A stretch of 64,000 nucleotides of DNA from contig CAJNDS010000457.1 of the NCBI GenBank assembly GCA_905221605.1, positions 62,001 to 126,000 on the forward strand, given 5' to 3'. Below are positions 1-64,000 of the stretch, in pieces. The translations under genes and the position numbers were made by a program. Every line of letters starts with the position of its first letter. The first letter of the stretch is position 1. The stretch is from Symbiodinium natans. Its lineage: Eukaryota > Sar > Dinophyceae > Suessiales > Symbiodiniaceae. The notes below the pieces were generated by a model, which made no database searches, was not told the DNA's origin, and worked only from the letters and a program-made list of their open reading frames with translations.

Positions 1-560
1 TATTGTTTTGGTTTCGCCGGGGCAAGGGTTCATCTTACTTTTCAAGATCTTGAAATTCCTTACTGGCTGAAAACCCAACTTTTCAACTTCTGGGCTTCTT
101 ATGAGGTCGTTCATTCTGAAAGTTTCAACTTTTATTTCCTTGGGTTTTGGGGCCAGTAAGATTCAGGCCTAGCTTTAGGAGTCGAAGGTTTCGCCGCGGC
201 TGGGGTTCCAGGCTTTGGGGTTTTGGAACTTACCTGAGGCTGGCCTTATAGCAAGCTCAACGCTTGGTGAGAACAAGTCAACAACCCTACAAAGTTGAGC
301 CCTACCCGGAACGTCTTTGTAGAGGACCCCCCCACCAAACAAGCGCAAATTCCCGAGTAGGAACCCAGACGAAAGTTACTACAGAGGGTGGAACTTTGAA
401 CTTCAAACCAGAGTTCAAGAACGTGAGGTTCTCGGCCCAAAACCGCAGCCTCCACATTCCACAACCCTCCACCACACAGAAACCCGTGCCAGGCTATTGA
501 TCTCCCACGCATGGTACCTCCAGGCCCGGTCTGCTTAGTGCATGTCAACTGCTCAATGCA
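1..560. other. Non-coding or unassigned DNA
   Basis: No recognisable exon, repeat array or RNA gene is seen here. The short open frames on both strands have no domain signature. Confidence 0.5.
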
Positions 561-563
561 GAA

Positions 564-593
564 CCCTAAACCCTAAACCCTAAACCCTAAACC
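564..593 (+). repeat. Interstitial telomere array (CCCTAAA)
   Basis: About four CCCTAAA units. They lie just upstream of a possible short exon that ends in a strong GTAAGT donor at 631. Confidence 0.9.
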
Positions 594-599
594 CGGATC

Positions 600-630
600 A
601 TGGCGCAGAGTACTCTTGCCACAGTAAGTC
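600..630 (+). CDS. Possible short first exon
   Basis: An ATG directly after the telomere array opens a frame reading MAQSTLAT and then meets a consensus GTAAGT donor at 631. The context (CCCTAAA array, short open segment, GTAAGT) matches the better supported exons downstream. The product is unknown, and a chance match is quite possible because the segment is only about 30 nt. Confidence 0.22.
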
Positions 631-639
631 ATGACTTGA

Positions 640-1200
640 AAGTGAATGTGCCGGGCCGGTGCGCTCAATATCTGTACCCCCCAACTGGACTTAAGACCCC
701 ATGCAAAGAGGTGTGGAATGAAGGCATACGGCTCTCAGGTCCTCAAGTCAAGGGACGCATGCACGACATTCGCGAACCCACGCGAAGCTGCTTCATCTTT
801 ATTCTGGTAAAAGAACAACTCTGAAACATTCTTAAACCAATTCCGATTTGAGGTGTTCAAGGGTGCGAAGATATGAAGAGCAGACGACAACCCCGACACC
901 ACTCCAAGCCCTCTGCGACACTTTCAAGAGCGTCATCCTTGCACACATACGGGAACATACCTGTAGCTTCACTGTAGAATCCGTAGATCGCACCGCATCT
1001 CAAGAAGCCATCAAGCCGGCCGGAAAAGCAACAAAAAAGGGAGAGGAAGTCAAGAATCCACGCGGAACGTCACGGAACGGTATGTTTCAACGGGGTTGCA
1101 AAAGGGTCCTCAAATCTTGGACGTTGTGACAGGCTTCATAGAGGGGTTCCGCGGAGCATGCGCTCCCCACAGAGCTTCTCTTTATACGATGTACCTCACA
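640..1200. other. Unassigned DNA
   Basis: Two short plus-strand open frames (600-824 and 848-1129) have no recognisable domain and no clear splice context. Nothing else is seen. Confidence 0.4.
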
Positions 1201-1203
1201 TGT

Positions 1204-1312
1204 GGGGGTTTAGGAGACTAGGGGACCCCCAAAATAGCACCCCTAAATAGTAGGATTCCCTTAATAAAAGGACCCAACACGAACAAGGTACCCCCCACTT
1301 TCGGAAACCCCC
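1204..1312. mobile_element. MITE-like foldback element, family 2
   Basis: About 109 bp. The left end is GGGGGTTTAGGAGACTAGGG and the right end is its imperfect reverse complement (CTTTCGGAAACCCCC). The interior has the family core of ACCCCTAAATAGTAGGATTC followed by an A-rich stretch and GGTACC. Related copies lie at 10011, 14934, 22630, 24774, 35641, 38574, 42738 and 57001. Confidence 0.7.
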
Positions 1313-1499
1313 ATGTAAAGGCCCTGACCCTGCGACAACTTGGCGCAGCCAGCCCCTGGCGGCACACTGCCCCGAGAATGGCTCGGCCGCAGCGGTGCTG
1401 GTTGCTTGGTCCAACTTTGGGGTTTCAGGAGACTTTGCTGTGGGCTCTTGTAAAGGAGCTGCAGAAGCAGCTGCTACATGAGTTCATGTTTTCTGGGTT

Positions 1500-1927
1500 C
1501 CTGTGCCTGCGCTCTTTCATGTCTTGCTGTTCGAATGTTCCCTGTTGTTTCCTTGGTTTTGTTTCTTGGCTCTGTTATTATTTCGCCTTGTCTCTGACTG
1601 CCTTTCATCGCTTTTGTCTTGTTGCATTTCGTTTGTCTCTTTTCCTTGTTCTTGCTGTGTTTTTTGTGCTAGCCTCTTCTTGCCTTTCATTGTTTTTGTT
1701 TCTTGCTCTCCGTTTTTTGCTTGTCTCGTATCGTCTTTTGTTGTCGTTGGCTTCTTGTGTTTCGCTTATCCTCCTTGTTATGTTGTTGTTGTTGTTGTTC
1801 TTCTTCTTCTCATTCTTCTGATTATGCTTCTTATTGTTTTTGTTCTTGTTGTCATTCTTATTGCTGGTCGTGTTGTTCTTCTTGGTCTTCTTCTTCTTCT
1901 TCTCCTTCTTCTTCTCCTTCTTGTTAG
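1500..1927. repeat. Pyrimidine-rich simple-sequence tract (GTT/CTT)
   Basis: A T-rich, purine-poor stretch degrades into runs of GTTGTT and TTCTTCTTC at 1780-1927. The ORFs through it encode only Leu/Phe/Ser or Arg runs, so they are artefacts of composition. Confidence 0.75.
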
Positions 1928-1944
1928 TATTCGTTGTTGTCGTC

Positions 1945-4900
1945 GTTCCTTGAGGAGTCGGGCGCCCAAAGCGGGCAAGCGAACATCATGAGCATCAGCT
2001 GTGACTGTCCTTGAGGAGGCGTGCCCCAAAACAAAGAGAACATCATGAGCATCAGTTGCTGTTGTCCTTCAAAAATCGGACGCCCCAAGCGAGCGTCATG
2101 AGCATCAGCTGCCACTGTTTTTCAGGAGGCAGGCCCCAAAAGGAGAATCGAGAATCATAAGCATCAGCCGCGACTGTCCTGAAGGAGTCGGGGCCCCCCA
2201 AAGCGAGCATCATCAGTTGCTTGTTTCCTTCAAGAATCGGACACCCAAAGCGAGCATCATGAGCATCAGCTGCCTGTGATTGTTCTGGAGGTAGGCCCCC
2301 AAAGGGAGCATCACGAGCATCAGACGTGACTGTCCTTGAGGAGTCGGGTGCCCAAAAAGCGGGCATCATGAGCATCAGCTGCGACTTCCTTCAGGAGTCG
2401 GGCGCCGCAAAGCAAACATCATGAGCATCAGGTGTGACTGTCCTTGACGGGCCCCAAAGCAAAGAGAGCATCATGAGCATCAGTTGCTTGTGTCCTTCAA
2501 GAATCGGACACCCAAAGCGAGCATCATGAGCATCAGCTGCCTGTGATTGTTCAGGAGGCAGGCCCCCAAAGGGAGCATCACGAGCATCAGCCGTGACTGT
2601 CCTTGAGGAGTCGGGTGCCCCAAACCGGGCATCATGAGCATCAGTTGCGACTTCCTTCAGAAGTCGGGCCCGCAAAGCAAACATCATGAGCATCAGGTGT
2701 GACTGTCCTTGACGGGCCCCAAAGCAAAGAGAGCATCATGAGCATCAGTTGCTTGTGTCCTTCAAGAATCGGACACCCAAAGCGAGCATCATGAGCATCA
2801 GCTGCCAGTGTTTTTTCAGGAGGTAGGCCCCCGAAGGGAGCATCACGAGCATCAGCCGTGACTGTCCTTGAGGAGTCGGGTGCCCAAAAGCGGGCATCAT
2901 GAGCATCAGCTGCGACTTCCTTCAGGAGTCGGGCCCCGCAAAGCAAACATCATGAGCATCAGGTGTGACTGTCCTTGACGGGCCCCAAAGCAAAGAGAGC
3001 ATCATGAGCATCAGCTGCCAGTGTTTTTCAGGAGGTAGGCCCCCAAAGGCAGCATCACGAGCATCAGCCGTGACTGTCCTTGAGGAGTCGGGTGCCCAAA
3101 AGCGGGCATCATGAGCATCAGCTGCGACTTCCTTCAGGAGTCGGGCCCCGCAAAGCAAACATCATGAGCATCAGGTGTGACTGTCCTTGACGGGCCCCAA
3201 AGCAAAGAGGGCATCATGAGCATCAGTTGCTTGTGTCCTGAAGAATTGGACACCCAAAGCGAGCATCATGAGCATCAGCTGCCAGTGTTTTTCAGGAGGT
3301 AGGCCCCCAAACGGAGCATCACGAGCATCAGACGTGACTGTCCTTGAGGAGTCAGGTGCCCAAAAAAGCGGGCATCATGAGCATCAACTGCGAATTCCTT
3401 CAGGAGTCGGGGCCCGCAAAGCAAACATCAAGAGCATCAGGTGTGACTGTCCTTGACGGGCCCCAAAGCAAAGAGAGCATCATGAGCATCAGTTGCTTGT
3501 GTCCTTCAAGAATCGGACACCCAAAGCGAGCATCATGAGCATCAGCTGCCAGTGCTTTTCAGGAGGCAGGCCCCCAAAGGGAGCATCACCAGCATCAGCC
3601 GTGACTGTCCTTGAGGAGTCGGGTGCCCAAAAAGCGGGCATCATGAGCATCAGCTGCGACTTCCTTCAGGAGTCGGGCCCTGCAAAACAAACATCATGAG
3701 CATCAGGTGTGACTGTCCTTGACGGGCCCCAAGGCAAAGAGAGCATCATGAGCATCAGTTGCTTGTGTCCTTCAAGAATCGGACACCCAAAGCGAGCATC
3801 ATGAGCATCAGCTGCCAGTGTTTTGCAGGTAGGCCCCCAAAGAAAGCATCACCAGCATCAGCCGTGACTGTCCTTGAGGAGTCGGGTGCCCAAAAGCGGG
3901 CATCATGAGCATCAGCTGCGACTTCCTTCAGGAGTCGGGCCCCGCAAAGCAAACATCATGAGCATCAGGTGTGACTGTCCTTGACGGGCCCCAAAGCAAA
4001 GAGAGCATCACCCAAATCGAGCATCATGCGCATCTGCTGCCAGTGTTTTTCAGGAGGTAGGCCCCCAAAGGGAGCATCACGAGCATCAGCCGTGACCGTC
4101 CTTGAGGAGTCGGGTGCCCAAAAGCGGGCATCATGAGCATCAGCTGCGATTTCCTTCAGGAGTCGGGCCCCGCAAAGCAAACATCATCCAAAGCAAAGAG
4201 AGCATCATGAGCATCAGTTGCTTGTGTCCTTCAAGAATCAAACACCCAAAGAGAGCATCAGCAGCATCAGCTGCCAGTGTTTTTCAGGAGGTAGGCCCCC
4301 AAAGGGAGCATCACGAGCATCGTGCCCAAAAGCGGGCATCATGAGCATCAGCTGCGACTTCCTTCAAGAGTCGGGCCCTGCAAAACAAACATCATGAGCA
4401 TCAGGTGTGACTGTCCTTGACGGGCCGCAAGGCAAAGAGAGCATCATGAGCATCAGTTGCTTGGGTCCTTCAAGAATCGGACACCCAAAGCGAGCATCAT
4501 GAGCATCAGCTGCCAGTGTTTTTCAGGAGCATCACGAGCATCAGCCGTGACTGTCCTTGAGGAGTCGGGTGCCCAAAAGCGGGCATCATGAGCATCAGCT
4601 GCGACTTCCTTCAGGAGTCGGGCCCCGCAAAGCAAACATCATGAGCATCAGGTGTGACTGTCCTTGACGGGCCCCAAAGCAAAGAGAGCATCATGAGCAT
4701 CAGTTGCTTGTGTCCTTCAAGAATCGGACACCCAAAGCGAGCATCATGAGCATCAGCTGCCAGTGTTTTTCAGGAGGTAGGCCCCCAAAGGGAGCATCAC
4801 GAGCATCAGACGTGACTGTCCTTGAGGAGTCGGGTGCCCAAAAAGCGGGCATCATGAGCATCAGCTGCGACTTCCTTCAGGAGTCGGGCCCTGCAAAGCA

Positions 4901-7900
4901 AACATCATGAGCATCAGGTGTGACTGTCCTTGACGGGCCCCAAAGCAAAGAGAGCATCATGAGCATCAGTTGCTTGTGTCCTTCAAGAATCGGACACCCA
5001 AAGCGAGCATCATGAGCATCAGCTGCCTGTGATTGTTCAGGAGGCAGGCCCCCAAAGGGAGCATCACGAGCATCAGCCGTGACTGTCCTTGAGGAGTCGG
5101 GTGCCCCAAACCGGGCATCATGAGCATCAGTTGCGACTTCCTTCAGAAGTCGGGCCCCGCAAAGCAAACATCATGAGCATCAGGTGTGACTGTCCTTGAC
5201 GGGCCCCAAAGCAAAGAGAGCATCATGAGCATCAGTTGCTTGTGTCCTTCAAGAATCGGACACCCAAAGCGAGCATCATGAGCATCAGCTGCCAGTGTTT
5301 TTTCAGGAGGCAGGCCCCCGAAGGGAGCATCACGAGCATCAGCCGTGACTGTCCTTGAGGAGTCGGGTGCCCAAAAGCGGGCATCATGAGCATCAGCTGC
5401 GACTTCCTTCAGGAGTCGGGCCCCGCAAAGCAAACATCATGAGCATCAGGTGTGACTGTCCTTGACGGGCCCCAAAGCAAAGAGAGCATCATGAGCATCA
5501 GCTGCCAGTGTTTTTCAGGAGGTAGGCCCCCAAAGGCAGCATCACGAGCATCAGCCGTGACTGTCCTTGAGGAGTCGGGTGCCCAAAAGCGGGCATCATG
5601 AGCATCAGCTGCGACTTCCTTCAGGAGTCGGGCCCCGCAAAGCAAACATCATGAGCATCAGGTGTGACTGTCCTTGACGGGCCCCAAAGCAAAGAGGGCA
5701 TCATGAGCATCAGTTGCTTGTGTCCTGAAGAATTGGACACCCAAAGCGAGCATCATGAGCATCAGCTGCCAGTGTTTTTCAGGAGGTAGGCCCCCAAAGG
5801 GAGCATCACGAGCATCAGACGTGACTGTCCTTGAGGAGTCAGGTGCCCAAAAAAGCGGGCATCATGAGCATCAACTGCGAATTCCTTCAGGAGTCGGGGC
5901 CCGCAAAGCAAACATCAAGAGCATCAGGTGTGACTGTCCTTGACGGGCCCCAAAGCAAAGAGAGCATCATGAGCATCAGTTGCTTGTGTCCTTCAAGAAT
6001 CGGACACCCAAAGCGAGCATCATGAGCATCAGCTGCCAGTGCTTTTCAGGAGGCAGGCCCCCAAAGGGAGCATCACCAGCATCAGCCGTGACTGTCCTTG
6101 AGGAGTCGGGTGCCCAAAAAGCGGGCATCATGAGCATCAGCTGCGACTTCCTTCAGGAGTCGGGCCCCGCAAAGCAAACATCATGAGCATCAGGTGTGAC
6201 TGTCCTTGACGGGCCCCAAGGCAAAGAGAGCATCATGAGCATCAGTTGCTTGGGTCCTTCAAGAATCGGACACCCAAAGCGAGCATCATGAGCATCAGCT
6301 GCCAGTGTTTTTCAGGAGCATCACGAGCATCAGCCGTGACTGCTGTTGAGGAGTCGGGTGCCCAAAAGCGGGCATCATGAGCATCAGCTGCGACTTCCTT
6401 CAGGAGTCGGGCCCTGCAAAACAAACGTCATGAGCATCAGGTGTGACTGTCCTTGACGGGCCCCAAAGCAAAGAGAGCATCATGAGCACCAGCTGCCAGT
6501 GTTTTTCAGGAGGTAGGCCCCCAAAGGGAGGATCACGAGCATCAGCCGCGACTGTCCTTGAGGAGACCGATGTCCAAAAGCAGGCATCATGAGCATCAGC
6601 TGCGACTTCCTTCAGGAGTCGGGCCCCGCAAAGCAAACATCATGAGCATCAGGTGTGACTGTCCTTGACGGGCCCCAAGGCAAAGAGAGCATCATGAGCA
6701 TCAGTTGCTTGTGTCCTTCAAGAATCGGACACCCAAAGCGAGCATCATGAGCATCAGCTGCCAGTGTTTTGCAGGTAGGCCCCCAAAGAAAGCATCACCA
6801 GCATCAGCCGTCACTGTCCTTGAGGAGTCGGGTGCCCAAAAGCGGGCATCGTGAGCATCAGCTGCGACTTCCTTCAGGAGTCGGACCCCGCAAAGCAAAC
6901 ATCATGAGCATCAGGTGTGAGTGTCTTTGACGGGCCCCAAAGCAAGGAGAGCATCATGAGCATCAGTTGCTTGTGTCCTTCAAGAATCGGACACCCAAAG
7001 CGAGCATCATGAGCATCAGCTGCCAGTGTTTTTCAGGAGGCAGGCCCCCAAAGGGAGCATCACGAGCATCAGCCGTGTTTGTCCTTGAGGAGTCGGGTGC
7101 CCAAAAGCGGGCATCATGAGCATCAGCTGCGACTTCCTTCAGGAGTCGGGCCCCGCAAAGCAAACATCATGAGCATCAGGTGTGACTGTCCTTGACGGGC
7201 CCCAAAGCAAAGAGAGCATCACCCAAATCGAGCATCATGCGCGTCTGCTGCCAGTGTTTTTCGGGAGGTAGGCCCCCAAAGGGAGCATCACGAGCATCAG
7301 CCGTGACCGTCCTTGAGGAGTCGGGTGCCCAAAAGCGGGCATCATGAGCATCAGCTGCGATTTCCTTCAGGAGTCGGGCCCCGCAAAGCAAACATCATCC
7401 AAAGCAAAGAGAGCATCATGAGCATCAGTTGCTTGTGTCCTTCAAGAATCAAACACCCAAAGAGAGCATCAGCAGCATCAGCTGCCAGTGTTTTTCAGGA
7501 GGTAGGCCCCCAAAGGGAGCATCACGAGCATCGTGCCCAAAAGCGGGCATCATGAGCATCAGCTGCGACTTCCTTCAAGAGTCGGGCCCTGCAAAACAAA
7601 CATCATGAGCATCAGGTGTGACTGTCCTTGACGGGCCGCAAGGCAAAGAGAGCATCATGAGCATCAGTTGCTTGGGTCCTTCAAGAATCGGACACCCAAA
7701 GCGAGCATCATGAGCATCAGCTGCCAGTGTTTTTCAGGAGCATCACGAGCATCAGCCGTGACTGCTGTTGAGGAGTCGGGTGCCCAAAAGCGGGCATCAT
7801 GAGCATCAGCTGCGACTTCCTTCAGGAGTCGGGCCCCGCAAAGCAAACATCATGAGCATCAGGTGTGACTGTCCTTGACGGGCCCCAAAGCAAAGAGAGC

Positions 7901-8935
7901 ATCATGAGCATCAGTTGCTTGTGTCCTTCAAGAATCGGACACCCAAAGCGAGCATCATGAGCATCAGCTGCCAGTGACTGCCAGTGTTTTTCAGGAGGTA
8001 GGCCCCCAAAGGGAGCATCACGAGCATCAGCCGTGTCTGTCCTTGAGGAGTCGGGTGCCCAAAAGCGGGCATCATGAGCATCAGCTGTGACTTCCTTCAG
8101 GAGTCGGGCCCCGCAAAGCAAACATCATGAGCATCAGGAGTGACTGTCCTTGACGGGCCCCAAGGCAGAGAGAGCATCATGAGCATCAGTTGCTTGTGTC
8201 CTTCAAGAATCGGACACCCAAAGCGAGCATCATGAGCATCAGCTGCCAGTGTTTTTCAGGAGCATCACGAGCATCAGCCGTGACTGTCCTTGAGGAGTCG
8301 GGTGCCCAAAAGCGGGCATCATGAGCATCAGCTGCGACTTCCTTCAGGAGTCGGGCCCCGCAAAGCAAACATCATGAGCATCAGGTGTGACTGTCCTTGA
8401 CGGGCCCCAAGGCAAAGAGAGCATCATGAGCATCAGTTGCTTGTGTCCTTCAAGAATCGGACACCCAAAGCGAGCATCATGAGCATCAGCTGCCAGTGTT
8501 TTTCAGGAGCATCACGAGCATCAGCCGTGACTGTCCTTGAGGAGCCGGGTGCCCAACAGCGGGCATCATGAGCATCAGCTGCGACTTCCTTCAGGAGTCG
8601 GGCCCCGCAAAGCACACATCATGAGCATCAGGTGTGAGTGTTTTTGACGGGCCCCAAAGCAAAGAGAGCATCATGAGCATCAGTTGCTTGTGTCCTTCAA
8701 GAATCGGACACCCAAAGCGAGCATCATGAGCATCCGCTGCCAGTGTTGTTCAGGAGGCAGGCCCCAAAAGGGAGCATCACGAGCATCAGCGGCGGATGGA
8801 GTTGGGCTCCCAAAACGAGCAGCAGCGGCGAATGTTTGTCGGCTCGCAAAACGAGCATCACGAGCAACTTTTGCGAAGTCCGTCCATTGGGAGTCGCGGC
8901 CCCCCAAAGCAGCGTCATGAGCATAAGCTGCTCCA
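1945..8935 (+). repeat. Large minisatellite cluster 1, higher-order repeat
   Basis: About 7 kb of tandem monomers, each beginning with GCATCATGAGCATCAG and about 47-55 bp long. Five monomer types follow in a nearly fixed order and differ after the shared start: GTGTGACTGTCCTTGACGGG, TTGCTTGTGTCCTTCAAGAA, CTGCCAGTGTTTTTCAGGAG, CCGTGACTGTCCTTGAGGAG and CTGCGACTTCCTTCAGGAGT. One five-monomer superunit is about 265 bp. Blocks of many superunits are themselves duplicated (2.4-3.74 kb matches 4.89-6.23 kb at an offset of about 2487 bp; 3.96-4.64 kb matches 7.17-7.85 kb at an offset of 3211 bp). The many 60-100 aa ORFs on both strands simply translate the repeat. Confidence 0.95.
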
Positions 8936-8949
8936 GAGCAAAAAACAGT

Positions 8950-9090
8950 CTTTTGCCGGCCTGAGAGGCCTGCTGGCCTCTAAATGGCGGGCTATTTTTG
9001 GGTGCGATTGACGCCTTGAGAGGCCAGAGGCCTGTTTAGGTTTTGCAGGCTTGCTGGCCGCTACATGGCCGTTGTTTTGCGGTGGCAGCT
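8950..9090. repeat. Short imperfect GGCC-rich repeat
   Basis: Two imperfect copies of a segment built on GAGAGGCC/GGCCTG with internal palindromes such as GGCCTCTAAATGGC and GGCCGCTACATGGCC. It sits at the right edge of the minisatellite. Confidence 0.4.
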
Positions 9091-9099
9091 ATTTGACAT

Positions 9100-9900
9100 G
9101 AATTGTTCCCCTATCTGCCTGTGTCTTGTCCTGCTATCTGTCCTCCTCATAGCTGTCCTCGTTCCCTCGTTCCTGACATTCGTTGCTTAACGTGGAGCCA
9201 GTTGAGGCAGTCTGGGCAGCCGCGCCGGGTCCTCGTGCCTTTGGGCCCATTGGAGGTGTCTCGAGGCTGCCAACCAAGTTCACCCTGCACCCTGAAGGTC
9301 TCTTCGTGATCTTGTCATCATGCGGTGTGGGCAAAGAGTTGAAGCTCCGGCCCAAAAGTCCTCTAAAGCTTCTAAGATCAGGACCAGCGGCAGCCTAACA
9401 TCCGAACTTGAATTCGAGACGAGCGTCTGGAAGAATCGTACTAGATGTCACGACGAGACTCCTGCAGGGTCAGCGTATTTCCTTGGAGTTTTCAATGTCC
9501 ATGTCGAAGTCTACGTCGCCCTCGCACTACGACATTCTGAGTGATCAAGCTTAACGTGGTGCATGCTGCTGCACTTGTTCATGTTGCAGAAGGCACCAAA
9601 AAGATCGAAAGGGCAGGAGCTTCGGCCATGGCGCCTGTGTGTTTGCACATCCTAAGGTTGAGCCACGTGTCCGGGACCACAACAGTGCACGTGCCTGACT
9701 CGGCTTCACATCTCTCCGGCACTTCGTGCGACCTATGCCAAACGCAGGCAAAAGCGTAGCAAAAGGCAAGCAACACGAAGGGGTAAGGTACTGTTGTTGT
9801 CAAGCTTCGCTGCCTGGTGTAGGTCTCGGATTGTATTGTCGAAGGGTTCCAGTGCTGAGGCTTTCAAGGCAAATGCTCTCTAAGCGGGAAGCTTGTTGCG
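9100..9900. other. Unassigned DNA with exon-like patches
   Basis: A plus-strand frame at 9183-9398 (71 codons) and one at 9320-9544 have mixed composition that could be coding, but no domain or convincing splice pair could be fixed. Nothing else is recognised. Confidence 0.3.
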
Positions 9901-9908
9901 GGGAACAA

Positions 9909-9930
9909 CCCTAAACCCTAAACCCTAAAA
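9909..9930 (+). repeat. Interstitial telomere array (CCCTAAA)
   Basis: Three units, followed by CCTGTAG and a short open segment, which resembles the 3' end of an intron. The exon itself is not secure. Confidence 0.85.
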
Positions 9931-10010
9931 AAAACAGACATGCCCTGTAGGACAGCACTTGGAGGTGGATGTGAACGTGCTGGTAGAAGTCGACGTTTTG
10001 AATAACATCT

Positions 10011-10110
10011 GGGGGCTTCCGAAAATAGGGGTACCCTGTTTGGGGGTCCCTTTAAGGGGATTCGATTCTAGTTAGGGTTAAGGGGATTCAATTCTAGTTA
10101 GGGTATAAGA
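10011..10110. mobile_element. MITE-like element, family 2 (partial)
   Basis: The left terminus GGGGGCTTCCGAAAATAGGG is intact. The interior carries a duplicated segment, GGGGATTCAATTCTAGTTAG. No matching right terminus is seen. Confidence 0.5.
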
Positions 10111-10575
10111 AGAGATATGGACACCCCTAGAATACGGCAAGGAGGTCTAGGTGTTTGGTTGTCTGGGGCAAGGTCAGCACGAACTTGACTACAGAATCAC
10201 CAGCCTAGGTTGAAGTTGCGCAGCATAACTCAACGCATCGAAACCTCAGTGGCACCGACCACAGGATAGTTGACACGACTACAAGCTGTCCTTTTGCTGA
10301 GGTGGCCGTGCGGTTCTCCGCAGCACCAGGTCTGCAAGGGCTTGGAGTTTTGGACTACCATGTCACAGGGCACCTAACTCCTGAACGAAATCATCCTGAG
10401 CAAAGATTTAACTGCATGGCAACAGGCAGTGAAACCCCACATAGTCCCGTCGATTCTTCCAACCTTCCAACCTGACCTGAAGGGCCCGAAAGATCTAAGG
10501 CCTCGCGTCACCGACCATCTTCAGACTCTTAGACACCAAACGCAAACAGCGCAACACCTTCGCAAATGCCTTCAA

Positions 10576-12810
10576 GTCATGAGTGTCAGTTGATTGTGTC
10601 CTTCGAGAATCGGACACCCACAGCGAGCATCACGAGCATCAGCTGCCAGTGTTTTTCAGGAGGCAGGCGCGACTGTCCTTAAGGAGTCGGGCCCCCAAAC
10701 CGAGCATCATGAGCATCAGCTGCGACTTCCTTCAGGAGTCGGGCCCCCCAAAAGCGAACATCATGTCCTTGAGGAGGCGGGCGCCCCAAACCAAGAGAGC
10801 ATCAGAAGCATTCAGTTGCTTGTGTCCTGCAAGAATCGGACACCCACAGCAAGCATCCCGAGCATCAGCTGCCAGTGTTTTTCAGGAGGCAGGCCCCCAA
10901 AGGGAGCATCACGAGCATCAGCCGCGACTGTCCTTAAGGAGTCGGGCCCCCAAACCGAGCATCATGAGCATCAGCTGCGACTTCCTTCAGGAGTCGGGCC
11001 CCCCCAAAAGCGAACATCTTGTCCTCCTCACATCAGTTGCTTGTGTCCTTCAAGAGTCGGACACCCACAGCAAGCATCACGAGCATCAGCTGCCAGTGTT
11101 TTTCAGGAGGCAGGCCGCCAAAGGGAGCATCACGAGCATCAGCCGCGATTGTCCTTAAGGAGTCGGGCCCCCAAACCGAGCATCATGAGCATCAGCTGCG
11201 ACTTCCTTCAAGAGTCAAACCCCCCCAACAGGGAACATCATGTCCTTGAGGAGGCGGGCGCCCCAAACCAAGAGAGCATCATAAGCATCAGTTGCCTGTG
11301 TCCTTCAAGAATCGGACACCCACAGCAAGCATCACGAGCATCAGCTGCCAGTGTTTTTCCGGAGGCAGGCCCCCAAAGGGAGCATCACGAGCATCAGCCA
11401 CGACTGTCCTTAAGGAGTCGGGCCCCCAAACCGAGCATCATGAGCATCAGCTGCGACTTCCTTCAGGAGTCGGGCCCCCCCAAAAGCGAACATCTTGTCC
11501 TTAAGGAGGCGGGCGCCCCAAACCAAGAGAGCATCAGAAGCATTGTGTCCTTCAAGAGTCGGACACCCACAGCAAGCATCACGAGCATCAGACGCGACTG
11601 TCCTAAGGAGTCGGGCCCCCAAAGGGAGCATCACGAGCATCAGCTGCGACTTTATTGAGGAGTCGGCCCCCCCAAAAGCGAACATCATGTCCTTGAGGAG
11701 GCGGGCGCCCCAAACCAAGAGAGCATTATAAGCATCAGTTGCTTGTGTCCTTCAAGAGTCGGACACCCACAGCAAGCATCACGAGCATCAGCTGCCAGTG
11801 TTTTTCAGGAGGCAGGCCCCCAAAGGGAGCATCACGAGCATCAGCCGCGACTGTCCTTAAGGAGTCGGGCCCCCAAACCGAGCATCATGAGCATCAGCTG
11901 CGACTTCCTTCAGGAGTCGGGCCCCCCCAAAAGCGAACATCTTGTCCTCCTCACATCAGTTGCTTGTGTCCTTCAAGAGTCGGACACCCACAGCAAGCAT
12001 CACGAGCATCAGCTGCCAGTGTTTTTCAGGAGGCAGGCCCCCAAAGGGAGCATCACGAGCATCAGCCGCGACTGTCCTTAAGGAGTCGGGCCCCCAAACC
12101 GAGCATCATGAGCATCAGCTGCGACTTCCTTCAGGAGTCGCGCCCCCAAAAGCGAATATCATGAGCATCAGCTGTGATTGTCCTTGAGAAGGCGGCGTCA
12201 CGAAGCAAGAGAGCATCATGAGCATCAGTTGCTAGTGCCCTTCAAGGGTCGGACACCCACGAGCATCACGAGCATCAGCTGCCAGTGTTGTTCAGGAGGC
12301 AGGCCCCCAAAGGGAGCATCACGAGCATCAGCCGCGACTGTCCTTAAGGAGTCGGGCCCCCAAACCGAGCATCATGAGCATCAGCTGAGTCGGGCCCCCC
12401 CAAAAACGAACATCTTGTCCTCCTCACATCAGTTGCTTGTGTCCTTCAAGAGTCGGACACCCACAGCAAGCATCACGAGCATCAGCTGCCAGTGTTTTTC
12501 AGGAGGCAGGCCCCCAAAGGGAGCATCACGAGCATCAGCCGCGACTGTCCTTCAGGAGTCGGGCCCCCAAACCGAGCATCATGAGCATCAGCTGCGACTT
12601 CCTTCAGGAGTCGCGCCCCCAAAAGCGAATATCATGAGCATCAGCTGTGATTGTCCTTGAGAAGGCGGCGTCACGAAGCAAGAGAGCATCATGAGCATCA
12701 GTTGCTAGTGCCCTTCAAGGGTCGGACACCCACGAGCATCACGAGCATCAGCTGCCAGTGCTTTTCCGGAGGTAGCCCCTTGAAAGGGAGCATCAGCCGC
12801 GACTGCCCAA
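10576..12810 (+). repeat. Minisatellite cluster 2 (diverged subfamily)
   Basis: The same GCATCA(T/C)GAGCATCAG-headed monomers as cluster 1, in the same orientation, but a distinct subfamily. Here the monomers contain CCTTAAGGAGTCGGGCCCCC and CACCCACAGCAAGCATCACG. The long plus-strand ORFs, including a 354-codon one, read only the repeat. Confidence 0.93.
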
Positions 12811-12819
12811 GGCGAGCAC

Positions 12820-13430
12820 AATGTTCCTTGGGGCCTCCATAATCAACCATGAAGCCCTGAACCTGGTATGTAGGGGTTTGCTTGAGCTTGTGCGTTGCGG
12901 GGCTTTTTTATTGCCTCCGGATCTTGACATCTTGGGAGAACCGGTATGTGCCACGTTTGGCAAAAGGAGGGCAGAACCGAAGCGCGTGCTATGTCTTTCC
13001 CGCATAGGCGCCCGACGGCTGTGGGGTGTTCGCCGGGGTATCGAACCTGCTACAGTGCTACAGTATAATATGCGGGTTTTCCAGTACAGGCACTCACTCG
13101 GGCCTCGCCCAGACCTAAGCGCCATGGAAGAAGGTTTCCAGCCCATGTATCGAACAGGCTCTTGAATGTGGAGCGAACAACAAACTCAAGCAGCAGCCGG
13201 GCCGAATGCCGAAAACGCCGATGCCCTCTCCCACAATCCAAATCATGCAATTCATTGCAAGCTGCGTCCCCTACTCAATGTCGAATCATGTCTCCCAAGC
13301 CCCCCACAGAAATATTGTAGATGACAGCATGTTCCATTGCAGTGCCCTGCCGCAGATGCCGAGCGGGCGAAGAGGGCCTCAGACAAGTACTGGTGCGATC
13401 CTTACAGCTGAATCGATAGGCTCAGGAGCA
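12820..13430. other. Unassigned DNA
   Basis: Overlapping open frames lie on both strands (12821-13165 plus, 12793-13146 minus) with no recognisable domain. A GGTTCGATACC box on the minus strand near 13031 resembles a tRNA-type B box, but no tRNA fold is present. Confidence 0.35.
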
Positions 13431-13434
13431 TATT

Positions 13435-13559
13435 CTTGGTAGCCCAGTGGTACCCTTTACTCTTTACCCTTTACCCTTTTTTTGGTTCTGGGTTCCCTTA
13501 TAAAATAACCAACCCAAAAAGGGGTGCCCTTGTTATCATCTGGTTACTGGGCTACCAAG
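13435..13559. mobile_element. MITE-like foldback element, family 3 (intact)
   Basis: 125 bp bounded by a perfect 13-bp inverted repeat: CTTGGTAGCCCAG at the left and CTGGGCTACCAAG at the right. The next bases (TGGTACCC) also partly mirror the right arm. A second copy with a 230-bp insertion lies at 34876-35235 and a right-half relic near 41230. Confidence 0.82.
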
Positions 13560-14650
13560 TATTGCAAAAGGACATGAAGCGACCACTCTGCTCGTACGCT
13601 AACAGGTTTGATAAACGTTTCCTTGCCAACCAGGGCAACAGTCCAAGCACTTCAATTTGTTTCATTTGCGCATGTGGTATCTCTTTTCAGGGTCGAACTA
13701 CCTCGTTGTTGCTCAGGGCTTTGGGCCAATCCATGCTCAAACGTTACTCCGTTGCCATCCGTCTGTGGCTCAGACCCAAAGAGCCAAAGCCTTCGATGTC
13801 CAAAATGACTGCATGCATCGGCAGGTATCCGGTGAAGTGTTGCACCAGATCATCAGCTGGGCAAGAGCTCTCCCTGGCATCCCAACTGCACTCACGAGGC
13901 ACTGCGAGTCATCCCTGTCATTCCCTATCTTTGATTCTGAGCCCCTTTCTGTTTGGTGAGGTTCTTGACGAGGGCCCGTGCTGCTAGATGTCCTACATAT
14001 GTCACCATTGCGGTACGCAGTGACCCCCTCTAAGTGAAGGGTCCACAGAATGTCTTTGGGTTCTGTCTTCCATGAAGCGCTGAATCCCAGTCGGGAGCCT
14101 TCTCGTCAAAGATGGCTTTTCTTGCCATAGCTTCAATATGTGGGTTCAGCGGTAGGAGGCGAAGCTTGTCCTGCCAAGTTTCTCAGCTGAGCTGAGGCAG
14201 AAATCGAAGAGGCCCCTAGGGTTTCTTGCTGCGTTCCGAAGGTCGAATGTTGTAGACATCTCAGGCGGCCTGCTCATGAAGGCTGAAGGTCATCAGCTCA
14301 GGGACTTGCCACGGCAGTGCCTGTGTCACCTTCATTTCCAAACCTAGGTTCTGCGCAGCTCTTCTCCTAGCATTGCGCGCCTAGCGTAGGTCCCGGGATC
14401 TGGATAAGATATCGAGACAAGCAGCAAGACCGTGACCAGCAAAGACAGCTGAAGCCAGTGGAGCCTTCCTTCGACACGTAAAGACAAGTAGGCGCGTGCA
14501 AGCTGACAACTTACGCCATGAAAAGCCCGGAGCCAGCTGGGCTAGAAAGGTAATTAGGCCATAAAAAGGGTATAAGGGGTACAAAAGGGATATAAGGGCG
14601 GTGTAAAAGGGGGGACATAAGGGGGGGTATAAGGGGGGTATCTAAGAGGG
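13560..14650. other. Unassigned DNA
   Basis: Short open frames at 13436-13987 have no recognised motif. The 3' part (14560-14655) is a run of related AAAAGGGTATAAGGGG-type repeats leading into the telomere array. Confidence 0.35.
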
Positions 14651-14655
14651 GGTAA

Positions 14656-14749
14656 CCCTAAACCCTAAACCCTAAACCCCAAGCCCTAAACCCTAAACCC
14701 TAAACCCTAAACCCTAAACCCTAAACCCTAAACCCTAAACCCTAAACCC
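14656..14749 (+). repeat. Interstitial telomere array (CCCTAAA)
   Basis: About 13 units with one CCCCAAGC variant. It ends 20 nt before the exon at 14769. Confidence 0.95.
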
Positions 14750-14768
14750 CCCCAAAACTCCCTTGCAG

Positions 14769-14846
14769 CAGGCTGTGGCCTCGCAGCTCGGGGAAGCCTC
14801 TCGCTGGGCGCACGCACCCCGCAGCGTGCTGGAGAGGCATCTGGGC
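14769..14846 (+). CDS. Exon of unknown product (flanked by telomere arrays)
   Basis: A clean 78-nt exon. It follows the pyrimidine-rich acceptor CTCCCTTGCAG and ends before a consensus GTAAGT donor. It is open in phase 0 for 26 codons, starting QAVASQLGEASRW and ending LERHLG. A CCCTAAA array precedes it and a TTTAGGG array follows. The family is not recognised. It may be an upstream exon of the synthetase gene or of a separate gene. Confidence 0.6.
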
Positions 14847-14870
14847 GTAAGTGGTTAGGGTCTAGGGGGG

Positions 14871-14932
14871 TAGGGTTTAGGGTTTTAGGGTTTAGGGTTT
14901 AGGGTTAGGGTTTAGGGTGATCGGGTTTAGGG
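14871..14932 (+). repeat. Interstitial telomere array (TTTAGGG)
   Basis: About eight partly irregular units. It starts about 25 nt after the donor of the preceding exon. Confidence 0.93.
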
Positions 14933-14933
14933 T

Positions 14934-15040
14934 ATTTCCCAAAATAGGGGGTACCCCTTTCATATCCCAGATAGACGTAGAATTGAATCCCCTTGACTCG
15001 ACCCCCCACACTGGGTACCCTCATTTTCGGAATCCCCATA
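14934..15040. mobile_element. MITE-like element, family 2
   Basis: The left end TTTCCCAAAATAGGGGGTAC and the right end GGGTACCCTCATTTTCGGAA are imperfect inverted repeats, with an interior of about 65 bp. It abuts the telomere array. Confidence 0.6.
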
Positions 15041-15535
15041 TGGTTTAGCTATGAGAGAAGGTCATGAAAGTTGAAAGGTTTGAGAGTTTAAGTTAAGTTA
15101 CGGGCGTTGAGAGTGCCTGGTGCGGTATCAAGCAGCGCTTGCCAACAGTACCTATCTTCCATTTTTCCTCATCTGCTTCACAGCGGCATGTAGAAGCACC
15201 AAGTATTGTGTTGCAGATGCACGCGTGAATGCGTTGTGACTGCCCCCTACTATTGGAGCGATGTGGAAGACAGCAGTCAGCTATAAGTCATTTTGAGAGT
15301 TTGCTTTGCTGACTTTCTGTCTCTTCCTGAACCGCGTGACAGACAGTCAGACACTTACATGTTCGAGTCCTCGCACGTGAGTTTCCACTTTGCTGCTTCC
15401 GTCCAAATTGCACGTTCCCCTGTCGGATTGACCCCTACCCTGTTTGACGCATGTTTTCATGGTGAAATCACTGCAAGACTGCGTGACATGAGTGGTTCCT
15501 GCACACCTGATGGCAAACATCACCCTTGCCGACTC
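15041..15535. other. Unassigned DNA
   Basis: One plus-strand frame (15293-15664) runs into the inverted minisatellite and has no domain signature. Nothing else is seen. Confidence 0.35.
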
Positions 15536-15539
15536 GGAC

Positions 15540-16050
15540 ACAAGCCGCTGATGCTCATGATGCTCTCTTTGCTTTGGGGCAGCCCGCCTCCTCAAGGACA
15601 GTCACAGCTGATGCTCATGATGTTTGTTTTCGGGGGCCCGACTCCTGAAGGAAGTCGCCGCTGATGCTGATGATGCCTGGGCACCCGACTCCTCAAGGAC
15701 AGGCGCGGCTGATGCTCACAATGCTTTCTTTGGGGGCCTGCCTCCCGAAAGACCCTGGCAGCTGATGCTCGTGATGCTCGCTTTGGGTGTCGCTCATGAT
15801 GCTCTCTTCTGGGGCCCGCCTCCTAAGGACAGTCACAGCTCATGCTCGTGATGTTCGCCCGACTCCTGAAGGAAGTCGCAGCTGATGCTCATGATGCTCC
15901 CTAAGACACTGGCAGCTGATGCTCATGATGCTCGCTTTGGGTGTGCGATTCAAGCGACTGATGCTCATAATGCTCTCTTAGCCGTAGGGCCCGCCTCCTT
16001 CGGGACAGTCACAGCTGATGCTCATGATGTTAGCTTTGGGGGGCCGATTT
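15540..16050 (-). repeat. Minisatellite cluster 3, inverted orientation
   Basis: About ten monomers headed by CTGATGCTCATGATGC, the reverse complement of the monomer head in clusters 1 and 2. The spacer segments, such as CGGGGGCCCGACTCCTGAAG, correspond to the reverse complement of the GAGTCGGGCCCC spacer. Monomers are more diverged than in cluster 1. Confidence 0.88.
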
Positions 16051-16168
16051 CCGACTGCAGTGGCCAAAGCAAAGCAGCCCACTGCCCGCTGCTTTAGGTC
16101 CCGAGCAAGGGAAGCCCGTATTTGCTACGCAAGGCCTCGCGTTCCCGAACTCATACCCGCACAAACAC

Positions 16169-16216
16169 CCTAAACCCGAAACCCTAAACCCTAAAACAAA
16201 AACCTAAACCCTAAAC
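16169..16216 (+). repeat. Interstitial telomere array (CCCTAAA)
   Basis: About six imperfect units, ending a few bases before the acceptor ACGTCAG of the exon at 16222. Confidence 0.88.
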
Positions 16217-16221
16217 GTCAG

Positions 16222-16341
16222 GGGGCTGTTTGCGATAGCATGTCGAGTCGTCCGTGGATCGTCGGCAGCGCTACGGGTCCCGACGGATCTGAACTTGAGT
16301 CAGCAGTTCGTGCATTGCATTCTAGACCCTACTGACCAAAG
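16222..16341 (+). CDS. Exon of unknown product (flanked by telomere arrays)
   Basis: A 120-nt segment between acceptor GTCAG and donor AAAG|GTGTTG. One leading base completes a codon, then 38 open codons follow, reading GLFAIACRVV near the start and CILDPTDQ near the end. The other two frames contain stops. It is flanked by CCCTAAA upstream and TTTAGGG downstream. Its phase does not join directly to the exon at 14769, so an exon is missing or the two belong to different transcripts. The family is not recognised. Confidence 0.55.
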
Positions 16342-16364
16342 GTGTTGAGGTATTGGTTTGGGGT

Positions 16365-16440
16365 TCAGGGTTTAGCGTTTAGGGTTTAGGGTTTAGGGTT
16401 TAGCGTTTAGGGTTTAGGGTTTAGGGTTAGGGTTTAGGGT
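16365..16440 (+). repeat. Interstitial telomere array (TTTAGGG)
   Basis: About ten units including TTTAGCG variants. It starts about 25 nt after the exon donor at 16342. Confidence 0.93.
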
Positions 16441-16556
16441 AAACGCGGATCCACAACACACAGGCCCCTGTACCCAAATGTCGTAGTAAGGTTGACAAAC
16501 CGGCCTCCCTGGGTGCCTGCTGCCGCCTTCGTTTGGGAGCCAGGCTGCGAAGATGC

Positions 16557-16616
16557 AGGGTTTAGGGTTTAGGGTTTAGGGTTTAGGGTTTAGGGTTTAG
16601 GGTTTAGGGTTTAGGG
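16557..16616 (+). repeat. Interstitial telomere array (TTTAGGG)
   Basis: Eight perfect units. The 115 nt between this and the previous array could hold a further small exon, but no frame could be fixed. Confidence 0.95.
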
Positions 16617-16619
16617 TCT

Positions 16620-19100
16620 CGACAACATGCTTTCGCGAATGTTCCGTGTATATCCCTAAGGGTCCATGCACCCAAATGGGGGGCACTTGGGCCTGAAAAG
16701 TACTTCCTGTATAGAGTGCCAAAGAATGCAGGTGGGTTCGTGTCCTAGGAAAGTCTTTGCTGGCAACTGGGCAGTTTGAGAGCGACTTTGGGCCCCAGGT
16801 TTTCATCAAGAAGGAATGGAAGACCCCCACCAGACCCTTACATCCCACTTTTCCGAACTTTTTCGGGGGGCACTAAAGCTTGATGGGGGTTGGTCTGTGT
16901 CCTTGGCTAAATTGATAGGATGTTGATCTGACAATAACCTGTCCAAGAAGGTGACGAGGCACAAGAGGGTATAGATGAACTTCGCAAGTTGCAACCTCAA
17001 CTACACCCTGAATGACCCTGAATGGGCTCCTGTGCCATAGTTTCCAGCGCAGGAGAAGCGACCGCGCGCACCCCACATCAGCTGCAGCAGTGGTCAATGG
17101 CCTGTTGCCAAGAATGGTCGCATCAGCAGTGCCACTTGTGCTCAAGGTTTAAATGGCGCTTCTTGCTTCGAGGGCTGAAGTAGTTTGGCTATTTTTGCAC
17201 GCCTGGACGGCTTTCTCCTCTCTTTGTGTGTGTGTGTGTGTTTTGTTGGGCCGAGGTTCCTGTGGAGCCGTAGTAGTATATTATGTGCAGTGTATATGTG
17301 AGTGCGCCGTTTTGTGATCAAGAAGTAGGTGCCTGTCGGTAATGGAAGGTCTTTCAACGCAGTCTCGGAAAGTTGGTTAGGACTGAAACGCATGCACTGT
17401 ATCAAATATGCATGTGTGCCCTTGGCTTCGTGTCTCGGATGCTCTGCTTGCCACTGACTGCGTGGCATCCATCGGAGACACTATGTCAGCTATGGCTTCC
17501 GCTGCTCCCAAACTTCAACAATCCACAGGAACAAGCAAAACATCACGCACAACCGGCTGCGCGCCGCACGGTTGTACCTTTCAACACGTGTAGGGCAATG
17601 TAGGGCCATCATTGTCGCGCTTCCCCGGCATCATCTTGTCAAATCTGCTTGCACACATCGAGCAAGGTTGCGAAGACCTCGCCGGTGTGGAAGTTGCTCT
17701 CATTGCCACCAGGTGCTTGCTCTTGCGTCTTTGCGATGTGTTGCTTGAGATCAAAGTTGGTAGTTTGGGCACGTAGCGCCCAGAATAGGCCGTGTTTTGA
17801 CCTGCCGGCACCTCCCTGTACATGTAGTACTTTCCTGGAGCAATGGCCCATCGGCTCATCATCACTCAAAAGAGGCTTTAGCCCTAGTGACTTGTCCATC
17901 AGCTAGACACCACAACAGCTAGACACCACAAGATGGGTATAGGCTAACAAAGAAAACAGCTGCCTGCCAGGAGCTCATCACAGCTGGAGGCAGCATCTGC
18001 TCCTGTCGGGGTTGCGAACACTTTCAACAGTCAGCTGGATGCACCAGACAGGTTACGTCTCCGCGCAGGGCGAATGATAAGTCCAAAGTCTCATCTATAT
18101 ATGGTTGAACGCTGTGCGTTCTCATACCTCTGGTGTTCCCCACCCCTCCCCCCTGACATCCAACCATATAGATAATGTGTAGCTGCCGGCGGGCAGGCCT
18201 TGATCCTCAGTGGCCCGCACAGCGCGGCCGCTGGGCAGCTGCATGCACTCGTGAAGCGTGGCATACGGCGGCAGGCGCGGCAAAGAATCCGACTGAGTTT
18301 CGCAAGAGGGGCCTGCGGGGTTGACTCGAGTCTACGTGGACTCACGGGCAACTGGGGCTTGAGAATCAGGTCTTCGGGTGAGATGCCGGAAGAACACCCA
18401 TAGAGCCAAGATTTGCAAGGTTATAGGTCTCGGATATGGAAAATGAGTTTCAGATTCATATTTGCACCACATTTGAATGCTTGCAGAGGTTGTTGCCAAA
18501 CCTGAGCCTTTGGACCCTATGCTAAGTTCTAAAACCATACGATTCTTGCGAATGCGGTTTTGTTGATGCATGGATGCGTTGTGCCAAGAGCAATGCGAAA
18601 TCACAAGGGGCCGTACAGGTTGGTGTGGGGCTTTCGGGTTCAAGCACCCTGTCGCAGTGGCGACTCTACCGCTCTGTGATCTGGTCCTTGGAATTCTTGG
18701 AAAAGTGAGCAGGATAGTAGGTGGAGAAGCACCAGACTATCCTAATCGAACATCGTGGCCTCTGTCCGGTCAATGTATCCCTAAGATGACCTGCGCCAGG
18801 CAGCAGAGATGCCACGTGCCTTGGCAGCTGCGGCAGGATTTTGCACTCAAGCATTAGCAGCGGCGTCTCTGGGCATCGCACAATTCCCAAGCTGTCTCGT
18901 TGCATTTGGGTTCGGTCATCCGAGAGGTTGAGCATGCAAGGGCCGAAAAACAGAGTGTCGCACCTCCGCTCGGCCTAGGGATCTTTGCAGCCCAGTGCAA
19001 AACAAATAAGCTGAAGGGAAGCCTGAAGGACAAATCAGGACACCCAAAGTGCACATGATCCGCGACTACCCAAGGGAGGCCCCTACCACGCGAGACCAAC
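16620..19100. other. Unassigned DNA, probably intergenic or intronic
   Basis: Short open frames occur on both strands without recognisable domains (for example 17408-17593 plus and 17639-17899 minus). A (GT)n run lies at 17226-17242. Nothing further is supported. Confidence 0.4.
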
Positions 19101-19167
19101 CCAAAAACCGAACACCACCCAGATTCCCTTGCAGAGAGCGCGAAATGAAGGCACTGCCGAACTCATC

Positions 19168-19170
<3 letters not shown>

Positions 19171-19237
<67 letters not shown>

Positions 19238-19304
19238 TGGGGGCTTTCATTGCTGCTGCTATGGTGCTGGTGGTGCTGGTGGTGCTGGTGGTGCTGGTGG
19301 TGCG
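19171..19304 (+). repeat. CTG microsatellite and GGTGCT repeat
   Basis: About 21 CTG triplets (19171-19233) are followed by a GGTGCTGGT-type hexamer repeat (19259-19304). The ORFs through it give homopolymers of Leu or Cys. Confidence 0.95.
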
Positions 19305-19355
19305 CGGCGGCGCCGGTGCTGGCAGCTGTTAATTGTGCTGTGGCGTCTTCGCCTT

Positions 19356-19442
19356 CGCCTTCCTCTTCCTCTTCCTCTTCCTCTTCCTCTTCCTCTTCCT
19401 CTTCCTCTTCCTCTTCCTCTTCCTCTTCCTCTTCCTCTTCTT
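19356..19442 (+). repeat. CTTCCT hexanucleotide microsatellite
   Basis: About 14 tandem CTTCCT units. The ORFs through it read Leu-Phe, Leu-Pro or Ser runs. Confidence 0.95.
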
Positions 19443-19444
19443 CT

Positions 19445-20580
19445 TTATTCTGCTTCTACTTCTTGGTTTGCCATTGCTACCGTGGTTGGGTGGTCGTCAT
19501 CGTCAGAGTTGTCGTTGCCTGATGTCAGGTGCCCAAACAGCACGCGAGCTTCTGCAGAGCCACCGCGACACCCGCAGGACGGTGCAGGATCTTGGTGTGG
19601 CCGACTCCCCGCCTCTTTTGGGGGTTCCTAGGCCCTGGCTTTGATGAAGGTGTTGTTTTCTTTCTGTTTTGTTCTTTGAAGTGCGACGGCTAACAAGATT
19701 GCAACTATCCCTGCGCATTGCATCAGGCTCCTTCACAAGGACACTGCTCGGGTGTTTTGGACGTCCTGCTGCAGCAAGTTTGCCGGACACCCCACTCCAC
19801 AGCCATCATCGCTGAAGATAGGCAGACGCCGCTTGATGGCAAGAACAAGCGGCTCGGGAGCTTCCTTGTTTTTTCTCTTGCTTTCGGATACCTTTCATAG
19901 TTCTGTCGAATCAGCAGAACCTGTTTCGACTGTTGGTGTTGCTGCTGCTTATGTGCTAATTTGGAAGCTCGAGCACAAACCCCCAAAGCAGACAAGCCCG
20001 AAACCCCTGCCCCAAACATAGCCCGACTGGTAGAGAACAGTCTGCTGCTGACGCGCCTCAGTGTGTCCCTTTGGAAGGGCTGGCCTAGAGGGGTCGGGGA
20101 ATGGGAAGTCACTGCTGACAATGCAAATGCTCGCCCCCGATCTTGATTAGGAGAAACCATGTGTCCATGATGCTTACGCAGACAGGGTTCGAGCAGTCGA
20201 GCATCACAGAACGCACAGAAACAACAGTGCACACGTTCTTACGGTGCATCCTTTCGGGGTCGGTGATGCTCCCCGAGCCCCTGCTGCTGATCCTCATGAT
20301 GCTCACCTCTTTGCGGCTGCAGGCACTCCCTCTTTATAAAGTGCCACCTGTGCATTCTCCAAATGTAAACTGCAATTGCGATGGCGCTTCGCTTTCGGGT
20401 AGGGCCTCCCTTCCCGCGCGGGGGAGCCCCAGAAATCCACCCAAAAGCCATGCCTTGTTTGGGAGGGATACCATTATTGGTCGCAGCGCGCGATTTTGGT
20501 CCTACTGAACTGTTTATCCAGGCGGCTACCTTGCTCGCTTGGTGGTTGCAGTGTATTCTGTATATTGAAATCGTAGTCGA
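19445..20580. other. Unassigned DNA with a minisatellite relic
   Basis: A single diverged monomer of the minisatellite family, in inverted orientation (CTGCTGATCCTCATGATGCT), lies near 20281-20306. The overlapping open frames have no recognisable domains. Confidence 0.4.
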
Positions 20581-20586
20581 CTGCAG

Positions 20587-20698
20587 AGACTTCATTGTCA
20601 TTTTCCTTCACGAGACTACCGAGAATTTGGTAAGGAGCCTGCATGCTGAGCCGAAGCATACCCGACTCAGCTACGCGAATCTGGCAGCCTACGCAGCA
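20587..20698 (+). CDS. NRPS-like gene: candidate exon with adenylation motif A1
   Basis: The open frame contains LHETTENLVRSLH followed by HTRLSYANLAAYAA. The second part resembles motif A1 (LTYxEL) at the start of an AMP-binding adenylation domain, and the first part resembles the LHE..E..V segment that usually precedes it. If the exon ends at the GA donor GAGACC (20699), it joins in phase 0 to the exon at 24956, which supplies the expected next helix. A cryptic GTAAGG inside the segment (20630) is a competing donor. The first coding exon of the protein is not identified. Confidence 0.45.
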
Positions 20699-20769
20699 GA
20701 GACCTCCAACGAGCACCTTGTGCTGTTGGCTGAGGTTCCTTATAGGGTTGCTTTATGGGGGTAGTATTG

Positions 20770-21335
20770 GCGTGGAGGTGCAAGCAGTTTCAATGTGCTG
20801 AATTCTGGGGGACTCGGGGGGTGGTAAATTTCAGCTTGGATGTGAAGCTACGTTGAATGTGCTGTGAGTTCTGCAAGAACTACAACTTGAGTGGAAGGTG
20901 TGGGGCCCACGTTGTGAAAGCCAAGGCTCTTGGGCACCTGCCCTGCCCCGGTTGCCGTGGGAGTCTTAGCTCAGCGAGGAGCAGAGGCAGTGGTGGCGCT
21001 GGTCGCAGCTCTGTTGCTTGGAAGGCAGAAAGGCACTACAAAACACAAGACTATTCACTCATGAATGCTTTATAGTCCTTTCTCACAAGGGTTATTTTTC
21101 ATGTTTCTTAATGTTTCTGTTTGTCCTTGTGAGCGTTTATTGGGCCAGTCCTGGCGGATTTCTGCTTTCGCCCGGAGTTCATCAAAACCGGATACGCCGT
21201 TTGTGCCGGGAACACCTTGCCCACAGAGACTTCGTCAATGATCCGTCATGATCCTTCGCGGACAAACGACAGTGCGGAACATGTACATCGTGAGTTTTAT
21301 GAGCTACGAGGTGGAAGTGCCAGTAAGAGGGAAGG
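20770..21335. other. Unassigned DNA (probable intron)
   Basis: Small open frames without domain signature. It lies between the A1 exon candidate and the next exon at 24956, so it is read here as intron. Confidence 0.35.
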
Positions 21336-21339
21336 ACAC

Positions 21340-21439
21340 TTGGGATGTTCCTCCTTATACTAACAGTCCTTGATAGGGATCATCATAGGGGTACTAGAAC
21401 CCCTAGTAAGGACTGTGAGTATCAGGGGGGACATCCCAA
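21340..21439. mobile_element. MITE-like foldback element, family 1
   Basis: A 100-bp near-perfect palindrome. The left end is TTGGGATGTTCCTCCTTATA and the right end GGGGGGACATCCCAA, with inner arms CAGTCCTTGATAGGGATCAT and AGTAAGGACTG. Other copies lie at 25025, 25490 and 39795. Confidence 0.85.
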
Positions 21440-22625
21440 AGGACACCATCAAGGCAGTGGAGATGATTTCTTCTACTCCGACATGCCACAGAAAGAGACA
21501 ACTAGAAGAACAGCAAGCGCGGACAGAATGCGAACACGACCACCACGTTCGGCTCGTGTTAAAAAACCAAAATTGCCATGGGGGTATAAAAGTGGTGCTT
21601 GGAACCGCACGCAACCGGTAGGTGTGTGCCTGACACAGAAACCAACAGATCCTGCAACACACATGGTCGACTGAGCGTGCAAAAGGTTGGAGCATTTCAA
21701 TCTCATTCAATGTAGCACACATGCCTCCTACCTCCACGCTTCAGAGCTCAGACAGGCGAATGATTACTTACAAAGTCAAGTTCTTTCGCAACTCTCACAA
21801 GCATTTGCCAAAGTTGACAGCAAAAGCGGACAGTGCAATGTTGCACTTTAAGAAAGTGATAGAAAGTGTAAAAACACCGGTACCCTGTGCCTCCAAGGGC
21901 TTCGTGGGTACAGTTGAGCCTTGCTTCCCCTGAGAAGGGCTTTCCTCCCAGGAAGCCTATGCCCTGCTGAGCAAGTTTTAGCCAGTTCAAGAGGCAAAAA
22001 AAGGTATGACACAGCATGGAAGCTTCAGTTTTGCAGTTCGAAGCTCGTTGCAAGGTCTAGTACTGCTCAAGAGGGAGCATGCATGTGGGTGTTGTGTAAG
22101 GGCGTTTGTCTTGGGCCATTCGGCTACACTATACTCATGAGCAGCCTTGGGCTGACACTGCAGGTTTGCCTCCGCAAAGGCAGTGAGATGCTAAACCAGG
22201 GGCTCTCTTTCTATCGTTCACTCGAGAGTTCTAAATAGCATCAGAAGAACAGCGCCCACCAAAAAGCCAAGAGTAGTACCGCCGAAGCACAGCAGGTTAC
22301 ATGTTCCGCGCGTTCATCCCTATTGCCAATCCTATCGAGACCGCTACAGCAGTCATCCATTAGATTAGACTAACAGCAGCCAATAAACAGCTGGGGCAAG
22401 TGGGGGCAGGGGTACATATTGCTTAATATTGTATCGACAGACAGGTATATACTTAGCAGATGCAAATACGATGGCCTTACGAACCTCGATGCTCAGAGTG
22501 AATTTTCAGCCTCTAAGTCCTCACCAAACAAGGCTTTAGAAGATTCAGGGGGTAGTCCTGAGATGCCAGTTCTGTTGGAATCTGCAACCCCTATAAAGCA
22601 ATTTATTTCATCAATCTGGACCTAG
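21440..22625. other. Unassigned DNA (probable intron)
   Basis: No domain-bearing frame is seen. Several short ORFs on both strands look like chance openings. Confidence 0.35.
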
Positions 22626-22629
22626 CTGG

Positions 22630-22707
22630 AGGTTTGCGAAACTAGGGGACCCCCACTATAGACCCCCAAATAGTTGGATCCCTTCTCAAAAGGACCCGGA
22701 AACCCCA
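22630..22707. mobile_element. MITE-like element, family 2 (shortened)
   Basis: The left end reads GAGGTTTGCGAAACTAGGGG, followed by the family core ACCCCCAAATAGTTGGATCC. It terminates at GGACCCGGAAACCCC and lacks the usual GGTACC segment. Confidence 0.6.
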
Positions 22708-23299
22708 GCCGAGGCTGAGCGGTGCAGCGTACTGTCCCCTCGATCCATCGCAACCATTCGAGCGCGTGGCGAGGGCCTGAGTTGTCCACCGATCTTGCAA
22801 AGTCCTTGGGGACGAAATAAACCATAAAAGGGTTTATGGTTCAGCTACCTGCATAGGAGTATAGTAGCTTAGGGTATATGACCCCAATTTTGGGGTTCGT
22901 TTGGTCCCCAAGCGTGGTGCCACGCTCTGAGAAACTGTCGAACGCGGAGATGGCAAACCACTCCAGGGGAGGACGGTCTTCGTACATGTGTGCAATTCCT
23001 CAGTCGGGCTGCGCGCAGCCTTGAAAGGAGACACTTTGGGAAGCTTGAGCCCATATTCGGTTTTACGGCCTCAGATCCGGACAGGTCGAAGTTTTGGATC
23101 TGCTGGTGTTCTGGGCGGTCGAGGTACCACGGGGCCCTTTCTTTTGGGGGGTGTGCTTCTTGGCTTGGCTTTGGCTGATCTTGGCTCGGTAGGCTGTGGA
23201 GCCTTGGTCGGCTCGCCTCGGGGCCTTGGCCTGGGCCTGTTTGGCTCGACTTGGCTTTGGCTCGGCTTTGGCTTAGCTCGGCCTTGGCTTCGAGCATTG

Positions 23300-23484
23300 T
23301 TGCAATGGCGATGAAAGTCATACAAGCATTGTGTTTGCAAATGCCACCCCAACCCCCCCCGCCCCCCCCCCCCCCCACCCCCAACCCCACCCCCCCCCCC
23401 CCCCGCAAATTGTAATCATCGACAGTCGCACACTGGGGGCGCTGACAGTCATTCGAGCATTGTGTGATATTGTGTTTTGCAAAT

Positions 23485-23526
<42 letters not shown>

Positions 23527-23550
23527 GGGACGGGGGGTGGGGGTGGGGGT

Positions 23551-23583
<33 letters not shown>

Positions 23584-23725
23584 GTTGGGAGGGGGTGTTG
23601 CACCCCCAATCCCTCCCCGCTTTTGGTAATCGTTGACAGTCGTACGAGCATTGTGTTTGCAAATGGAGTCCTCCCGCTTTTTCAATCCTTGACAGTCATA
23701 CGAGCATTGTGAATTTGGCCCACAC
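23300..23725 (+). repeat. 33-bp repeat with poly-C and poly-G tracts
   Basis: Four imperfect copies of a unit reading TTGACAGTCRTACGAGCATT then GTGTTTGCAAATG start near 23311, 23437, 23633 and 23690. Between them lie a C-rich tract (23353-23404) and two G tracts (23485-23525 and 23550-23582). The Pro-rich and Gly-rich ORFs here are artefacts of the homopolymers. Confidence 0.8.
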
Positions 23726-24770
23726 AATGTGCATGAGACTTGGGCGAGACGTCATTAGAAAGTGTGGGGGAGTGCGATGTTGATCCCGAATGAGCACGCA
23801 ACTAGGCGAGAACACCAATATTGCCAAGCCAAGCCGAGCCACACTGTTGCACGGGGACGCAGCCAAGCCACACTTTTGCAAAAGAACTCCGCCGAAGTGC
23901 ACTTGCTGAGGCAGCTTTGATTTCCGCGGCGGCTCTCGATGCCGTCCTTGTGGCCATGGAGCCCCTTAGATGCCATTCACGGTTGCGACTCTACAGCCTT
24001 TCTGTTCTCTGTATATCTACACACATATTTGGGCTATTTGGGCGTTCCCCCACGAAACTGCCTACTTGTTATAGCCAAACTAGTGATTATAGCAAAGGTT
24101 CTCGCCAAACTCGTTATACATAAGTATGCATGTAAAATACGACAGAAGCCTTCTGTTTTTACGAATGCATTGGCTTGGCGATGAGGTTATCTCTGCGATG
24201 TACATTCTTTCGTTCGGAGCTGAATGATGTTCTCCAGCCATGTCTACTTTGCACGTCAGGATCCCATTCCATTATATAGATTGTTAAGTTGAAAAATGGT
24301 ATGCTAGCCATATGGTTCGCTCATTCGATACATGTGAAAGTAATTCAATGGCAGCGTTCGTTGCGTAAGACTGTCGATGGCATTCGATTCTCCCTAGTTC
24401 AATAGTTTACACAAGTTAGCTTTTTGATGAAGGCACATAACTGGGGGCCCAAGGTATCACTCCACATCACGAAGCTATGATTCACGAAAAGGTGGTTCAG
24501 ATGTTCTTCGACTGAGTAAACAATCAGGGCTGAGCTCTTTGTTGCAATTTTTGGGGGGGGTCATTTTTCATGATCACGTTACAGTAAAGGAAACAAATGG
24601 ATCACACCGAAGTTATGGTTTCATTAGTGAGTAACTTGAATGGTTTTGCCCTGATTGGCAAAGTACTGGTTTAAGGGTTCGCTGTTTTCATATTTGAGGG
24701 AGTGTGAAAAACCCAGTGGAACTGTTGTAGGCGGTGACCCCTTTATATTTGCATTCGTGTTATGAATTTC
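23726..24770. other. Unassigned DNA (probable intron)
   Basis: AT-richer sequence from 24050 to 24750 without long open frames. No feature is recognised. Confidence 0.4.
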
Positions 24771-24773
24771 TAT

Positions 24774-24873
24774 GGGGGGTTTACGAAAATAGGGTACCCC
24801 TAAAAAGTCCCACAAATAGTAGGATCCCAGGAAAACTCCAAAACAACCCACTGGTACCCTCGAAACGACCCCC
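24774..24873. mobile_element. MITE-like element, family 2
   Basis: Left end GGGGGGTTTACGAAAATAGG, core CACAAATAGTAGGATCCC, right end GGTACCCTCGAAACGACCCC. The telomere array starts at its right edge. Confidence 0.78.
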
Positions 24874-24909
24874 CCTAAACCCTAGACCCTAAACCTTAAA
24901 CCCTAAACC
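24874..24909 (+). repeat. Interstitial telomere array (CCCTAAA)
   Basis: About five imperfect units, 46 nt upstream of the exon at 24956. Confidence 0.88.
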
Positions 24910-24955
24910 CCAAGACCGAATTGGCCGAAGTCCCCGAAGTCCAAATTCAACTCAG

Positions 24956-25016
24956 GCACTCGAGTTTGGGATCCAGGCTCTCAGACAGTGGGGTGCTGAC
25001 GGCCCTTTGAGAGCAT
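24956..25016 (+). CDS. NRPS-like gene: adenylation-domain exon between A1 and A2
   Basis: A 61-nt segment after acceptor ATTCAACTCAG, open in phase 0 and reading ALEFGIQALRQWGADGPLRA. It ends with one extra base before GTGGAT. The sequence resembles the helix after motif A1 in adenylation domains, where a LAxxLRxxGV segment is usual. The trailing T joins the CA that opens the next exon (25911) to give one Ser codon, so the phases agree. A CCCTAAA array lies upstream. Confidence 0.5.
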
Positions 25017-25024
25017 GTGGATAA

Positions 25025-25124
25025 GCATGTTTCCCCTTATACAAACAGTCCTGAATAGGGATTATAGTACAACCTATTTTTAATCCCTATTAAGGATTGC
25101 TAGTATAAGGGGGAACATCCCAAC
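25025..25124. mobile_element. MITE-like foldback element, family 1
   Basis: About 100 bp. Left arm GTTTCCCCTTATACAAACAG and CTGAATAGGGATTATA; right arm TAATCCCTATTAAGGATTGC and AAGGGGGAACATCCCAA. It begins within 10 nt of the donor of the preceding exon. Confidence 0.78.
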
Positions 25125-25129
25125 ATGTG

Positions 25130-25485
25130 GATTTAGATCCTTTTCGTGGTTGGATCCAGTTTACGGATTTGATCCTACACCCAGGCCCGCCTCCTAAATC
25201 CTGAACTCAGGAAAACCTTCCCCGCCCAGCACCAGGCCCAAAGCTCCAAAGCAAGCACTTGAGAGAAGATGCTCAAGTATTCTTGGAACGTTCAGCAACC
25301 TCGCACTGAATTTCAAAACTTTGGGATATCAAGCCGTGGGCTTTGTGATCCGAGCCTCTGTGAAGATCCGATTGTGTCAGTCACGGGTCGCAATGTTCAT
25401 CTGCAGTGATCTGCAGTGTCAGCTGCATCCCGATGAGTAACAGCGGCCAAGGTTGTTAAACGCATCAAGGAGCTGGCAATGCCCA
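25130..25485. other. Intronic sequence, no feature seen
   Basis: No open frame with a domain signature, and no repeat. Confidence 0.4.
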
Positions 25486-25489
25486 AGGT

Positions 25490-25699
25490 TTGGGATGTTC
25501 CCCCTTATTTCAACAGTCCTTAAAGGGATTATTATGAGGGGGGTACTATCATCCCTATGAATGTTCAACCAGTCCTTAATAGGGATTATAATAGCGGGGT
25601 ACTATGATCCCCATTAAGCACCGTTAGTATACCATATATATTCTCATTATGCATAGTTAAATGTGTTAAATTATTATTATTACGGGGGGAACATCCCAA
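25490..25699. mobile_element. Compound MITE-like element, family 1
   Basis: 210 bp with outer ends TTGGGATGTTCCCCCTTATT and GGGGGGAACATCCCAA. The left arm is present twice (25500-25545 and 25560-25605), and an AT-rich segment (TATATATTCTCATTATGC) sits before the right end. This suggests a nested or partly duplicated copy. Confidence 0.75.
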
Positions 25700-25780
25700 G
25701 CCAAGGTGATGGCTGTCGGAACTTGAGTTCATGTTGGGAAGTCGGGCTCTCTCGCCATTGCAGCTTCAGGTCTTGCGCGC

Positions 25781-25904
25781 CTAAACCCTAAACCCTAAAC
25801 CCTAAACCCTAAACCCTAAACCCCAAACCCTAAACCCTAAACCCTAAACCCTAAACCCTAAACCCCAAACCCTAAACCCTAAACCCTAAACCCTATCCCT
25901 AAAC
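25781..25904 (+). repeat. Interstitial telomere array (CCCTAAA)
   Basis: About 17 units with occasional CCCCAAA variants, ending at the acceptor CTAAACCTGCAG of the next exon. Confidence 0.95.
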
Positions 25905-25910
25905 CTGCAG

Positions 25911-25956
25911 CATCTGCATCTGAGGTTTCCATTCGCATGACGGCCGGCTCGTCCAG
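25911..25956 (+). CDS. NRPS-like gene: adenylation-domain exon just before A2
   Basis: A 46-nt exon after acceptor ACCTGCAG. Two bases complete a Ser codon, then it reads SASEVSIRMTAGSS and ends with two bases before a GA donor (GAATTC). The pattern matches the strand before motif A2, usually like DxVAVxLxNS. Phase agrees with the exons on both sides (24956 and 26226). The immediately adjacent CCCTAAA array takes the place of a normal polypyrimidine tract. Confidence 0.5.
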
Positions 25957-26225
25957 GAATTCCCGGAGACGGTGGCAGAAACGGAAACCAAACCCCCCCA
26001 AACCAAATAAACAAATAGAAACAAAATTGACGGTACTTAGAAGTGCTAACATAAGAGCAAATAGAGCCAGCTATAGAAATGATAAAGATGTCGGTGACAC
26101 TGATGATGGTCATGATGATGATCATGATGCCCTGCGTTCTCAACCCACTCTCAGACCCCCCACCCAAACCGCGCCTGTGACGCGCAGGATCCCTCCAAGA
26201 AGATGCCGGAATGCCAAGGGGAAAG
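25957..26225. other. Intron
   Basis: Contains A-rich sequence and a GATGATGGTCATGATGATGA run. A continuing open frame here is not in the frame of the next exon. Confidence 0.35.
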
Positions 26226-26482
26226 CCATGTATGCTCCCTGGCTGCTATGGCTTCCTTTCGCAAGGCAGTCGCAGTTTTCAGGGAGTTGGAGTCTGGCGG
26301 CCCCCAGATCCTCCTGTATCTGCTCCGCGCAGGGAAGGGTCAAGAACGACCTCTTAGTTGTCCACTTAAGAAGCCCCCATGCGCGCCCTATTCCCCCAAA
26401 GAAGGTCAAGCAAAACTCTCTCTGTGCCCACTTTCACTTCATGATATCACACCTCAGGTTCTGTTCACATCGGGCTCCACAG
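26226..26482 (+). CDS. NRPS-like gene: exon with motifs A2 and first half of A3
   Basis: A 257-nt segment in one open frame. It starts HVCSLAAMASFRKAVAVF, which aligns with motif A2 (KAGAVFVPLD type). It ends DITPQVLFTSGSTG, the first half of the phosphate-binding A3 motif (TSGSTGxPK) of the AMP-binding superfamily. The motif is interrupted exactly after the glycine by a GC donor (GCATCG), and the exon at 26880 supplies TPK. The middle (Lys/Pro-rich, about residues 25-60 of the exon) is poorly conserved, so a further small intron there cannot be excluded. Confidence 0.75.
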
Positions 26483-26879
26483 GCATCGGGCCAAATCCTC
26501 GGGGGCCGGAGGTTTCACCCTGAACCCTGCCCCCCTGTACCTTAATTGCCAAACATGAAGCAAGCAGAAAGATCAATCCTAAGTCTAAGGTCCTGCGATC
26601 CTTGAAGAGGAAGCGAACCCTCAAGTTGTATACATGCCAATGGCACATCTCTTAAACTGCCCCAAGCTGGCCTAGGGCCTAGGTCAGGGCATCAGCGCCG
26701 TGCAGTGCATCACAGATGTATACGACTGTGTGATGGCACGAACTAGCTTTACCTCCTCTAGCCCGCTGTGCCACGCAACCCTCCCAAGCCCCCGAAGACC
26801 ATGAGAATCCGCAAGCATACCCGGGGGTGTTTTCCGCATCCCTGATCTTGAAACTGTTCTGTGGCGCCTTGCTTTGCAG
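26483..26879. other. Intron interrupting the A3 motif
   Basis: 397 bp with a GC donor and the acceptor GCTTTGCAG. It has no telomere repeats, unlike many other introns of the gene. Confidence 0.6.
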
Positions 26880-26953
26880 GCACCCCGAAGATTGTGCGAG
26901 CATCTGAGCAAGCAGCGGCTTGGCATGAAGCAGGCAGCAGGCGACACAACAAG
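26880..26953 (+). CDS. NRPS-like gene: exon with second half of A3
   Basis: A 74-nt exon. Two bases complete the Gly codon left by the preceding exon, then TPKIVRASEQAAAW follows, completing the A3 signature as TSGSTG plus TPK. The Trp and the helix before it fit the region after A3. The donor is GTGGCA after an AAG codon. The exact phase match across a GC-AG intron is the strongest single splice inference in the gene. Confidence 0.75.
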
Positions 26954-26995
26954 GTGGCAACCGAGGCCTGCGCCGACCTGGCCGGACTCAGTTTG

Positions 26996-27033
26996 TGATC
27001 TGACTTCCTTTGTCATGTTTGAAGGGCAGTTCT
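26996..27033 (+). CDS. NRPS-like gene: tentative small exon before A4
   Basis: A short open segment reading CDLTSFVMFE resembles the TSFxFD stretch that leads into motif A4. Splice sites are not clear, so this is only a suggestion. Confidence 0.22.
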
Positions 27034-27039
27034 TGGTTC

Positions 27040-28270
27040 ATGGCGGATCATCCTTTCGAAGCCTGAAATTTCAAATTTCAACTAGAAGGAACAAGGAACA
27101 AAATCAAAGGCCTTGCCCTTTCAACCAAGATGAACCTTGAAATCCGGAACAGAGGCCGAACAAAAACAAAAGAGAGCAGCATCTGGCCCGGAAAATTTGT
27201 GCACAGGATCCCACCACACCCCAACATGTAACTGGGCCATACTGGACCTCTTCAAGATCCTTTGGGGCACGGGCTGTCAGCTTGCTCCTGAGGTCCAAAA
27301 ACGCAAAAAAAAAACCCTTGGATGTTGCCACAGTTGGCAGTGTTTGCTTCTCAGCTGTTTATGCTAATTGCTGGGATGAGTGAACCAGGAGTGATCACGA
27401 TTTATGAGTAAGAAGCATGCATGATCTTGGGCGTACTCGCTCCCGTTTGAACCTCTCACCTCTCACAACTGTGCATGCCAGTCCGCACTCAAGCCTAACA
27501 TATATTTGTTCATTCAACGAAGAGGCATGACCTTTGCAAGGGTTATCTACGAACAAAGAGCTTGTAGGTAAGTCAATCGCAGTGAACCTGTTAGCTCGTA
27601 GTGCAAATAATTACACGAACGCCGAAGTTGGCCGTTGTCCTTGAAGATTTGCCTGCCAAAATGTTTCCACCAGTCCGATAACCCGCCCTCCAGCACCATC
27701 TGCATGGTAGCTTTGATTGCGCTACTTTGTCGAAATCGTTCTTGCTGGCTTTCTGCACGCTGGATCCTTTAAAGCGATGTAGACTTGCGGCTGGCTACTA
27801 TTCCCTGCACAGCAAAGGCCATGACTCATCTGGCACACGTCGTGCGTGTTCATAAGCTTCTGCCCACGGACGCCAGGTCCTCGAAGGTGGGTTTGGGCTC
27901 AGGTTTTGCAGGGCTTGGAGCGAATCTGACTTGCCTTTTGTTGGAAAGTGACACTGAATAAGCGTCCAAGCAACAAGGTTGAGAAATGCGTACTCGTCAC
28001 AGATCGAACTGGAGTCTGTCCGTAGCCCCTAGACAAGGACCTGATTCCAATTTGTGTCCAAAGCTTCCATCCCAGGCAGCTCCACAAGGGTACCCAAACC
28101 TCGAAGTCCCAAAATCTCTTCACAACGATGCCAAAACCCTTCGAAAACTGGTAACCACAAGGCAGCTGAACCAAGGTCGGCCTCCAGCAGACGAGCCTGT
28201 CTTGGGTGGCAGCAATGCCAGAGGCTTCGGGCACAGGAGGATACAACCAGCCCCAAAGCATGTCAGCTCA
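27040..28270. other. Intronic sequence
   Basis: Open frames on both strands near 27986-28279 have no domain support. No repeats. Confidence 0.35.
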
Positions 28271-28271
28271 G

Positions 28272-28373
28272 TTTCCTAAAACGGAGCGGTACATAATTGA
28301 GTTCCGGGACCTACAGTTGCTGTTAACGGGGTTGATACTTGGGCGCGGCAGCATTCGCAAGCAAACGACACTT
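28272..28373 (+). CDS. NRPS-like gene: adenylation-domain exon leading into A4
   Basis: A 102-nt, 34-codon exon after acceptor GTCAGCTCAG, ending at a GTGGGT donor. It reads FPKTERYIIEFRDLQ near the start and IRKQTTL at the end. The exon at 28507 continues it in phase 0 with the A4 block. The position and the LLLTG segment fit the strand-helix before A4. The following intron is 133 bp and has TTTAGGG repeats 57 nt after the donor. Confidence 0.6.
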
Positions 28374-28429
28374 GTGGGTAAATAGCTTGTCACTTCGATC
28401 CCCAAGCCCAACAATCCCCACTGCCGTTT

Positions 28430-28455
28430 AGGGTTTAGGGTTTAGGGTTTAGGGG
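28430..28455 (+). repeat. Interstitial telomere array (TTTAGGG)
   Basis: Four units inside the 133-bp intron between the exons at 28272 and 28507. Confidence 0.92.
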
Positions 28456-28506
28456 CAAACTTGCCGAACCCCTCTGCACATGGTAGTTGGCAGCACAGAA
28501 CGACAG

Positions 28507-28568
28507 GTCTGGGCGCCGCTGTTGTCGGGTGCGACTCTGGCAGTCGCGCCGCTGAGCTCTGGAGGCAG
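28507..28568 (+). CDS. NRPS-like gene: exon with motif A4
   Basis: A 62-nt exon after acceptor AACGACAG. It reads VWAPLLSGATLAVAP, a very close match to the A4 block in NRPS adenylation domains, where W..PLLSGATLV is usual. It probably ends at a GA donor (GATTTA) at 28569 or a GC donor at 28565. A CCCTAAA array starts within ten bases of the exon end. Residues that would line the substrate pocket lie between A4 and A5. Too few of those exons are resolved to predict a substrate. Confidence 0.75.
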
Positions 28569-28573
28569 GATTT

Positions 28574-28619
28574 ACCCTAAACCCCTAAGCCCTAAACCCT
28601 AAACCTTAAACCCCAAACC
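28574..28619 (+). repeat. Interstitial telomere array (CCCTAAA)
   Basis: About six imperfect units. It lies immediately after an exon rather than before one. A possible short exon follows near 28669 after CCGCACAG, but its frame is uncertain. Confidence 0.88.
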
Positions 28620-28959
28620 CAATGTAAACTTGTGGAATGTAAGTAGACATCCATCGCCTCCGCACAGCCGATGTTGGTTTCTGAAGTTCCGACCGCTCTA
28701 AATCCAAGTCCAAATAGGATTTAGGATCCCGAGGCCTGGACCACAACCTACTCTTTGTGTTGTGTGTTCTCCGTTTCTGCTGTTGACCTTGAACTTCGAT
28801 GGGCCAGGTGCCAAAGATCTGGAAGTCCTGGTTGCAAGCTTAGTGGTCTGGGCACTGACAAACTCCTCAAGATTGCTTGCAGGACTTGCAGACGCTTGGA
28901 ACATGTACAGTTCGTAGTGTTAAGCCAAGTGTGCCAACATGCCCTTCTTTGCCGACTAG

Positions 28960-29159
<200 letters not shown>

Positions 29160-29169
29160 TATTTTATTG

Positions 29170-29790
29170 AACGCTGAGCGAGCGGGCTCTGCTCATTGCG
29201 GGCGATTCGCACCGTTCTGAGCACCGAAAATTAGTTTGGAGCGGTGGTTAGAGAGGTGAAACCGAATTCACTAGGTGTAGATCAGTGTGAGACGAGGCGA
29301 GCTTCTTGACTTGGTTAGAGTGTTGAGCAAGAGCTGTAGCTAGTTAGCTAGCTGTCATATGGGTGAAAAGAGTTGTAGCTCCCGTCATCCTACTGTGTCT
29401 CACTGCGTCCAGTAGACACGCACCTTCCTGCAAGTGGGTCGTACCTGATTGGCCGTCTCCCTCAATGTCCATCTTGTGGCGTCCCACATGGATCATTGAT
29501 GCAGGAAGGCAGAGGACCGTAGAGCAGTCACTTTGGCAGATTTGCAGCAGTGTGTGTTGGGCTGGGCCTCCCGGATTCAGAGTAAGGCAATCCTCACTAG
29601 GTACATGGCTGGTGAAGAAATGAGCTCAAACTGCAATAATGTTAAGACCTGCTTTTTCCCCAGTGCTGTGCGACCTCTCAATCGTCGATGTTTGTTACTT
29701 TTGTACATGGGAGCAGTGCTCCTCACCAGCTGAGCAGTGCTCAGATTAAGGCTGGTTCGGCCTTGAGATTAAAGTAAAGAAGAAAACAGG
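29170..29790. other. Unassigned DNA (probable intron)
   Basis: A plus-strand frame at 29533-29733 contains KTCFFPSAVRPLN, which is reminiscent of the C-terminal end of LINE reverse transcriptases. No RT motifs are present, so this is not called as an element. Confidence 0.3.
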
Positions 29791-29797
29791 CCAGTGT

Positions 29798-30466
29798 TCA
29801 GCGTCCAGGAGCTGAACTGCCGGACTCTGCATGTTGTTCAAGCGTGCTGTATCCCACCACTGGAACTGGTGGGCCAGTAAGCGTGTGGATCGGGGAGACG
29901 AGGACGTGTTGATGGGGTCCAGCCGGCCCCTCATAGTTGTGGACGTGCCCCTGTTGCAGCTGGAAGAACCAGGTGCGGCGTGGAACACCTTGAATGACCA
30001 CGACCGGCCCTGGGCTGAGCGTCAAGCTCCAGAGTTGCAGCCTTTCCCCCGGTGTATACACTGGGGGCGCAGCTTCGTGCATTGGCCTTGTTCCTGGGAG
30101 TGGAAAGTCCGTTCCACTGCGTGATGGTGGTGGTGGCCCGGCCGGGCTAATGTAGGGAGGCACCCCATTCCAAGCGATAGACAAGTTCTGGGCAGGCGTG
30201 GTAGGAAGGCCACCTTCCTCTGGTCGTCCAGTGCGAGCCTTTGCTGCTGGGCGCAGCTGAGTGTCACGTGCTGGCGCTGTGGGCATCTCGTCTGGGGAGG
30301 ATCGAAATAGTGAATCCGTCTCCGACTCTTCACCTAAGTCAACGGCCTCCGCTTCCGAGCCATCCTGCTCCCCTTCAAATAGTGAATCCGTCTCCGACTC
30401 TGCACTTTCCCCTGTCATTGCTGGCGTGGCGTCAGGCTCTGTGCGACAATGGCGTTTCGGCGACAT
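29798..30466 (-). CDS. Hypothetical protein with acidic ESETDSLF repeats
   Basis: A 222-codon minus-strand ORF beginning MSPKRHCRTEPDATPAM. The N-terminal third is acidic and contains two copies of ESETDSLF spaced about 27 residues apart. The middle is Pro-rich (GPPPPSRSG). The C-terminal third is less biased and has several aromatic residues. No domain is recognised. No signal peptide or membrane span is seen. It lies opposite the synthetase gene, inside the region read as its intron between the A4 and A5 exons. It could be an independent gene, an exon, or a chance ORF. The repeated motif argues mildly for real coding. Confidence 0.4.
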   Translation of the reverse strand: MSPKRHCRTEPDATPAMTGESAESETDSLFEGEQDGSEAEAVDLGEESETDSLFRSSPDEMPTAPARDTQLRPAAKARTGRPEEGGLPTTPAQNLSIAWNGVPPYISPAGPPPPSRSGTDFPLPGTRPMHEAAPPVYTPGERLQLWSLTLSPGPVVVIQGVPRRTWFFQLQQGHVHNYEGPAGPHQHVLVSPIHTLTGPPVPVVGYSTLEQHAESGSSAPGR

Positions 30467-30469
30467 TCG

Positions 30470-31310
30470 GAGGAAGTTGGAGACTTACACGTAAAACAGA
30501 GAAATTGAGCCAGGGCCTAGTGCAATTAGCTTTTTTAAAGCACTGTTTGTTGATGCACCTGTGTTGCCTAGTACCATGGCAGAGCGTGTAGCGTGCGAAC
30601 ACACTCGGATTGTTCTTGAGCAGACCCGGCCTCACTTTTGGAAGGGGTACGCTGCTCCAGGCTCGAGACCTGCCCGGCGGTCCGCCGGGGTGAACCGCTC
30701 TAGGCGGCAATTCCGGTATCCGCACCTCACAATGTGAGGCCAGCCGCAGAGCCCCTTGCGTGGTGGGTAAATTTCTTTGCCGAGTTGTGTCTGTATCGGC
30801 AGCTATTCTAGCCACTGAGCTGCTCCTCGTCTCAAGAACGAGTCCGGCACAGAAGCGCACCCCTGTGGTAACGAGCGATACTGAAGAAGGGGGCCAGCCT
30901 CGTGTGACTAGTAGCCGAGACGGTGCCCTGCCAGGTGAAGTGTGGCTGCTTGAGGCTAGGAGGACAGGAGTCTTTAGAGCGGTGCGTGGCTGTTTGGATC
31001 GGTCTACTTGTCATGTAAGTGCTCCGTTTTGTTTCTGGGCTCGCTGCCGTCGTTGGGTTCTCCATCCTGGAGCATCGCGGACCTTGGTAGCTTTGCTTAG
31101 CTTGGCTATTTGCCTGCAACACAGTGATGAGCAACGGCAGACTCTGCTTGATGATGTGAGATGACTGAAGTTTGCCAGAGGTGAGAGGAGGATTATAAAC
31201 AGCTGTCAAGAACAACCAAGTCCTCAGGCTTGCAGGGGTTTTTCTGTCCGTTCGGATGTATCCGGCGGCCAATGGAGGCAAAAGAGGATGGAGAAACGTC
31301 TTGACATCAT
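30470..31310. other. Unassigned DNA (probable intron)
   Basis: ORFs on both strands (30760-31164 plus, 30832-31281 minus) overlap each other and have no recognisable domain. Confidence 0.35.
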
Positions 31311-31315
31311 AGCAG

Positions 31316-31797
<482 letters not shown>

Positions 31798-31799
31798 TT

Positions 31800-32765
31800 G
31801 CTGCGACTGCTACATGGGGATGATGACGTCCATGTTGCCGCTGCATGCGATTGGCCACAGCAACCGTGCTGATTGGATGATAACGTCCCTATGACCAGTG
31901 GCGGCGAATGCCCACAGCATCCACGCCGGTTTTGCAATCGAATGGCGATTGTCATGAGGGTCTTCCATTTCCTATAAGTATTTCATCCTCTAGCAGGGGT
32001 TCTGGGTTCTACTGTCTCCGTATAGGGACCTCGGTGAATGCTGCATGACGAAGCTTGCTATCCAGGCGAAATTCGCGTCCAAGGGCTGCAGCTTGCAACA
32101 GTACGTCCCGTCCGTGTTGGAGGCCCTTTCACAGGTTTTTGCTGACACACGAAGCGCACGATGTACCTTCAGGGTCTTTCGATTCCCGTGATCGGTCATT
32201 CCTTTGAGCAGCAGTCTGCTGTTTCAAGCTGCCGTTCTCGGGGTTCTCCCTGCAGCGGCAGGGTACTTGTAGTAGGAATTGTGGGATGTTAATTTCAACG
32301 ACCCGCGACCCACCTCTACCTGAGCTTCTGTAACATACCGGGGGCCCGAACCCAATGAAGGCCCAGACCGCGCGGGGGGGGGGAGGCGGGGGGGGAGGGG
32401 GTGGGGGGCCCCTCTGGCATATTGTTCTTGGGGGCATACGGTGATCAACTTTCACATCCCAGCCTGACGCCGCACTTGAAGGTTGGTCAGATCACCGCAT
32501 CTCGATGGTACGTTAGAGTGTCCCCCCAAAAAGAATTGAAGGTTTGTGCGAGGACGCCATGAAAGCCTTGAAGCGTGCAAGCGCACGGGCGGGGTGCAAG
32601 TGCCAAATATTCAGAATGTAATTCAGAAGCGAGCATGCTTCTGGATTTGGACTCTCTTTTTTTTCGGACAGACACAGTGCGCAAGCCAGCCATGGCAAAG
32701 TCGGGCAGGGTTTAAGTTCGGGTTTTGGTATGTAGCTTATGTTTAGGGATTCCGAGAGAAGAGGG
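31800..32765. other. Unassigned DNA (probable intron)
   Basis: Contains a G-rich stretch at 32378-32410. No domain-bearing frame. Confidence 0.35.
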
Positions 32766-32770
32766 CTTTG

Positions 32771-32886
32771 ACCCTAAACCCTTAACCCTAAACCCTAAAC
32801 CCTAAACCCTATACCGTAAACCCTGAACCCTAAACCCTAAACCCTAAACCCTAAACCCCTAAACCCTAAACCCTAAACCCTAAACC
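32771..32886 (+). repeat. Interstitial telomere array (CCCTAAA)
   Basis: About 16 units with a few variants, ending 6 nt before the exon at 32893. Confidence 0.95.
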
Positions 32887-32892
32887 CAACAG

Positions 32893-32984
32893 CTCCAAGC
32901 TTCCCAAACCCGCCCCATGCGAGGCCATGATCACTGCGGAGCTTCGGCCTCTTGGCGGTGCCTGCCGCCACTTGGTGCTCACCG
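32893..32984 (+). CDS. NRPS-like gene: adenylation-domain exon before A5
   Basis: A 92-nt exon after acceptor CCCAACAG, with one leading base and then open codons ending CRHLVLTG. This matches the LRHLVLGGE strand between A4 and A5 in adenylation domains. It ends in phase 1 at a GC donor (GCACCT). The next exon (33449) opens with GG, which restores Gly and gives LTG followed by EPLSSEL, as the family predicts. CCCTAAA lies upstream and TTTAGGG downstream. Confidence 0.72.
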
Positions 32985-33018
32985 GCACCTTGGGTTCGCA
33001 CATCTGGGGGTCAACAAG

Positions 33019-33072
33019 GGGTTTAGGGTTTAGGGTTTAGGGTTTAGGGTTTAGGGTTTAGGGTTTAGGGTT
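33019..33072 (+). repeat. Interstitial telomere array (TTTAGGG)
   Basis: Seven to eight perfect units, starting 34 nt after the GC donor of the preceding exon. Confidence 0.95.
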
Positions 33073-33448
33073 ACTGAAGGCTTCAGGTCGATTGCCGGGA
33101 TGGCGGTCCCGGGCCCAGGGCTTGGCACTGGACAATGACCGGAGCTTGGATGACTCGGGTTCATGATGGGATGTCGTTTTCATGAGACGCCCGATGCAGC
33201 AGAAACGTTTTGCTGAACACCCGTTTGAGCATCTGAGGCCTCAGCCTGTTTCCGCGTCAAAGAAGGGAAGATATGTTCCCGAGAGCTAGGCAACCTTCAC
33301 GAAGAAGCAGCCCAGTTCATGGCCGAATGAATTTATCTTAAGTTTTCCTGAGTATGCCCTGTCCGTGGGCCCTTCTCAAGCACCACGGCGGGAACATCCT
33401 GCCTGTTACCTCAAAGCCTCGGACCCAAACCTGCAAGTCTTTGCTGAG

Positions 33449-33531
33449 GGGAGCCGCTCTCCAGTGAACTTTGCAGCCGGCTTTCGCGCATCGGGACCTT
33501 TGTGCTGCGGAACCACTACGGTCAGACTGAG
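33449..33531 (+). CDS. NRPS-like gene: exon with motif A5
   Basis: An 83-nt exon after acceptor TTTGCTGAG. After the two bases that complete Gly it reads EPLSSELCSRL and then VLRNHYGQTE, followed by a GTGGCC donor. NHYGQTE is the A5 motif (NxYGPTE/YGQTE) that contacts the adenine and ribose of AMP. EPLSSEL matches the GExLxxxL segment just before it. The exon starts in the correct phase after 32984 and ends in phase 0. Confidence 0.8.
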
Positions 33532-33539
33532 GTGGCCGG

Positions 33540-34870
33540 AAGAATTGCTTGCAGACTGCGCGAAAGGGGAACAGCTGGCATGAGCCCACCGCTCCTCACT
33601 TCTACTGTGGCCTAATCAAATGTTTGAGGATGTTTGGACTGTGGATGCACTTTCGACTCCGTCCTTCCCACCACACACGAACCCAACCGCCCGACCTCTC
33701 TCTGTTTGTGATGTGATATGTGTGATTATGTGTGTCACAGGCTGCTGACACCACGACCGTCTTCGTCGCGGCTCCGTCAGGTCTGGCCGCAATGCCCATC
33801 GGACGGCCAGCCATGCATCGCCAGGTGCGCGCACGCCTTTGTTGCTTCTACAAAACAGGTCAGTGCCTGAAACCCTAAACCCTAACTCGGGTTTATATCT
33901 CATGTGCTCTGAATCATCGTTGTCTAAGAACAGGCAGACATATTGGGATTCGCAACCCCAGGTCCTGGCGTGAAGACTGCAGTACTGTAGAAGGCAGCCA
34001 CTCTACAAAAGTTCGAGATTGGCAGCATGGTGCATCATGCATTGGTTTGGGTTCTGTTCTCCTCACTCTTACAGATGTCCATCCGTGGTGGTCGAAAGAT
34101 GAATCCTAGGCTGAGGCTGAGTGGCCCACATTCGACTGCATTAGATTCGTGCGGAAAGTGAGTTCGTGCTGTTCATATCATGATATCGAGAGTAGATCTG
34201 GGCCTTCGCCCAAGAAGGCTTCTCCATCCTTAGCGAGGCTTCACCGCCAGTTGCTCAAACCGCTTCCACGCATTGCAATGCAGGGATGGCCTGTCAGGGA
34301 GAAACATGAGATTCTTTTGATTTCCTTTGGAGGTGTATCGTGAGCGCCTGGGCGCTCACGAAGCCGTATGGGATCCAGCGATGGTTGATCACGATGGAGC
34401 ACTTGCAAAGACTTGACATGTCACTACAGGCGTCGTCGTGGTCTCTTCTCTTGTTCTCCGTAAGACAACGGGTGCAAGCATACCAAAACTCCGTAGCACA
34501 TGTGAATTCGTCTGCTGTGCGAGCGCGATGGACACTTCCAAGGACTATCCATTGCGCAGCCCTGACTCCTTTGGACAAAGCTCTGCAGAGCATGGGCTCT
34601 TTCGCAGCGTCAAGCCATGGCAAGTGCTTCGCAGACGAGGAATCATTTTTCACAACACTCTGGCTTCACTCATGGCAGCAGGCGGCTTGTCGACAACGAC
34701 CTGGACCCCCTGGCATGCGGATATGATAAAATCTTTATCCATGTAGCTCAAAGAGCTCCTTTTTTTTGCCCGTGGCTTGACAGCAATCTTATGCTCGTAT
34801 GTGCATGTGTTCATTCCAGCCGAGGTGGCTGCAGCAATACCCGCTTCCCTAGGAAGGAGGAGGTGCAACT
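33540..34870. other. Intronic sequence
   Basis: One short CCCTAAACCCTAA relic at 33870. Frames on both strands have no recognisable domain. The exon(s) joining A5 to A6 (about 35 residues, usually with a PIGxP motif) were not found in this gap. Confidence 0.35.
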
Positions 34871-34875
34871 TGCTG

Positions 34876-35235
34876 CTTGGCAGCCCAGTGGTACCCTTTA
34901 CCCTTTTTTCCCCAAACAGTCCATTGTTGGGGTTCTCAATTCATTTAAGGATTGCCGACATTTTGAGGACTGTTGCCAGGTTCTGGGCTCCTTGTCTCCC
35001 TTTGTCTCCCTTCATGTGGGCGTCTTTGCCGGGTTGCTGTGCTTCTCGCCTCCCCTTGTCTCCCTTCGTCTCCCTTTGTCTCCCGTCGTCTCCCGTCGTC
35101 TCTATTGTTTCTTTGACGTGCCTTTCATTGTTTGCCCCCCTTTCGGTGGTGCAATTTGGGTTCTGGTTTCCCTATAAAAATACCCAACCCCAAAAAAGGG
35201 TGCCCTTATGATGAGATGGCTTCTGGGCTACCAAG
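34876..35235. mobile_element. MITE-like element, family 3, with internal insertion
   Basis: The ends are CTTGGCAGCCCAGTGGTACC and CTGGGCTACCAAG, and the right part (GGGTGCCCTTATGATGAGAT) matches the 125-bp copy at 13435. About 230 extra bases separate the halves. They include a TTTGTCTCCC-type decamer repeat at 34988-35105. Confidence 0.75.
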
Positions 35236-35239
35236 GCTG

Positions 35240-35635
35240 GGGAATGTCTTTTCAGTGCCTCGGTTGAGACGGATCACGTTGACATCTTCATTGGGCACTC
35301 TTGGAGCGCCGGGAGGTGGGCCAAGTTTCTCTCACTCTGCCTGCCGCTTGGCGTGCGTTCTTGTGTGTACTGTAGTCTGTAGAGGTATATGCCCCTTTTG
35401 GGATATTTCATCTGTCTCCCTTATTTGGGCTGAAGAGGATCATATTCAGGAATATTTTTCAGAGGTTTAAACCAAGGTAGCCACATGTATCTTTGCAGAA
35501 AGGGGGAGAGAACACTGTGGGTACGTAGGCATCTATGTACGTAACGTGTACAGATATGCAGATGTGTGAAAAAATGTCAGCATAATTTGCATACATGTCA
35601 GGCATGCAGGCAGTGAGCTTCAACCTCAAGCAGCA
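35240..35635. other. Intronic sequence
   Basis: No feature recognised. Confidence 0.35.
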
Positions 35636-35640
35636 GATTT

Positions 35641-35742
35641 GGGGGTTTACGAGAATAGGGGAGCCCCAATATAGATCCCCAAATGGGAAGATTCCCTTAT
35701 AACAAGGACCACAATAAGGTACCCAGAATCTCGGAAACCCCC
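35641..35742. mobile_element. MITE-like element, family 2
   Basis: 102 bp. Left end GGGGGTTTACGAGAATAGGG, core CCCCAAATGGGAAGATTCCC, right end GGTACCCAGAATCTCGGAAA followed by CCCCCC. Confidence 0.8.
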
Positions 35743-35759
35743 CATGTGTCCTAGGGGAT

Positions 35760-36115
35760 ATACAGCAGAACAGCAGACAGAGGTTTATTTTGCGGGCCGG
35801 CCACACGGTCAATCACTGGCCGGCAACAGAACAGAAAGCCCACAAGGACGTATTTTGCAAAATGCATGCAGAACGATGCAGTTTGTTTTGCGACAGGAGT
35901 TTGCGGGATTTTTGCATCTCACTTTCGTTGTTGCGAAAGGTGTGCTACAATTTTGCGAGAATGTCGCGGATGTTCTTGGTGACTTCGTGGAATTTTGCGA
36001 AATTGAGTCTTTTGCACGAAGAATTTGATTTCCTTAAATTCTGTTGGCAAACATGTCGCGAAAAGATGGCAAAAGGCTCAAGATTTCGCAAAAGTTTTGC
36101 AAAAAAAGTACATAT
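35760..36115. repeat. Region rich in TTTTGCGA/TTTGCAAA motifs
   Basis: At least a dozen TTTTGCGA-, TTTTGCAA- or TTTCGCAAA-type motifs at irregular spacing, just upstream of the 512-codon ORF. This could be a decayed short repeat or promoter-proximal sequence. Overlapping ORFs have no domain. Confidence 0.4.
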
Positions 36116-36423
36116 TCCCACCCCGTGAATCTGTGGCCTGTGGCCCTAAGCATCTCATCATCCTCACTCCAACAGCACATGCACCATCTTGTCCTGAAAG
36201 ATCGCACTTAAAGATTTCCTTCAGCCGCCCAGCAACTTCCCTCGAGCTGCCTTTGTGGTCCTTTGCCAGAGATCTAGCGTTTTCTGTTCTACCAATTGTA
36301 AAGGTCTACGTGTTGATGTACCAGTTTAGTGTTGTATACAAATTGTCGACGTAGGTCTAGTAGTTCTGGTAAAACATGTAGCTCCCGATTCCACGTGTAT
36401 ATAGAGCTTCAATACTTCTACAG

Positions 36424-37962
36424 TTGTATCAGCAGTGCGTTAGGTTCAGGAAAAGAGGCGTCATTGTGTTTTTTTGCGAAAGCCCCCCCAAGGCTTCACC
36501 TCCCAAAACCAAAACATCAGCTGCTAGCTCGTCAGTGAGGTTCTTCAACCTTAGCATGGCCATCAAATGGTCCTTTGGCACCTGGCTTGTTGCGTCGATC
36601 ACGCTGGTCAGCTGGAGCGGGGTCGGCTTTGCAAACCTGACAGGTACCTGCCTCACATTCCTTCTGCTCGAGGGCTTGCCGCTCAGCGTGTTCTTCGGTG
36701 TCTTCTTCTTCGGGCAGCAAGTCTTCCGAGCTTGTGGGAACTCAACATCTCCTTCCGTGTGGCTGGACAGGCTTTGTGTGCATCAGACGGACGAGTCTCG
36801 GAAAGCCGCGCAGATAGCAGCCCTTCCCATTTTCGTTGCGCGTTCATCCCACATGCTGATCCTTCTTGATGATACCTATTGTGAGCGTCTGTGGTGCAAT
36901 CTAGAACTTGCCACGTTTGCTCGCTATGGTGGAGCCGAGAATATCCGGGTGCAGCCCTTGTGGTTAGCTCCTTGGCTGCTCAGCTCAATCCTCCTCGATT
37001 TTGCCGGCACTGTTCTTTTTGAGCTGTCAATGCATGCTTTTCCCAATTGGACATCCGCGGGGCAGCGGCTCGCAGGCATGTTAGAGCCATTTCTGGGCGA
37101 AAGCCCAGTCTTGCTGAACTTTGCGTCGCAGGTTTTCATTGTTCTGCTGGTCGCGCTCACATACCTGCCTTCTTCTTTGCCTGCTTATTTTTCCTTCCGC
37201 ATGAAGCTACATCATCACCAGCTGATGCTCCGCCAAATGGCGGAGTTTGATGTCAGGAAAGCAAAGTGCACGGATCCCACAGATCGCACCGCGATCATGC
37301 AGCAAGTGCAGGTGCTGTTCGAGGAAGCTCCAGCTTCCCTGATTGATGACGGGGAGTTCCAGATAGCCAGGTTCGCTGGTGATTCTGATCCGTTGGAGAA
37401 TTTCAACGGCTATGTTAGAGGCAAGTTGCGCGACATCGTGATCTCCCACTTTGGTAGCGAGCATCACATCACGTGGCAGATGTCTTTGCTTGCATACCTC
37501 CCATTGATCTTCTACTCCACTGTAAACGTGCTCGGCTGCGACAATGCTGCATGTGAGGAATCAGCTTCTGCCTACGGCTACAAGTCTGTAACGCAATATG
37601 TGGTATTCCAAGCTGCGCTCTGGACACTGGCTTTCATTGTTGTCTTCCCAGTGACCTATCCGATCCTCCTCCGACTGCTCACATTGGCCCTGTCCTTTCC
37701 AGACGGTCCATTGCAACGATGTTCAGCCTGCCTGTGTCCCTTTTTGGCAATCGGTTACACTTGGCTGTGCTTTGGCATCCTGGTAGCCTTTGGTGTATCA
37801 CTTGCAGCCTACTATTCGACAACACTGTGTGTACTCTGCCTTGCGTTCCTGGCCGCTCTAGTCGTTCAAGTCGTCTGGCTCTTCAACACAGACAAGCCGC
37901 ATAGACTCTCCTGTCGGTGCGTCAAGCGGCACATGACGTACGAACGCGTTGCCGACCCTTAG
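36424..37962 (+). CDS. Multi-span membrane protein with TIR-like segment
   Basis: A single uninterrupted ORF of 512 codons, the longest non-repetitive frame in the window. The first Met is at 36424, but the Met at residue 45 (MAIKWSFG, 36556) may be the true start because coding-like character begins there. Predicted layout: hydrophobic spans near residues 50-70 and 76-98; a soluble segment at 110-170 with SVWLDRLCVHQTDE, then MLILLDDTY and ERLWCNLEL; spans near 180-202 and 228-256; a soluble charged region 260-350; spans near 352-370, 392-420, 436-462 and 466-487; a Cys/Arg-rich tail. The WLD..C.HQ..E...K / S..M..LLD..Y..RLWC.LEL pattern is one I know from a large dinoflagellate membrane-protein family and resembles TIR-type folds. 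The catalytic state and function are unknown. It lies on the same strand between the A5 and A6 exons of the synthetase gene, so it is nested in an intron or marks a boundary between two genes. Confidence 0.8.
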   Translation: MYQQCVRFRKRGVIVFFCESPPKASPPKTKTSAASSSVRFFNLSMAIKWSFGTWLVASITLVSWSGVGFANLTGTCLTFLLLEGLPLSVFFGVFFFGQQVFRACGNSTSPSVWLDRLCVHQTDESRKAAQIAALPIFVARSSHMLILLDDTYCERLWCNLELATFARYGGAENIRVQPLWLAPWLLSSILLDFAGTVLFELSMHAFPNWTSAGQRLAGMLEPFLGESPVLLNFASQVFIVLLVALTYLPSSLPAYFSFRMKLHHHQLMLRQMAEFDVRKAKCTDPTDRTAIMQQVQVLFEEAPASLIDDGEFQIARFAGDSDPLENFNGYVRGKLRDIVISHFGSEHHITWQMSLLAYLPLIFYSTVNVLGCDNAACEESASAYGYKSVTQYVVFQAALWTLAFIVVFPVTYPILLRLLTLALSFPDGPLQRCSACLCPFLAIGYTWLCFGILVAFGVSLAAYYSTTLCVLCLAFLAALVVQVVWLFNTDKPHRLSCRCVKRHMTYERVADP

Positions 37963-37969
37963 GGTTGAC

Positions 37970-38570
37970 CACAACGTGTTTAAGGCTTTCTACATTGCAA
38001 GGCGGCTAGCTTGATCAGATTGCTAGTTGGGACTGCCCCCCCCCCCGAAGAGTGGCAACATTCGTCTCACCATGTCCAGCAGTACTTGCGCCAGCGCACC
38101 GGCGCGGTTGGCATTTTGAAAAAAGGTGTGTTATGAGTAGATGCCTGACCTGAGCTCTCCACCATGGCACTGGAACCCAAAGATCGGCACAACCGCCCCA
38201 TCAAACTCGACGTTCAAGTCCCAATTCCAGCAACAACCCCGGTTCCCTGGCCATCCGAACCCACCATAAGTCACACTAGCGTCACGTGTCGTTCCCCAGC
38301 TAGTGTTTCGCAACGTGCAAAGCGGCAGATTCATCCTTTAACATCCCAGCTGACCCCACCCACTGAAATGTGACAGGACCAGCTGAAAAGCGACAGCCGA
38401 TCTGCTGTCAATTTTCCTGAGTATAGGGAGTCTTAAGCTCGTGCTCAGCACAGCCGACGTGCGCCGCAAGCTCGGCTGTAAGCTGCCCCCATGCGCCAGG
38501 TGTGGCTCGAAGGCGTGCAGTTCCCTGGAGATCCACGGCGCACCTGGGAGCCAGGCAACCTCCCAACTTT
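37970..38570. other. Unassigned DNA downstream of the membrane-protein gene
   Basis: A run of 12 Cs at 38036-38047. No polyadenylation signal is evident, and no other feature is seen. Confidence 0.35.
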
Positions 38571-38573
38571 ATA

Positions 38574-38704
38574 TGGGGGTTTCCGAGGGTTTAGGGTTTA
38601 GGGTTTAATTTTTTAGGGTTTAGGGATTAGAGGTGCCTTATTGGGGGTCCGTATAAACAAGCTATTTGGGGTCTATATGGGTCCCTCATTTTCGTAAACC
38701 TCCT
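38574..38704. mobile_element. MITE-like element, family 2, carrying telomere repeats
   Basis: The left end GGGGGTTTCCGA is followed at once by TTTAGGG units (38587-38628). The right half then follows (ATTGGGGGTCCGTATAAACA to CATTTTCGTAAACCTCC). The telomere repeats sit where the left interior should be, so they were inserted into or captured by the element. Confidence 0.65.
38587..38628 (+). repeat. Interstitial telomere array (TTTAGGG)
   Basis: Five irregular units inside the family-2 element. Confidence 0.85.
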
Positions 38705-38840
38705 TGTGAAGCGTCGCACAAGGCGCGGTTGCTCGTTCATGCGTTGCTGGGCGTGTTTCGGTTGACAATGGGCTACGACGGGTTTGACCATCTGGATGGT
38801 TCAGTGGATGGTCACTTGAAGTCCTGAAGCCCGTAACCTC

Positions 38841-38925
38841 ACAGTAAACTCTAAACTCTAAACTCTAAATCTAAACTCTAAACTCTAAACTCTAAACCCC
38901 AAACCCTAAACCCTAAACCCTAAAC
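38841..38925 (+). repeat. Telomere-like array with CTAAACT variants
   Basis: The left part is CTCTAAACTCTAAA variants and the right part is canonical CCCTAAA. No exon follows closely; the next is at 39934. Confidence 0.88.
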
Positions 38926-38931
38926 CCATAC

Positions 38932-39004
38932 ATATATATATATATAATATGTATATATATATATATATACATACGTATATATACACATATATATATATAG
39001 ATAT
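38932..39004. repeat. TA dinucleotide microsatellite
   Basis: Imperfect (TA)n with ACATACGTATATATACACAT interruptions. Confidence 0.92.
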
Positions 39005-39009
39005 CCTCA

Positions 39010-39790
39010 TCTCATCTTTAGAGCTAGGGGCATGACGTGCGGCATCACCTGGGCTTGGGATGCAGAGAGCAGATGCCACGTTCAGAACGGATCAAGTAAC
39101 GACCCCGGCGGCAGGTATGTCTAGATAGAATTCATGGAATTTAGGGTTTTTTAACGTTAAAAACCCTAAATGATAGAATTCATAGAACTCTGAGTCCGAG
39201 GCATGAAATTCAATCTCCGACTCTAAGCCCTATACCTTAAGACCCAAAACCCTCGAGTAAACTCCAGCAAATTGAAACCCCAAAACCTAAAAAGCCTAAG
39301 CCCTTAAACCCTTAAGCCCCCAAGCCCTGCACCCCTAAACACCTCAGGGAGACACCATGGGTGAGGGTCATAAGTAAAAATGCGAACCCTCCGCCCCGCA
39401 CATGTGCGTAGGACCTTTGTGCTCAATTGGACGGCATGTTCCTGCTACTTAACGCCTTCCTTCAAAATGTACAGAAGGTTCGGGGGCTGCATTTTCAGCA
39501 TTTCACAGATATAAGATATTCCAATTGTGTACGCAGGTTTTTGAGGGCCACATATTAAGCGTTTTGAACATGATATCTGATACGTTGGCCGAATCTGGGG
39601 TTGCTGTAGCGCGGCCCTTAACCCAATTAAACGTATAATAAGTTTTTGTTGCGATGAACTGTTTTTTCAAGGTTGGAAGTTTAAATCATTCGGGAAAGCC
39701 GGGTGCCCAGCAAGTTTAAATGCTTAGCATCTTTCATTTTTGTTGCCTTGAGGGGAGGGCGCATTGTTAAACTCTGAACCTGAAGGGTAA
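39010..39790. other. Intronic sequence
   Basis: Includes degenerate CCCTAAG/CCCTTAA fragments at 39230-39345. No domain-bearing frame. Confidence 0.4.
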
Positions 39791-39794
39791 GAAG

Positions 39795-39901
39795 TTGGGA
39801 TGTTCTCCCTTATAGTAGCAGTCCTTAATGGGAATTCTAATCGGGGGGGGGGGTACTAGAATCCCCATTAAGGGCTGTTAGTATAAGGGGGAATATCCCA
39901 A
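39795..39901. mobile_element. MITE-like foldback element, family 1
   Basis: 107 bp. Left TTGGGATGTTCTCCCTTATA and GCAGTCCTTAATGGGAATTC; right ATCCCCATTAAGGGCTGTTA and AAGGGGGAATATCCCAA. A run of ten Gs marks the centre. It ends 32 nt before the A6 exon. Confidence 0.85.
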
Positions 39902-39933
39902 GCAAGCAATTGTTAATATGAAGAAACCGCGAG

Positions 39934-39972
39934 GCGAACTGCTTGTTGCCGGCCCAGGGCTGCAACTGCGCG
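39934..39972 (+). CDS. NRPS-like gene: exon with motif A6
   Basis: After acceptor ACCGCGAG, two bases complete a Gly codon and the frame reads ELLVAGPGLQLR, matching A6 (GELxIxGxGLxxGY). If it ends at the GTGCAG donor shown here, one base remains and phase agrees with the A7 exon at 40448. That would skip the usual 20-30 residues between A6 and A7, so a longer exon (to about 39990, donor GTCGAT) plus a missing exon is also possible. A TTTAGGG array starts 46 nt downstream. Confidence 0.6.
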
Positions 39973-40017
39973 GTGCAGACGCAGAGGTCGATCTCAAGCC
40001 GAAAGCTTGCTTAGGCT

Positions 40018-40134
40018 TTGGGGTTTAGGGTTTAGGGTTTAGGGTTTAGGGTTTAGGGTTTAGGGTTTAGGGTTTAGGGTTTAGGGTTTAGGGTTTAGGG
40101 TTTAGGGTTTAGGGTAGGGTGTGGGGTTTAGGGA
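40018..40134 (+). repeat. Interstitial telomere array (TTTAGGG)
   Basis: About 15 nearly perfect units, just after the A6 exon. Confidence 0.96.
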
Positions 40135-40447
40135 AGCCATCAGCCAGCTGAGTTATGCAAACCCTGAAGGGTTTCACATGGTTTCACCATGGTTCAAGTT
40201 CTGAAGTTGCCGATCTTGCCCTCAACTTGGATTCTTGCTGTGGAACTCCCGAACCCGAATGCCCCCATCCTCTCAGCAAGGGGCATTTCAGGTGGCTTCT
40301 TCAGAGGGGAGGGGGGGGGCACCTCGAGGCGGCCTAGAAAGCAGACCTCAGGAAATCATGAGCAGCCCTCCCCAAAGCGGCCATGCCATCAGCAGTTTGG
40401 GCCTCGACGGGTCGGCGGATCTTGTCAGGACTCGCTCCTTTCCGCAG

Positions 40448-40497
40448 GGACTGTCTTGCGGACCGGAGACTTTGCAAGATGGGCCAGGACCTTAGAA
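40448..40497 (+). CDS. NRPS-like gene: exon with motif A7
   Basis: A 50-nt exon after acceptor CTTTCCGCAG. Two bases complete a codon, then TVLRTGDFARWARTLE follows and a consensus GTGAGG donor. RTGDFARW is motif A7 (YRTGDLARW), which carries the Asp that binds the ribose hydroxyls of AMP. It ends in phase 0, in register with the exon at 41048. A TTTAGGG array begins 21 nt after the exon. Confidence 0.8.
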
Positions 40498-40518
40498 GTG
40501 AGGTGTTTCACTTTGACA

Positions 40519-40594
40519 GGGTTTAGGGTTTAGGGTTTAGGGTTTAGGGTTTAGGGTTTAGGGTTTAGGGTTTAGGGTTTAGGGTTTAGGGTTT
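40519..40594 (+). repeat. Interstitial telomere array (TTTAGGG)
   Basis: Ten to eleven perfect units close to the A7 donor. Confidence 0.96.
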
Positions 40595-41047
40595 GATAGG
40601 TTAGTACTACAAGACCAAATCTCTGAAATGAGGCTGCAGGGTTAAGGCCGGCACCGAAATGTATGTGTCGGTTCTGCTTCCCGTCCCCTACATGTGGTGT
40701 TTGGGAATTTTGTGGCAGGCTTTAGAGTGAGTTGCTTTTGGCTGACAAGGAACCGCGGATGCTGTTTTGATGTTGGTGTTTTTTGGTTTGCCTTTTTTCG
40801 AAAGTCTTAGAGTACGCACCTCTACAAACAAGGGACATGAAGCTCTCTTGGTCAAAGTGACAGACAGCCTCTGCCCGAAGCCCCACTACTGCTGTACGTA
40901 GGGTTATCTGCAAGCATACGACACGGCTCGCCATGTGCAACCCCAATGAGAGCGAACACGAGGTTTTGCTGATTGCTATGCTGGCCATTGGCCAGCATAC
41001 GCGGGCCATGGGCTTCGGTCATAGGCCCTACTCGTGTCGACACTGAG

Positions 41048-41101
41048 GTGTTGTTGAACGGGGACTTTCAGCTCCTCTGCCTGGGCCGGTGCGATCGCCA
41101 G
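41048..41101 (+). CDS. NRPS-like gene: exon at the A7/A8 hinge
   Basis: A 54-nt, 18-codon exon in phase 0 reading VLLNGDFQLLCLGRCDRQ. CLGRCDRQ corresponds to the FLGRxDxQ hinge that precedes VKVRG in adenylating enzymes. It ends at a GC donor (GCACAG) after CAG. The next exon (42126) starts with VKVRG, again in phase 0. Confidence 0.78.
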
Positions 41102-41202
41102 GCACAGAACTACATGAGTTTGGTGTTGGGACCTTCGGCTGATCATGATTGTCCTAAAATCCAGCTCCATAGATTTTCGCATATCTGGCTGCTAGAAAGT
41201 TG

Positions 41203-41222
41203 TAGGGTTTAGGGTTTAGGGC
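41203..41222 (+). repeat. Short interstitial telomere array (TTTAGGG)
   Basis: Three units, 102 nt after the GC donor. Confidence 0.85.
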
Positions 41223-41230
41223 CTTTCTTC

Positions 41231-41310
41231 AGGGTTGGGGTTCCCTTACAGTCCCCTGAAAACCCAAAAAGGGCACCCTTTCTATTCCTAGGTTACTTCT
41301 GGGTCTAGAG
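41231..41310. mobile_element. MITE-like element, family 3 (right-half relic)
   Basis: GGTTCCCTTACAG, then AACCCAAAAAGGGCACCCTT and GGTTACTTCTGGGT match the right half of the copy at 13435. The termini are eroded. Confidence 0.5.
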
Positions 41311-41319
41311 AATATATCA

Positions 41320-42050
41320 GGTAGGTCTTTGAGAGAAGGAGGCGAGATAGATAGGCTTGTGTTCTTGACATGTCTTCAAAACCTAAGTACCTTGTCTTGT
41401 CCTGTAGGAGTCGGAGGCGTTTCAGGTTCGGACTGTGTGATCGTACACAATGTATTTACTTGTGGGCGTCAGTACTGGAAGCCGAACAAGTTTTCACACC
41501 CTGTGCCCCCCCCCCTCCCCCGCCCAGCACCAAACAAGCAACTGCCACACAAAACACTGAACAGTCAAGTCTTGTTGCAGCGTTGTGGCGAACATGCGGC
41601 CCACGCGCCTACAGAAGATTTCGGGCGCCCGATGTGTTCCCGACATTTGCATCTGACAAGAGCATGTTTCGCAATATGCAGTGCTGACTCACGGCACGCC
41701 AACTGCATCGCCAGTGATGCCCAGTCGCCTTCGATCGATTTTGCCGCAACACGGCAAGAGAGCATTTGGACAAACCTTGCCCTGAAGCCAGATCTGCACG
41801 GCCGATCCCTTTCACGTATATAGACGCTTGAACTCACGTAAGATAGGGGTTGCGCATGCACAACATCCAACAGTGGAATGGTTGGGTTTCTGTTTGTAGG
41901 TGGGCGGCTGAATGTGCCCCCAGTGCGCAGAAGGGAGAGGCACCGGAACGGGACCCCCGCCGGAATGGAATGGGGACGACGGATCGGAACGCGGTGGGTT
42001 GCACAGTTGGGTTAACTTTCTAGAGCTCGTCAAGCGCTACATAAATGCTA
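41320..42050. other. Intronic sequence
   Basis: Two overlapping plus-strand frames (41329-41823, 41370-41687) without domain signature. A C tract lies at 42060-42073. Confidence 0.35.
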
Positions 42051-42125
42051 GAACTAGCCCCCCCCCCCCCCCCACCCGCCATTGAAAAACTCTGAAGACA
42101 AACATCAACCTCATCCGAATGAAAG

Positions 42126-42203
42126 GTGAAGGTTCGTGGGCATCGTCTTGAACTGGCTGAGATCGAGTCTGTTCTCAAAAGCGAGGCTCATGTCCCACAC
42201 GAC
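42126..42203 (+). CDS. NRPS-like gene: exon with motif A8
   Basis: After acceptor GAATGAAAG the frame reads VKVRGHRLELAEIESVLKSE, an almost exact A8 motif (VKVRGxRIELGEIE). The conserved Arg-Gly, Glu and Glu residues are all present. The 3' boundary is unclear (GC or GT donors near 42190-42203). TTTAGGG-like repeats begin about 40 nt downstream. Confidence 0.8.
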
Positions 42204-42242
42204 TTTAAACACTTAAACAAGTTACAAAAGCTGCCTGGTGGT

Positions 42243-42315
42243 AGGTTTGGGGTTTGGGGTTTAAGGGTTAAGGGTTTAGGGCCAAGAGTGTTAAGGGTTA
42301 AAGGTTAAAGATTAA
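42243..42315 (+). repeat. Degenerate telomere array (TTTAGGG)
   Basis: Irregular GGTTTGGGG, TTAAGGG and AAGGTTAAAG units that decay rightwards. Confidence 0.75.
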
Positions 42316-42560
42316 AGGTCCGAAATGCCTGCACGCGATCTGCACCTTAGACAAATACTGAGATGGGATATCCTGTCGTTTGGGATTACAGCTTTCGCTG
42401 ATCATCCGACAGCCGAAGTTTTTTGCTAATAAGTACACCTGCAAGACTATCTGCATGCGGTTGTTGTGTACGTGTCGAATCTTTAAACGTCGAAGTCTAA
42501 ACTCTACAAGAACCTAAGCCATCTAAGCACAAAACCTCTCCGCGCCCCAAAGCCTAAACC

Positions 42561-42610
42561 CTAAGCCCGAAACCCGAAACCGTAACCCTAAACCCTAAAC
42601 CCTAAACCTC
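42561..42610 (+). repeat. Interstitial telomere array (CCCTAAA)
   Basis: About six imperfect units upstream of the exon candidate at 42627. Confidence 0.85.
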
Positions 42611-42626
42611 CTTTGCCATGATCAGG

Positions 42627-42700
42627 CCGAACGGATCCTTCAGAAGCAGCTGGAAACCGTAGTGCAGCTCGAGGGCGCCAAGCCTCAGCCAGGGGCTAAG
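42627..42700 (+). CDS. NRPS-like gene: possible exon after A8
   Basis: After acceptor TGCCATGATCAG the plus strand is open and reads AERILQKQLETVVQLEGAKP. The composition and the upstream CCCTAAA array fit the exon pattern. No motif is diagnostic, and the minus strand is also open here (42602-42961), so strand is uncertain. Confidence 0.35.
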
Positions 42701-42737
42701 GAGAGTTGGGGCGGCTGGGGGGGGGCATTTGGAGCTT

Positions 42738-42831
42738 GGGGGGGGTTTGCGAAAATAGGGGACTCCCAAAATCGACCCCCCAAATACTAGGATTCCCCTT
42801 TTAACAAGTGCCCCTAATCTCGGAAACCCCC
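42738..42831. mobile_element. MITE-like element, family 2
   Basis: 94 bp. Left end GGGGGGTTTGCGAAAATAGG, core CCCCAAATACTAGGATTCCC, right end AATCTCGGAAACCCCC. Confidence 0.8.
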
Positions 42832-42834
42832 GCT

Positions 42835-44780
42835 TTTGGGTTTCGGGCTTCGGTCTTCGAAGCTGCGTCTTCTCAGGCTTGGGCGGGCCGGCAGGGACGG
42901 AACGGCCAGCGCAGCTCCCACATTTGCATCTTCGACAAAGCAGCCTCCGAAAACTGACCACCCCCTGTCTTTGTGAATTGCAAATTTGTGGTCTTCAATC
43001 AACTCAAAAGCAGCAAGACGAACTTCAAGTATCTCCCTTAAAATGAGGCATCCAGCCCACAATGAATAAGACATGTGGCCATTCTTCCTTGGGTGTGGGG
43101 GGGGGAGGCAGCGCCTTAAGCCGATGGAGAGCCCCAAAGGGTCTGAACAACCGGTTTGCCCCACAACACATGACAGCCGAAAGGGCAATAGCCCCCCCAA
43201 AGCTTGTGAATCTCTCAACTGGAACCTACACAAAATCACAGAACGGCTCTCTCTGTCAATGGTGCCAAGGCAGCGGCTCATCGCATACGTTCGACCGCAC
43301 AGACCTCAGGATTTCACGTAAGCTTCGAATGCAGGACTGGGATAGGGGAATGCCGGGGATAGGTTTTCGGCCCTTCTTGCCCTTGAAGGTCGATGGTACG
43401 GGTCGGAAAATCTATTGGACTGGGCAGGGGGGCAGGGTGTCAACCGCATCGCTAAGCAAGTACACATCGATCGGTGTCCACATTGGGGTCTTGCAGTTCC
43501 GAACAGGGCTCAGCACTGATCGAAGCTAGTTCAGCCTAAGCGTCCGCGCAATGGGGTCTTGCATGCAAATTGCTTCATTCCCAATACCGGAAGTCCCCGC
43601 ATTGATTCTCTCTCTACGTTGGGGTTTTGCACTTCGGGCAGACGTAGCTGGCAGTGATCCAAGCTGGCACTGATGTCGGGTGTTTGTAGGGCTTCGAAGG
43701 CTTTGTGGATAAGCCCAGAACCCACTCCCAGAACTCCTAAGACCCCAACAGCGTCTGCTAGAGTCACTTCAGACACTCGGCGCCAGGGGCTACAAAAAAG
43801 GTGCCATTTTTCGGGATGCAATGTGCCCGAGATGACTCGAGGTACCTTCTTTATGCCACACACCTACGCCCCGAGCCCTAGCCCGCGAACTTCATTTCCT
43901 GTAAATCAGTGGTACCTTCCAAACCCGGCGTCAAGCGACCAAAATACTTCGACCAGCAGTGCTTTTGTTCATGAATGGCTCTGTGACTGTTGTGCCCAGG
44001 AGGCCCAGGAAGGTCGCAACCTGTCGTGAGAAAAACATCTCAACAAATAAAGACAAGACGCAGCCCAACATGCTCCCAAACCCGACCCGACCCAGAAGCC
44101 TGCTGCCCAAAACCGCAACCCACTTCTAGTGACTCCCAACAACTGAACACACATTGCACAGTTCTTACTGCCGCTTAGTAAAAAAAATCACCTGGAGATG
44201 TCGGAGGCAGCTACCCAACAATATCGAACATATTCCCTCTTTGAGTCTTTGAGGGTTCTTGACGCGTCCTGGTTGTGAAAACTCCCAACTCAGAGGCCCC
44301 TCTCCGGTCGCGACGCTGGGGCCCTGCTGGAGTCTTGCAACCGGCGCCTGCTTGTGCACGCGAGGCCTGCTTTGGGGAACAGGCTCGCCTTCGGCGATGC
44401 TTCGGCGAAGTGGTTTCGAAGTGGTTTTAGGGCATGAGGGCCCTCTAGGCTGTTGGGCTTCGATGGTTGGTGCGGGTGTGGGGAGGCTTTTGTTTTTTTT
44501 TTTGGGATGGCTGGGGTCGGAAAATCTTCTACCCGAGAAGCTTCGAGGGAGCTCGAAGGTTGCAGGGTCGGCTCTAGGGGCTTGACAGATTTCGTCTGGC
44601 TCCGAGCCCGCCAGCACGAACTCAGACGTGATGCCCCTGGCCCAATGCCCTTTTAACCTTAGATGTCTAGAAAGCGTGAAACCCAGGGGGCGGAAACCCA
44701 ACTCCTACGTCGCACGCCCCAAAGATTCTCAACGCCCAAACACGAAGACTTGCTGTCCTTGCGACAACCCGAGGCTGTCC
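42835..44780. other. Mostly intronic sequence, both strands partly open
   Basis: A minus-strand frame at 42814-43281 and plus-strand frames at 43062-43529 and 44259-44585 have mixed composition but no domain that can be tied to the synthetase. About 80 residues between A8 and A10 are expected, and the exons carrying them were not located. Confidence 0.35.
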
Positions 44781-44783
44781 CAG

Positions 44784-44867
44784 GTGGTGGGGATTCCAGA
44801 GTGGCCCAGGACGAGCACCGGCAAGCTGGACCGCAAGGCAATGGTCGATTTCCACCACATGGCAAAG
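44784..44867 (+). CDS. NRPS-like gene: exon with motif A10
   Basis: An 84-nt, 28-codon exon in phase 0 between acceptor CTGTCCCAG and donor GTGAGG. It reads VVGIPEW and then PRTSTGKLDRKAM. The second part is motif A10 (LPxTxxGKxDRxxL) and contains the catalytic lysine that orients substrate carboxylate and ATP in the adenylation step. This marks the end of the adenylation domain. Confidence 0.88.
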
Positions 44868-44869
44868 GT

Positions 44870-46210
44870 GAGGGAGAGGGCCAGAAGATCAAACCAACAC
44901 AGCTTTCAGCAACTTGAGATTTGACCTGTGCCTCGACGTCATCATCCGTTTCGGCGTGGGGGGGAAAACGCTGTAGCAGGTGGGCAGTTGAGTAAAAGTC
45001 AAACGCGAGCACAGCTCCCGCAACGCACTGGGGGAGAATTACGAAGAAGCTGATGCACAAGGCTTAGACGCTTGGGCAATTGGGATCCACGGACTGCCCA
45101 AACCTGGGGCGCGCACTGCGCCGGGGGGTTCGCCCTCTAAGCCCGGCGCAGGAAAGAAAGAAAAGAGAAGGCAGCGACGACAACAGTATGATCTCTCAAT
45201 TTGACTAGTTCCCTCCATGCTGTTGCTACTGTCTAGCTGTCTCTATCTATGTGTGAGTCTCTTTCCCTTCCTGTGCCACAAAGGGCTAAGCAAGAGACGA
45301 GGAAAGTCAGGGAGAAGCAAGACCCTATTTTCGGCTTTCGTGTCTAAAGCTTTCAGAAGTTTTGTTGCGGAAAAGGGGGATTGGAAGGGAGGAACATCAG
45401 GCAGAGGAGGGCAGCAGGTTGGAATCACTACCCGGATCTATGCCTACTTTCTGCTAAGCCCTGATGAAAGAACAACAACGCCTGAACGATAAGAAACTGC
45501 ATTATTTGCCTAGTTGAGCAGGGCAGAAAGCGGAAGAGAGATCAAAGGATAGTGCAAACTGGCAAAAGGGACGAACTATAGAACTCAAGTGAAGCGGAGC
45601 CAAGTGCAACAGGCTTCCCGTCCCATGATCTTGGTCCAGCATCCTGTCTTCCAGAGCGGTCTCTTATGGAGGCTTTTGTGTTTTCGGGGGCTCATGTCTA
45701 GGATAAGGAGCTAACTACGTTAATCTATCCCCGCGAAGAAAATTGTAAACAAATATAAGCAAGGTAAGAGGAGCCGGAGGCGAAAGTTCTTCTTTTTCTG
45801 CCATCTCTTGCGCAAGACACGCGGCTACAAGACAAATACTACGCAAGCAGAGAACGCCAAAAACAAAACACGACAGCGGGGGGGGGGGGGGGGGGGGCGA
45901 GTGAGAGACAGACTTGGAGAATTCCGCGACTCGCAGTCATGATACATGAAGCTCAATAGAGGAAGAGACAGGAAACAAGACGTCACGTGTTCCTATCTTT
46001 GCTCTGGTTGTGTTGTTTTTCTATTCTCTCCCTCCTATCATGTTTTGTCGCTGCCCTTCCTCAAGAGATAGCACAATAAACGGCTCATCACTCCCATGTG
46101 ACTTGTTATTTTCATGATGTTCCACCAGCCGTGTTCCTTTGAGACTGACACTGGTGACGTTGCCGTTGTCGAAGATGGGGAAGGAGTGGATGATTGAGAA
46201 AAGCGTATTC
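44870..46210. other. Intronic or unassigned DNA
   Basis: A-rich, AAAGAG-rich sequence with a G homopolymer at 45879-45897. No recognised coding or RNA feature. Confidence 0.35.
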
Positions 46211-46216
46211 TACATA

Positions 46217-46230
46217 TAAAATGTATATGT

Positions 46231-46267
<37 letters not shown>

Positions 46268-46385
46268 TATTTATTCATTTTTTCTTCATTTATATTTATT
46301 TGTTTATATTTATTTTTTGATTTTTTATATTTATATGTCATTGTTATTTGTATTTGTATTTGCATGTGTATTCGTATTCAGTAGA
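46217..46385. repeat. TA microsatellite and ATTT-rich tract
   Basis: Imperfect (TA)n at 46217-46271, followed by TTTATTTATT- and TTTGTATTTG-type repeats. Confidence 0.9.
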
Positions 46386-46389
46386 TCGC

Positions 46390-47160
46390 ATCTGTAGTAA
46401 AGGCATGGACATGTATGTGGAGTTCTAGGGATTCTAGGGCATACACCCAGCTGGCCCTTCTTTGGTTGTAAAGCCCACGTTCCAACAGAATTCCACCCCT
46501 TGCGGGATTTTGGCCGCAGAATCCAACTTCATAGGGGTTTAGGGTTTTGGGTTAAGGGAGGGTTCCGGGATCTTGGCCGCAGAATCCAACTATATCCAAC
46601 TTCACAGGGCAAGGCTGCACGCTGCCGACCTCCGCAACCCTAAACAGAGTTGGTCCGCCATGGTGTCCTTTCACTTTCGCAGACACGTATATTGTTCTTT
46701 TGCGGCGCCCGATGGACATCCTCAGTCCAAAACCCGAAACTTCAACCCCAAAAAAGCACCAAAGCTGCACCGCAGTTGCTCTGTCCGCCGGCAGCACGGC
46801 CAAAAATGGGCCAGACCCCGCAGGCGCTGCGCCAAAGACGGAGAAAGAGTCATTTCAGAGTCATTTGGGGCTTGGGGCTGAGGATCTCGGGCCTATGGTG
46901 TGTAAGGAATTGGCTTGCCCGAGGATGTATTGGGTCTGAAGTCGCCAGACAAACATGTGCCATACAAAAGTCCGCGCGTTTAACGATTCTAACTTCCTGC
47001 GTTCTTACCACGTATAGTAAGAATGTGGTCACGGACCTCCTATTAAAGCGAGGGCTTTGTTTGCTCAGGGCCAAAGAGGACGGCCTTGTTGCAAACCCTC
47101 TGGCGCGTATCCAGGGCGTTTTGAGTTGAAACTAGTTGAAACCGCATCCCTAAACTACCC
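46390..47160. other. Intronic or unassigned DNA
   Basis: Two direct copies of a segment reading TTGGCCGCAGAATCCAACT lie near 46509 and 46573, one followed by TTTAGGGTTTTGGG. The ORFs here are not recognisable. Confidence 0.4.
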
Positions 47161-47166
47161 TAAGCG

Positions 47167-47592
47167 ATGGCTTCGCTGGCCGGATATGGAGTGGATTGGA
47201 TGTCAGTGTTTGACGGGCATATATCATACATCATTCAGTTGAACACTAGGAGCAGAATCTTGCTATCACAGTTTGGCGGGAACGCGCTAAAGATTTACAG
47301 TGCGACCTTCGGTGGGATAGGCTGTTGTCCCCGTAGTGATGTCAACAACGGTGCCAAAAATGTTGTCAGGTTCTCCGCGAAGGGACTGACCGCCGCTGGG
47401 TCGCCTGTGGAAACTGTATCTTCCACCTTTTTTCTAGCTTTGGGGCTACGGGTGGATGTATGTGGAGATCGCTGTTGGGTGTATATTGGGTTCAGCTCCC
47501 TGAACACAACACCCGAGGTCACGAATACTGACGCTCACTGGCCTGTTTCTGGTTGGAGGGTAGGCAAAAGCTCAACCTCCCATTATTTCTAA
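47167..47592 (+). CDS. Hypothetical ORF, 141 codons
   Basis: An ATG-initiated plus-strand ORF (MASLAGYGVDW at the start, ending SSTSHYF). It is rich in Ser, Gly, Val and Thr in a beta-strand-like alternation. No domain is recognised. An FGGNALKIYS stretch superficially resembles a carrier-protein site, but the surroundings do not fit and there is a stop at the end. It lies between the A10 and carrier exons and may be a chance ORF or a nested gene. Confidence 0.25.
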   Translation: MASLAGYGVDWMSVFDGHISYIIQLNTRSRILLSQFGGNALKIYSATFGGIGCCPRSDVNNGAKNVVRFSAKGLTAAGSPVETVSSTFFLALGLRVDVCGDRCWVYIGFSSLNTTPEVTNTDAHWPVSGWRVGKSSTSHYF

Positions 47593-47814
47593 GTCAGACT
47601 CTGAGGTTTGCGAGACAGTCATCACCTTTGATCGATTCTGAATCTAGACATGCCCTCTAAACCCTGACACTGATAATCCAAATTGCAGCCTATTAAACCC
47701 CATTAAGCCCGGAACCTTTGAAATGTCGTCCGCTTCAAGCCGTTCAAGATCGACCCGCAACTCCCGAAACGCTAAGCCCTGTAAAACCCATTAGACCCTG
47801 CTAGGCCCTATGAA

Positions 47815-47990
47815 CCCCATAAACCCTACTAAACCCTACTAATCCTAAGCCTATTAAACCCTATAAACCTGCAAATTTCAACAACAGGCTTCATAACCCT
47901 ATAAACCCTAAGCCCTAAACCCCTAACCCTATAAACCCTAAACCCTTAACCCTAAACCCTAAACCCCTAAGCCTATTAAACTTTAGAAAC
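47815..47990 (+). repeat. Degenerate telomere array with CCCTATAAA variants
   Basis: Irregular CCCTATAAACCCTA and CCCTAAACCC units. The CCCTATAAA variant is the exact complement of the TTTATAGGG unit in the array just downstream of the next exon. Confidence 0.85.
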
Positions 47991-48012
47991 CTGCAAATGT
48001 CACCAAACAGGC

Positions 48013-48111
48013 TTCATCATGCGGCCACCCCGGGCACCCACCTCGAGGCAGCGGCAGAAAGGCCCCCTGGGGAACGGAAGAGATGCCAAGTGGGGTGTTC
48101 CGGAAGACATG
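48013..48111 (+). CDS. Possible exon between variant telomere arrays
   Basis: After acceptor ACCAAACAG the segment is open in at least two plus frames. One reads MRPPRAPTSRQRQKGPLGNG and then WGVPEDMR up to the repeat array. The position between A10 and the carrier domain would make it linker sequence of the synthetase. No motif is diagnostic. Confidence 0.4.
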
Positions 48112-48112
48112 C

Positions 48113-48425
48113 GAGGGTTTAGGGTTTATAGGGTTTATAGGGTTTATAGGGTTTATAGGGTTTATAGGGTTTATAGGGTTTATAGGGTTTATAGGGTTTA
48201 TAGGGTTTATAGGGTTTATAGGGTTTATGGGGTTTATAGGGTTTATGGGGTTTATGGGGTTTATAGGGTTTGTAGGTTTATAGGGTTTATAGGTTTTATA
48301 GGGTTTATAGGGTTTATAGGGTTTATAGGGTTTATAGGGTTTACAAGGTTTATAGGGTTTAGGCTTTAGGGTTTAGGGTTAGGGTTTAGGGTTTAGGGAT
48401 TGCGGTGTAGGGCTTAGGGTTTAGG
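48113..48425 (+). repeat. Telomere-variant array (TTTATAGGG nonamer)
   Basis: About 25 copies of GGGTTTATA or close variants (48120-48355), flanked by canonical TTTAGGG at both ends. It encodes GFI or RVY repeats only as an artefact. Confidence 0.95.
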
Positions 48426-48429
48426 ACCG

Positions 48430-50980
48430 GTTTGGGAAGCAGGTTAAGGGACATGGGGAAACCAGGAAGCAACACAAACTGGTGTACAGATCTTTGTCAT
48501 GAAGATCGACGTAAGCAAAGGTAGCGACGCCTTGATCACAAAGCGGAGACGCAAATCACAAAGCATGATGACAAAGCAAGCCCTGGGCCACGTTCACAGA
48601 ACAGCAGGCCTCTTTCGCGAAACCCTTTACGTTGTTATTCTTAGTTTGATTTTGAGGACGTTTATGTTCTGATCAAGGCCCCAGGGCCAGAACTCTCACT
48701 GTTTTGCGAGCAGGCCCCTGCTTATTACGATCTTGTCTGGAGATCTGGGCCTTAGCAATACGATCAACTTGCTGAGAGTGAGGCCAAAGAGCAATCCTTA
48801 CTGTTCGCTGAGCAGGCAAGGACCTGCATGTGGATTCTATTGCTTAACGAGGTCAACATTTTTACACAATGTTGAAAGGCGCGGCCCTACACCCAATCGC
48901 AGAGCCTAAATTCTGCAGGTTGGCAAGTCGTGCGTGCGGTGGTTGCTGGGGCTCTGGCTTGTCGCCTCCGTCCTTTCCGTATGCCGGGGCCTTGGATGGG
49001 AAGTGTCCTCCGTTGAACCTTTGAAAGTGCAACTTTCATTGCTTAGAATACACAGTGTGGTCTAGCTACCAGACCTTGCTGGAGCCAGAGCGCCCTAGCA
49101 CACAATGCAGCCCCTTCGCCTTTCCTGCACACTCACTAGGGCATTCTGGCACCTGCAAAAACCGACTTAACCCCTACACAATTCTTAACAGCCCCCCCCC
49201 CCCCCCGATTTCACCCACCCCAGGTGATAGGAGGGTACAAGACTCTCAGCACAACTGTCAGTCTTGCCGAGTCTTGCCCCCTCTCTCAGGATTTGCTGGC
49301 CCTTGGCGTGGATCTCATGGATCCGCCTCCTTGCACCTCTGGCCTCGATTGATGCAAGGGGGGTTGGGGGGGCCATCGCTCTAAATGAAAACTGAGTCTC
49401 CAAGTAACTGTCGTAGTTTGAAGTCTGGAGAGCAAAGCAGTCTGGACATGAAGAGGCAGTATGGACATGAAAAATAGACGATTAGGACGAGGGCGTGTGG
49501 TGTGGCTGTAGCCGCGTGGCTGTCGCCGAACTAGCACAACCAAGGCCCCCCGATCATCGGAAAGTCTCTTTGGGCAGGATTGCAGCTCGTGCCGATCCCA
49601 GTTGCACAGCCCCCTCCCCCAAACACCCCAAAACCATCACCCAAACCCTAAGCCCTGCACCCCCAGAACCTTAAATTATGAACCCTAAACCGGGGCCCTG
49701 ACCATGGCGGGAAATGCGGGTGTGCGCCATGGGGAGAGAATTGTTCTAGATTCTAGATTGTTAGACTGTCGGCCTTGAAAGTCGAAACCCCAACGTGCCT
49801 ACGCATTGCAATAAGCGAGGCGTGCCCCATGGCTTGCCAGCTTACTGGTGACAGCCCTCCAGCTGGGGCCTCGGATTCCGGCCGGATTGGGCACTTGCTG
49901 CACGTGTTTTGTGTCTCTCTGTGTGTGGGACAACCCATGTTCACGCGGGACTTTGTGCAAGCAATTTCTGCAGGGGGCAGAGCCCTGTCCTGGATGCCTG
50001 TGCCAACGAAGCTATTCCAAGACAGGGGACCGGGTGGTCTTTTTCAACCACCTGTACTTGAAAAAAGATGGCCTACACCAAATGCACCCAATAAAATTTT
50101 AAAAGGAGCCTGTCTGAATTGACATTGGGCTTGAAAAACAGGTTGGCAGATGTTGGCATCGCACGCCCCAAGCACCACACAGATGCAAAGAGGGGCGTCT
50201 CTGCTCAGATTTCAGGGCCTCGACGTGCTGAGGCCATGGCAGCTCATGCTGCTCTCTGCTGCCTTCGCGAGTTGGAAGGCCCTTTGTTTCGGCCACAAGC
50301 CCTAGAGGTCCTAGAAGGTTGGAAGGTTTAGTGCATGGGTGTTGTGTTGGTCTGAGTTCGCAGTTCAAAAGCTGCTGTACATGCGGATTTCAGGTGTGCT
50401 TGCCTTTAGAACCGGTTTGACATTTAGCAGAACTACGTTCTCGTAGTGGTGCGATAGAAACTGAAGGTGATTGTGCTCATCTGGGTGGCCAACATTTGAC
50501 CTAGGCCCACGGCAGATACCCCTGCTGCAAAATCTATCATCTCCACCTAGCTCACTAACCGCTAAACCGGATGCCGGCAAGTAGCGTTTTGAAGCAAGGT
50601 ATCTGGGTACGGTTTTAGGGCTCGCTCTAGCTTTCCCAGCTCGGCTTGCGGCGTGCGCTGACCACTCCAGTGCTGTGGTGGCTAGGCCTGTGCCCTGCCA
50701 GGAGTTGGACTCGAGTTGGGTTCTATAATATTCTGGCATCGGGGGTCGGGCATAGTTGCATAACGGTTGCTTGGTTGCTCCATTTGGGGGCATCCATGGT
50801 GCCTCTGACCAGGTCGTTAGCATGCTGGGCTAGGTTGCTGCAGCTTCAAAGTACCACCGCTACGACCTTCTACTACCTACCACTGCCTATTCCTACCCTT
50901 GGCTACTACTCCTACCGGCTGGTACTGGGGACGTCTGTTGTATCTTTTTTCATCATTCTGTGCGAAACAGGCATTTTCCT
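48430..50980. other. Intronic or unassigned DNA
   Basis: Contains a C tract at 49191-49206 and degenerate CCCTAAA fragments at 49640-49695. Frames at 49775-50122 and 50119-50331 are open but unrecognised. One contains SKTGDRVVF, a weak look-alike of motif A7. Confidence 0.35.
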
Positions 50981-50987
50981 TTGCGTG

Positions 50988-51133
50988 CTTCTTCTTCTTC
51001 TTCTTATTATTATTATTTTTCTTCTTGTTCTTGTTATTGTTCTTGTTCTTGTTCTTGTTCTTGTTCTTGTTCTTGTTCTTGTTCTTGTTCTTGTTCTTGT
51101 TCTTGTTCTTGTTCTTGTTCTTGTTCTTGTTCT
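50988..51133 (+). repeat. TTCTTG hexanucleotide microsatellite
   Basis: About 16 TTCTTG units preceded by TTC/TTA runs. The ORFs give Leu-Val, Phe-Leu or Ser-Cys runs. Confidence 0.95.
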
Positions 51134-51370
51134 GCTTCTTCAGGTTCTCAAAAAGCTGGTTCTTTCCCTCTCTCTGGCCCTGCCTCCTGCTGGTTTCAGT
51201 GGGGTGGGAGGAAGCGGGGGGCGTGGGGCAGAAAGGCCTGTGCAGGCATCTTGCGATTGCTATGCTCAGAGTTTCAGATTTCTCCTGGTCATCTCATCCG
51301 GGGGGATTCAGGGGGTACAGCCGAAGATGCTGCTGCGGGGATTGGTGGGATTTGACAAGCAAAAGCTCGA

Positions 51371-51391
51371 AACCCTAAACCCTCAACCCTG
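51371..51391 (+). repeat. Short interstitial telomere array (CCCTAAA)
   Basis: Three units, ten bases before the exon at 51404. Confidence 0.85.
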
Positions 51392-51403
51392 AATCGAACC
51401 CAG

Positions 51404-51536
51404 GAGCAACACCGACGGCCAACTCTGCCGGGAGCTGGAGTGGTACAGCCGCTAAGTCTGGACTTATGCATGCGAGTAATCACACAAGTGATTTTGACGC
51501 TACGCGACCCGCCTCGGCCCGGCCCAGCGCATCCGC
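51404..51536 (+). CDS. Probable synthetase linker exon between A10 and carrier
   Basis: After acceptor TCGAACCCAG the segment reads EQHRRPTLPGAGVVQPLSLD and stays open beyond a good GTGAGC donor at 51537, reaching a stop only at 51584. It is Pro/Arg-rich like a linker. CCCTAAA lies upstream and TTTAGGG downstream. On the minus strand the upstream edge contains GGTTCGATTC, like a tRNA-derived B box, so a SINE relic is an alternative. Confidence 0.45.
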
Positions 51537-51589
51537 GTGAGCATGGTGATTCCGCAGCGCCCAAGTCGTTGGACCCCAAGCAATAAGGG

Positions 51590-51693
51590 TTGGGTTTAGG
51601 GTTTAGGGTTCCGGGTTCATGGTTTGGGGTTTAGGGTTGAGGGTTAGTTTAGGATTGAGTTGGGGTTTAGGGTTTTTTTGGGTTTAGGGTTCA
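51590..51693 (+). repeat. Degenerate telomere array (TTTAGGG)
   Basis: Canonical units mixed with TTCATGG, TTTGGGG and TTGAGGG variants. Confidence 0.88.
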
Positions 51694-51739
51694 AGAGACG
51701 GTTCGGCTTGGATTGATCGTAGGGTTGAGCCAGGCCCCT

Positions 51740-52140
51740 GAGGGGGGGGTAGGGGGGGAATGAAGGGGGAGGGTTGAATTTGAGGGTCTTAGACTCTTAG
51801 ACTCTTCGGCTCCTTCGAAAAAGGTAGGGGGTGGGGGGGTGTGGGGGAGTTATGGGGGGCGGGGGAGTGGTGGGAGTGGGGGGAGAGGGGGGGAGGGGGG
51901 AGGGGGGAGTGGGGGGAGGGGGGAGCGGGGTAGGGGGGGGGGGGGGGGGGGGGGGGGGGGGAAAACGTCCGCTTGCGGACCCCGGTTTCCTAGCGGAGGC
52001 AAAAAAAACCGTGGCCGGAGGCATGTGGGGGTTTTTGGGGGCTGAGTGGGGTTGGGGGGAGTGGTTTGGGAGGCATGTGGGGGTTGGGTGGGAGATGGTG
52101 CGAGGAAAGGGGCGGGTGGGGGGGTGGGTGGGGGGGTCCG
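51740..52140 (+). repeat. G-rich tracts
   Basis: GGGGAGTGGGGG-type repeats (51826-51936), a run of about 34 Gs (51927-51961), and a second GGGTGGGGG region (52026-52140). The ORFs are Gly or Pro artefacts. Confidence 0.93.
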
Positions 52141-52141
52141 G

Positions 52142-52865
52142 GTGTCTATCAAGCCTTCATAGCCAGCGATCAGGATCACTTACACAGAGGACTACCGATG
52201 ACAGCGGAGATTGCAGATTGTGGGCCTCGGTGGCGTTCTTGGATATTTCTTGATCAGAGTTTTGAGTGGGCAGGTCACTGCGATGTGAGGCTACTCGAAG
52301 ACTATAAGCATACTACAAAAGCCACCGAGATCGGATGCGTACAGCGTCCGCAAAGCTTCCTTTCCATTTAGGGGCTGAGGTTCATGAGGAGGCTCGAAAC
52401 AACAGAGCGATGTAGATTCAAACATGTTTGAAACTGCCATACCATTCGTGAATCCGTCGAGAATGCAAGAAGGTAGTTAGGCGGGACACTGCAGCACCTG
52501 ACGGTTTGTTTGCAGGATGCTTGTTTAGAGATGCCAGTGGGACATTGAATGGAAGCAATAACTAAACACACAATGCTAGCTAGGTTGGTATGTGCATCCA
52601 CTTCGAGTGCGGGAGCTGATGTGCCAGGGCCGAAAGGTGTTTGACGGTTTTTGTGCTTGAGTGTTCGGTTCTGGGACATTGAGGTTCTTGGACTGGGGTG
52701 CGCACGTAGCGTGGGACTGGGAGCCCCCGTGTCAAGCCACTGCCATGTCCTAGCCAACTTCTTGGAGTAGGGAGGGATCGTCTTAAACCCTTTGCAACCT
52801 GCTCGGAAACAAAAGAGTCAGCAGCTCAGGTGCCAGGTGTCGTAAGCCCTGAATTCTGAAGCGGT
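52142..52865. other. Intronic or unassigned DNA
   Basis: No recognised feature. Confidence 0.35.
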
Positions 52866-52871
52866 TGAAAA

Positions 52872-52929
52872 ACCTAAACCCTAAACCCTAAACCCTACAA
52901 CCCTAAACCCTACAACCCTAAACCCTAAT
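52872..52929 (+). repeat. Interstitial telomere array (CCCTAAA)
   Basis: About seven units, some as CCCTACAA. It ends at CTAATTCCAG, which may be an acceptor for a short open segment (HLKPRVVSAVSS). Confidence 0.9.
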
Positions 52930-52999
52930 TCCAGCATCTGAAGCCCAGAGTTGTTAGTGCAGTTTCGAGTCGGCCTGTGCCTTCATCGCCCAGCCATTG

Positions 53000-53046
53000 A
53001 ACCCTAAACCCTAGACCCTAAACCTTTAACCCTAAACCCTAAAACC
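53000..53046 (+). repeat. Interstitial telomere array (CCCTAAA)
   Basis: About six units, 23 nt upstream of the exon at 53069. Confidence 0.92.
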
Positions 53047-53068
53047 CCACACAAGCCCTTCCCTTCAG

Positions 53069-53162
53069 GAGGCTGCTGGCAGAAGCCACCCTCCGCCTCT
53101 TGCGTGGCGACTTCTTCCTGGCCCGCGGCAAGCGCCCGGCGGACGCTTGGGGACGCGAATGG
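53069..53162 (+). CDS. Probable synthetase linker exon
   Basis: A 94-nt exon after the pyrimidine-rich acceptor CCCTTCCCTTCAG. One leading base, then LLAEATLRLLRGDFFLARGK and further open codons to GREW, ending at GTGGAA. Its GC-rich codons contrast with the surrounding introns. It probably encodes part of the segment between the adenylation and carrier domains. No motif is diagnostic. Confidence 0.55.
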
Positions 53163-53298
53163 GTGGAACCTACAGAGTTTCAACGATTTTGCATTTGTTT
53201 TCTCGGGGCCCCAAAGTGCCCAGATAGGGAAGTGTTTTATTTTAAGGCCCAAGTACTCCCTATTTAGCTACATGGACCCTTAGGGCAGCATCGGCAAT

Positions 53299-53366
53299 CC
53301 TAAACCCTAAACCCTAAACACTAAAACCCTAAACCCTAACCCTAAACCCTAAACCCTAAACCCTAA
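53299..53366 (+). repeat. Interstitial telomere array (CCCTAAA)
   Basis: About nine units immediately upstream of the exon candidate at 53374. Confidence 0.94.
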
Positions 53367-53373
53367 TGCTGAG

Positions 53374-53432
53374 GACTGGGATTGGGACGTTGCACCCCGC
53401 CGGCCGCGACGGCGGCCCCGGCTTCTGGGTGT
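53374..53432 (+). CDS. Possible synthetase linker exon
   Basis: After acceptor AATGCTGAG two plus frames are open (one reads TGIGTLHPAGRDGGPGFW, the other DWDWDVAPRRPRRR), and a GTGTCA donor follows. It is flanked by CCCTAAA and TTTAGGG arrays. The frame cannot be decided by phase alone. Confidence 0.45.
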
Positions 53433-53465
53433 CAAAACGCTTGGGTAGCCTATATCCCCCTCAGG

Positions 53466-53607
53466 GGTGGGGTTTAGGGTTTAGGGTTTAGGGTTTAGGG
53501 TTTAGGGTTTAGGGTTTAGGGTTTAGGGTTTAGGGTTTAGGGTTTAGGGTTTAGGGTTTAGGGTTTAGGGTTTAGGGTTTAGGGTTTAGGGTTTAGGGTT
53601 TAGGGTT
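53466..53607 (+). repeat. Interstitial telomere array (TTTAGGG)
   Basis: Twenty perfect units, among the longest uninterrupted arrays in the window. Confidence 0.97.
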
Positions 53608-53982
53608 ATTAAGGTTCTAAGGTGAGTCTAGTAGAGGTGCTCACGGGAAAAAGCTTGTGCCCGGGCTTTAGGTTTGGGCTTGGGGACCACGTTCACATGT
53701 TTCAAGCCACCCAAAATGCAGGTCCTGCCAGCAACTCTAGACTCTAGGGCCCACCAACCCCAAACCCACTGAGCACTGAGCATCCTACCTCTGCTCTGCG
53801 CAAGCTCGGTATTTCATACGAGCCGTACGAACCTTAAACGACGCGCACAGCACGTGCGCATGGACGATGCGTACGCGGAGCCGGAAACATCGAGACCTGC
53901 CATGTTTGCATTGTGCTTACTCGGACTCAGAAGCTGATGGCTTATCGGCCGACTTGCGGGGTGCATGTGAGGGTGTCTTTAC

Positions 53983-54080
53983 CCTAACCCTAAACCCTAA
54001 ACCCTAAACCCTAAACCCTAAACCCTAAACCCTAAACCCTAAACCCTAAACCCTAAACCCTAAACCCTAAACCCTAAACC
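53983..54080 (+). repeat. Interstitial telomere array (CCCTAAA)
   Basis: About 14 units, ending at the acceptor CCAAG of the next exon. Confidence 0.97.
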
Positions 54081-54083
54081 AAG

Positions 54084-54219
54084 GCTGGAGTACGTTTGGG
54101 TGGAGGCGACTGCGGCTGAGGCTGAGGTCACGGAGACCCCAGGGCGGTCGCGAGGTGATCTAACCCACTCACACCAGCAACTCCTGGAGCTGTTGGACCA
54201 GGAGCTGGGCCCAGGGAAT
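54084..54219 (+). CDS. NRPS-like gene: exon before and into the carrier domain
   Basis: A 136-nt exon. One base completes a codon, then LEYVWVEATAAEAEVTETPG and, nearer the end, HQQLLELLDQELGPGN follow. The last part resembles helix 1 of an acyl or peptidyl carrier domain. It ends in phase 0 at a GTCAGG donor, in register with the exon at 55004 that holds the carrier serine. CCCTAAA touches its left side and TTTAGGG begins four bases after its right side. Confidence 0.68.
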
Positions 54220-54222
54220 GTC

Positions 54223-54324
54223 AGGGTTTAGGGCTTAGGGGTTTAGGGTTTAGGGTTTAGGGTGTAGGGTTTAGGGTTTAGGGTTTAGGGTTTAGGGTTT
54301 AGGGTTTAGGGTTTAGGGTTTAGG
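54223..54324 (+). repeat. Interstitial telomere array (TTTAGGG)
   Basis: About 14 units. The donor of the preceding exon lies at its very edge. Confidence 0.96.
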
Positions 54325-54436
54325 CATGGGTGACTTCGGAGTAACGTCCGACCGGACAAGCTTCTCTTGATCATGCTCGCTTGATGCCTTTCACTGGCCA
54401 CCTGGGCCTCAAGTTCAAGATGCTGGTTTGCGCCCC

Positions 54437-54460
54437 CTAAACCCTAAACCCTAAACCCTC
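54437..54460 (+). repeat. Short interstitial telomere array (CCCTAAA)
   Basis: Three units. No clear exon follows. Confidence 0.85.
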
Positions 54461-54702
54461 AAGTTTCAAAACAGACGTTCACCAACTGTCCGAATCTGGG
54501 CCTCAAAGAAAGAAAGAAGGCTTTACTTCAACGCCCCGGCCTCAAGTTCAAGGCATGCTTCATATTTTTTGTGTTGGCTCCTGTGCCTGAAGGTGTGTCA
54601 CAAGATGGCGCAAGCTTTACGCTGTGTTGCCTTCAGCCGAGCCCGAAACAAGTTGCAAAAGTTTTCGTCTCCTCTTGGCGTGAGCCCGGGGTCTGAAGTT
54701 GA

Positions 54703-54759
54703 AGGTTTAGGGTTTAAGGGTTAAGGGTTCAGGGTTTAGGGTTATTAGGGTTTAGGGAA
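54703..54759 (+). repeat. Interstitial telomere array (TTTAGGG)
   Basis: Irregular units including TTAAGGG and TTATTAGGG. No clear exon precedes it. Confidence 0.88.
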
Positions 54760-54869
54760 CCCTGCGAACCGAATTACATCCGGGTCCCGAGTTGCACATG
54801 TTGGCTCTTACAATTGGCCCTTCACAACCTTTGCCTCGAATCTCTACTGCACCACTACACCATAGTCCT

Positions 54870-54998
54870 CCTAAACCCTAACCCTAAACCCTAAACCCTA
54901 AACCCTAAACCCTAAACCCTAAACCCTAAACCCTAAACCCTAAACCCTAAACCCTAAACCCTAAACCCTAAACCCTAAACCCTAAACCCTAAACCCTG
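54870..54998 (+). repeat. Interstitial telomere array (CCCTAAA)
   Basis: About 18 units, ending at the acceptor CTGACCAG of the carrier exon. Confidence 0.97.
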
Positions 54999-55003
54999 AC
55001 CAG

Positions 55004-55100
55004 GAAGCAGGAGCCCAACTTACACCGGACATGGCGCTGGCGTCTGCCTTCGACTCACTGAGGCTCACCTCCCTTGTGGGATCCTTGCGGCGCAAGCAGG
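55004..55100 (+). CDS. NRPS-like gene: carrier-domain exon with phosphopantetheine serine
   Basis: After acceptor CCTGACCAG the frame reads EAGAQLTPDMALASAF and then DSLRLTSLVGSLRRK. DSL is the carrier-protein signature (GxDSL). The Ser codon at 55055-55057 is the expected attachment site for 4'-phosphopantetheine, added by a PPTase. The Gly of the consensus is Ala-Phe here. The 3' boundary is not fixed. Donors near 55090-55105, including GC ones, would join it to the third carrier helix in the exon at 55208. Confidence 0.75.
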
Positions 55101-55207
55101 CGCCGCACCTTCGTCATAGTTGGGCAACATTTTACATGTTTAAGGGTACTTAAACCCAATAAGGAGTAAAAAAATAGATTTTTAACACCATCCCAACCAT
55201 GAACTAG

Positions 55208-55941
55208 GAACCTCTCCTTGAGGGATGCGCTTGCTTGCGACACCGTCCTGGACTTCATGACGCTGGTGGCCGATGGGCGGAATGCAGATCCATCCAGCAA
55301 ATCCGATCGGCCAGCAGAGCCGGTTGACTGTAAAAGTTTCCGCGTGCGGGAGTGGCCCTACATGTTCTCACTATCTGTTTGTTGGGCCCTGGAGTCACGG
55401 TCAGCTGTGAACAAAGCAGCGCTCGTGCGTGCGCTGCAGAGGTTGAAGAAGAAGCACGGTGCCCTAGGTGTTCATCTTGCAGACCCACCTGCTTTGTGGG
55501 ATTTTGCCATGGAAGCTGCATCGAACTTGTCCTTCTCTCGGGCGATGCTGCTCAGTGGCAGTGTCTCGCACCAAAGCAGGCAGCCTACACGTTTGGCCAG
55601 GATATTGGACTCTGTTGGCTCTGTCTTGTGGGCAGCATGGCCTCGCCTCGAGCATGCTGAGGGAGACTCAGTTGACGTGCCTTTGGAGGTTGTTCGATGC
55701 GAAAGTAGCCAGCAGCTCGAGATGCGGTCGGCTTGGCTATTGGATGGGCGCAACGCACGCCAGTTCCTCACGGGGCCCATGCACGCCGTGTTGCTGGAGC
55801 TGCCCGGAACAAGTGGCGAACCCGAAATGGCCCGGCTACATATTGCCGTGAGCCACGGACTGTCCGATGGCTTTTCTGGGATGCCTTTGTTGCAGGACTT
55901 CGTCCGCTTCTACGAAGTCGAGCTCACAGGCTCCGAAGGAG
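55208..55941 (+). CDS. NRPS-like gene: carrier helix 3 and condensation-domain N-lobe
   Basis: The largest exon of the gene (734 nt). It opens NLSLRDALACDTVLDFMTLV, which fits the last helix of the carrier domain, then a linker of about 25 residues. The condensation domain follows: FSLSVCWALES, ALVRALQRLKKKHGALG (like the LxxALxxLxxRHExLR of motifs C1-C2), and HIAVSHGLSDGFSGMPLLQD, the C3 motif HHxxxDG with the first His replaced by Ser. The second His, usually the catalytic one, and Asp-Gly are kept. It ends in phase 1 at a consensus GTAAGC donor. Confidence 0.82.
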
Positions 55942-56112
55942 GTAAGCATGAAGTGAGGTTGCAGACCTGCGGGCAGAGCTCAGAATGCTGACACATGGTA
56001 TCTGCCCCTAAGTACCTTCTTTGAATCAGCTTGCAGCCATGCGCATCTGAAATTTCTGCACAACGTGTAGCCTGACACAAAGCCCCTCAAAACTAGCATC
56101 AACACCTACCAG

Positions 56113-56198
56113 GCGAGGCTGTCCAGGAGACTGTTGAAGATGCCTTCTGCGGCCTCGCGTCGCAGGAATCACGGCTTCATGACACATTGGATTCCTGG
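56113..56198 (+). CDS. NRPS-like gene: condensation-domain exon 2
   Basis: After acceptor CACCTACCAG two bases complete the Gly codon left by the previous exon, then EAVQETVEDAF and SRLHDTLDSW follow. The phase match is exact. The 3' end is uncertain because no strong donor follows. A short open segment near 56251 (DSLRVYSSE) may be the next exon. Confidence 0.55.
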
Positions 56199-56204
56199 CG
56201 ATGT

Positions 56205-56725
56205 TTTCTCAGTCTTTTTTTAGGTGGGTACAGCCTGTTGTGTACAGAGTTTCAGGATTCTCTACGGGTTTACTCGAGTGAAGGTTTGTTGTTGTCGGCC
56301 AGGCCTCAGCAACTTGCAGTAGAAATATGTAGTGGCCATTGGCAAACGAGGTCGAACAGGTGGCGCAGCAGTAGAAGCCCACAGCCACGCCAGGGAGGGA
56401 CGGGCATGTAGTATCAAATAGCCTTCATTATCTCCTTCTACATTAATTAAAGTGGCCTGAAGCGATCGTCTACATAAAGCACTGTGGTCTGCAAGTGAGG
56501 TCAGAAGGAGCCGCGGTTCCGCAGACAACCAGGCCGACTTGGCTAGTTGGGCGTTGCCCGCCACGGGGACTGATGCCTTCGACCACTTCGTGTGGTTGCA
56601 GCCAGCGCGCCTGAGCTGCCAATCTACTAAGGACTAAGCACTGTCCAGAATTGCAGGTTGGAATAATCTACGGTCGATATATCCACCTGGACCCCAATTA
56701 GCTTACTGTTGACAACAACCCTCGG
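56205..56725. other. Intronic sequence
   Basis: No repeats. Minor open segments only. Confidence 0.35.
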
Positions 56726-56728
56726 CAG

Positions 56729-56841
56729 AAATGGCCCGTCGTCGCTCGGAAAGTTTCTGCATGTGGACTTGCCATATTTGTTAACTTATGGAACTTCGTT
56801 GTTTTCAAGACCACTTCCGCCAGAATACGAAGCATTGGAGG
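56729..56841 (+). CDS. NRPS-like gene: condensation-domain exon 3
   Basis: The plus-strand frame reads LGKFLHVDLPYLLTYGTSLF and ends PPEYEALE plus one base, before a GTTAGT donor. The exon at 57084 starts with CC, which restores an Ala codon and continues the frame. The 5' edge after CTCGGCAG is tentative. The segment lies where the mid-domain linker of condensation domains is expected. Confidence 0.6.
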
Positions 56842-57000
56842 GTTAGTTATCTGGCATGGACGCCAAGTCCCCTGACCAAGGGCGATGGCAACACTCCAGA
56901 CCCTGGTCGTGCAGCGGAGATGGCACTGCAGCTTGGATGTGGCAGCTTCTTGGCTCATTGCAAGAACATGCGGCCAGTCCTCTAAAATTATGGTCAAAAT

Positions 57001-57075
57001 TTTGGGTGCCCTAAATAACCGGGGCCGCCTTGTCATAAGGACCCCAAACAGGGACCCTACTTTCGAGAAATCGCC
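57001..57075. mobile_element. MITE-like element, family 2 (partial, at a splice acceptor)
   Basis: The interior and right end of the family (CCCTAAATAACCGGGGCC, then AGGACCCCAAACAGGGACCC and TTTCGAGAAATCGCC), ending 8 nt before the AG at 57083. The left terminus is missing or eroded. Confidence 0.5.
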
Positions 57076-57083
57076 ATTTCAAG

Positions 57084-57514
57084 CCGCTGTAGACCTCAAG
57101 GCTGAACTTGAGCACTATACAACCAAGGTTCTGGCACTGATCGGAGGGGCCCTCGCCCGGATGCACCCGAAGGGCTTCCTACACCTGCGCTTTGTTGCAT
57201 CTGCCAGGGATGCCCCCGGCGAAGGAAGTGTCGTCGCCGATCTCGCGGACTCAAGGGACTTGGACCTTGCCCTATCAGGGACATCCGTTGAGGAGGCCGT
57301 GCATATGATAGCATCCTGCGTCCGTCACCGGCGATGGCGCCTCCCTGATGCCCTAACCGACGCGGAGGAGCGTGTGTACATCAACGTGCGGCCGCTTCTT
57401 CAAGGTGTGGGCTCGTCGTCCTGGCATCACACCACCCAGTGGCCGCCGGTCCAAGGCGAGTGGAACTGGGATCGCCGGAACGTGTACCATGCCTTGTGGA
57501 TCATGGCCGACCAG
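57084..57514 (+). CDS. NRPS-like gene: condensation-domain C-lobe exon
   Basis: A 431-nt exon open throughout. It begins AVDLKAELEHYTTKVLALIG and includes LRFVASARDAPGEGSVVADL and then ERVYINVRPL. The ALARM..K..L.LRFVASAR...GEGSVV.DL segment fits the helix, strand and C5-type region of condensation domains (RDxVGxFxN). It ends WIMADQ at a consensus GTGAGC donor in phase 0. GC-rich codons contrast with the flanking introns. Confidence 0.75.
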
Positions 57515-57519
57515 GTGAG

Positions 57520-58085
57520 CGGGGTCCGGGCGAGCCAGGATTCGAGATATACTTAGAATGTCTTCCAGCACGTTGGGCTTTTGGGGCCTGAAGATGTCTG
57601 AGGGCCGTTGAGGGATGGTGGGCGTAGTAATGTCTAGTACTTGTAGCAGTTGTGTATACATGGGTGTCTTCCGGTATGTTGCATTCAGGGAATCAGGGCT
57701 TTCGCATATGAACTGAGCTGCTGACAAGAACCACTGGCACGGCTTCCTGTCGCCCACGAATCGCAGGTTCCTTGCGCAAACAGCAGGTTCCAAGGTATTG
57801 CAGGCTCGACCACCCTAAACCCTAAAACCCCAAACCCTAAAACCCTAGACCCTAAAACCCAATGCTTAAACTATGCCTAGCCCGGAATCGCCACCGAAGG
57901 CTTCACGAGGAACTCAACCCTAAGAAGCCCTCTCGTGCTTTGCAACTGCTGGCGTTTTAGGTTCGTGGAGCCCCCTCTTGAGTGTTGTGAGGCCTCAAAC
58001 CTCAAACCCTGGTGTCCTCAACCGACTATATGTACATCCGATTCCCAGTGAACATATTCCCTTTAGACGCGCGCTCCGCTTCTTT
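57520..58085. other. Intron
   Basis: Contains a degenerate CCCTAAAACCC array at 57813-57862. Confidence 0.5.
57813..57862 (+). repeat. Degenerate telomere array (CCCTAAA)
   Basis: Six irregular CCCTAAAA and CCCTAGA units. The next exon follows about 230 nt downstream. Confidence 0.82.
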
Positions 58086-58091
58086 CTTCAG

Positions 58092-58129
58092 GTGGGGCCA
58101 CTCGAGTGGGTACTTTGCCTCAAGGTCCG
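58092..58129 (+). CDS. NRPS-like gene: small condensation-domain exon
   Basis: After the strong acceptor TTCTTTCTTCAG the phase-0 frame reads VGPLEWVLCLKV plus two bases up to a GA donor (GAGCTT). The exon at 58272 begins with one base that completes an Arg codon, then YGIPSMKL, so the phases agree. An alternative GT donor lies at 58145 but leaves a phase that does not join. Confidence 0.5.
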
Positions 58130-58271
58130 GAGCTTTGCTGCAGGTAGGACCAACCCCCCCACCCACTGCCACCCATTGCACCAGTGCATTCATGGGTAGT
58201 GGGAGGGGTGGAGGGAGTAAACTACAACCGCCATGCCCATCTAACGAATTTCATTGAACATTGCGTCGCAG

Positions 58272-58399
58272 GTACGGAATTCCCAGCATGAAGCTTCGCG
58301 CCTTGGCGAGGCGCCTTGATGGGCTCATGCTTGTCATACCTGAGAGCAACAACGTTGTACAGTACGGTGGGTTTGAAAGAAATGGATTGCGCGTTGATG
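58272..58399 (+). CDS. NRPS-like gene: last recognised condensation-domain exon
   Basis: A 128-nt exon after acceptor TGCGTCGCAG. It reads YGIPSMKLRALARRLDGLML and then NVVQYGGFERNG, ending before GTTGAG. The LRALARRLDGL helix fits the C-terminal helix of condensation domains. The other strand is also open, but this frame joins the preceding exon. Confidence 0.58.
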
Positions 58400-58404
58400 G
58401 TTGA

Positions 58405-59385
58405 GTATTGCGTATGCAGATACGCCTCTCCCCCGAAAAACGACGCAATAGCAACTCCCTATAGCCCTATAGCCGCGACTCAAACCTTACCTGCAGATTT
58501 AACAGAAATGATGCCTTCACGAGCAACAAGCAAGCCGCGGCTGATTCAGGTGCTTAAGGCCCTTCTTCAGGATCCCGGACTGCACCAAGCAGAGCTGTTT
58601 TATGTGCAGTTTTGGGGCTTTCGGGGCTAGACACAAAGCTTGTATGAGCATGAGTGCGTGTCAGAAACAGCGTCAAGCCTTCGGTATATGAGTTTACTCA
58701 AAGCGCGTCCAAAGACTAAGAAACTGTAATTGTAAAGCAGCGCTGGCAACCCCCCGGTGTGAGTTTCTTGGCCACACCAATTCTAGGCTTGAGGATTTCA
58801 ACTTGAGTCGACACGGTCTCTTGGGAGCATTTTGAATCCAAACGCTGCTCTCACCCAGGCATGGCAAGCGTCGATTGCATTGAAAGAACCTAAGATTTTC
58901 CGCTGAGGGTGTCAAATCGCGCTCTCGCCTCGTGTCACGATGATGTGGCAAGTGGCAGGGGCATAACCTTTCTGCTTTGTTAAAGTGTTCCAATAGCTCA
59001 TAGCTCCTGTCAGCCTCCCGAGCTCCTCACGAAGTTGAGAAGCGTCAGTCTGCAAGTCGCGCACAAGCCACGTGCGCACACTCCTGGCGAAGCATTGAGC
59101 GTTGAGTATCGTTGAGTCAGGGCCAGTGGCACTTGCGATTGTATGTATGGCTCGGCTTTGCAGCACTACACCCAGCCAAGGATCTGCAGTCCAGGCCACA
59201 CACCCCACTGCTCGAGGGCTAGCCTACGTCATTTCTCGATTGCCCCATGCACGATCTGATGCAGCTGACATCTTCTGACACCCTTGTGGATCTGCCTCGG
59301 CAACCTTTCGCGGGACCAGGAATTGAAGATTCGACGTCGCATGGCGATGGCTTTCCAATTGAGGCTGTCTAGAAGTGATTGCTCC
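58405..59385. other. Unassigned DNA
   Basis: A plus-strand frame from the ATG at 59247 is open for about 40 codons, but no domain is visible. No repeats. Confidence 0.35.
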
Positions 59386-59388
59386 GAG

Positions 59389-59524
59389 CAAGAACACGAG
59401 CTTGGCGTGGAGTTGACTTCGAGGACATGCTGTACCAAGTCTGCGAAAAGTTGCACCAGGACGCGATGCACAATTGTCGTGCGAGCAGTCGCGAGCTACA
59501 GAACGACATGCGGAGTGGCAAAGC
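59389..59524 (+). CDS. Exon-like segment downstream of the condensation domain
   Basis: The plus-strand frame reads VDFEDMLYQVCEKLHQDAMH and then ELQNDMRSGK, up to a consensus GTAAGG donor. The charged, helix-like composition is typical of coding sequence. The 5' boundary is uncertain. It could continue the synthetase (region after the condensation domain) or belong to a neighbouring gene. Confidence 0.45.
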
Positions 59525-59529
59525 GTAAG

Positions 59530-60050
59530 GGCCAGTCCCATGGCCTTTGATGCTCTGCCATGGTAGTGGCTTGCCGTGCCTCATTTTGCATGAGGACTTG
59601 AGGCAGGTGATATCCAGTCCGCCTAGCAGCTGCAAACCTGCGACCAAAGACTCTGCACTGCTGGTGTGCGTTGCAAGTGCTCCTTTGGGGCGTTGGAGCT
59701 TTTGGAGCCATATTAGCAAACGGTTCCATCAACACGAGCATTCAGGCGCAAAGGTCCCCAAGCAAATTTTGTCTCAAATGTGCAAGCCCAAGCCTTCATC
59801 GAGCTGTAGAACCCTGCAGGTTCAATCCGACTCCCCATTCCCGAACCAGATCTAAGCCCATCCTGAACCGATGTAAGTACTGCAGCCTTGCCTTCAGTGA
59901 TACACCCTTCAAAAAACAGGACATGCCGGTTTCTTCAGGGGTGTTGTTCGGTTGCAGCCGAGTGTTCCACCTGGACCCAGGTCATGTTAGAGTCGTGGCT
60001 ACAGTCTTGGATTTGGGGACACACATTTTCAAGGCTTTGGTCTTCATGCG
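59530..60050. other. Unassigned DNA
   Basis: Overlapping open frames on both strands without domain signatures. Confidence 0.35.
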
Positions 60051-60055
60051 TTCCA

Positions 60056-60083
60056 GTAGTAGTAGGAGTAGGAGTAGGAGTAG

Positions 60084-60163
<80 letters not shown>
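60056..60163 (+). repeat. TAG microsatellite
   Basis: About 34 TAG/AGT triplets with a few TAGGAG interruptions. It is the reverse complement of the CTA microsatellites at 29 and 31 kb. Confidence 0.95.
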
Positions 60164-60169
60164 CTTTGG

Positions 60170-60855
60170 AGATGCAGATTGGGTCTCCCTTGTGTTCATG
60201 TCGTGGCCTTGGTGGTTCTAGTCCCATCGGCTCAATGCCATAGGTGTCTGACCATCGGTTCGCTGACGCCGAATAGATGGAAACGCTGATTATGTCAGCT
60301 ATTTTGTGGTATATACCTTACAGGAAACTAACATCTTACGCCCGATGCAACTCAGCGTCCCTTGTCTGCAGGGCATGTGAGCCCCGACTGCAATGGCCCC
60401 CGTGAAAGGCAGCGAAGTTGCTTAGCCACCAGGGCTCTCGTCGCGCCATGGGTCGCGGATATCTAGACTGACTGCATGCAGTGCTTTCCTTCCATCGCCT
60501 TGCTGGTGGCATGTTGCCCTGATGCCACACTGATGCACCCGCGAGAGCATGGCTGTCCTGACGCCAGGTCGGCACGTGTCCAGAACCGTTTTAGCCAGAT
60601 TTCCCCGCCTCCAACTCCAAAACATCGGGGTGCTTGTAGTCAAAGAACTCTAGATACAAGCACGGGGTACTTAGCTAGATTGGGTGGGGTAGTCTGGGTT
60701 GAACATGTTTCATCTTGTTTCTAAGTTCCGGCTGGGGGGCGCGGGCCGCTCCGCCCAGATTTTGCGGCAGGGACATTGTTCTGCATGCTGTGGTTGTGAC
60801 ATTCTAGTGGATTCAGGATCCAGCGACTGACGATCTGAGTCCAGTCTTCGCGCGT
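60170..60855. other. Unassigned DNA
   Basis: Short frames only. Confidence 0.35.
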
Positions 60856-60856
60856 C

Positions 60857-61384
60857 GTGCAAACTAAGGAACAGTACGCGACTATGCGCGAAGGCTGTTG
60901 CCAGGTCAGTGTCGTCAGCGCCGTTCTCAAGGCCTTGGGTACACTGTCGCCTGTGGATTTGGCACGTTTATCACGGTCAGAGGAAGACTATCGTCAGAGC
61001 AACTCTGCTGATTCAGACCCTGGGACTCACGTAGCTCATGTGGGCTTCAGGGACAAAGCGAAGTCACTACCGTACCGTACGGCGTATAAATCCTTGCAGT
61101 ACCATGACCCACTGCACTCTTCGTGCGTGTTCTTCACCGCCTGGCTCTGTTCGTATACTGTCCTGAGAAGCGTTTCAACAGAAGGTCCTGTTGAAGCAGT
61201 CGAAATCATTCTGACCGCAGCTAGGATACAATGTCATGCACAATTCTGTCCTTACAGCACTCGTGGCTTGTGCGCATGTAGCATCCTTTGCACAGGGTCC
61301 GCGTATCAAACCCAGGCCACAGGTTTTAGAAGATATTCTTCCAGGAACGGCCTGGAGAAAAGTCGACTGATGGGACCCGTGTAA
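60857..61384 (+). CDS. Hypothetical ORF, 175 codons
   Basis: A plus-strand open frame with a coding-like middle part (LSPVDLARLSRSEEDYRQSN) and a Cys-rich end. The first in-frame start is not ATG. No domain is recognised. It may contain one or more exons, for example starting at GTTGCCAG near 60904. Confidence 0.28.
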   Translation: MQTKEQYATMREGCCQVSVVSAVLKALGTLSPVDLARLSRSEEDYRQSNSADSDPGTHVAHVGFRDKAKSLPYRTAYKSLQYHDPLHSSCVFFTAWLCSYTVLRSVSTEGPVEAVEIILTAARIQCHAQFCPYSTRGLCACSILCTGSAYQTQATGFRRYSSRNGLEKSRLMGPV

Positions 61385-61492
61385 CATCGTGTAATCCTTG
61401 CGGTAGGGGACTTGGACATGCTAGGGCTCTAGGCTCAACAGCTGAAGCGAGAGGCTTGGGGTTTGAGGTGGGGCTCAGAGTTGCATGCCAAG

Positions 61493-61566
61493 ATCTTGAC
61501 GGCATCGCCGGCCTCATGCGGACCTACCTCCTGGACAGTGACCACAGCAGCTGGCCCGAGCTCAAG
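61493..61566 (+). CDS. Exon-like segment
   Basis: The plus-strand frame reads DLDGIAGLMRTYLLDSDHSS and then WPELK, directly before a G homopolymer (61566-61589). The composition is coding-like. No donor dinucleotide is visible, because the G-run replaces it. Family not recognised. Confidence 0.4.
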
Positions 61567-61854
61567 GGGGGGGGGGGGGGAGGGGGGGGCAGAAGAGGAT
61601 GGGGCACCTGGGCTCTCTACGAGTCCTCACCACATCTAGAAGTGGCCTCCAGCCTTAGGTGGGTTTACGTGCAGTCAGGTTCAGTGGAGTTAGACTTCGG
61701 AGAGCCACTTTCCAAAGGGATGCGAGGGGTTTGTGGGAGAAAACCTGCAGCTGTGCGGTGCTTTCCCTTTTTTTTTTCGGACCTACCTGCACCATCCCTA
61801 TAAGGCCCTTAAGCTGAGCCTCTGTCACTTCAGGTCTTTTCGGGTTAGCACGGT

Positions 61855-62020
61855 GTAGAGTTTTAGGGTTTATGTAGATCTTTGGGGGTCCATGCGGTTT
61901 AGACCTCTTCGGGCTTAGAAAGGGTGAGAACTGTGAGGGGTTTAGTGTCATCCCGCGTCCCACGTCCTCGGCGCAGCCGGTCGCAACACAATGGTTGTAT
62001 GGGTGGGTTGAGGAAGGGTG
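61855..62020. other. Unassigned DNA
   Basis: One GTTTTAGGGTTTATGTAG relic of telomere-type repeat. Nothing else. Confidence 0.4.
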
Positions 62021-62021
62021 A

Positions 62022-62052
62022 ATATATGTATATATGTATGTATTTATACATC

Positions 62053-62083
<31 letters not shown>

Positions 62084-62099
62084 TCATATATGTATACTG
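62022..62099. repeat. TA microsatellite
   Basis: Imperfect (TATA/TATG)n repeat. Confidence 0.93.
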
Positions 62100-62725
62100 T
62101 ATGTGCTGTGGTTTAAAATGCCAGTACCCCTCACAAGGACCGATAAATACACTCACCAATATTTTGGATGGAGCCAAAAGAACACTCACCAAAAGCCAGA
62201 ATGAACACTCACCACGTAGGGGTTTTGAGGCAGTTGCATTTGAGGGCATGATGTCCTGCATGGCAAGCCTTGCAAGATGTCACGGAGCAGGTTTAGAGCG
62301 CTCGAGTTGAGGGTGTATGCTCGTATTATTGCTGCAGCAACTCCTTTCCATGGCATGAGATCTTAAAAAGAAGCCGGGTTCGGGGCGGGGGTGGGGGTGG
62401 GGGGCAGCATCTGCAAACACAATGCTTATAAATGACCTGGCCCGGGCCCACGCCTGCACAAGCAAACAACGACATCCCCGTACATTGGGTCGCAGCGTGG
62501 TAAGGGAACCCCACCCACCAGATTGCAGACCTCCATGTTCAATCGTCATCACATCAAACCGTTTTCCTTGCTGCTAGAGGCGCTGTGTTTTCCTTCGGGC
62601 TCCGTGTTCAAGGTCACAAGGCCAAGAAGCATCAACTGTGCTGGATTGGGAGTTGTCCGTCAACCCTTTGCACTGGAGAGCAGTGCTGGCCGGTTTGACC
62701 GTTGTCTCCCGGCCGATGGATTGCT
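62100..62725. other. Unassigned DNA
   Basis: Four short ACACTCACCA direct repeats lie at 62150-62215. No recognised coding feature. Confidence 0.35.
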
Positions 62726-62731
62726 TCAAAG

Positions 62732-62836
62732 TTCAACGTGCTGGTCTTCAAACCTAACTTGTCGCACGCGCCGGAGGAACGGGAGAGCTCTGTGTGCCAG
62801 AGTATGCCCTTCCCTGCCTTCCCTGCTCACGCGTCC
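62732..62836 (+). CDS. Exon-like segment
   Basis: A 105-nt, 35-codon open segment between acceptor TTGCTTCAAAG and donor GTAAAT, in phase 0 at both ends. It reads FNVLVFKPNLSHAPEERESS near the start and FPAFPAHAS at the end. Family not recognised. Confidence 0.42.
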
Positions 62837-62839
62837 GTA

Positions 62840-63420
62840 AATCCTGCTCTCCTTATCCTGGCCCCCACTAAGCCCATCAAGCTGCCCAAGCTGCTATGTA
62901 CCTCAGTCGCTTAAACTCCCATCGCCCGATTTTTACGCATCGATTGGCGTGCTCATTGGAAACTGCATTTTCCAGGGCATATCTCTTGATGTTTCGAAGT
63001 CGGCCTCCTCGTCATTTACACAGCGTCTACATGGTCTTTGGCAGGTTGTCAGTGCTTAAAACCGTAGACCCTAAGCCCAGTGGGTCTGAGCCAGATGATC
63101 TTGTTCCTCGACTCCACTCTGCCTCTTCAAATATTCTATAAGTCGTCCAATCTTCGTTTATTGAGGGAGCAAAGTTGAGAGGTTGTTTAAGGGGGATCGA
63201 GGGCTTCAGAGCCCGGGGTTGAACGCAAGGCAGTGTGGATGCTTGGCGCCTTTTCACCTCGGCCTCTGCGCGTACTGCTCTAATAGCCGTGGACGCGCTG
63301 AAGGACCGCTTCGCCACGTGGCAGATTTTTCTTGTGCTGGCGTGAGAGTCTAGATTCTTTCGGTTCGACAACTTTTTCTGCACAGCCTTTGTGGCTCGGT
63401 GCGTGGGCGAGTCGATGCAT
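62840..63420. other. Unassigned DNA
   Basis: No recognised feature. Confidence 0.35.
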
Positions 63421-63424
63421 GGGT

Positions 63425-63785
63425 GGCTGATTGCAAGCGTGTGCGTGTGTGGGTGTGTGTGTGTGTGTGCATGTGCGTGCACGTGTATGCATGTGCGTGC
63501 GCGTGCGTATGCGTGCGTAGGTGCGTTGGTACGTGGGTGCGTGGGTGCGTGGGTGCGTGGGCGCGTGGGCGCGTGGGCGCGTGGGCGCGTGGGGCCGTGG
63601 GTGCGTGGTTTGTGGGTGCGTGGGTGCGTGGGTGCGTGGGCGCGTGGGCGCGTGGTTTGTGGGTGCGTGTGCGCGTGGGTGCGTCGGCGCGTGGGCGCGT
63701 GGGTGCGTGGTTGCGTGGGTGAGCGCGCGCAAGTGCGTGTGCGTGTTCTCGTGCGTGTGGGTGTGGGTGTCTGTGCGTGTGTGCG
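63425..63785 (+). repeat. GTGCGTGG octamer minisatellite
   Basis: GTGTGTGC- and GTGCGTGC-type units (63435-63525) pass into about 25 copies of GTGCGTGG or GCGCGTGG (63526-63725), then degenerate GTGTGGGT units. The ORFs read AHPT or VRGC repeats as artefacts. Confidence 0.95.
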
Positions 63786-63789
63786 CACG

Positions 63790-64000
63790 TTCCTTTGTAA
63801 CGTCCAGATGCGCAAACGAACCATGCGGACTATGAAGACTTCATAGTCCCATCCAATCTCACATTAAACCATTCTCAGCTGAATGCCGATCATGCCGTGC
63901 CCTCGTGCCGAGGTCAAGCTGCAAACCCTGCAGGACTTATCACATGAGTCAGAGGGCTCTGGCACCGTTGAATGTGTCATTTCTCGCGGGTTGATCGGGC
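63790..64000. other. Unassigned DNA at the window edge
   Basis: No recognised feature. Confidence 0.35.

Follow-up and report, generated by a model that had tools for sequence, protein, structure and literature searches.

The window analysed here, a 64,000-nt stretch of the Symbiodinium natans genome (contig CAJNDS010000457.1, positions 62,001 to 126,000), is the place where a recurrent arrangement of telomeric repeats was first noticed, in which CCCTAAA arrays precede exons and TTTAGGG arrays follow them. It holds 36 telomeric arrays of at least 12 bp, versus 2 in total in 20 first-order Markov windows. The arrays consist of the tandem telomeric unit, given as TTTAGGG for dinoflagellates in two reports (PMC11453091, PMC11508785), and are located away from chromosome ends. 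One gene in the window matches P0015:

14654..14749, plus strand: CCCTAAA array, 92 bp, preceding a homology-supported exon
14763..14837, plus strand: exon, P0015 residues 517-541 (E 0.09, 56% identity; in collinear order with the exons around it); start previously called at 14769
14871..14918, plus strand: TTTAGGG array, 52 bp, following exon 14763..14837
16179..16216, plus strand: CCCTAAA array within a P0015-predicted intron; the exon called at 16222 is unsupported
16377..16440, plus strand: TTTAGGG array ending 40 bp 5' of exon 16480..16557
16480..16557, plus strand: exon, P0015 residues 538-563 (69% identity, E 6e-6)
16557..16617, plus strand: TTTAGGG array abutting the 3' end of exon 16480..16557
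19727..19816, plus strand: exon where the AMP-binding domain begins (P0015 residues 670-699); no arrays within 100 bp

The exon that the preliminary description had called at 16222 is not expected, as the P0015 alignment continues from C457:76837 to 78480 without it; unless that exon is real, the array at 16377..16440 is an exception to the orientation rule. The array at 16557, formerly listed as having no exon, directly follows a P0015-matching one. A second gene matches P0008:

53470..53607, plus strand: TTTAGGG array, 138 bp, within the intron 5' of exon 54084, past an unconfirmed exon called at 53374
53986..54080, plus strand: CCCTAAA array, 95 bp, stopping 4 nt short of exon 54084
54084..54220, plus strand: exon; by eye, its translated sequence is similar to the N termini of P0002-P0008
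54239..54324, plus strand: TTTAGGG array, 85 bp, following exon 54084-54220
54435..54459, plus strand: CCCTAAA array in the interior of intron 54221-54997, far from either end
54704..54757, plus strand: TTTAGGG array in the interior of the same intron, far from either end
54870..54997, plus strand: CCCTAAA array, 130 bp, reaching the acceptor of exon 54998..55111
54998..55111, plus strand: exon, P0008 residues 73-110 (68% identity); start previously called at 55004
55209..55985, plus strand: coding region, next exon, with the extent of the P0008 alignment; both 100-bp flanks are free of arrays
57128..57526, plus strand: later exon of the P0008-like gene; no array within 100 bp

Exon 54084 gave no tblastn match at E 0.01. 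Other arrays lie elsewhere in the window:

25780..25895, plus strand: CCCTAAA array, 114 bp, without a confirmed exon adjoining
32771..32887, plus strand: CCCTAAA array, 104 bp, partner of the array at 33019-33072
33019..33072, plus strand: TTTAGGG array, 54 bp

The 131-bp segment bracketed by the last two has equal codon scores on both strands.

The placement of arrays beside the exons listed in the preliminary description was largely borne out: a CCCTAAA array lies within 50 bp upstream of all ten exon starts, and ten of the eleven exon ends are followed within 102 bp by a TTTAGGG array, the remaining end (42203) having no array of at least 12 bp within 200 bp. The exon calls themselves fared less well, with homology for three of the ten starts (14769, 54084, and 55004) and none for most others; the starts at 24956, 25911, 32893, 51404, 53069, and 53374 showed no homology to the proteins used and were not searched singly. 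That description had also cast the pattern as an orientation relative to transcription, to be tested by strand bias. This is the wrong frame: since CCCTAAA-exon-TTTAGGG is unchanged by reverse complementation, what counts is the splice site that an array faces, not the transcribed strand, and a strand-bias test is uninformative.

Polarity was examined in a 214-kb sample comprising the window, its contig, and further stretches chosen regardless of arrays; stretches L039-L042, picked for dense arrays (P0016 lies on L041), were left out. With a codon model trained on 5.3 kb that included five exons of the window gene, the score 20-95 bp past the 3' end of C-strand arrays was 0.98 (94 flanks), compared with -1.53 on the opposite side (92 flanks; Mann-Whitney U p 1e-6). 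Adjacent array pairs 60-215 bp apart in this sample were C-then-G in 22 cases, G-G in 9, G-then-C in 6, and C-C in 3. Around 62 homology-mapped exons, from which the 8 seed exons had been removed, arrays within 60 nt were concordant with the rule in 16 cases and discordant in 4 (p 0.006); the counts were 10 versus 1 within 30 nt and 16 versus 6 within 100 nt (p 0.026). Removing also the bracketed exons 14763 and 54084, which sat in one search query while their genes were found via other segments, left 12 versus 4. Exon boundaries were taken as alignment ends, except in P0014, for which a script that required G[TCA]-AG picked one of the 2 to 10 possible solutions for each intron and whose residues 1-101 are unmapped; the exons at C457:116084 and C457:60873 were placed by eye, the latter having been added to the exon table by hand on account of its position between arrays and its likeness to P0015. 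The earlier proposal that introns tend to start with TTTAGGG and end with CCCTAAA thus exceeds chance by pair polarity, codon scores, and homology-mapped exons alike.

C-strand arrays within 60 nt upstream of non-seed exons outnumber G-strand arrays by 11 to 2; the donor side alone gave 5 versus 2 for the same exons, which is not significant. Such a distribution would also follow if arrays landed at random and served no function, with TTTAGGG purged near acceptors because each unit carries AG (plus GT) and CCCTAAA, which has neither, tolerated. A study of human interstitial telomeric repeats, in which intron placement is consistent with chance (PMC7215372), agrees with this account, as does the rarity of G-strand 9-mers towards the 3' ends of the 27 introns of the CmdD gene (5 in the final 150 nt, against 187 of the C strand). 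Purging by itself leaves unexplained, however, why 17 of 33 intronic arrays in the non-seed homology-mapped genes have an exon no more than 60 nt away, where 6.7 are expected, and why G-strand arrays are preferred after donors, as the 22 C-then-G pairs against 3 C-C plus 9 G-G pairs suggest. We consider it rather unlikely as the whole explanation.

The CmdD gene, two of whose exons were seeds, illustrates the splice-site context. Its introns have 18 GC, 6 GA, and 3 GT donors, the median internal exon is 51 nt, and no mapped exon is overlapped by a telomeric array. In the first 150 nt of the introns, telomeric 9-mers number 39 for the G strand and 0 for the C strand. Array-free intron sequence of the mapped genes has the matching G-rich start and C-rich end: GGGTTT is the top hexamer after donors once arrays are masked (17 of 57 flanks), the initial 80 nt of the masked CmdD introns contain GGGG at 23.9 per kb versus 8.5 in mid-intron, and the last 30 nt of 24 introns with array-free ends show a weak excess of C over G (0.32 versus 0.23). 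That GGGTTT and G-runs mark donors even where arrays are lacking is a further point against simple purging. The rule is patchy by gene, since kinesin genes carry few arrays (3 in 14 stretches with 30 matches, giving the rule no support) and their 23 exon flanks show no downstream G-run excess; CCC is commoner upstream of these kinesin exons (57 versus 28). Splice-word profiles around 179 arrays revealed nothing clear, and a shared-flank comparison was not used, telomere-like variants having swamped the signal.

Many exons carry an array on a single side. An excess of two-sided exons (10 versus 4.2 expected) is not claimed, because seven of the ten exons lay in gene-finding queries, one was hand-added, and two were in a query although other segments led to their genes; without seeds, two such exons are left. 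These observations weigh against a very unlikely reading in which an upstream C array pairs with a downstream G array in the RNA, so that the looped exon is defined or back-spliced. In all seven folds computed, the arrays are predicted to pair across the exon (-72 to -146 kcal/mol), as expected from the sequence, and the lengths of arrays separated by exon-size gaps are correlated (rho 0.43; p 0.028 within loci); G-to-C pairs spaced by as much as 600 bp show the correlation too (rho 0.41), which speaks against a stem specific to exons.

Introns might instead have been born with telomeric ends, either from an introner-like element or from a break within an exon, with telomerase healing each end before the two were rejoined to give TTTAGGG...CCCTAAA. 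Polarity would then arise without invoking splicing; dinoflagellate introners carry terminal inverted repeats (PMC7789003), and intron 54221-54997 carries an array at each end and, read by eye, a GACCAGGA repeat at each border. This origin is nevertheless decidedly unlikely. Introns marked at both ends, in the manner of introner-type terminal inverted repeats, number 4 where 3.9 are expected; direct repeats are not clearly in excess (13 of 45 G-to-C pairs share at least 6 bp versus 10.6 expected, some pairs possibly not being single introns); and 32 of 49 interiors are unmatched within about 280 kb, the other 17 matching mostly short or partial pieces.

Across the 759-Mb genome, 2.37 million CCCTAAA x3 (21-base) words were counted. 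At an exon-like spacing of 115-145 bp, C-then-G combinations number 287,155 and G-then-C combinations 83,392, whereas at 445-475 bp the two are near parity (127,461 C-to-G, 135,775 G-to-C), so that a strong local reversal at 385-505 bp is absent genome-wide. The 235-265 bp spacing (C-to-G 223,289) was dropped because it is confounded by long arrays, an effect that touches other spacings partly and in both directions alike. The 100 listed C-then-G matches at 115-145 bp represent 39 distinct pairs, and by rough extrapolation, background not subtracted, bracketed exons would number about 112,000. Two word tests at presumed acceptors gave no help: TTGCAG was found 4,910 times after C arrays and 5,638 times after G arrays, contrary to expectation, and the excess of CCAGG over CCTGG after C arrays (28,346 versus 27,070) was too small for use. 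Both relied on the reverse count, since the forward count apparently scores several array starts per site. The strong clustering of arrays (0 to 29 per 10-kb stretch) and the draft-assembly contigs could point to artefact or chance. That explanation is exceedingly unlikely, however, given that polarity was sought in other short repeats and found in none, being specific to the telomeric unit, that it is tied genome-wide to exon-size spacing, and that an annotated protein's exon joins can be placed around arrays.

We put at roughly even the chance that telomeric repeats have been retained near exons in the orientation suited to splicing. Heptamer arrays would have been inserted or expanded within the introns of many S. 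natans genes, perhaps through telomerase-linked break repair or slippage, and those beside exons would persist mainly where their RNA suits splicing, which would act as the filter: UUUAGGG would place G-runs just inside the intron at its 5' end, while the C-rich, AG-free CCCUAAA would immediately precede the acceptor. Arrays may also serve as intronic enhancers, with a G-run-binding factor acting downstream of the exon and a C-tract-binding factor or the supply of branch sites upstream, a role that would be in keeping with exons so short and with the predominance of GC and GA donors. Dinoflagellate introns have weak donors, mostly non-GT. As for the initial suggestion of functional or selected intron ends, an association with intron ends has the best support among the readings, while a function for the arrays is putative.

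Several known systems offer parallels. Mammalian short interstitial telomeric sequences are likewise short tandem arrays inside chromosomes, and human ones fit random placement, with 31% in introns and none in exons (PMC7215372), which recalls the lack of overlap with mapped CmdD exons; S. natans differs in having over 2 million 21-base words that are enriched beside exons and polarised. Introners of Amoebophrya and other dinoflagellates (PMC11453091) share intron-end repeats and non-canonical donors (PMC7789003), whereas S. natans arrays usually mark a single intron end, with no support for shared interiors or target-site duplications. In mammals the effect of a G-run depends on its side, with enhancement of the exon when it is downstream and repression when it is upstream; the G-runs of S. 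natans lie just downstream of the exon, in the enhancing position of hnRNP H/F-bound runs (PMC10334793). CmdD introns, with arrays masked, are rich in G-runs over roughly the first 100 nt past the donor, an excess not seen in the kinesin set. Unlike the mammalian elements, the G-runs of the S. natans arrays form a tandem telomeric unit, and their binding factor and enhancer role are putative. Alpha-CP/PCBP proteins make use of C-rich tracts that precede acceptors (PMC4797308), and the S. natans tract also lies directly 5' of the acceptor, differing in being the telomeric C strand with a putative factor and effect. Titles and abstract openings in the literature covered, which included few subscription papers, contained nothing on telomeric arrays at intron ends. 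Some fish introns reportedly have complementary (AC)n-(GT)n ends and are spliced with a reduced need for U2AF2; they share complementary repeats at intron ends, although an S. natans intron is seldom marked at both.

More tentatively, and well short of an even chance, the heptamer could be a genome-wide exon mark whose two strands are opposite splicing signals flanking tens of thousands of exons; telomerase writing at breaks would then supply ready-made intron ends, linking chromosome-end chemistry to gene structure. Annotators could use the arrays as a marker of hard-to-predict exons. Exon-side repeats of fixed polarity offer a testable cis-signal for the recognition of very short exons, and they may represent a case of break-repair debris turned into gene structure.

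Interstitial telomeric repeats in S. natans show a real, genome-wide polarity around exons, with the CCCTAAA strand (C array) upstream and the TTTAGGG strand (G array) downstream; as far as the literature searched shows, this polarity is unreported. In the 759.4-Mb genome assembly, the two strands carry 1,184,385 and 1,185,204 copies of the CCCTAAACCCTAAACCCTAAA word, compared with 33 and 41 copies of its reversed control. TRF recovered 176 telomeric arrays covering 12.5 kb in 280 kb of genome sequence, and the array positions and orientations listed in the preliminary description were all matched, save for one exception. On the forward strand of C1, a 3.4-Mb contig, the first CCCTAAA x3 among the matches listed lies at 235,081, with dense occurrence beyond, and arrays are absent from two stretches at 100-120 kb. 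CpG observed/expected is 0.49-0.62 in the array-rich stretches L019, L020, and L039-L042 versus 0.65-0.80 in the others, apart from L024 (C400:100001-110000; GC 34.6%, CpG observed/expected 1.04, no arrays), which probably represents a contaminant contig.

Exons were placed by homology to the following proteins:
P0002-P0013: homologues of the window gene at 54-57.5 kb
P0014: CmdD, an S. natans protein that maps to contig C457
P0015: a protein of a relative
P0016: AGMAT of Symbiodinium sp. KB8

Among the 70 exons obtained (two placed by eye), seeds included, the nearest arrays within 60 nt were concordant with the rule in 32 cases and discordant in 4. Eight exons were dropped from the stricter count because their array-bracketed segments had served as queries, leaving 16 concordant and 4 discordant arrays within 60 nt (p 0.006; upstream, C 11 and G 2; downstream, G 5 and C 2) and 16 versus 6 within 100 nt (p 0.026). 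Two more bracketed exons were present in a query, and the count without them is 12 versus 4. With seed exons left out, an exon is no more than 60 nt away for 17 of the 33 arrays, compared with 6.7 expected; mere tolerance of arrays near splice sites would account for the acceptor side but leaves this enrichment beside exons unexplained. A stem formed across the exon is possible and, by folding, energetically feasible, although many exons carry an array on one side only.

The window corresponds to bases 62001-126000 of C457. The contig and window also hold NRPS-like pieces at C457:16111-44070, upstream of the window (P0014, a GNAT and Condensation protein), and at window 19727-22771 (the start of an AMP-binding domain, P0015). 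A conserved gene at window 54084-57526, whose relative P0012 has no Pfam match, was assigned no family; we read it as condensation-like. Window 14919-16178 is a repeat rich in GCTGATGCTCATGATG, with 116 BLAST pieces elsewhere, of which the four listed lie at window 2.6-6.8 kb. Window 51697-51731 and L015 5617-5651, in another genome stretch, share 35 identical bases, a few bases past a TTTAGGG array at both.

The polarity is also seen independently of exon calls. In a 214-kb set comprising the window and 16 stretches (from the C457 contig and eight places chosen blind to arrays), adjacent arrays 60-215 bp apart were ordered C-G in 22 cases, G-G in 9, G-C in 6, and C-C in 3, and 20 of 34 C-G gaps fall at 103-164 bp. 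Genome-wide, 14-base words with 115-145 bases between them gave 287,155 C-to-G versus 83,392 G-to-C matches, compared with 127,461 versus 135,775 at 445-475 bases. A codon-scoring model, with kinesin exons and exons of the window as its training set, gave 0.98 at 20-95 bp past the C-strand 3' end versus -1.53 on the opposite side in the 214-kb set, and 1.24 versus -1.60 in all sequence examined, where this offset scored highest among those tried; telomeric repeats scored 1.62 versus -1.20, and other short repeats -0.08 versus -0.56. Orientation had initially been taken relative to transcription; however, CCCTAAA-exon-TTTAGGG reads identically on the opposite strand. Being its own reverse complement, the pattern therefore tells which array end faces the exon and carries no information on the transcribed strand: a rule-abiding intron has the G strand at its start and the C strand at its end in either case.

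The CmdD model (28 exons mapped, residues 102-640; internal exon median 51 nt) contains 27 introns, with GC (18), GA (6), and GT (3) donors. In counts that include two array-flanked seed exons, the first 150 nt of these introns carry 39 G-strand and no C-strand telomeric 9-mers, the last 150 nt carry 187 C-strand and 5 G-strand 9-mers, and the middles carry 38 and 28, respectively. Kinesin genes have few arrays, and the G-rich intron start was not seen in 23 kinesin flanks; the feature is thus patchy. If introns had arisen from telomere-capped breaks or from introners, arrays would be expected at both of their ends, but introns marked in this way are no more frequent than chance, and a search for target-site duplications gave none that were clear.

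With telomeric words masked, the 24 CmdD introns of at least 140 nt remain G-rich at positions 3-30 (G 0.37, C 0.24) and C-rich in the last 30 nt (C 0.32, G 0.23). Under the same masking, GGGTTT is the top hexamer of downstream flanks (17/57; 0.33 per kb in intron middles) and CCCAAA that of upstream flanks (found in 11). In CmdD, the count is 11 for GGGTTT versus 1 for GGTTTA, and the repeat's other rotations are not equally raised, which speaks for a separate motif over decayed arrays; in other genes, GGTTTA and TTAGGG are raised as well. In mammals, G-runs enhance downstream of an exon and repress upstream of it (PMC10334793), and C-rich tracts ahead of acceptors can drive exon use (PMC4797308). 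The telomeric unit's two strands would match these two places, with G-runs after the exon and a C-rich tract before the acceptor. Genome-wide tests of acceptor words came out against a splicing reading, or barely for it. The mechanism we infer is about as likely to be right as wrong; because the two strands suit the G-run and C-tract places, we favor, by analogy, splicing as a filter on array orientation and probably also as the use of the arrays, which would involve putative G-run and C-tract factors.
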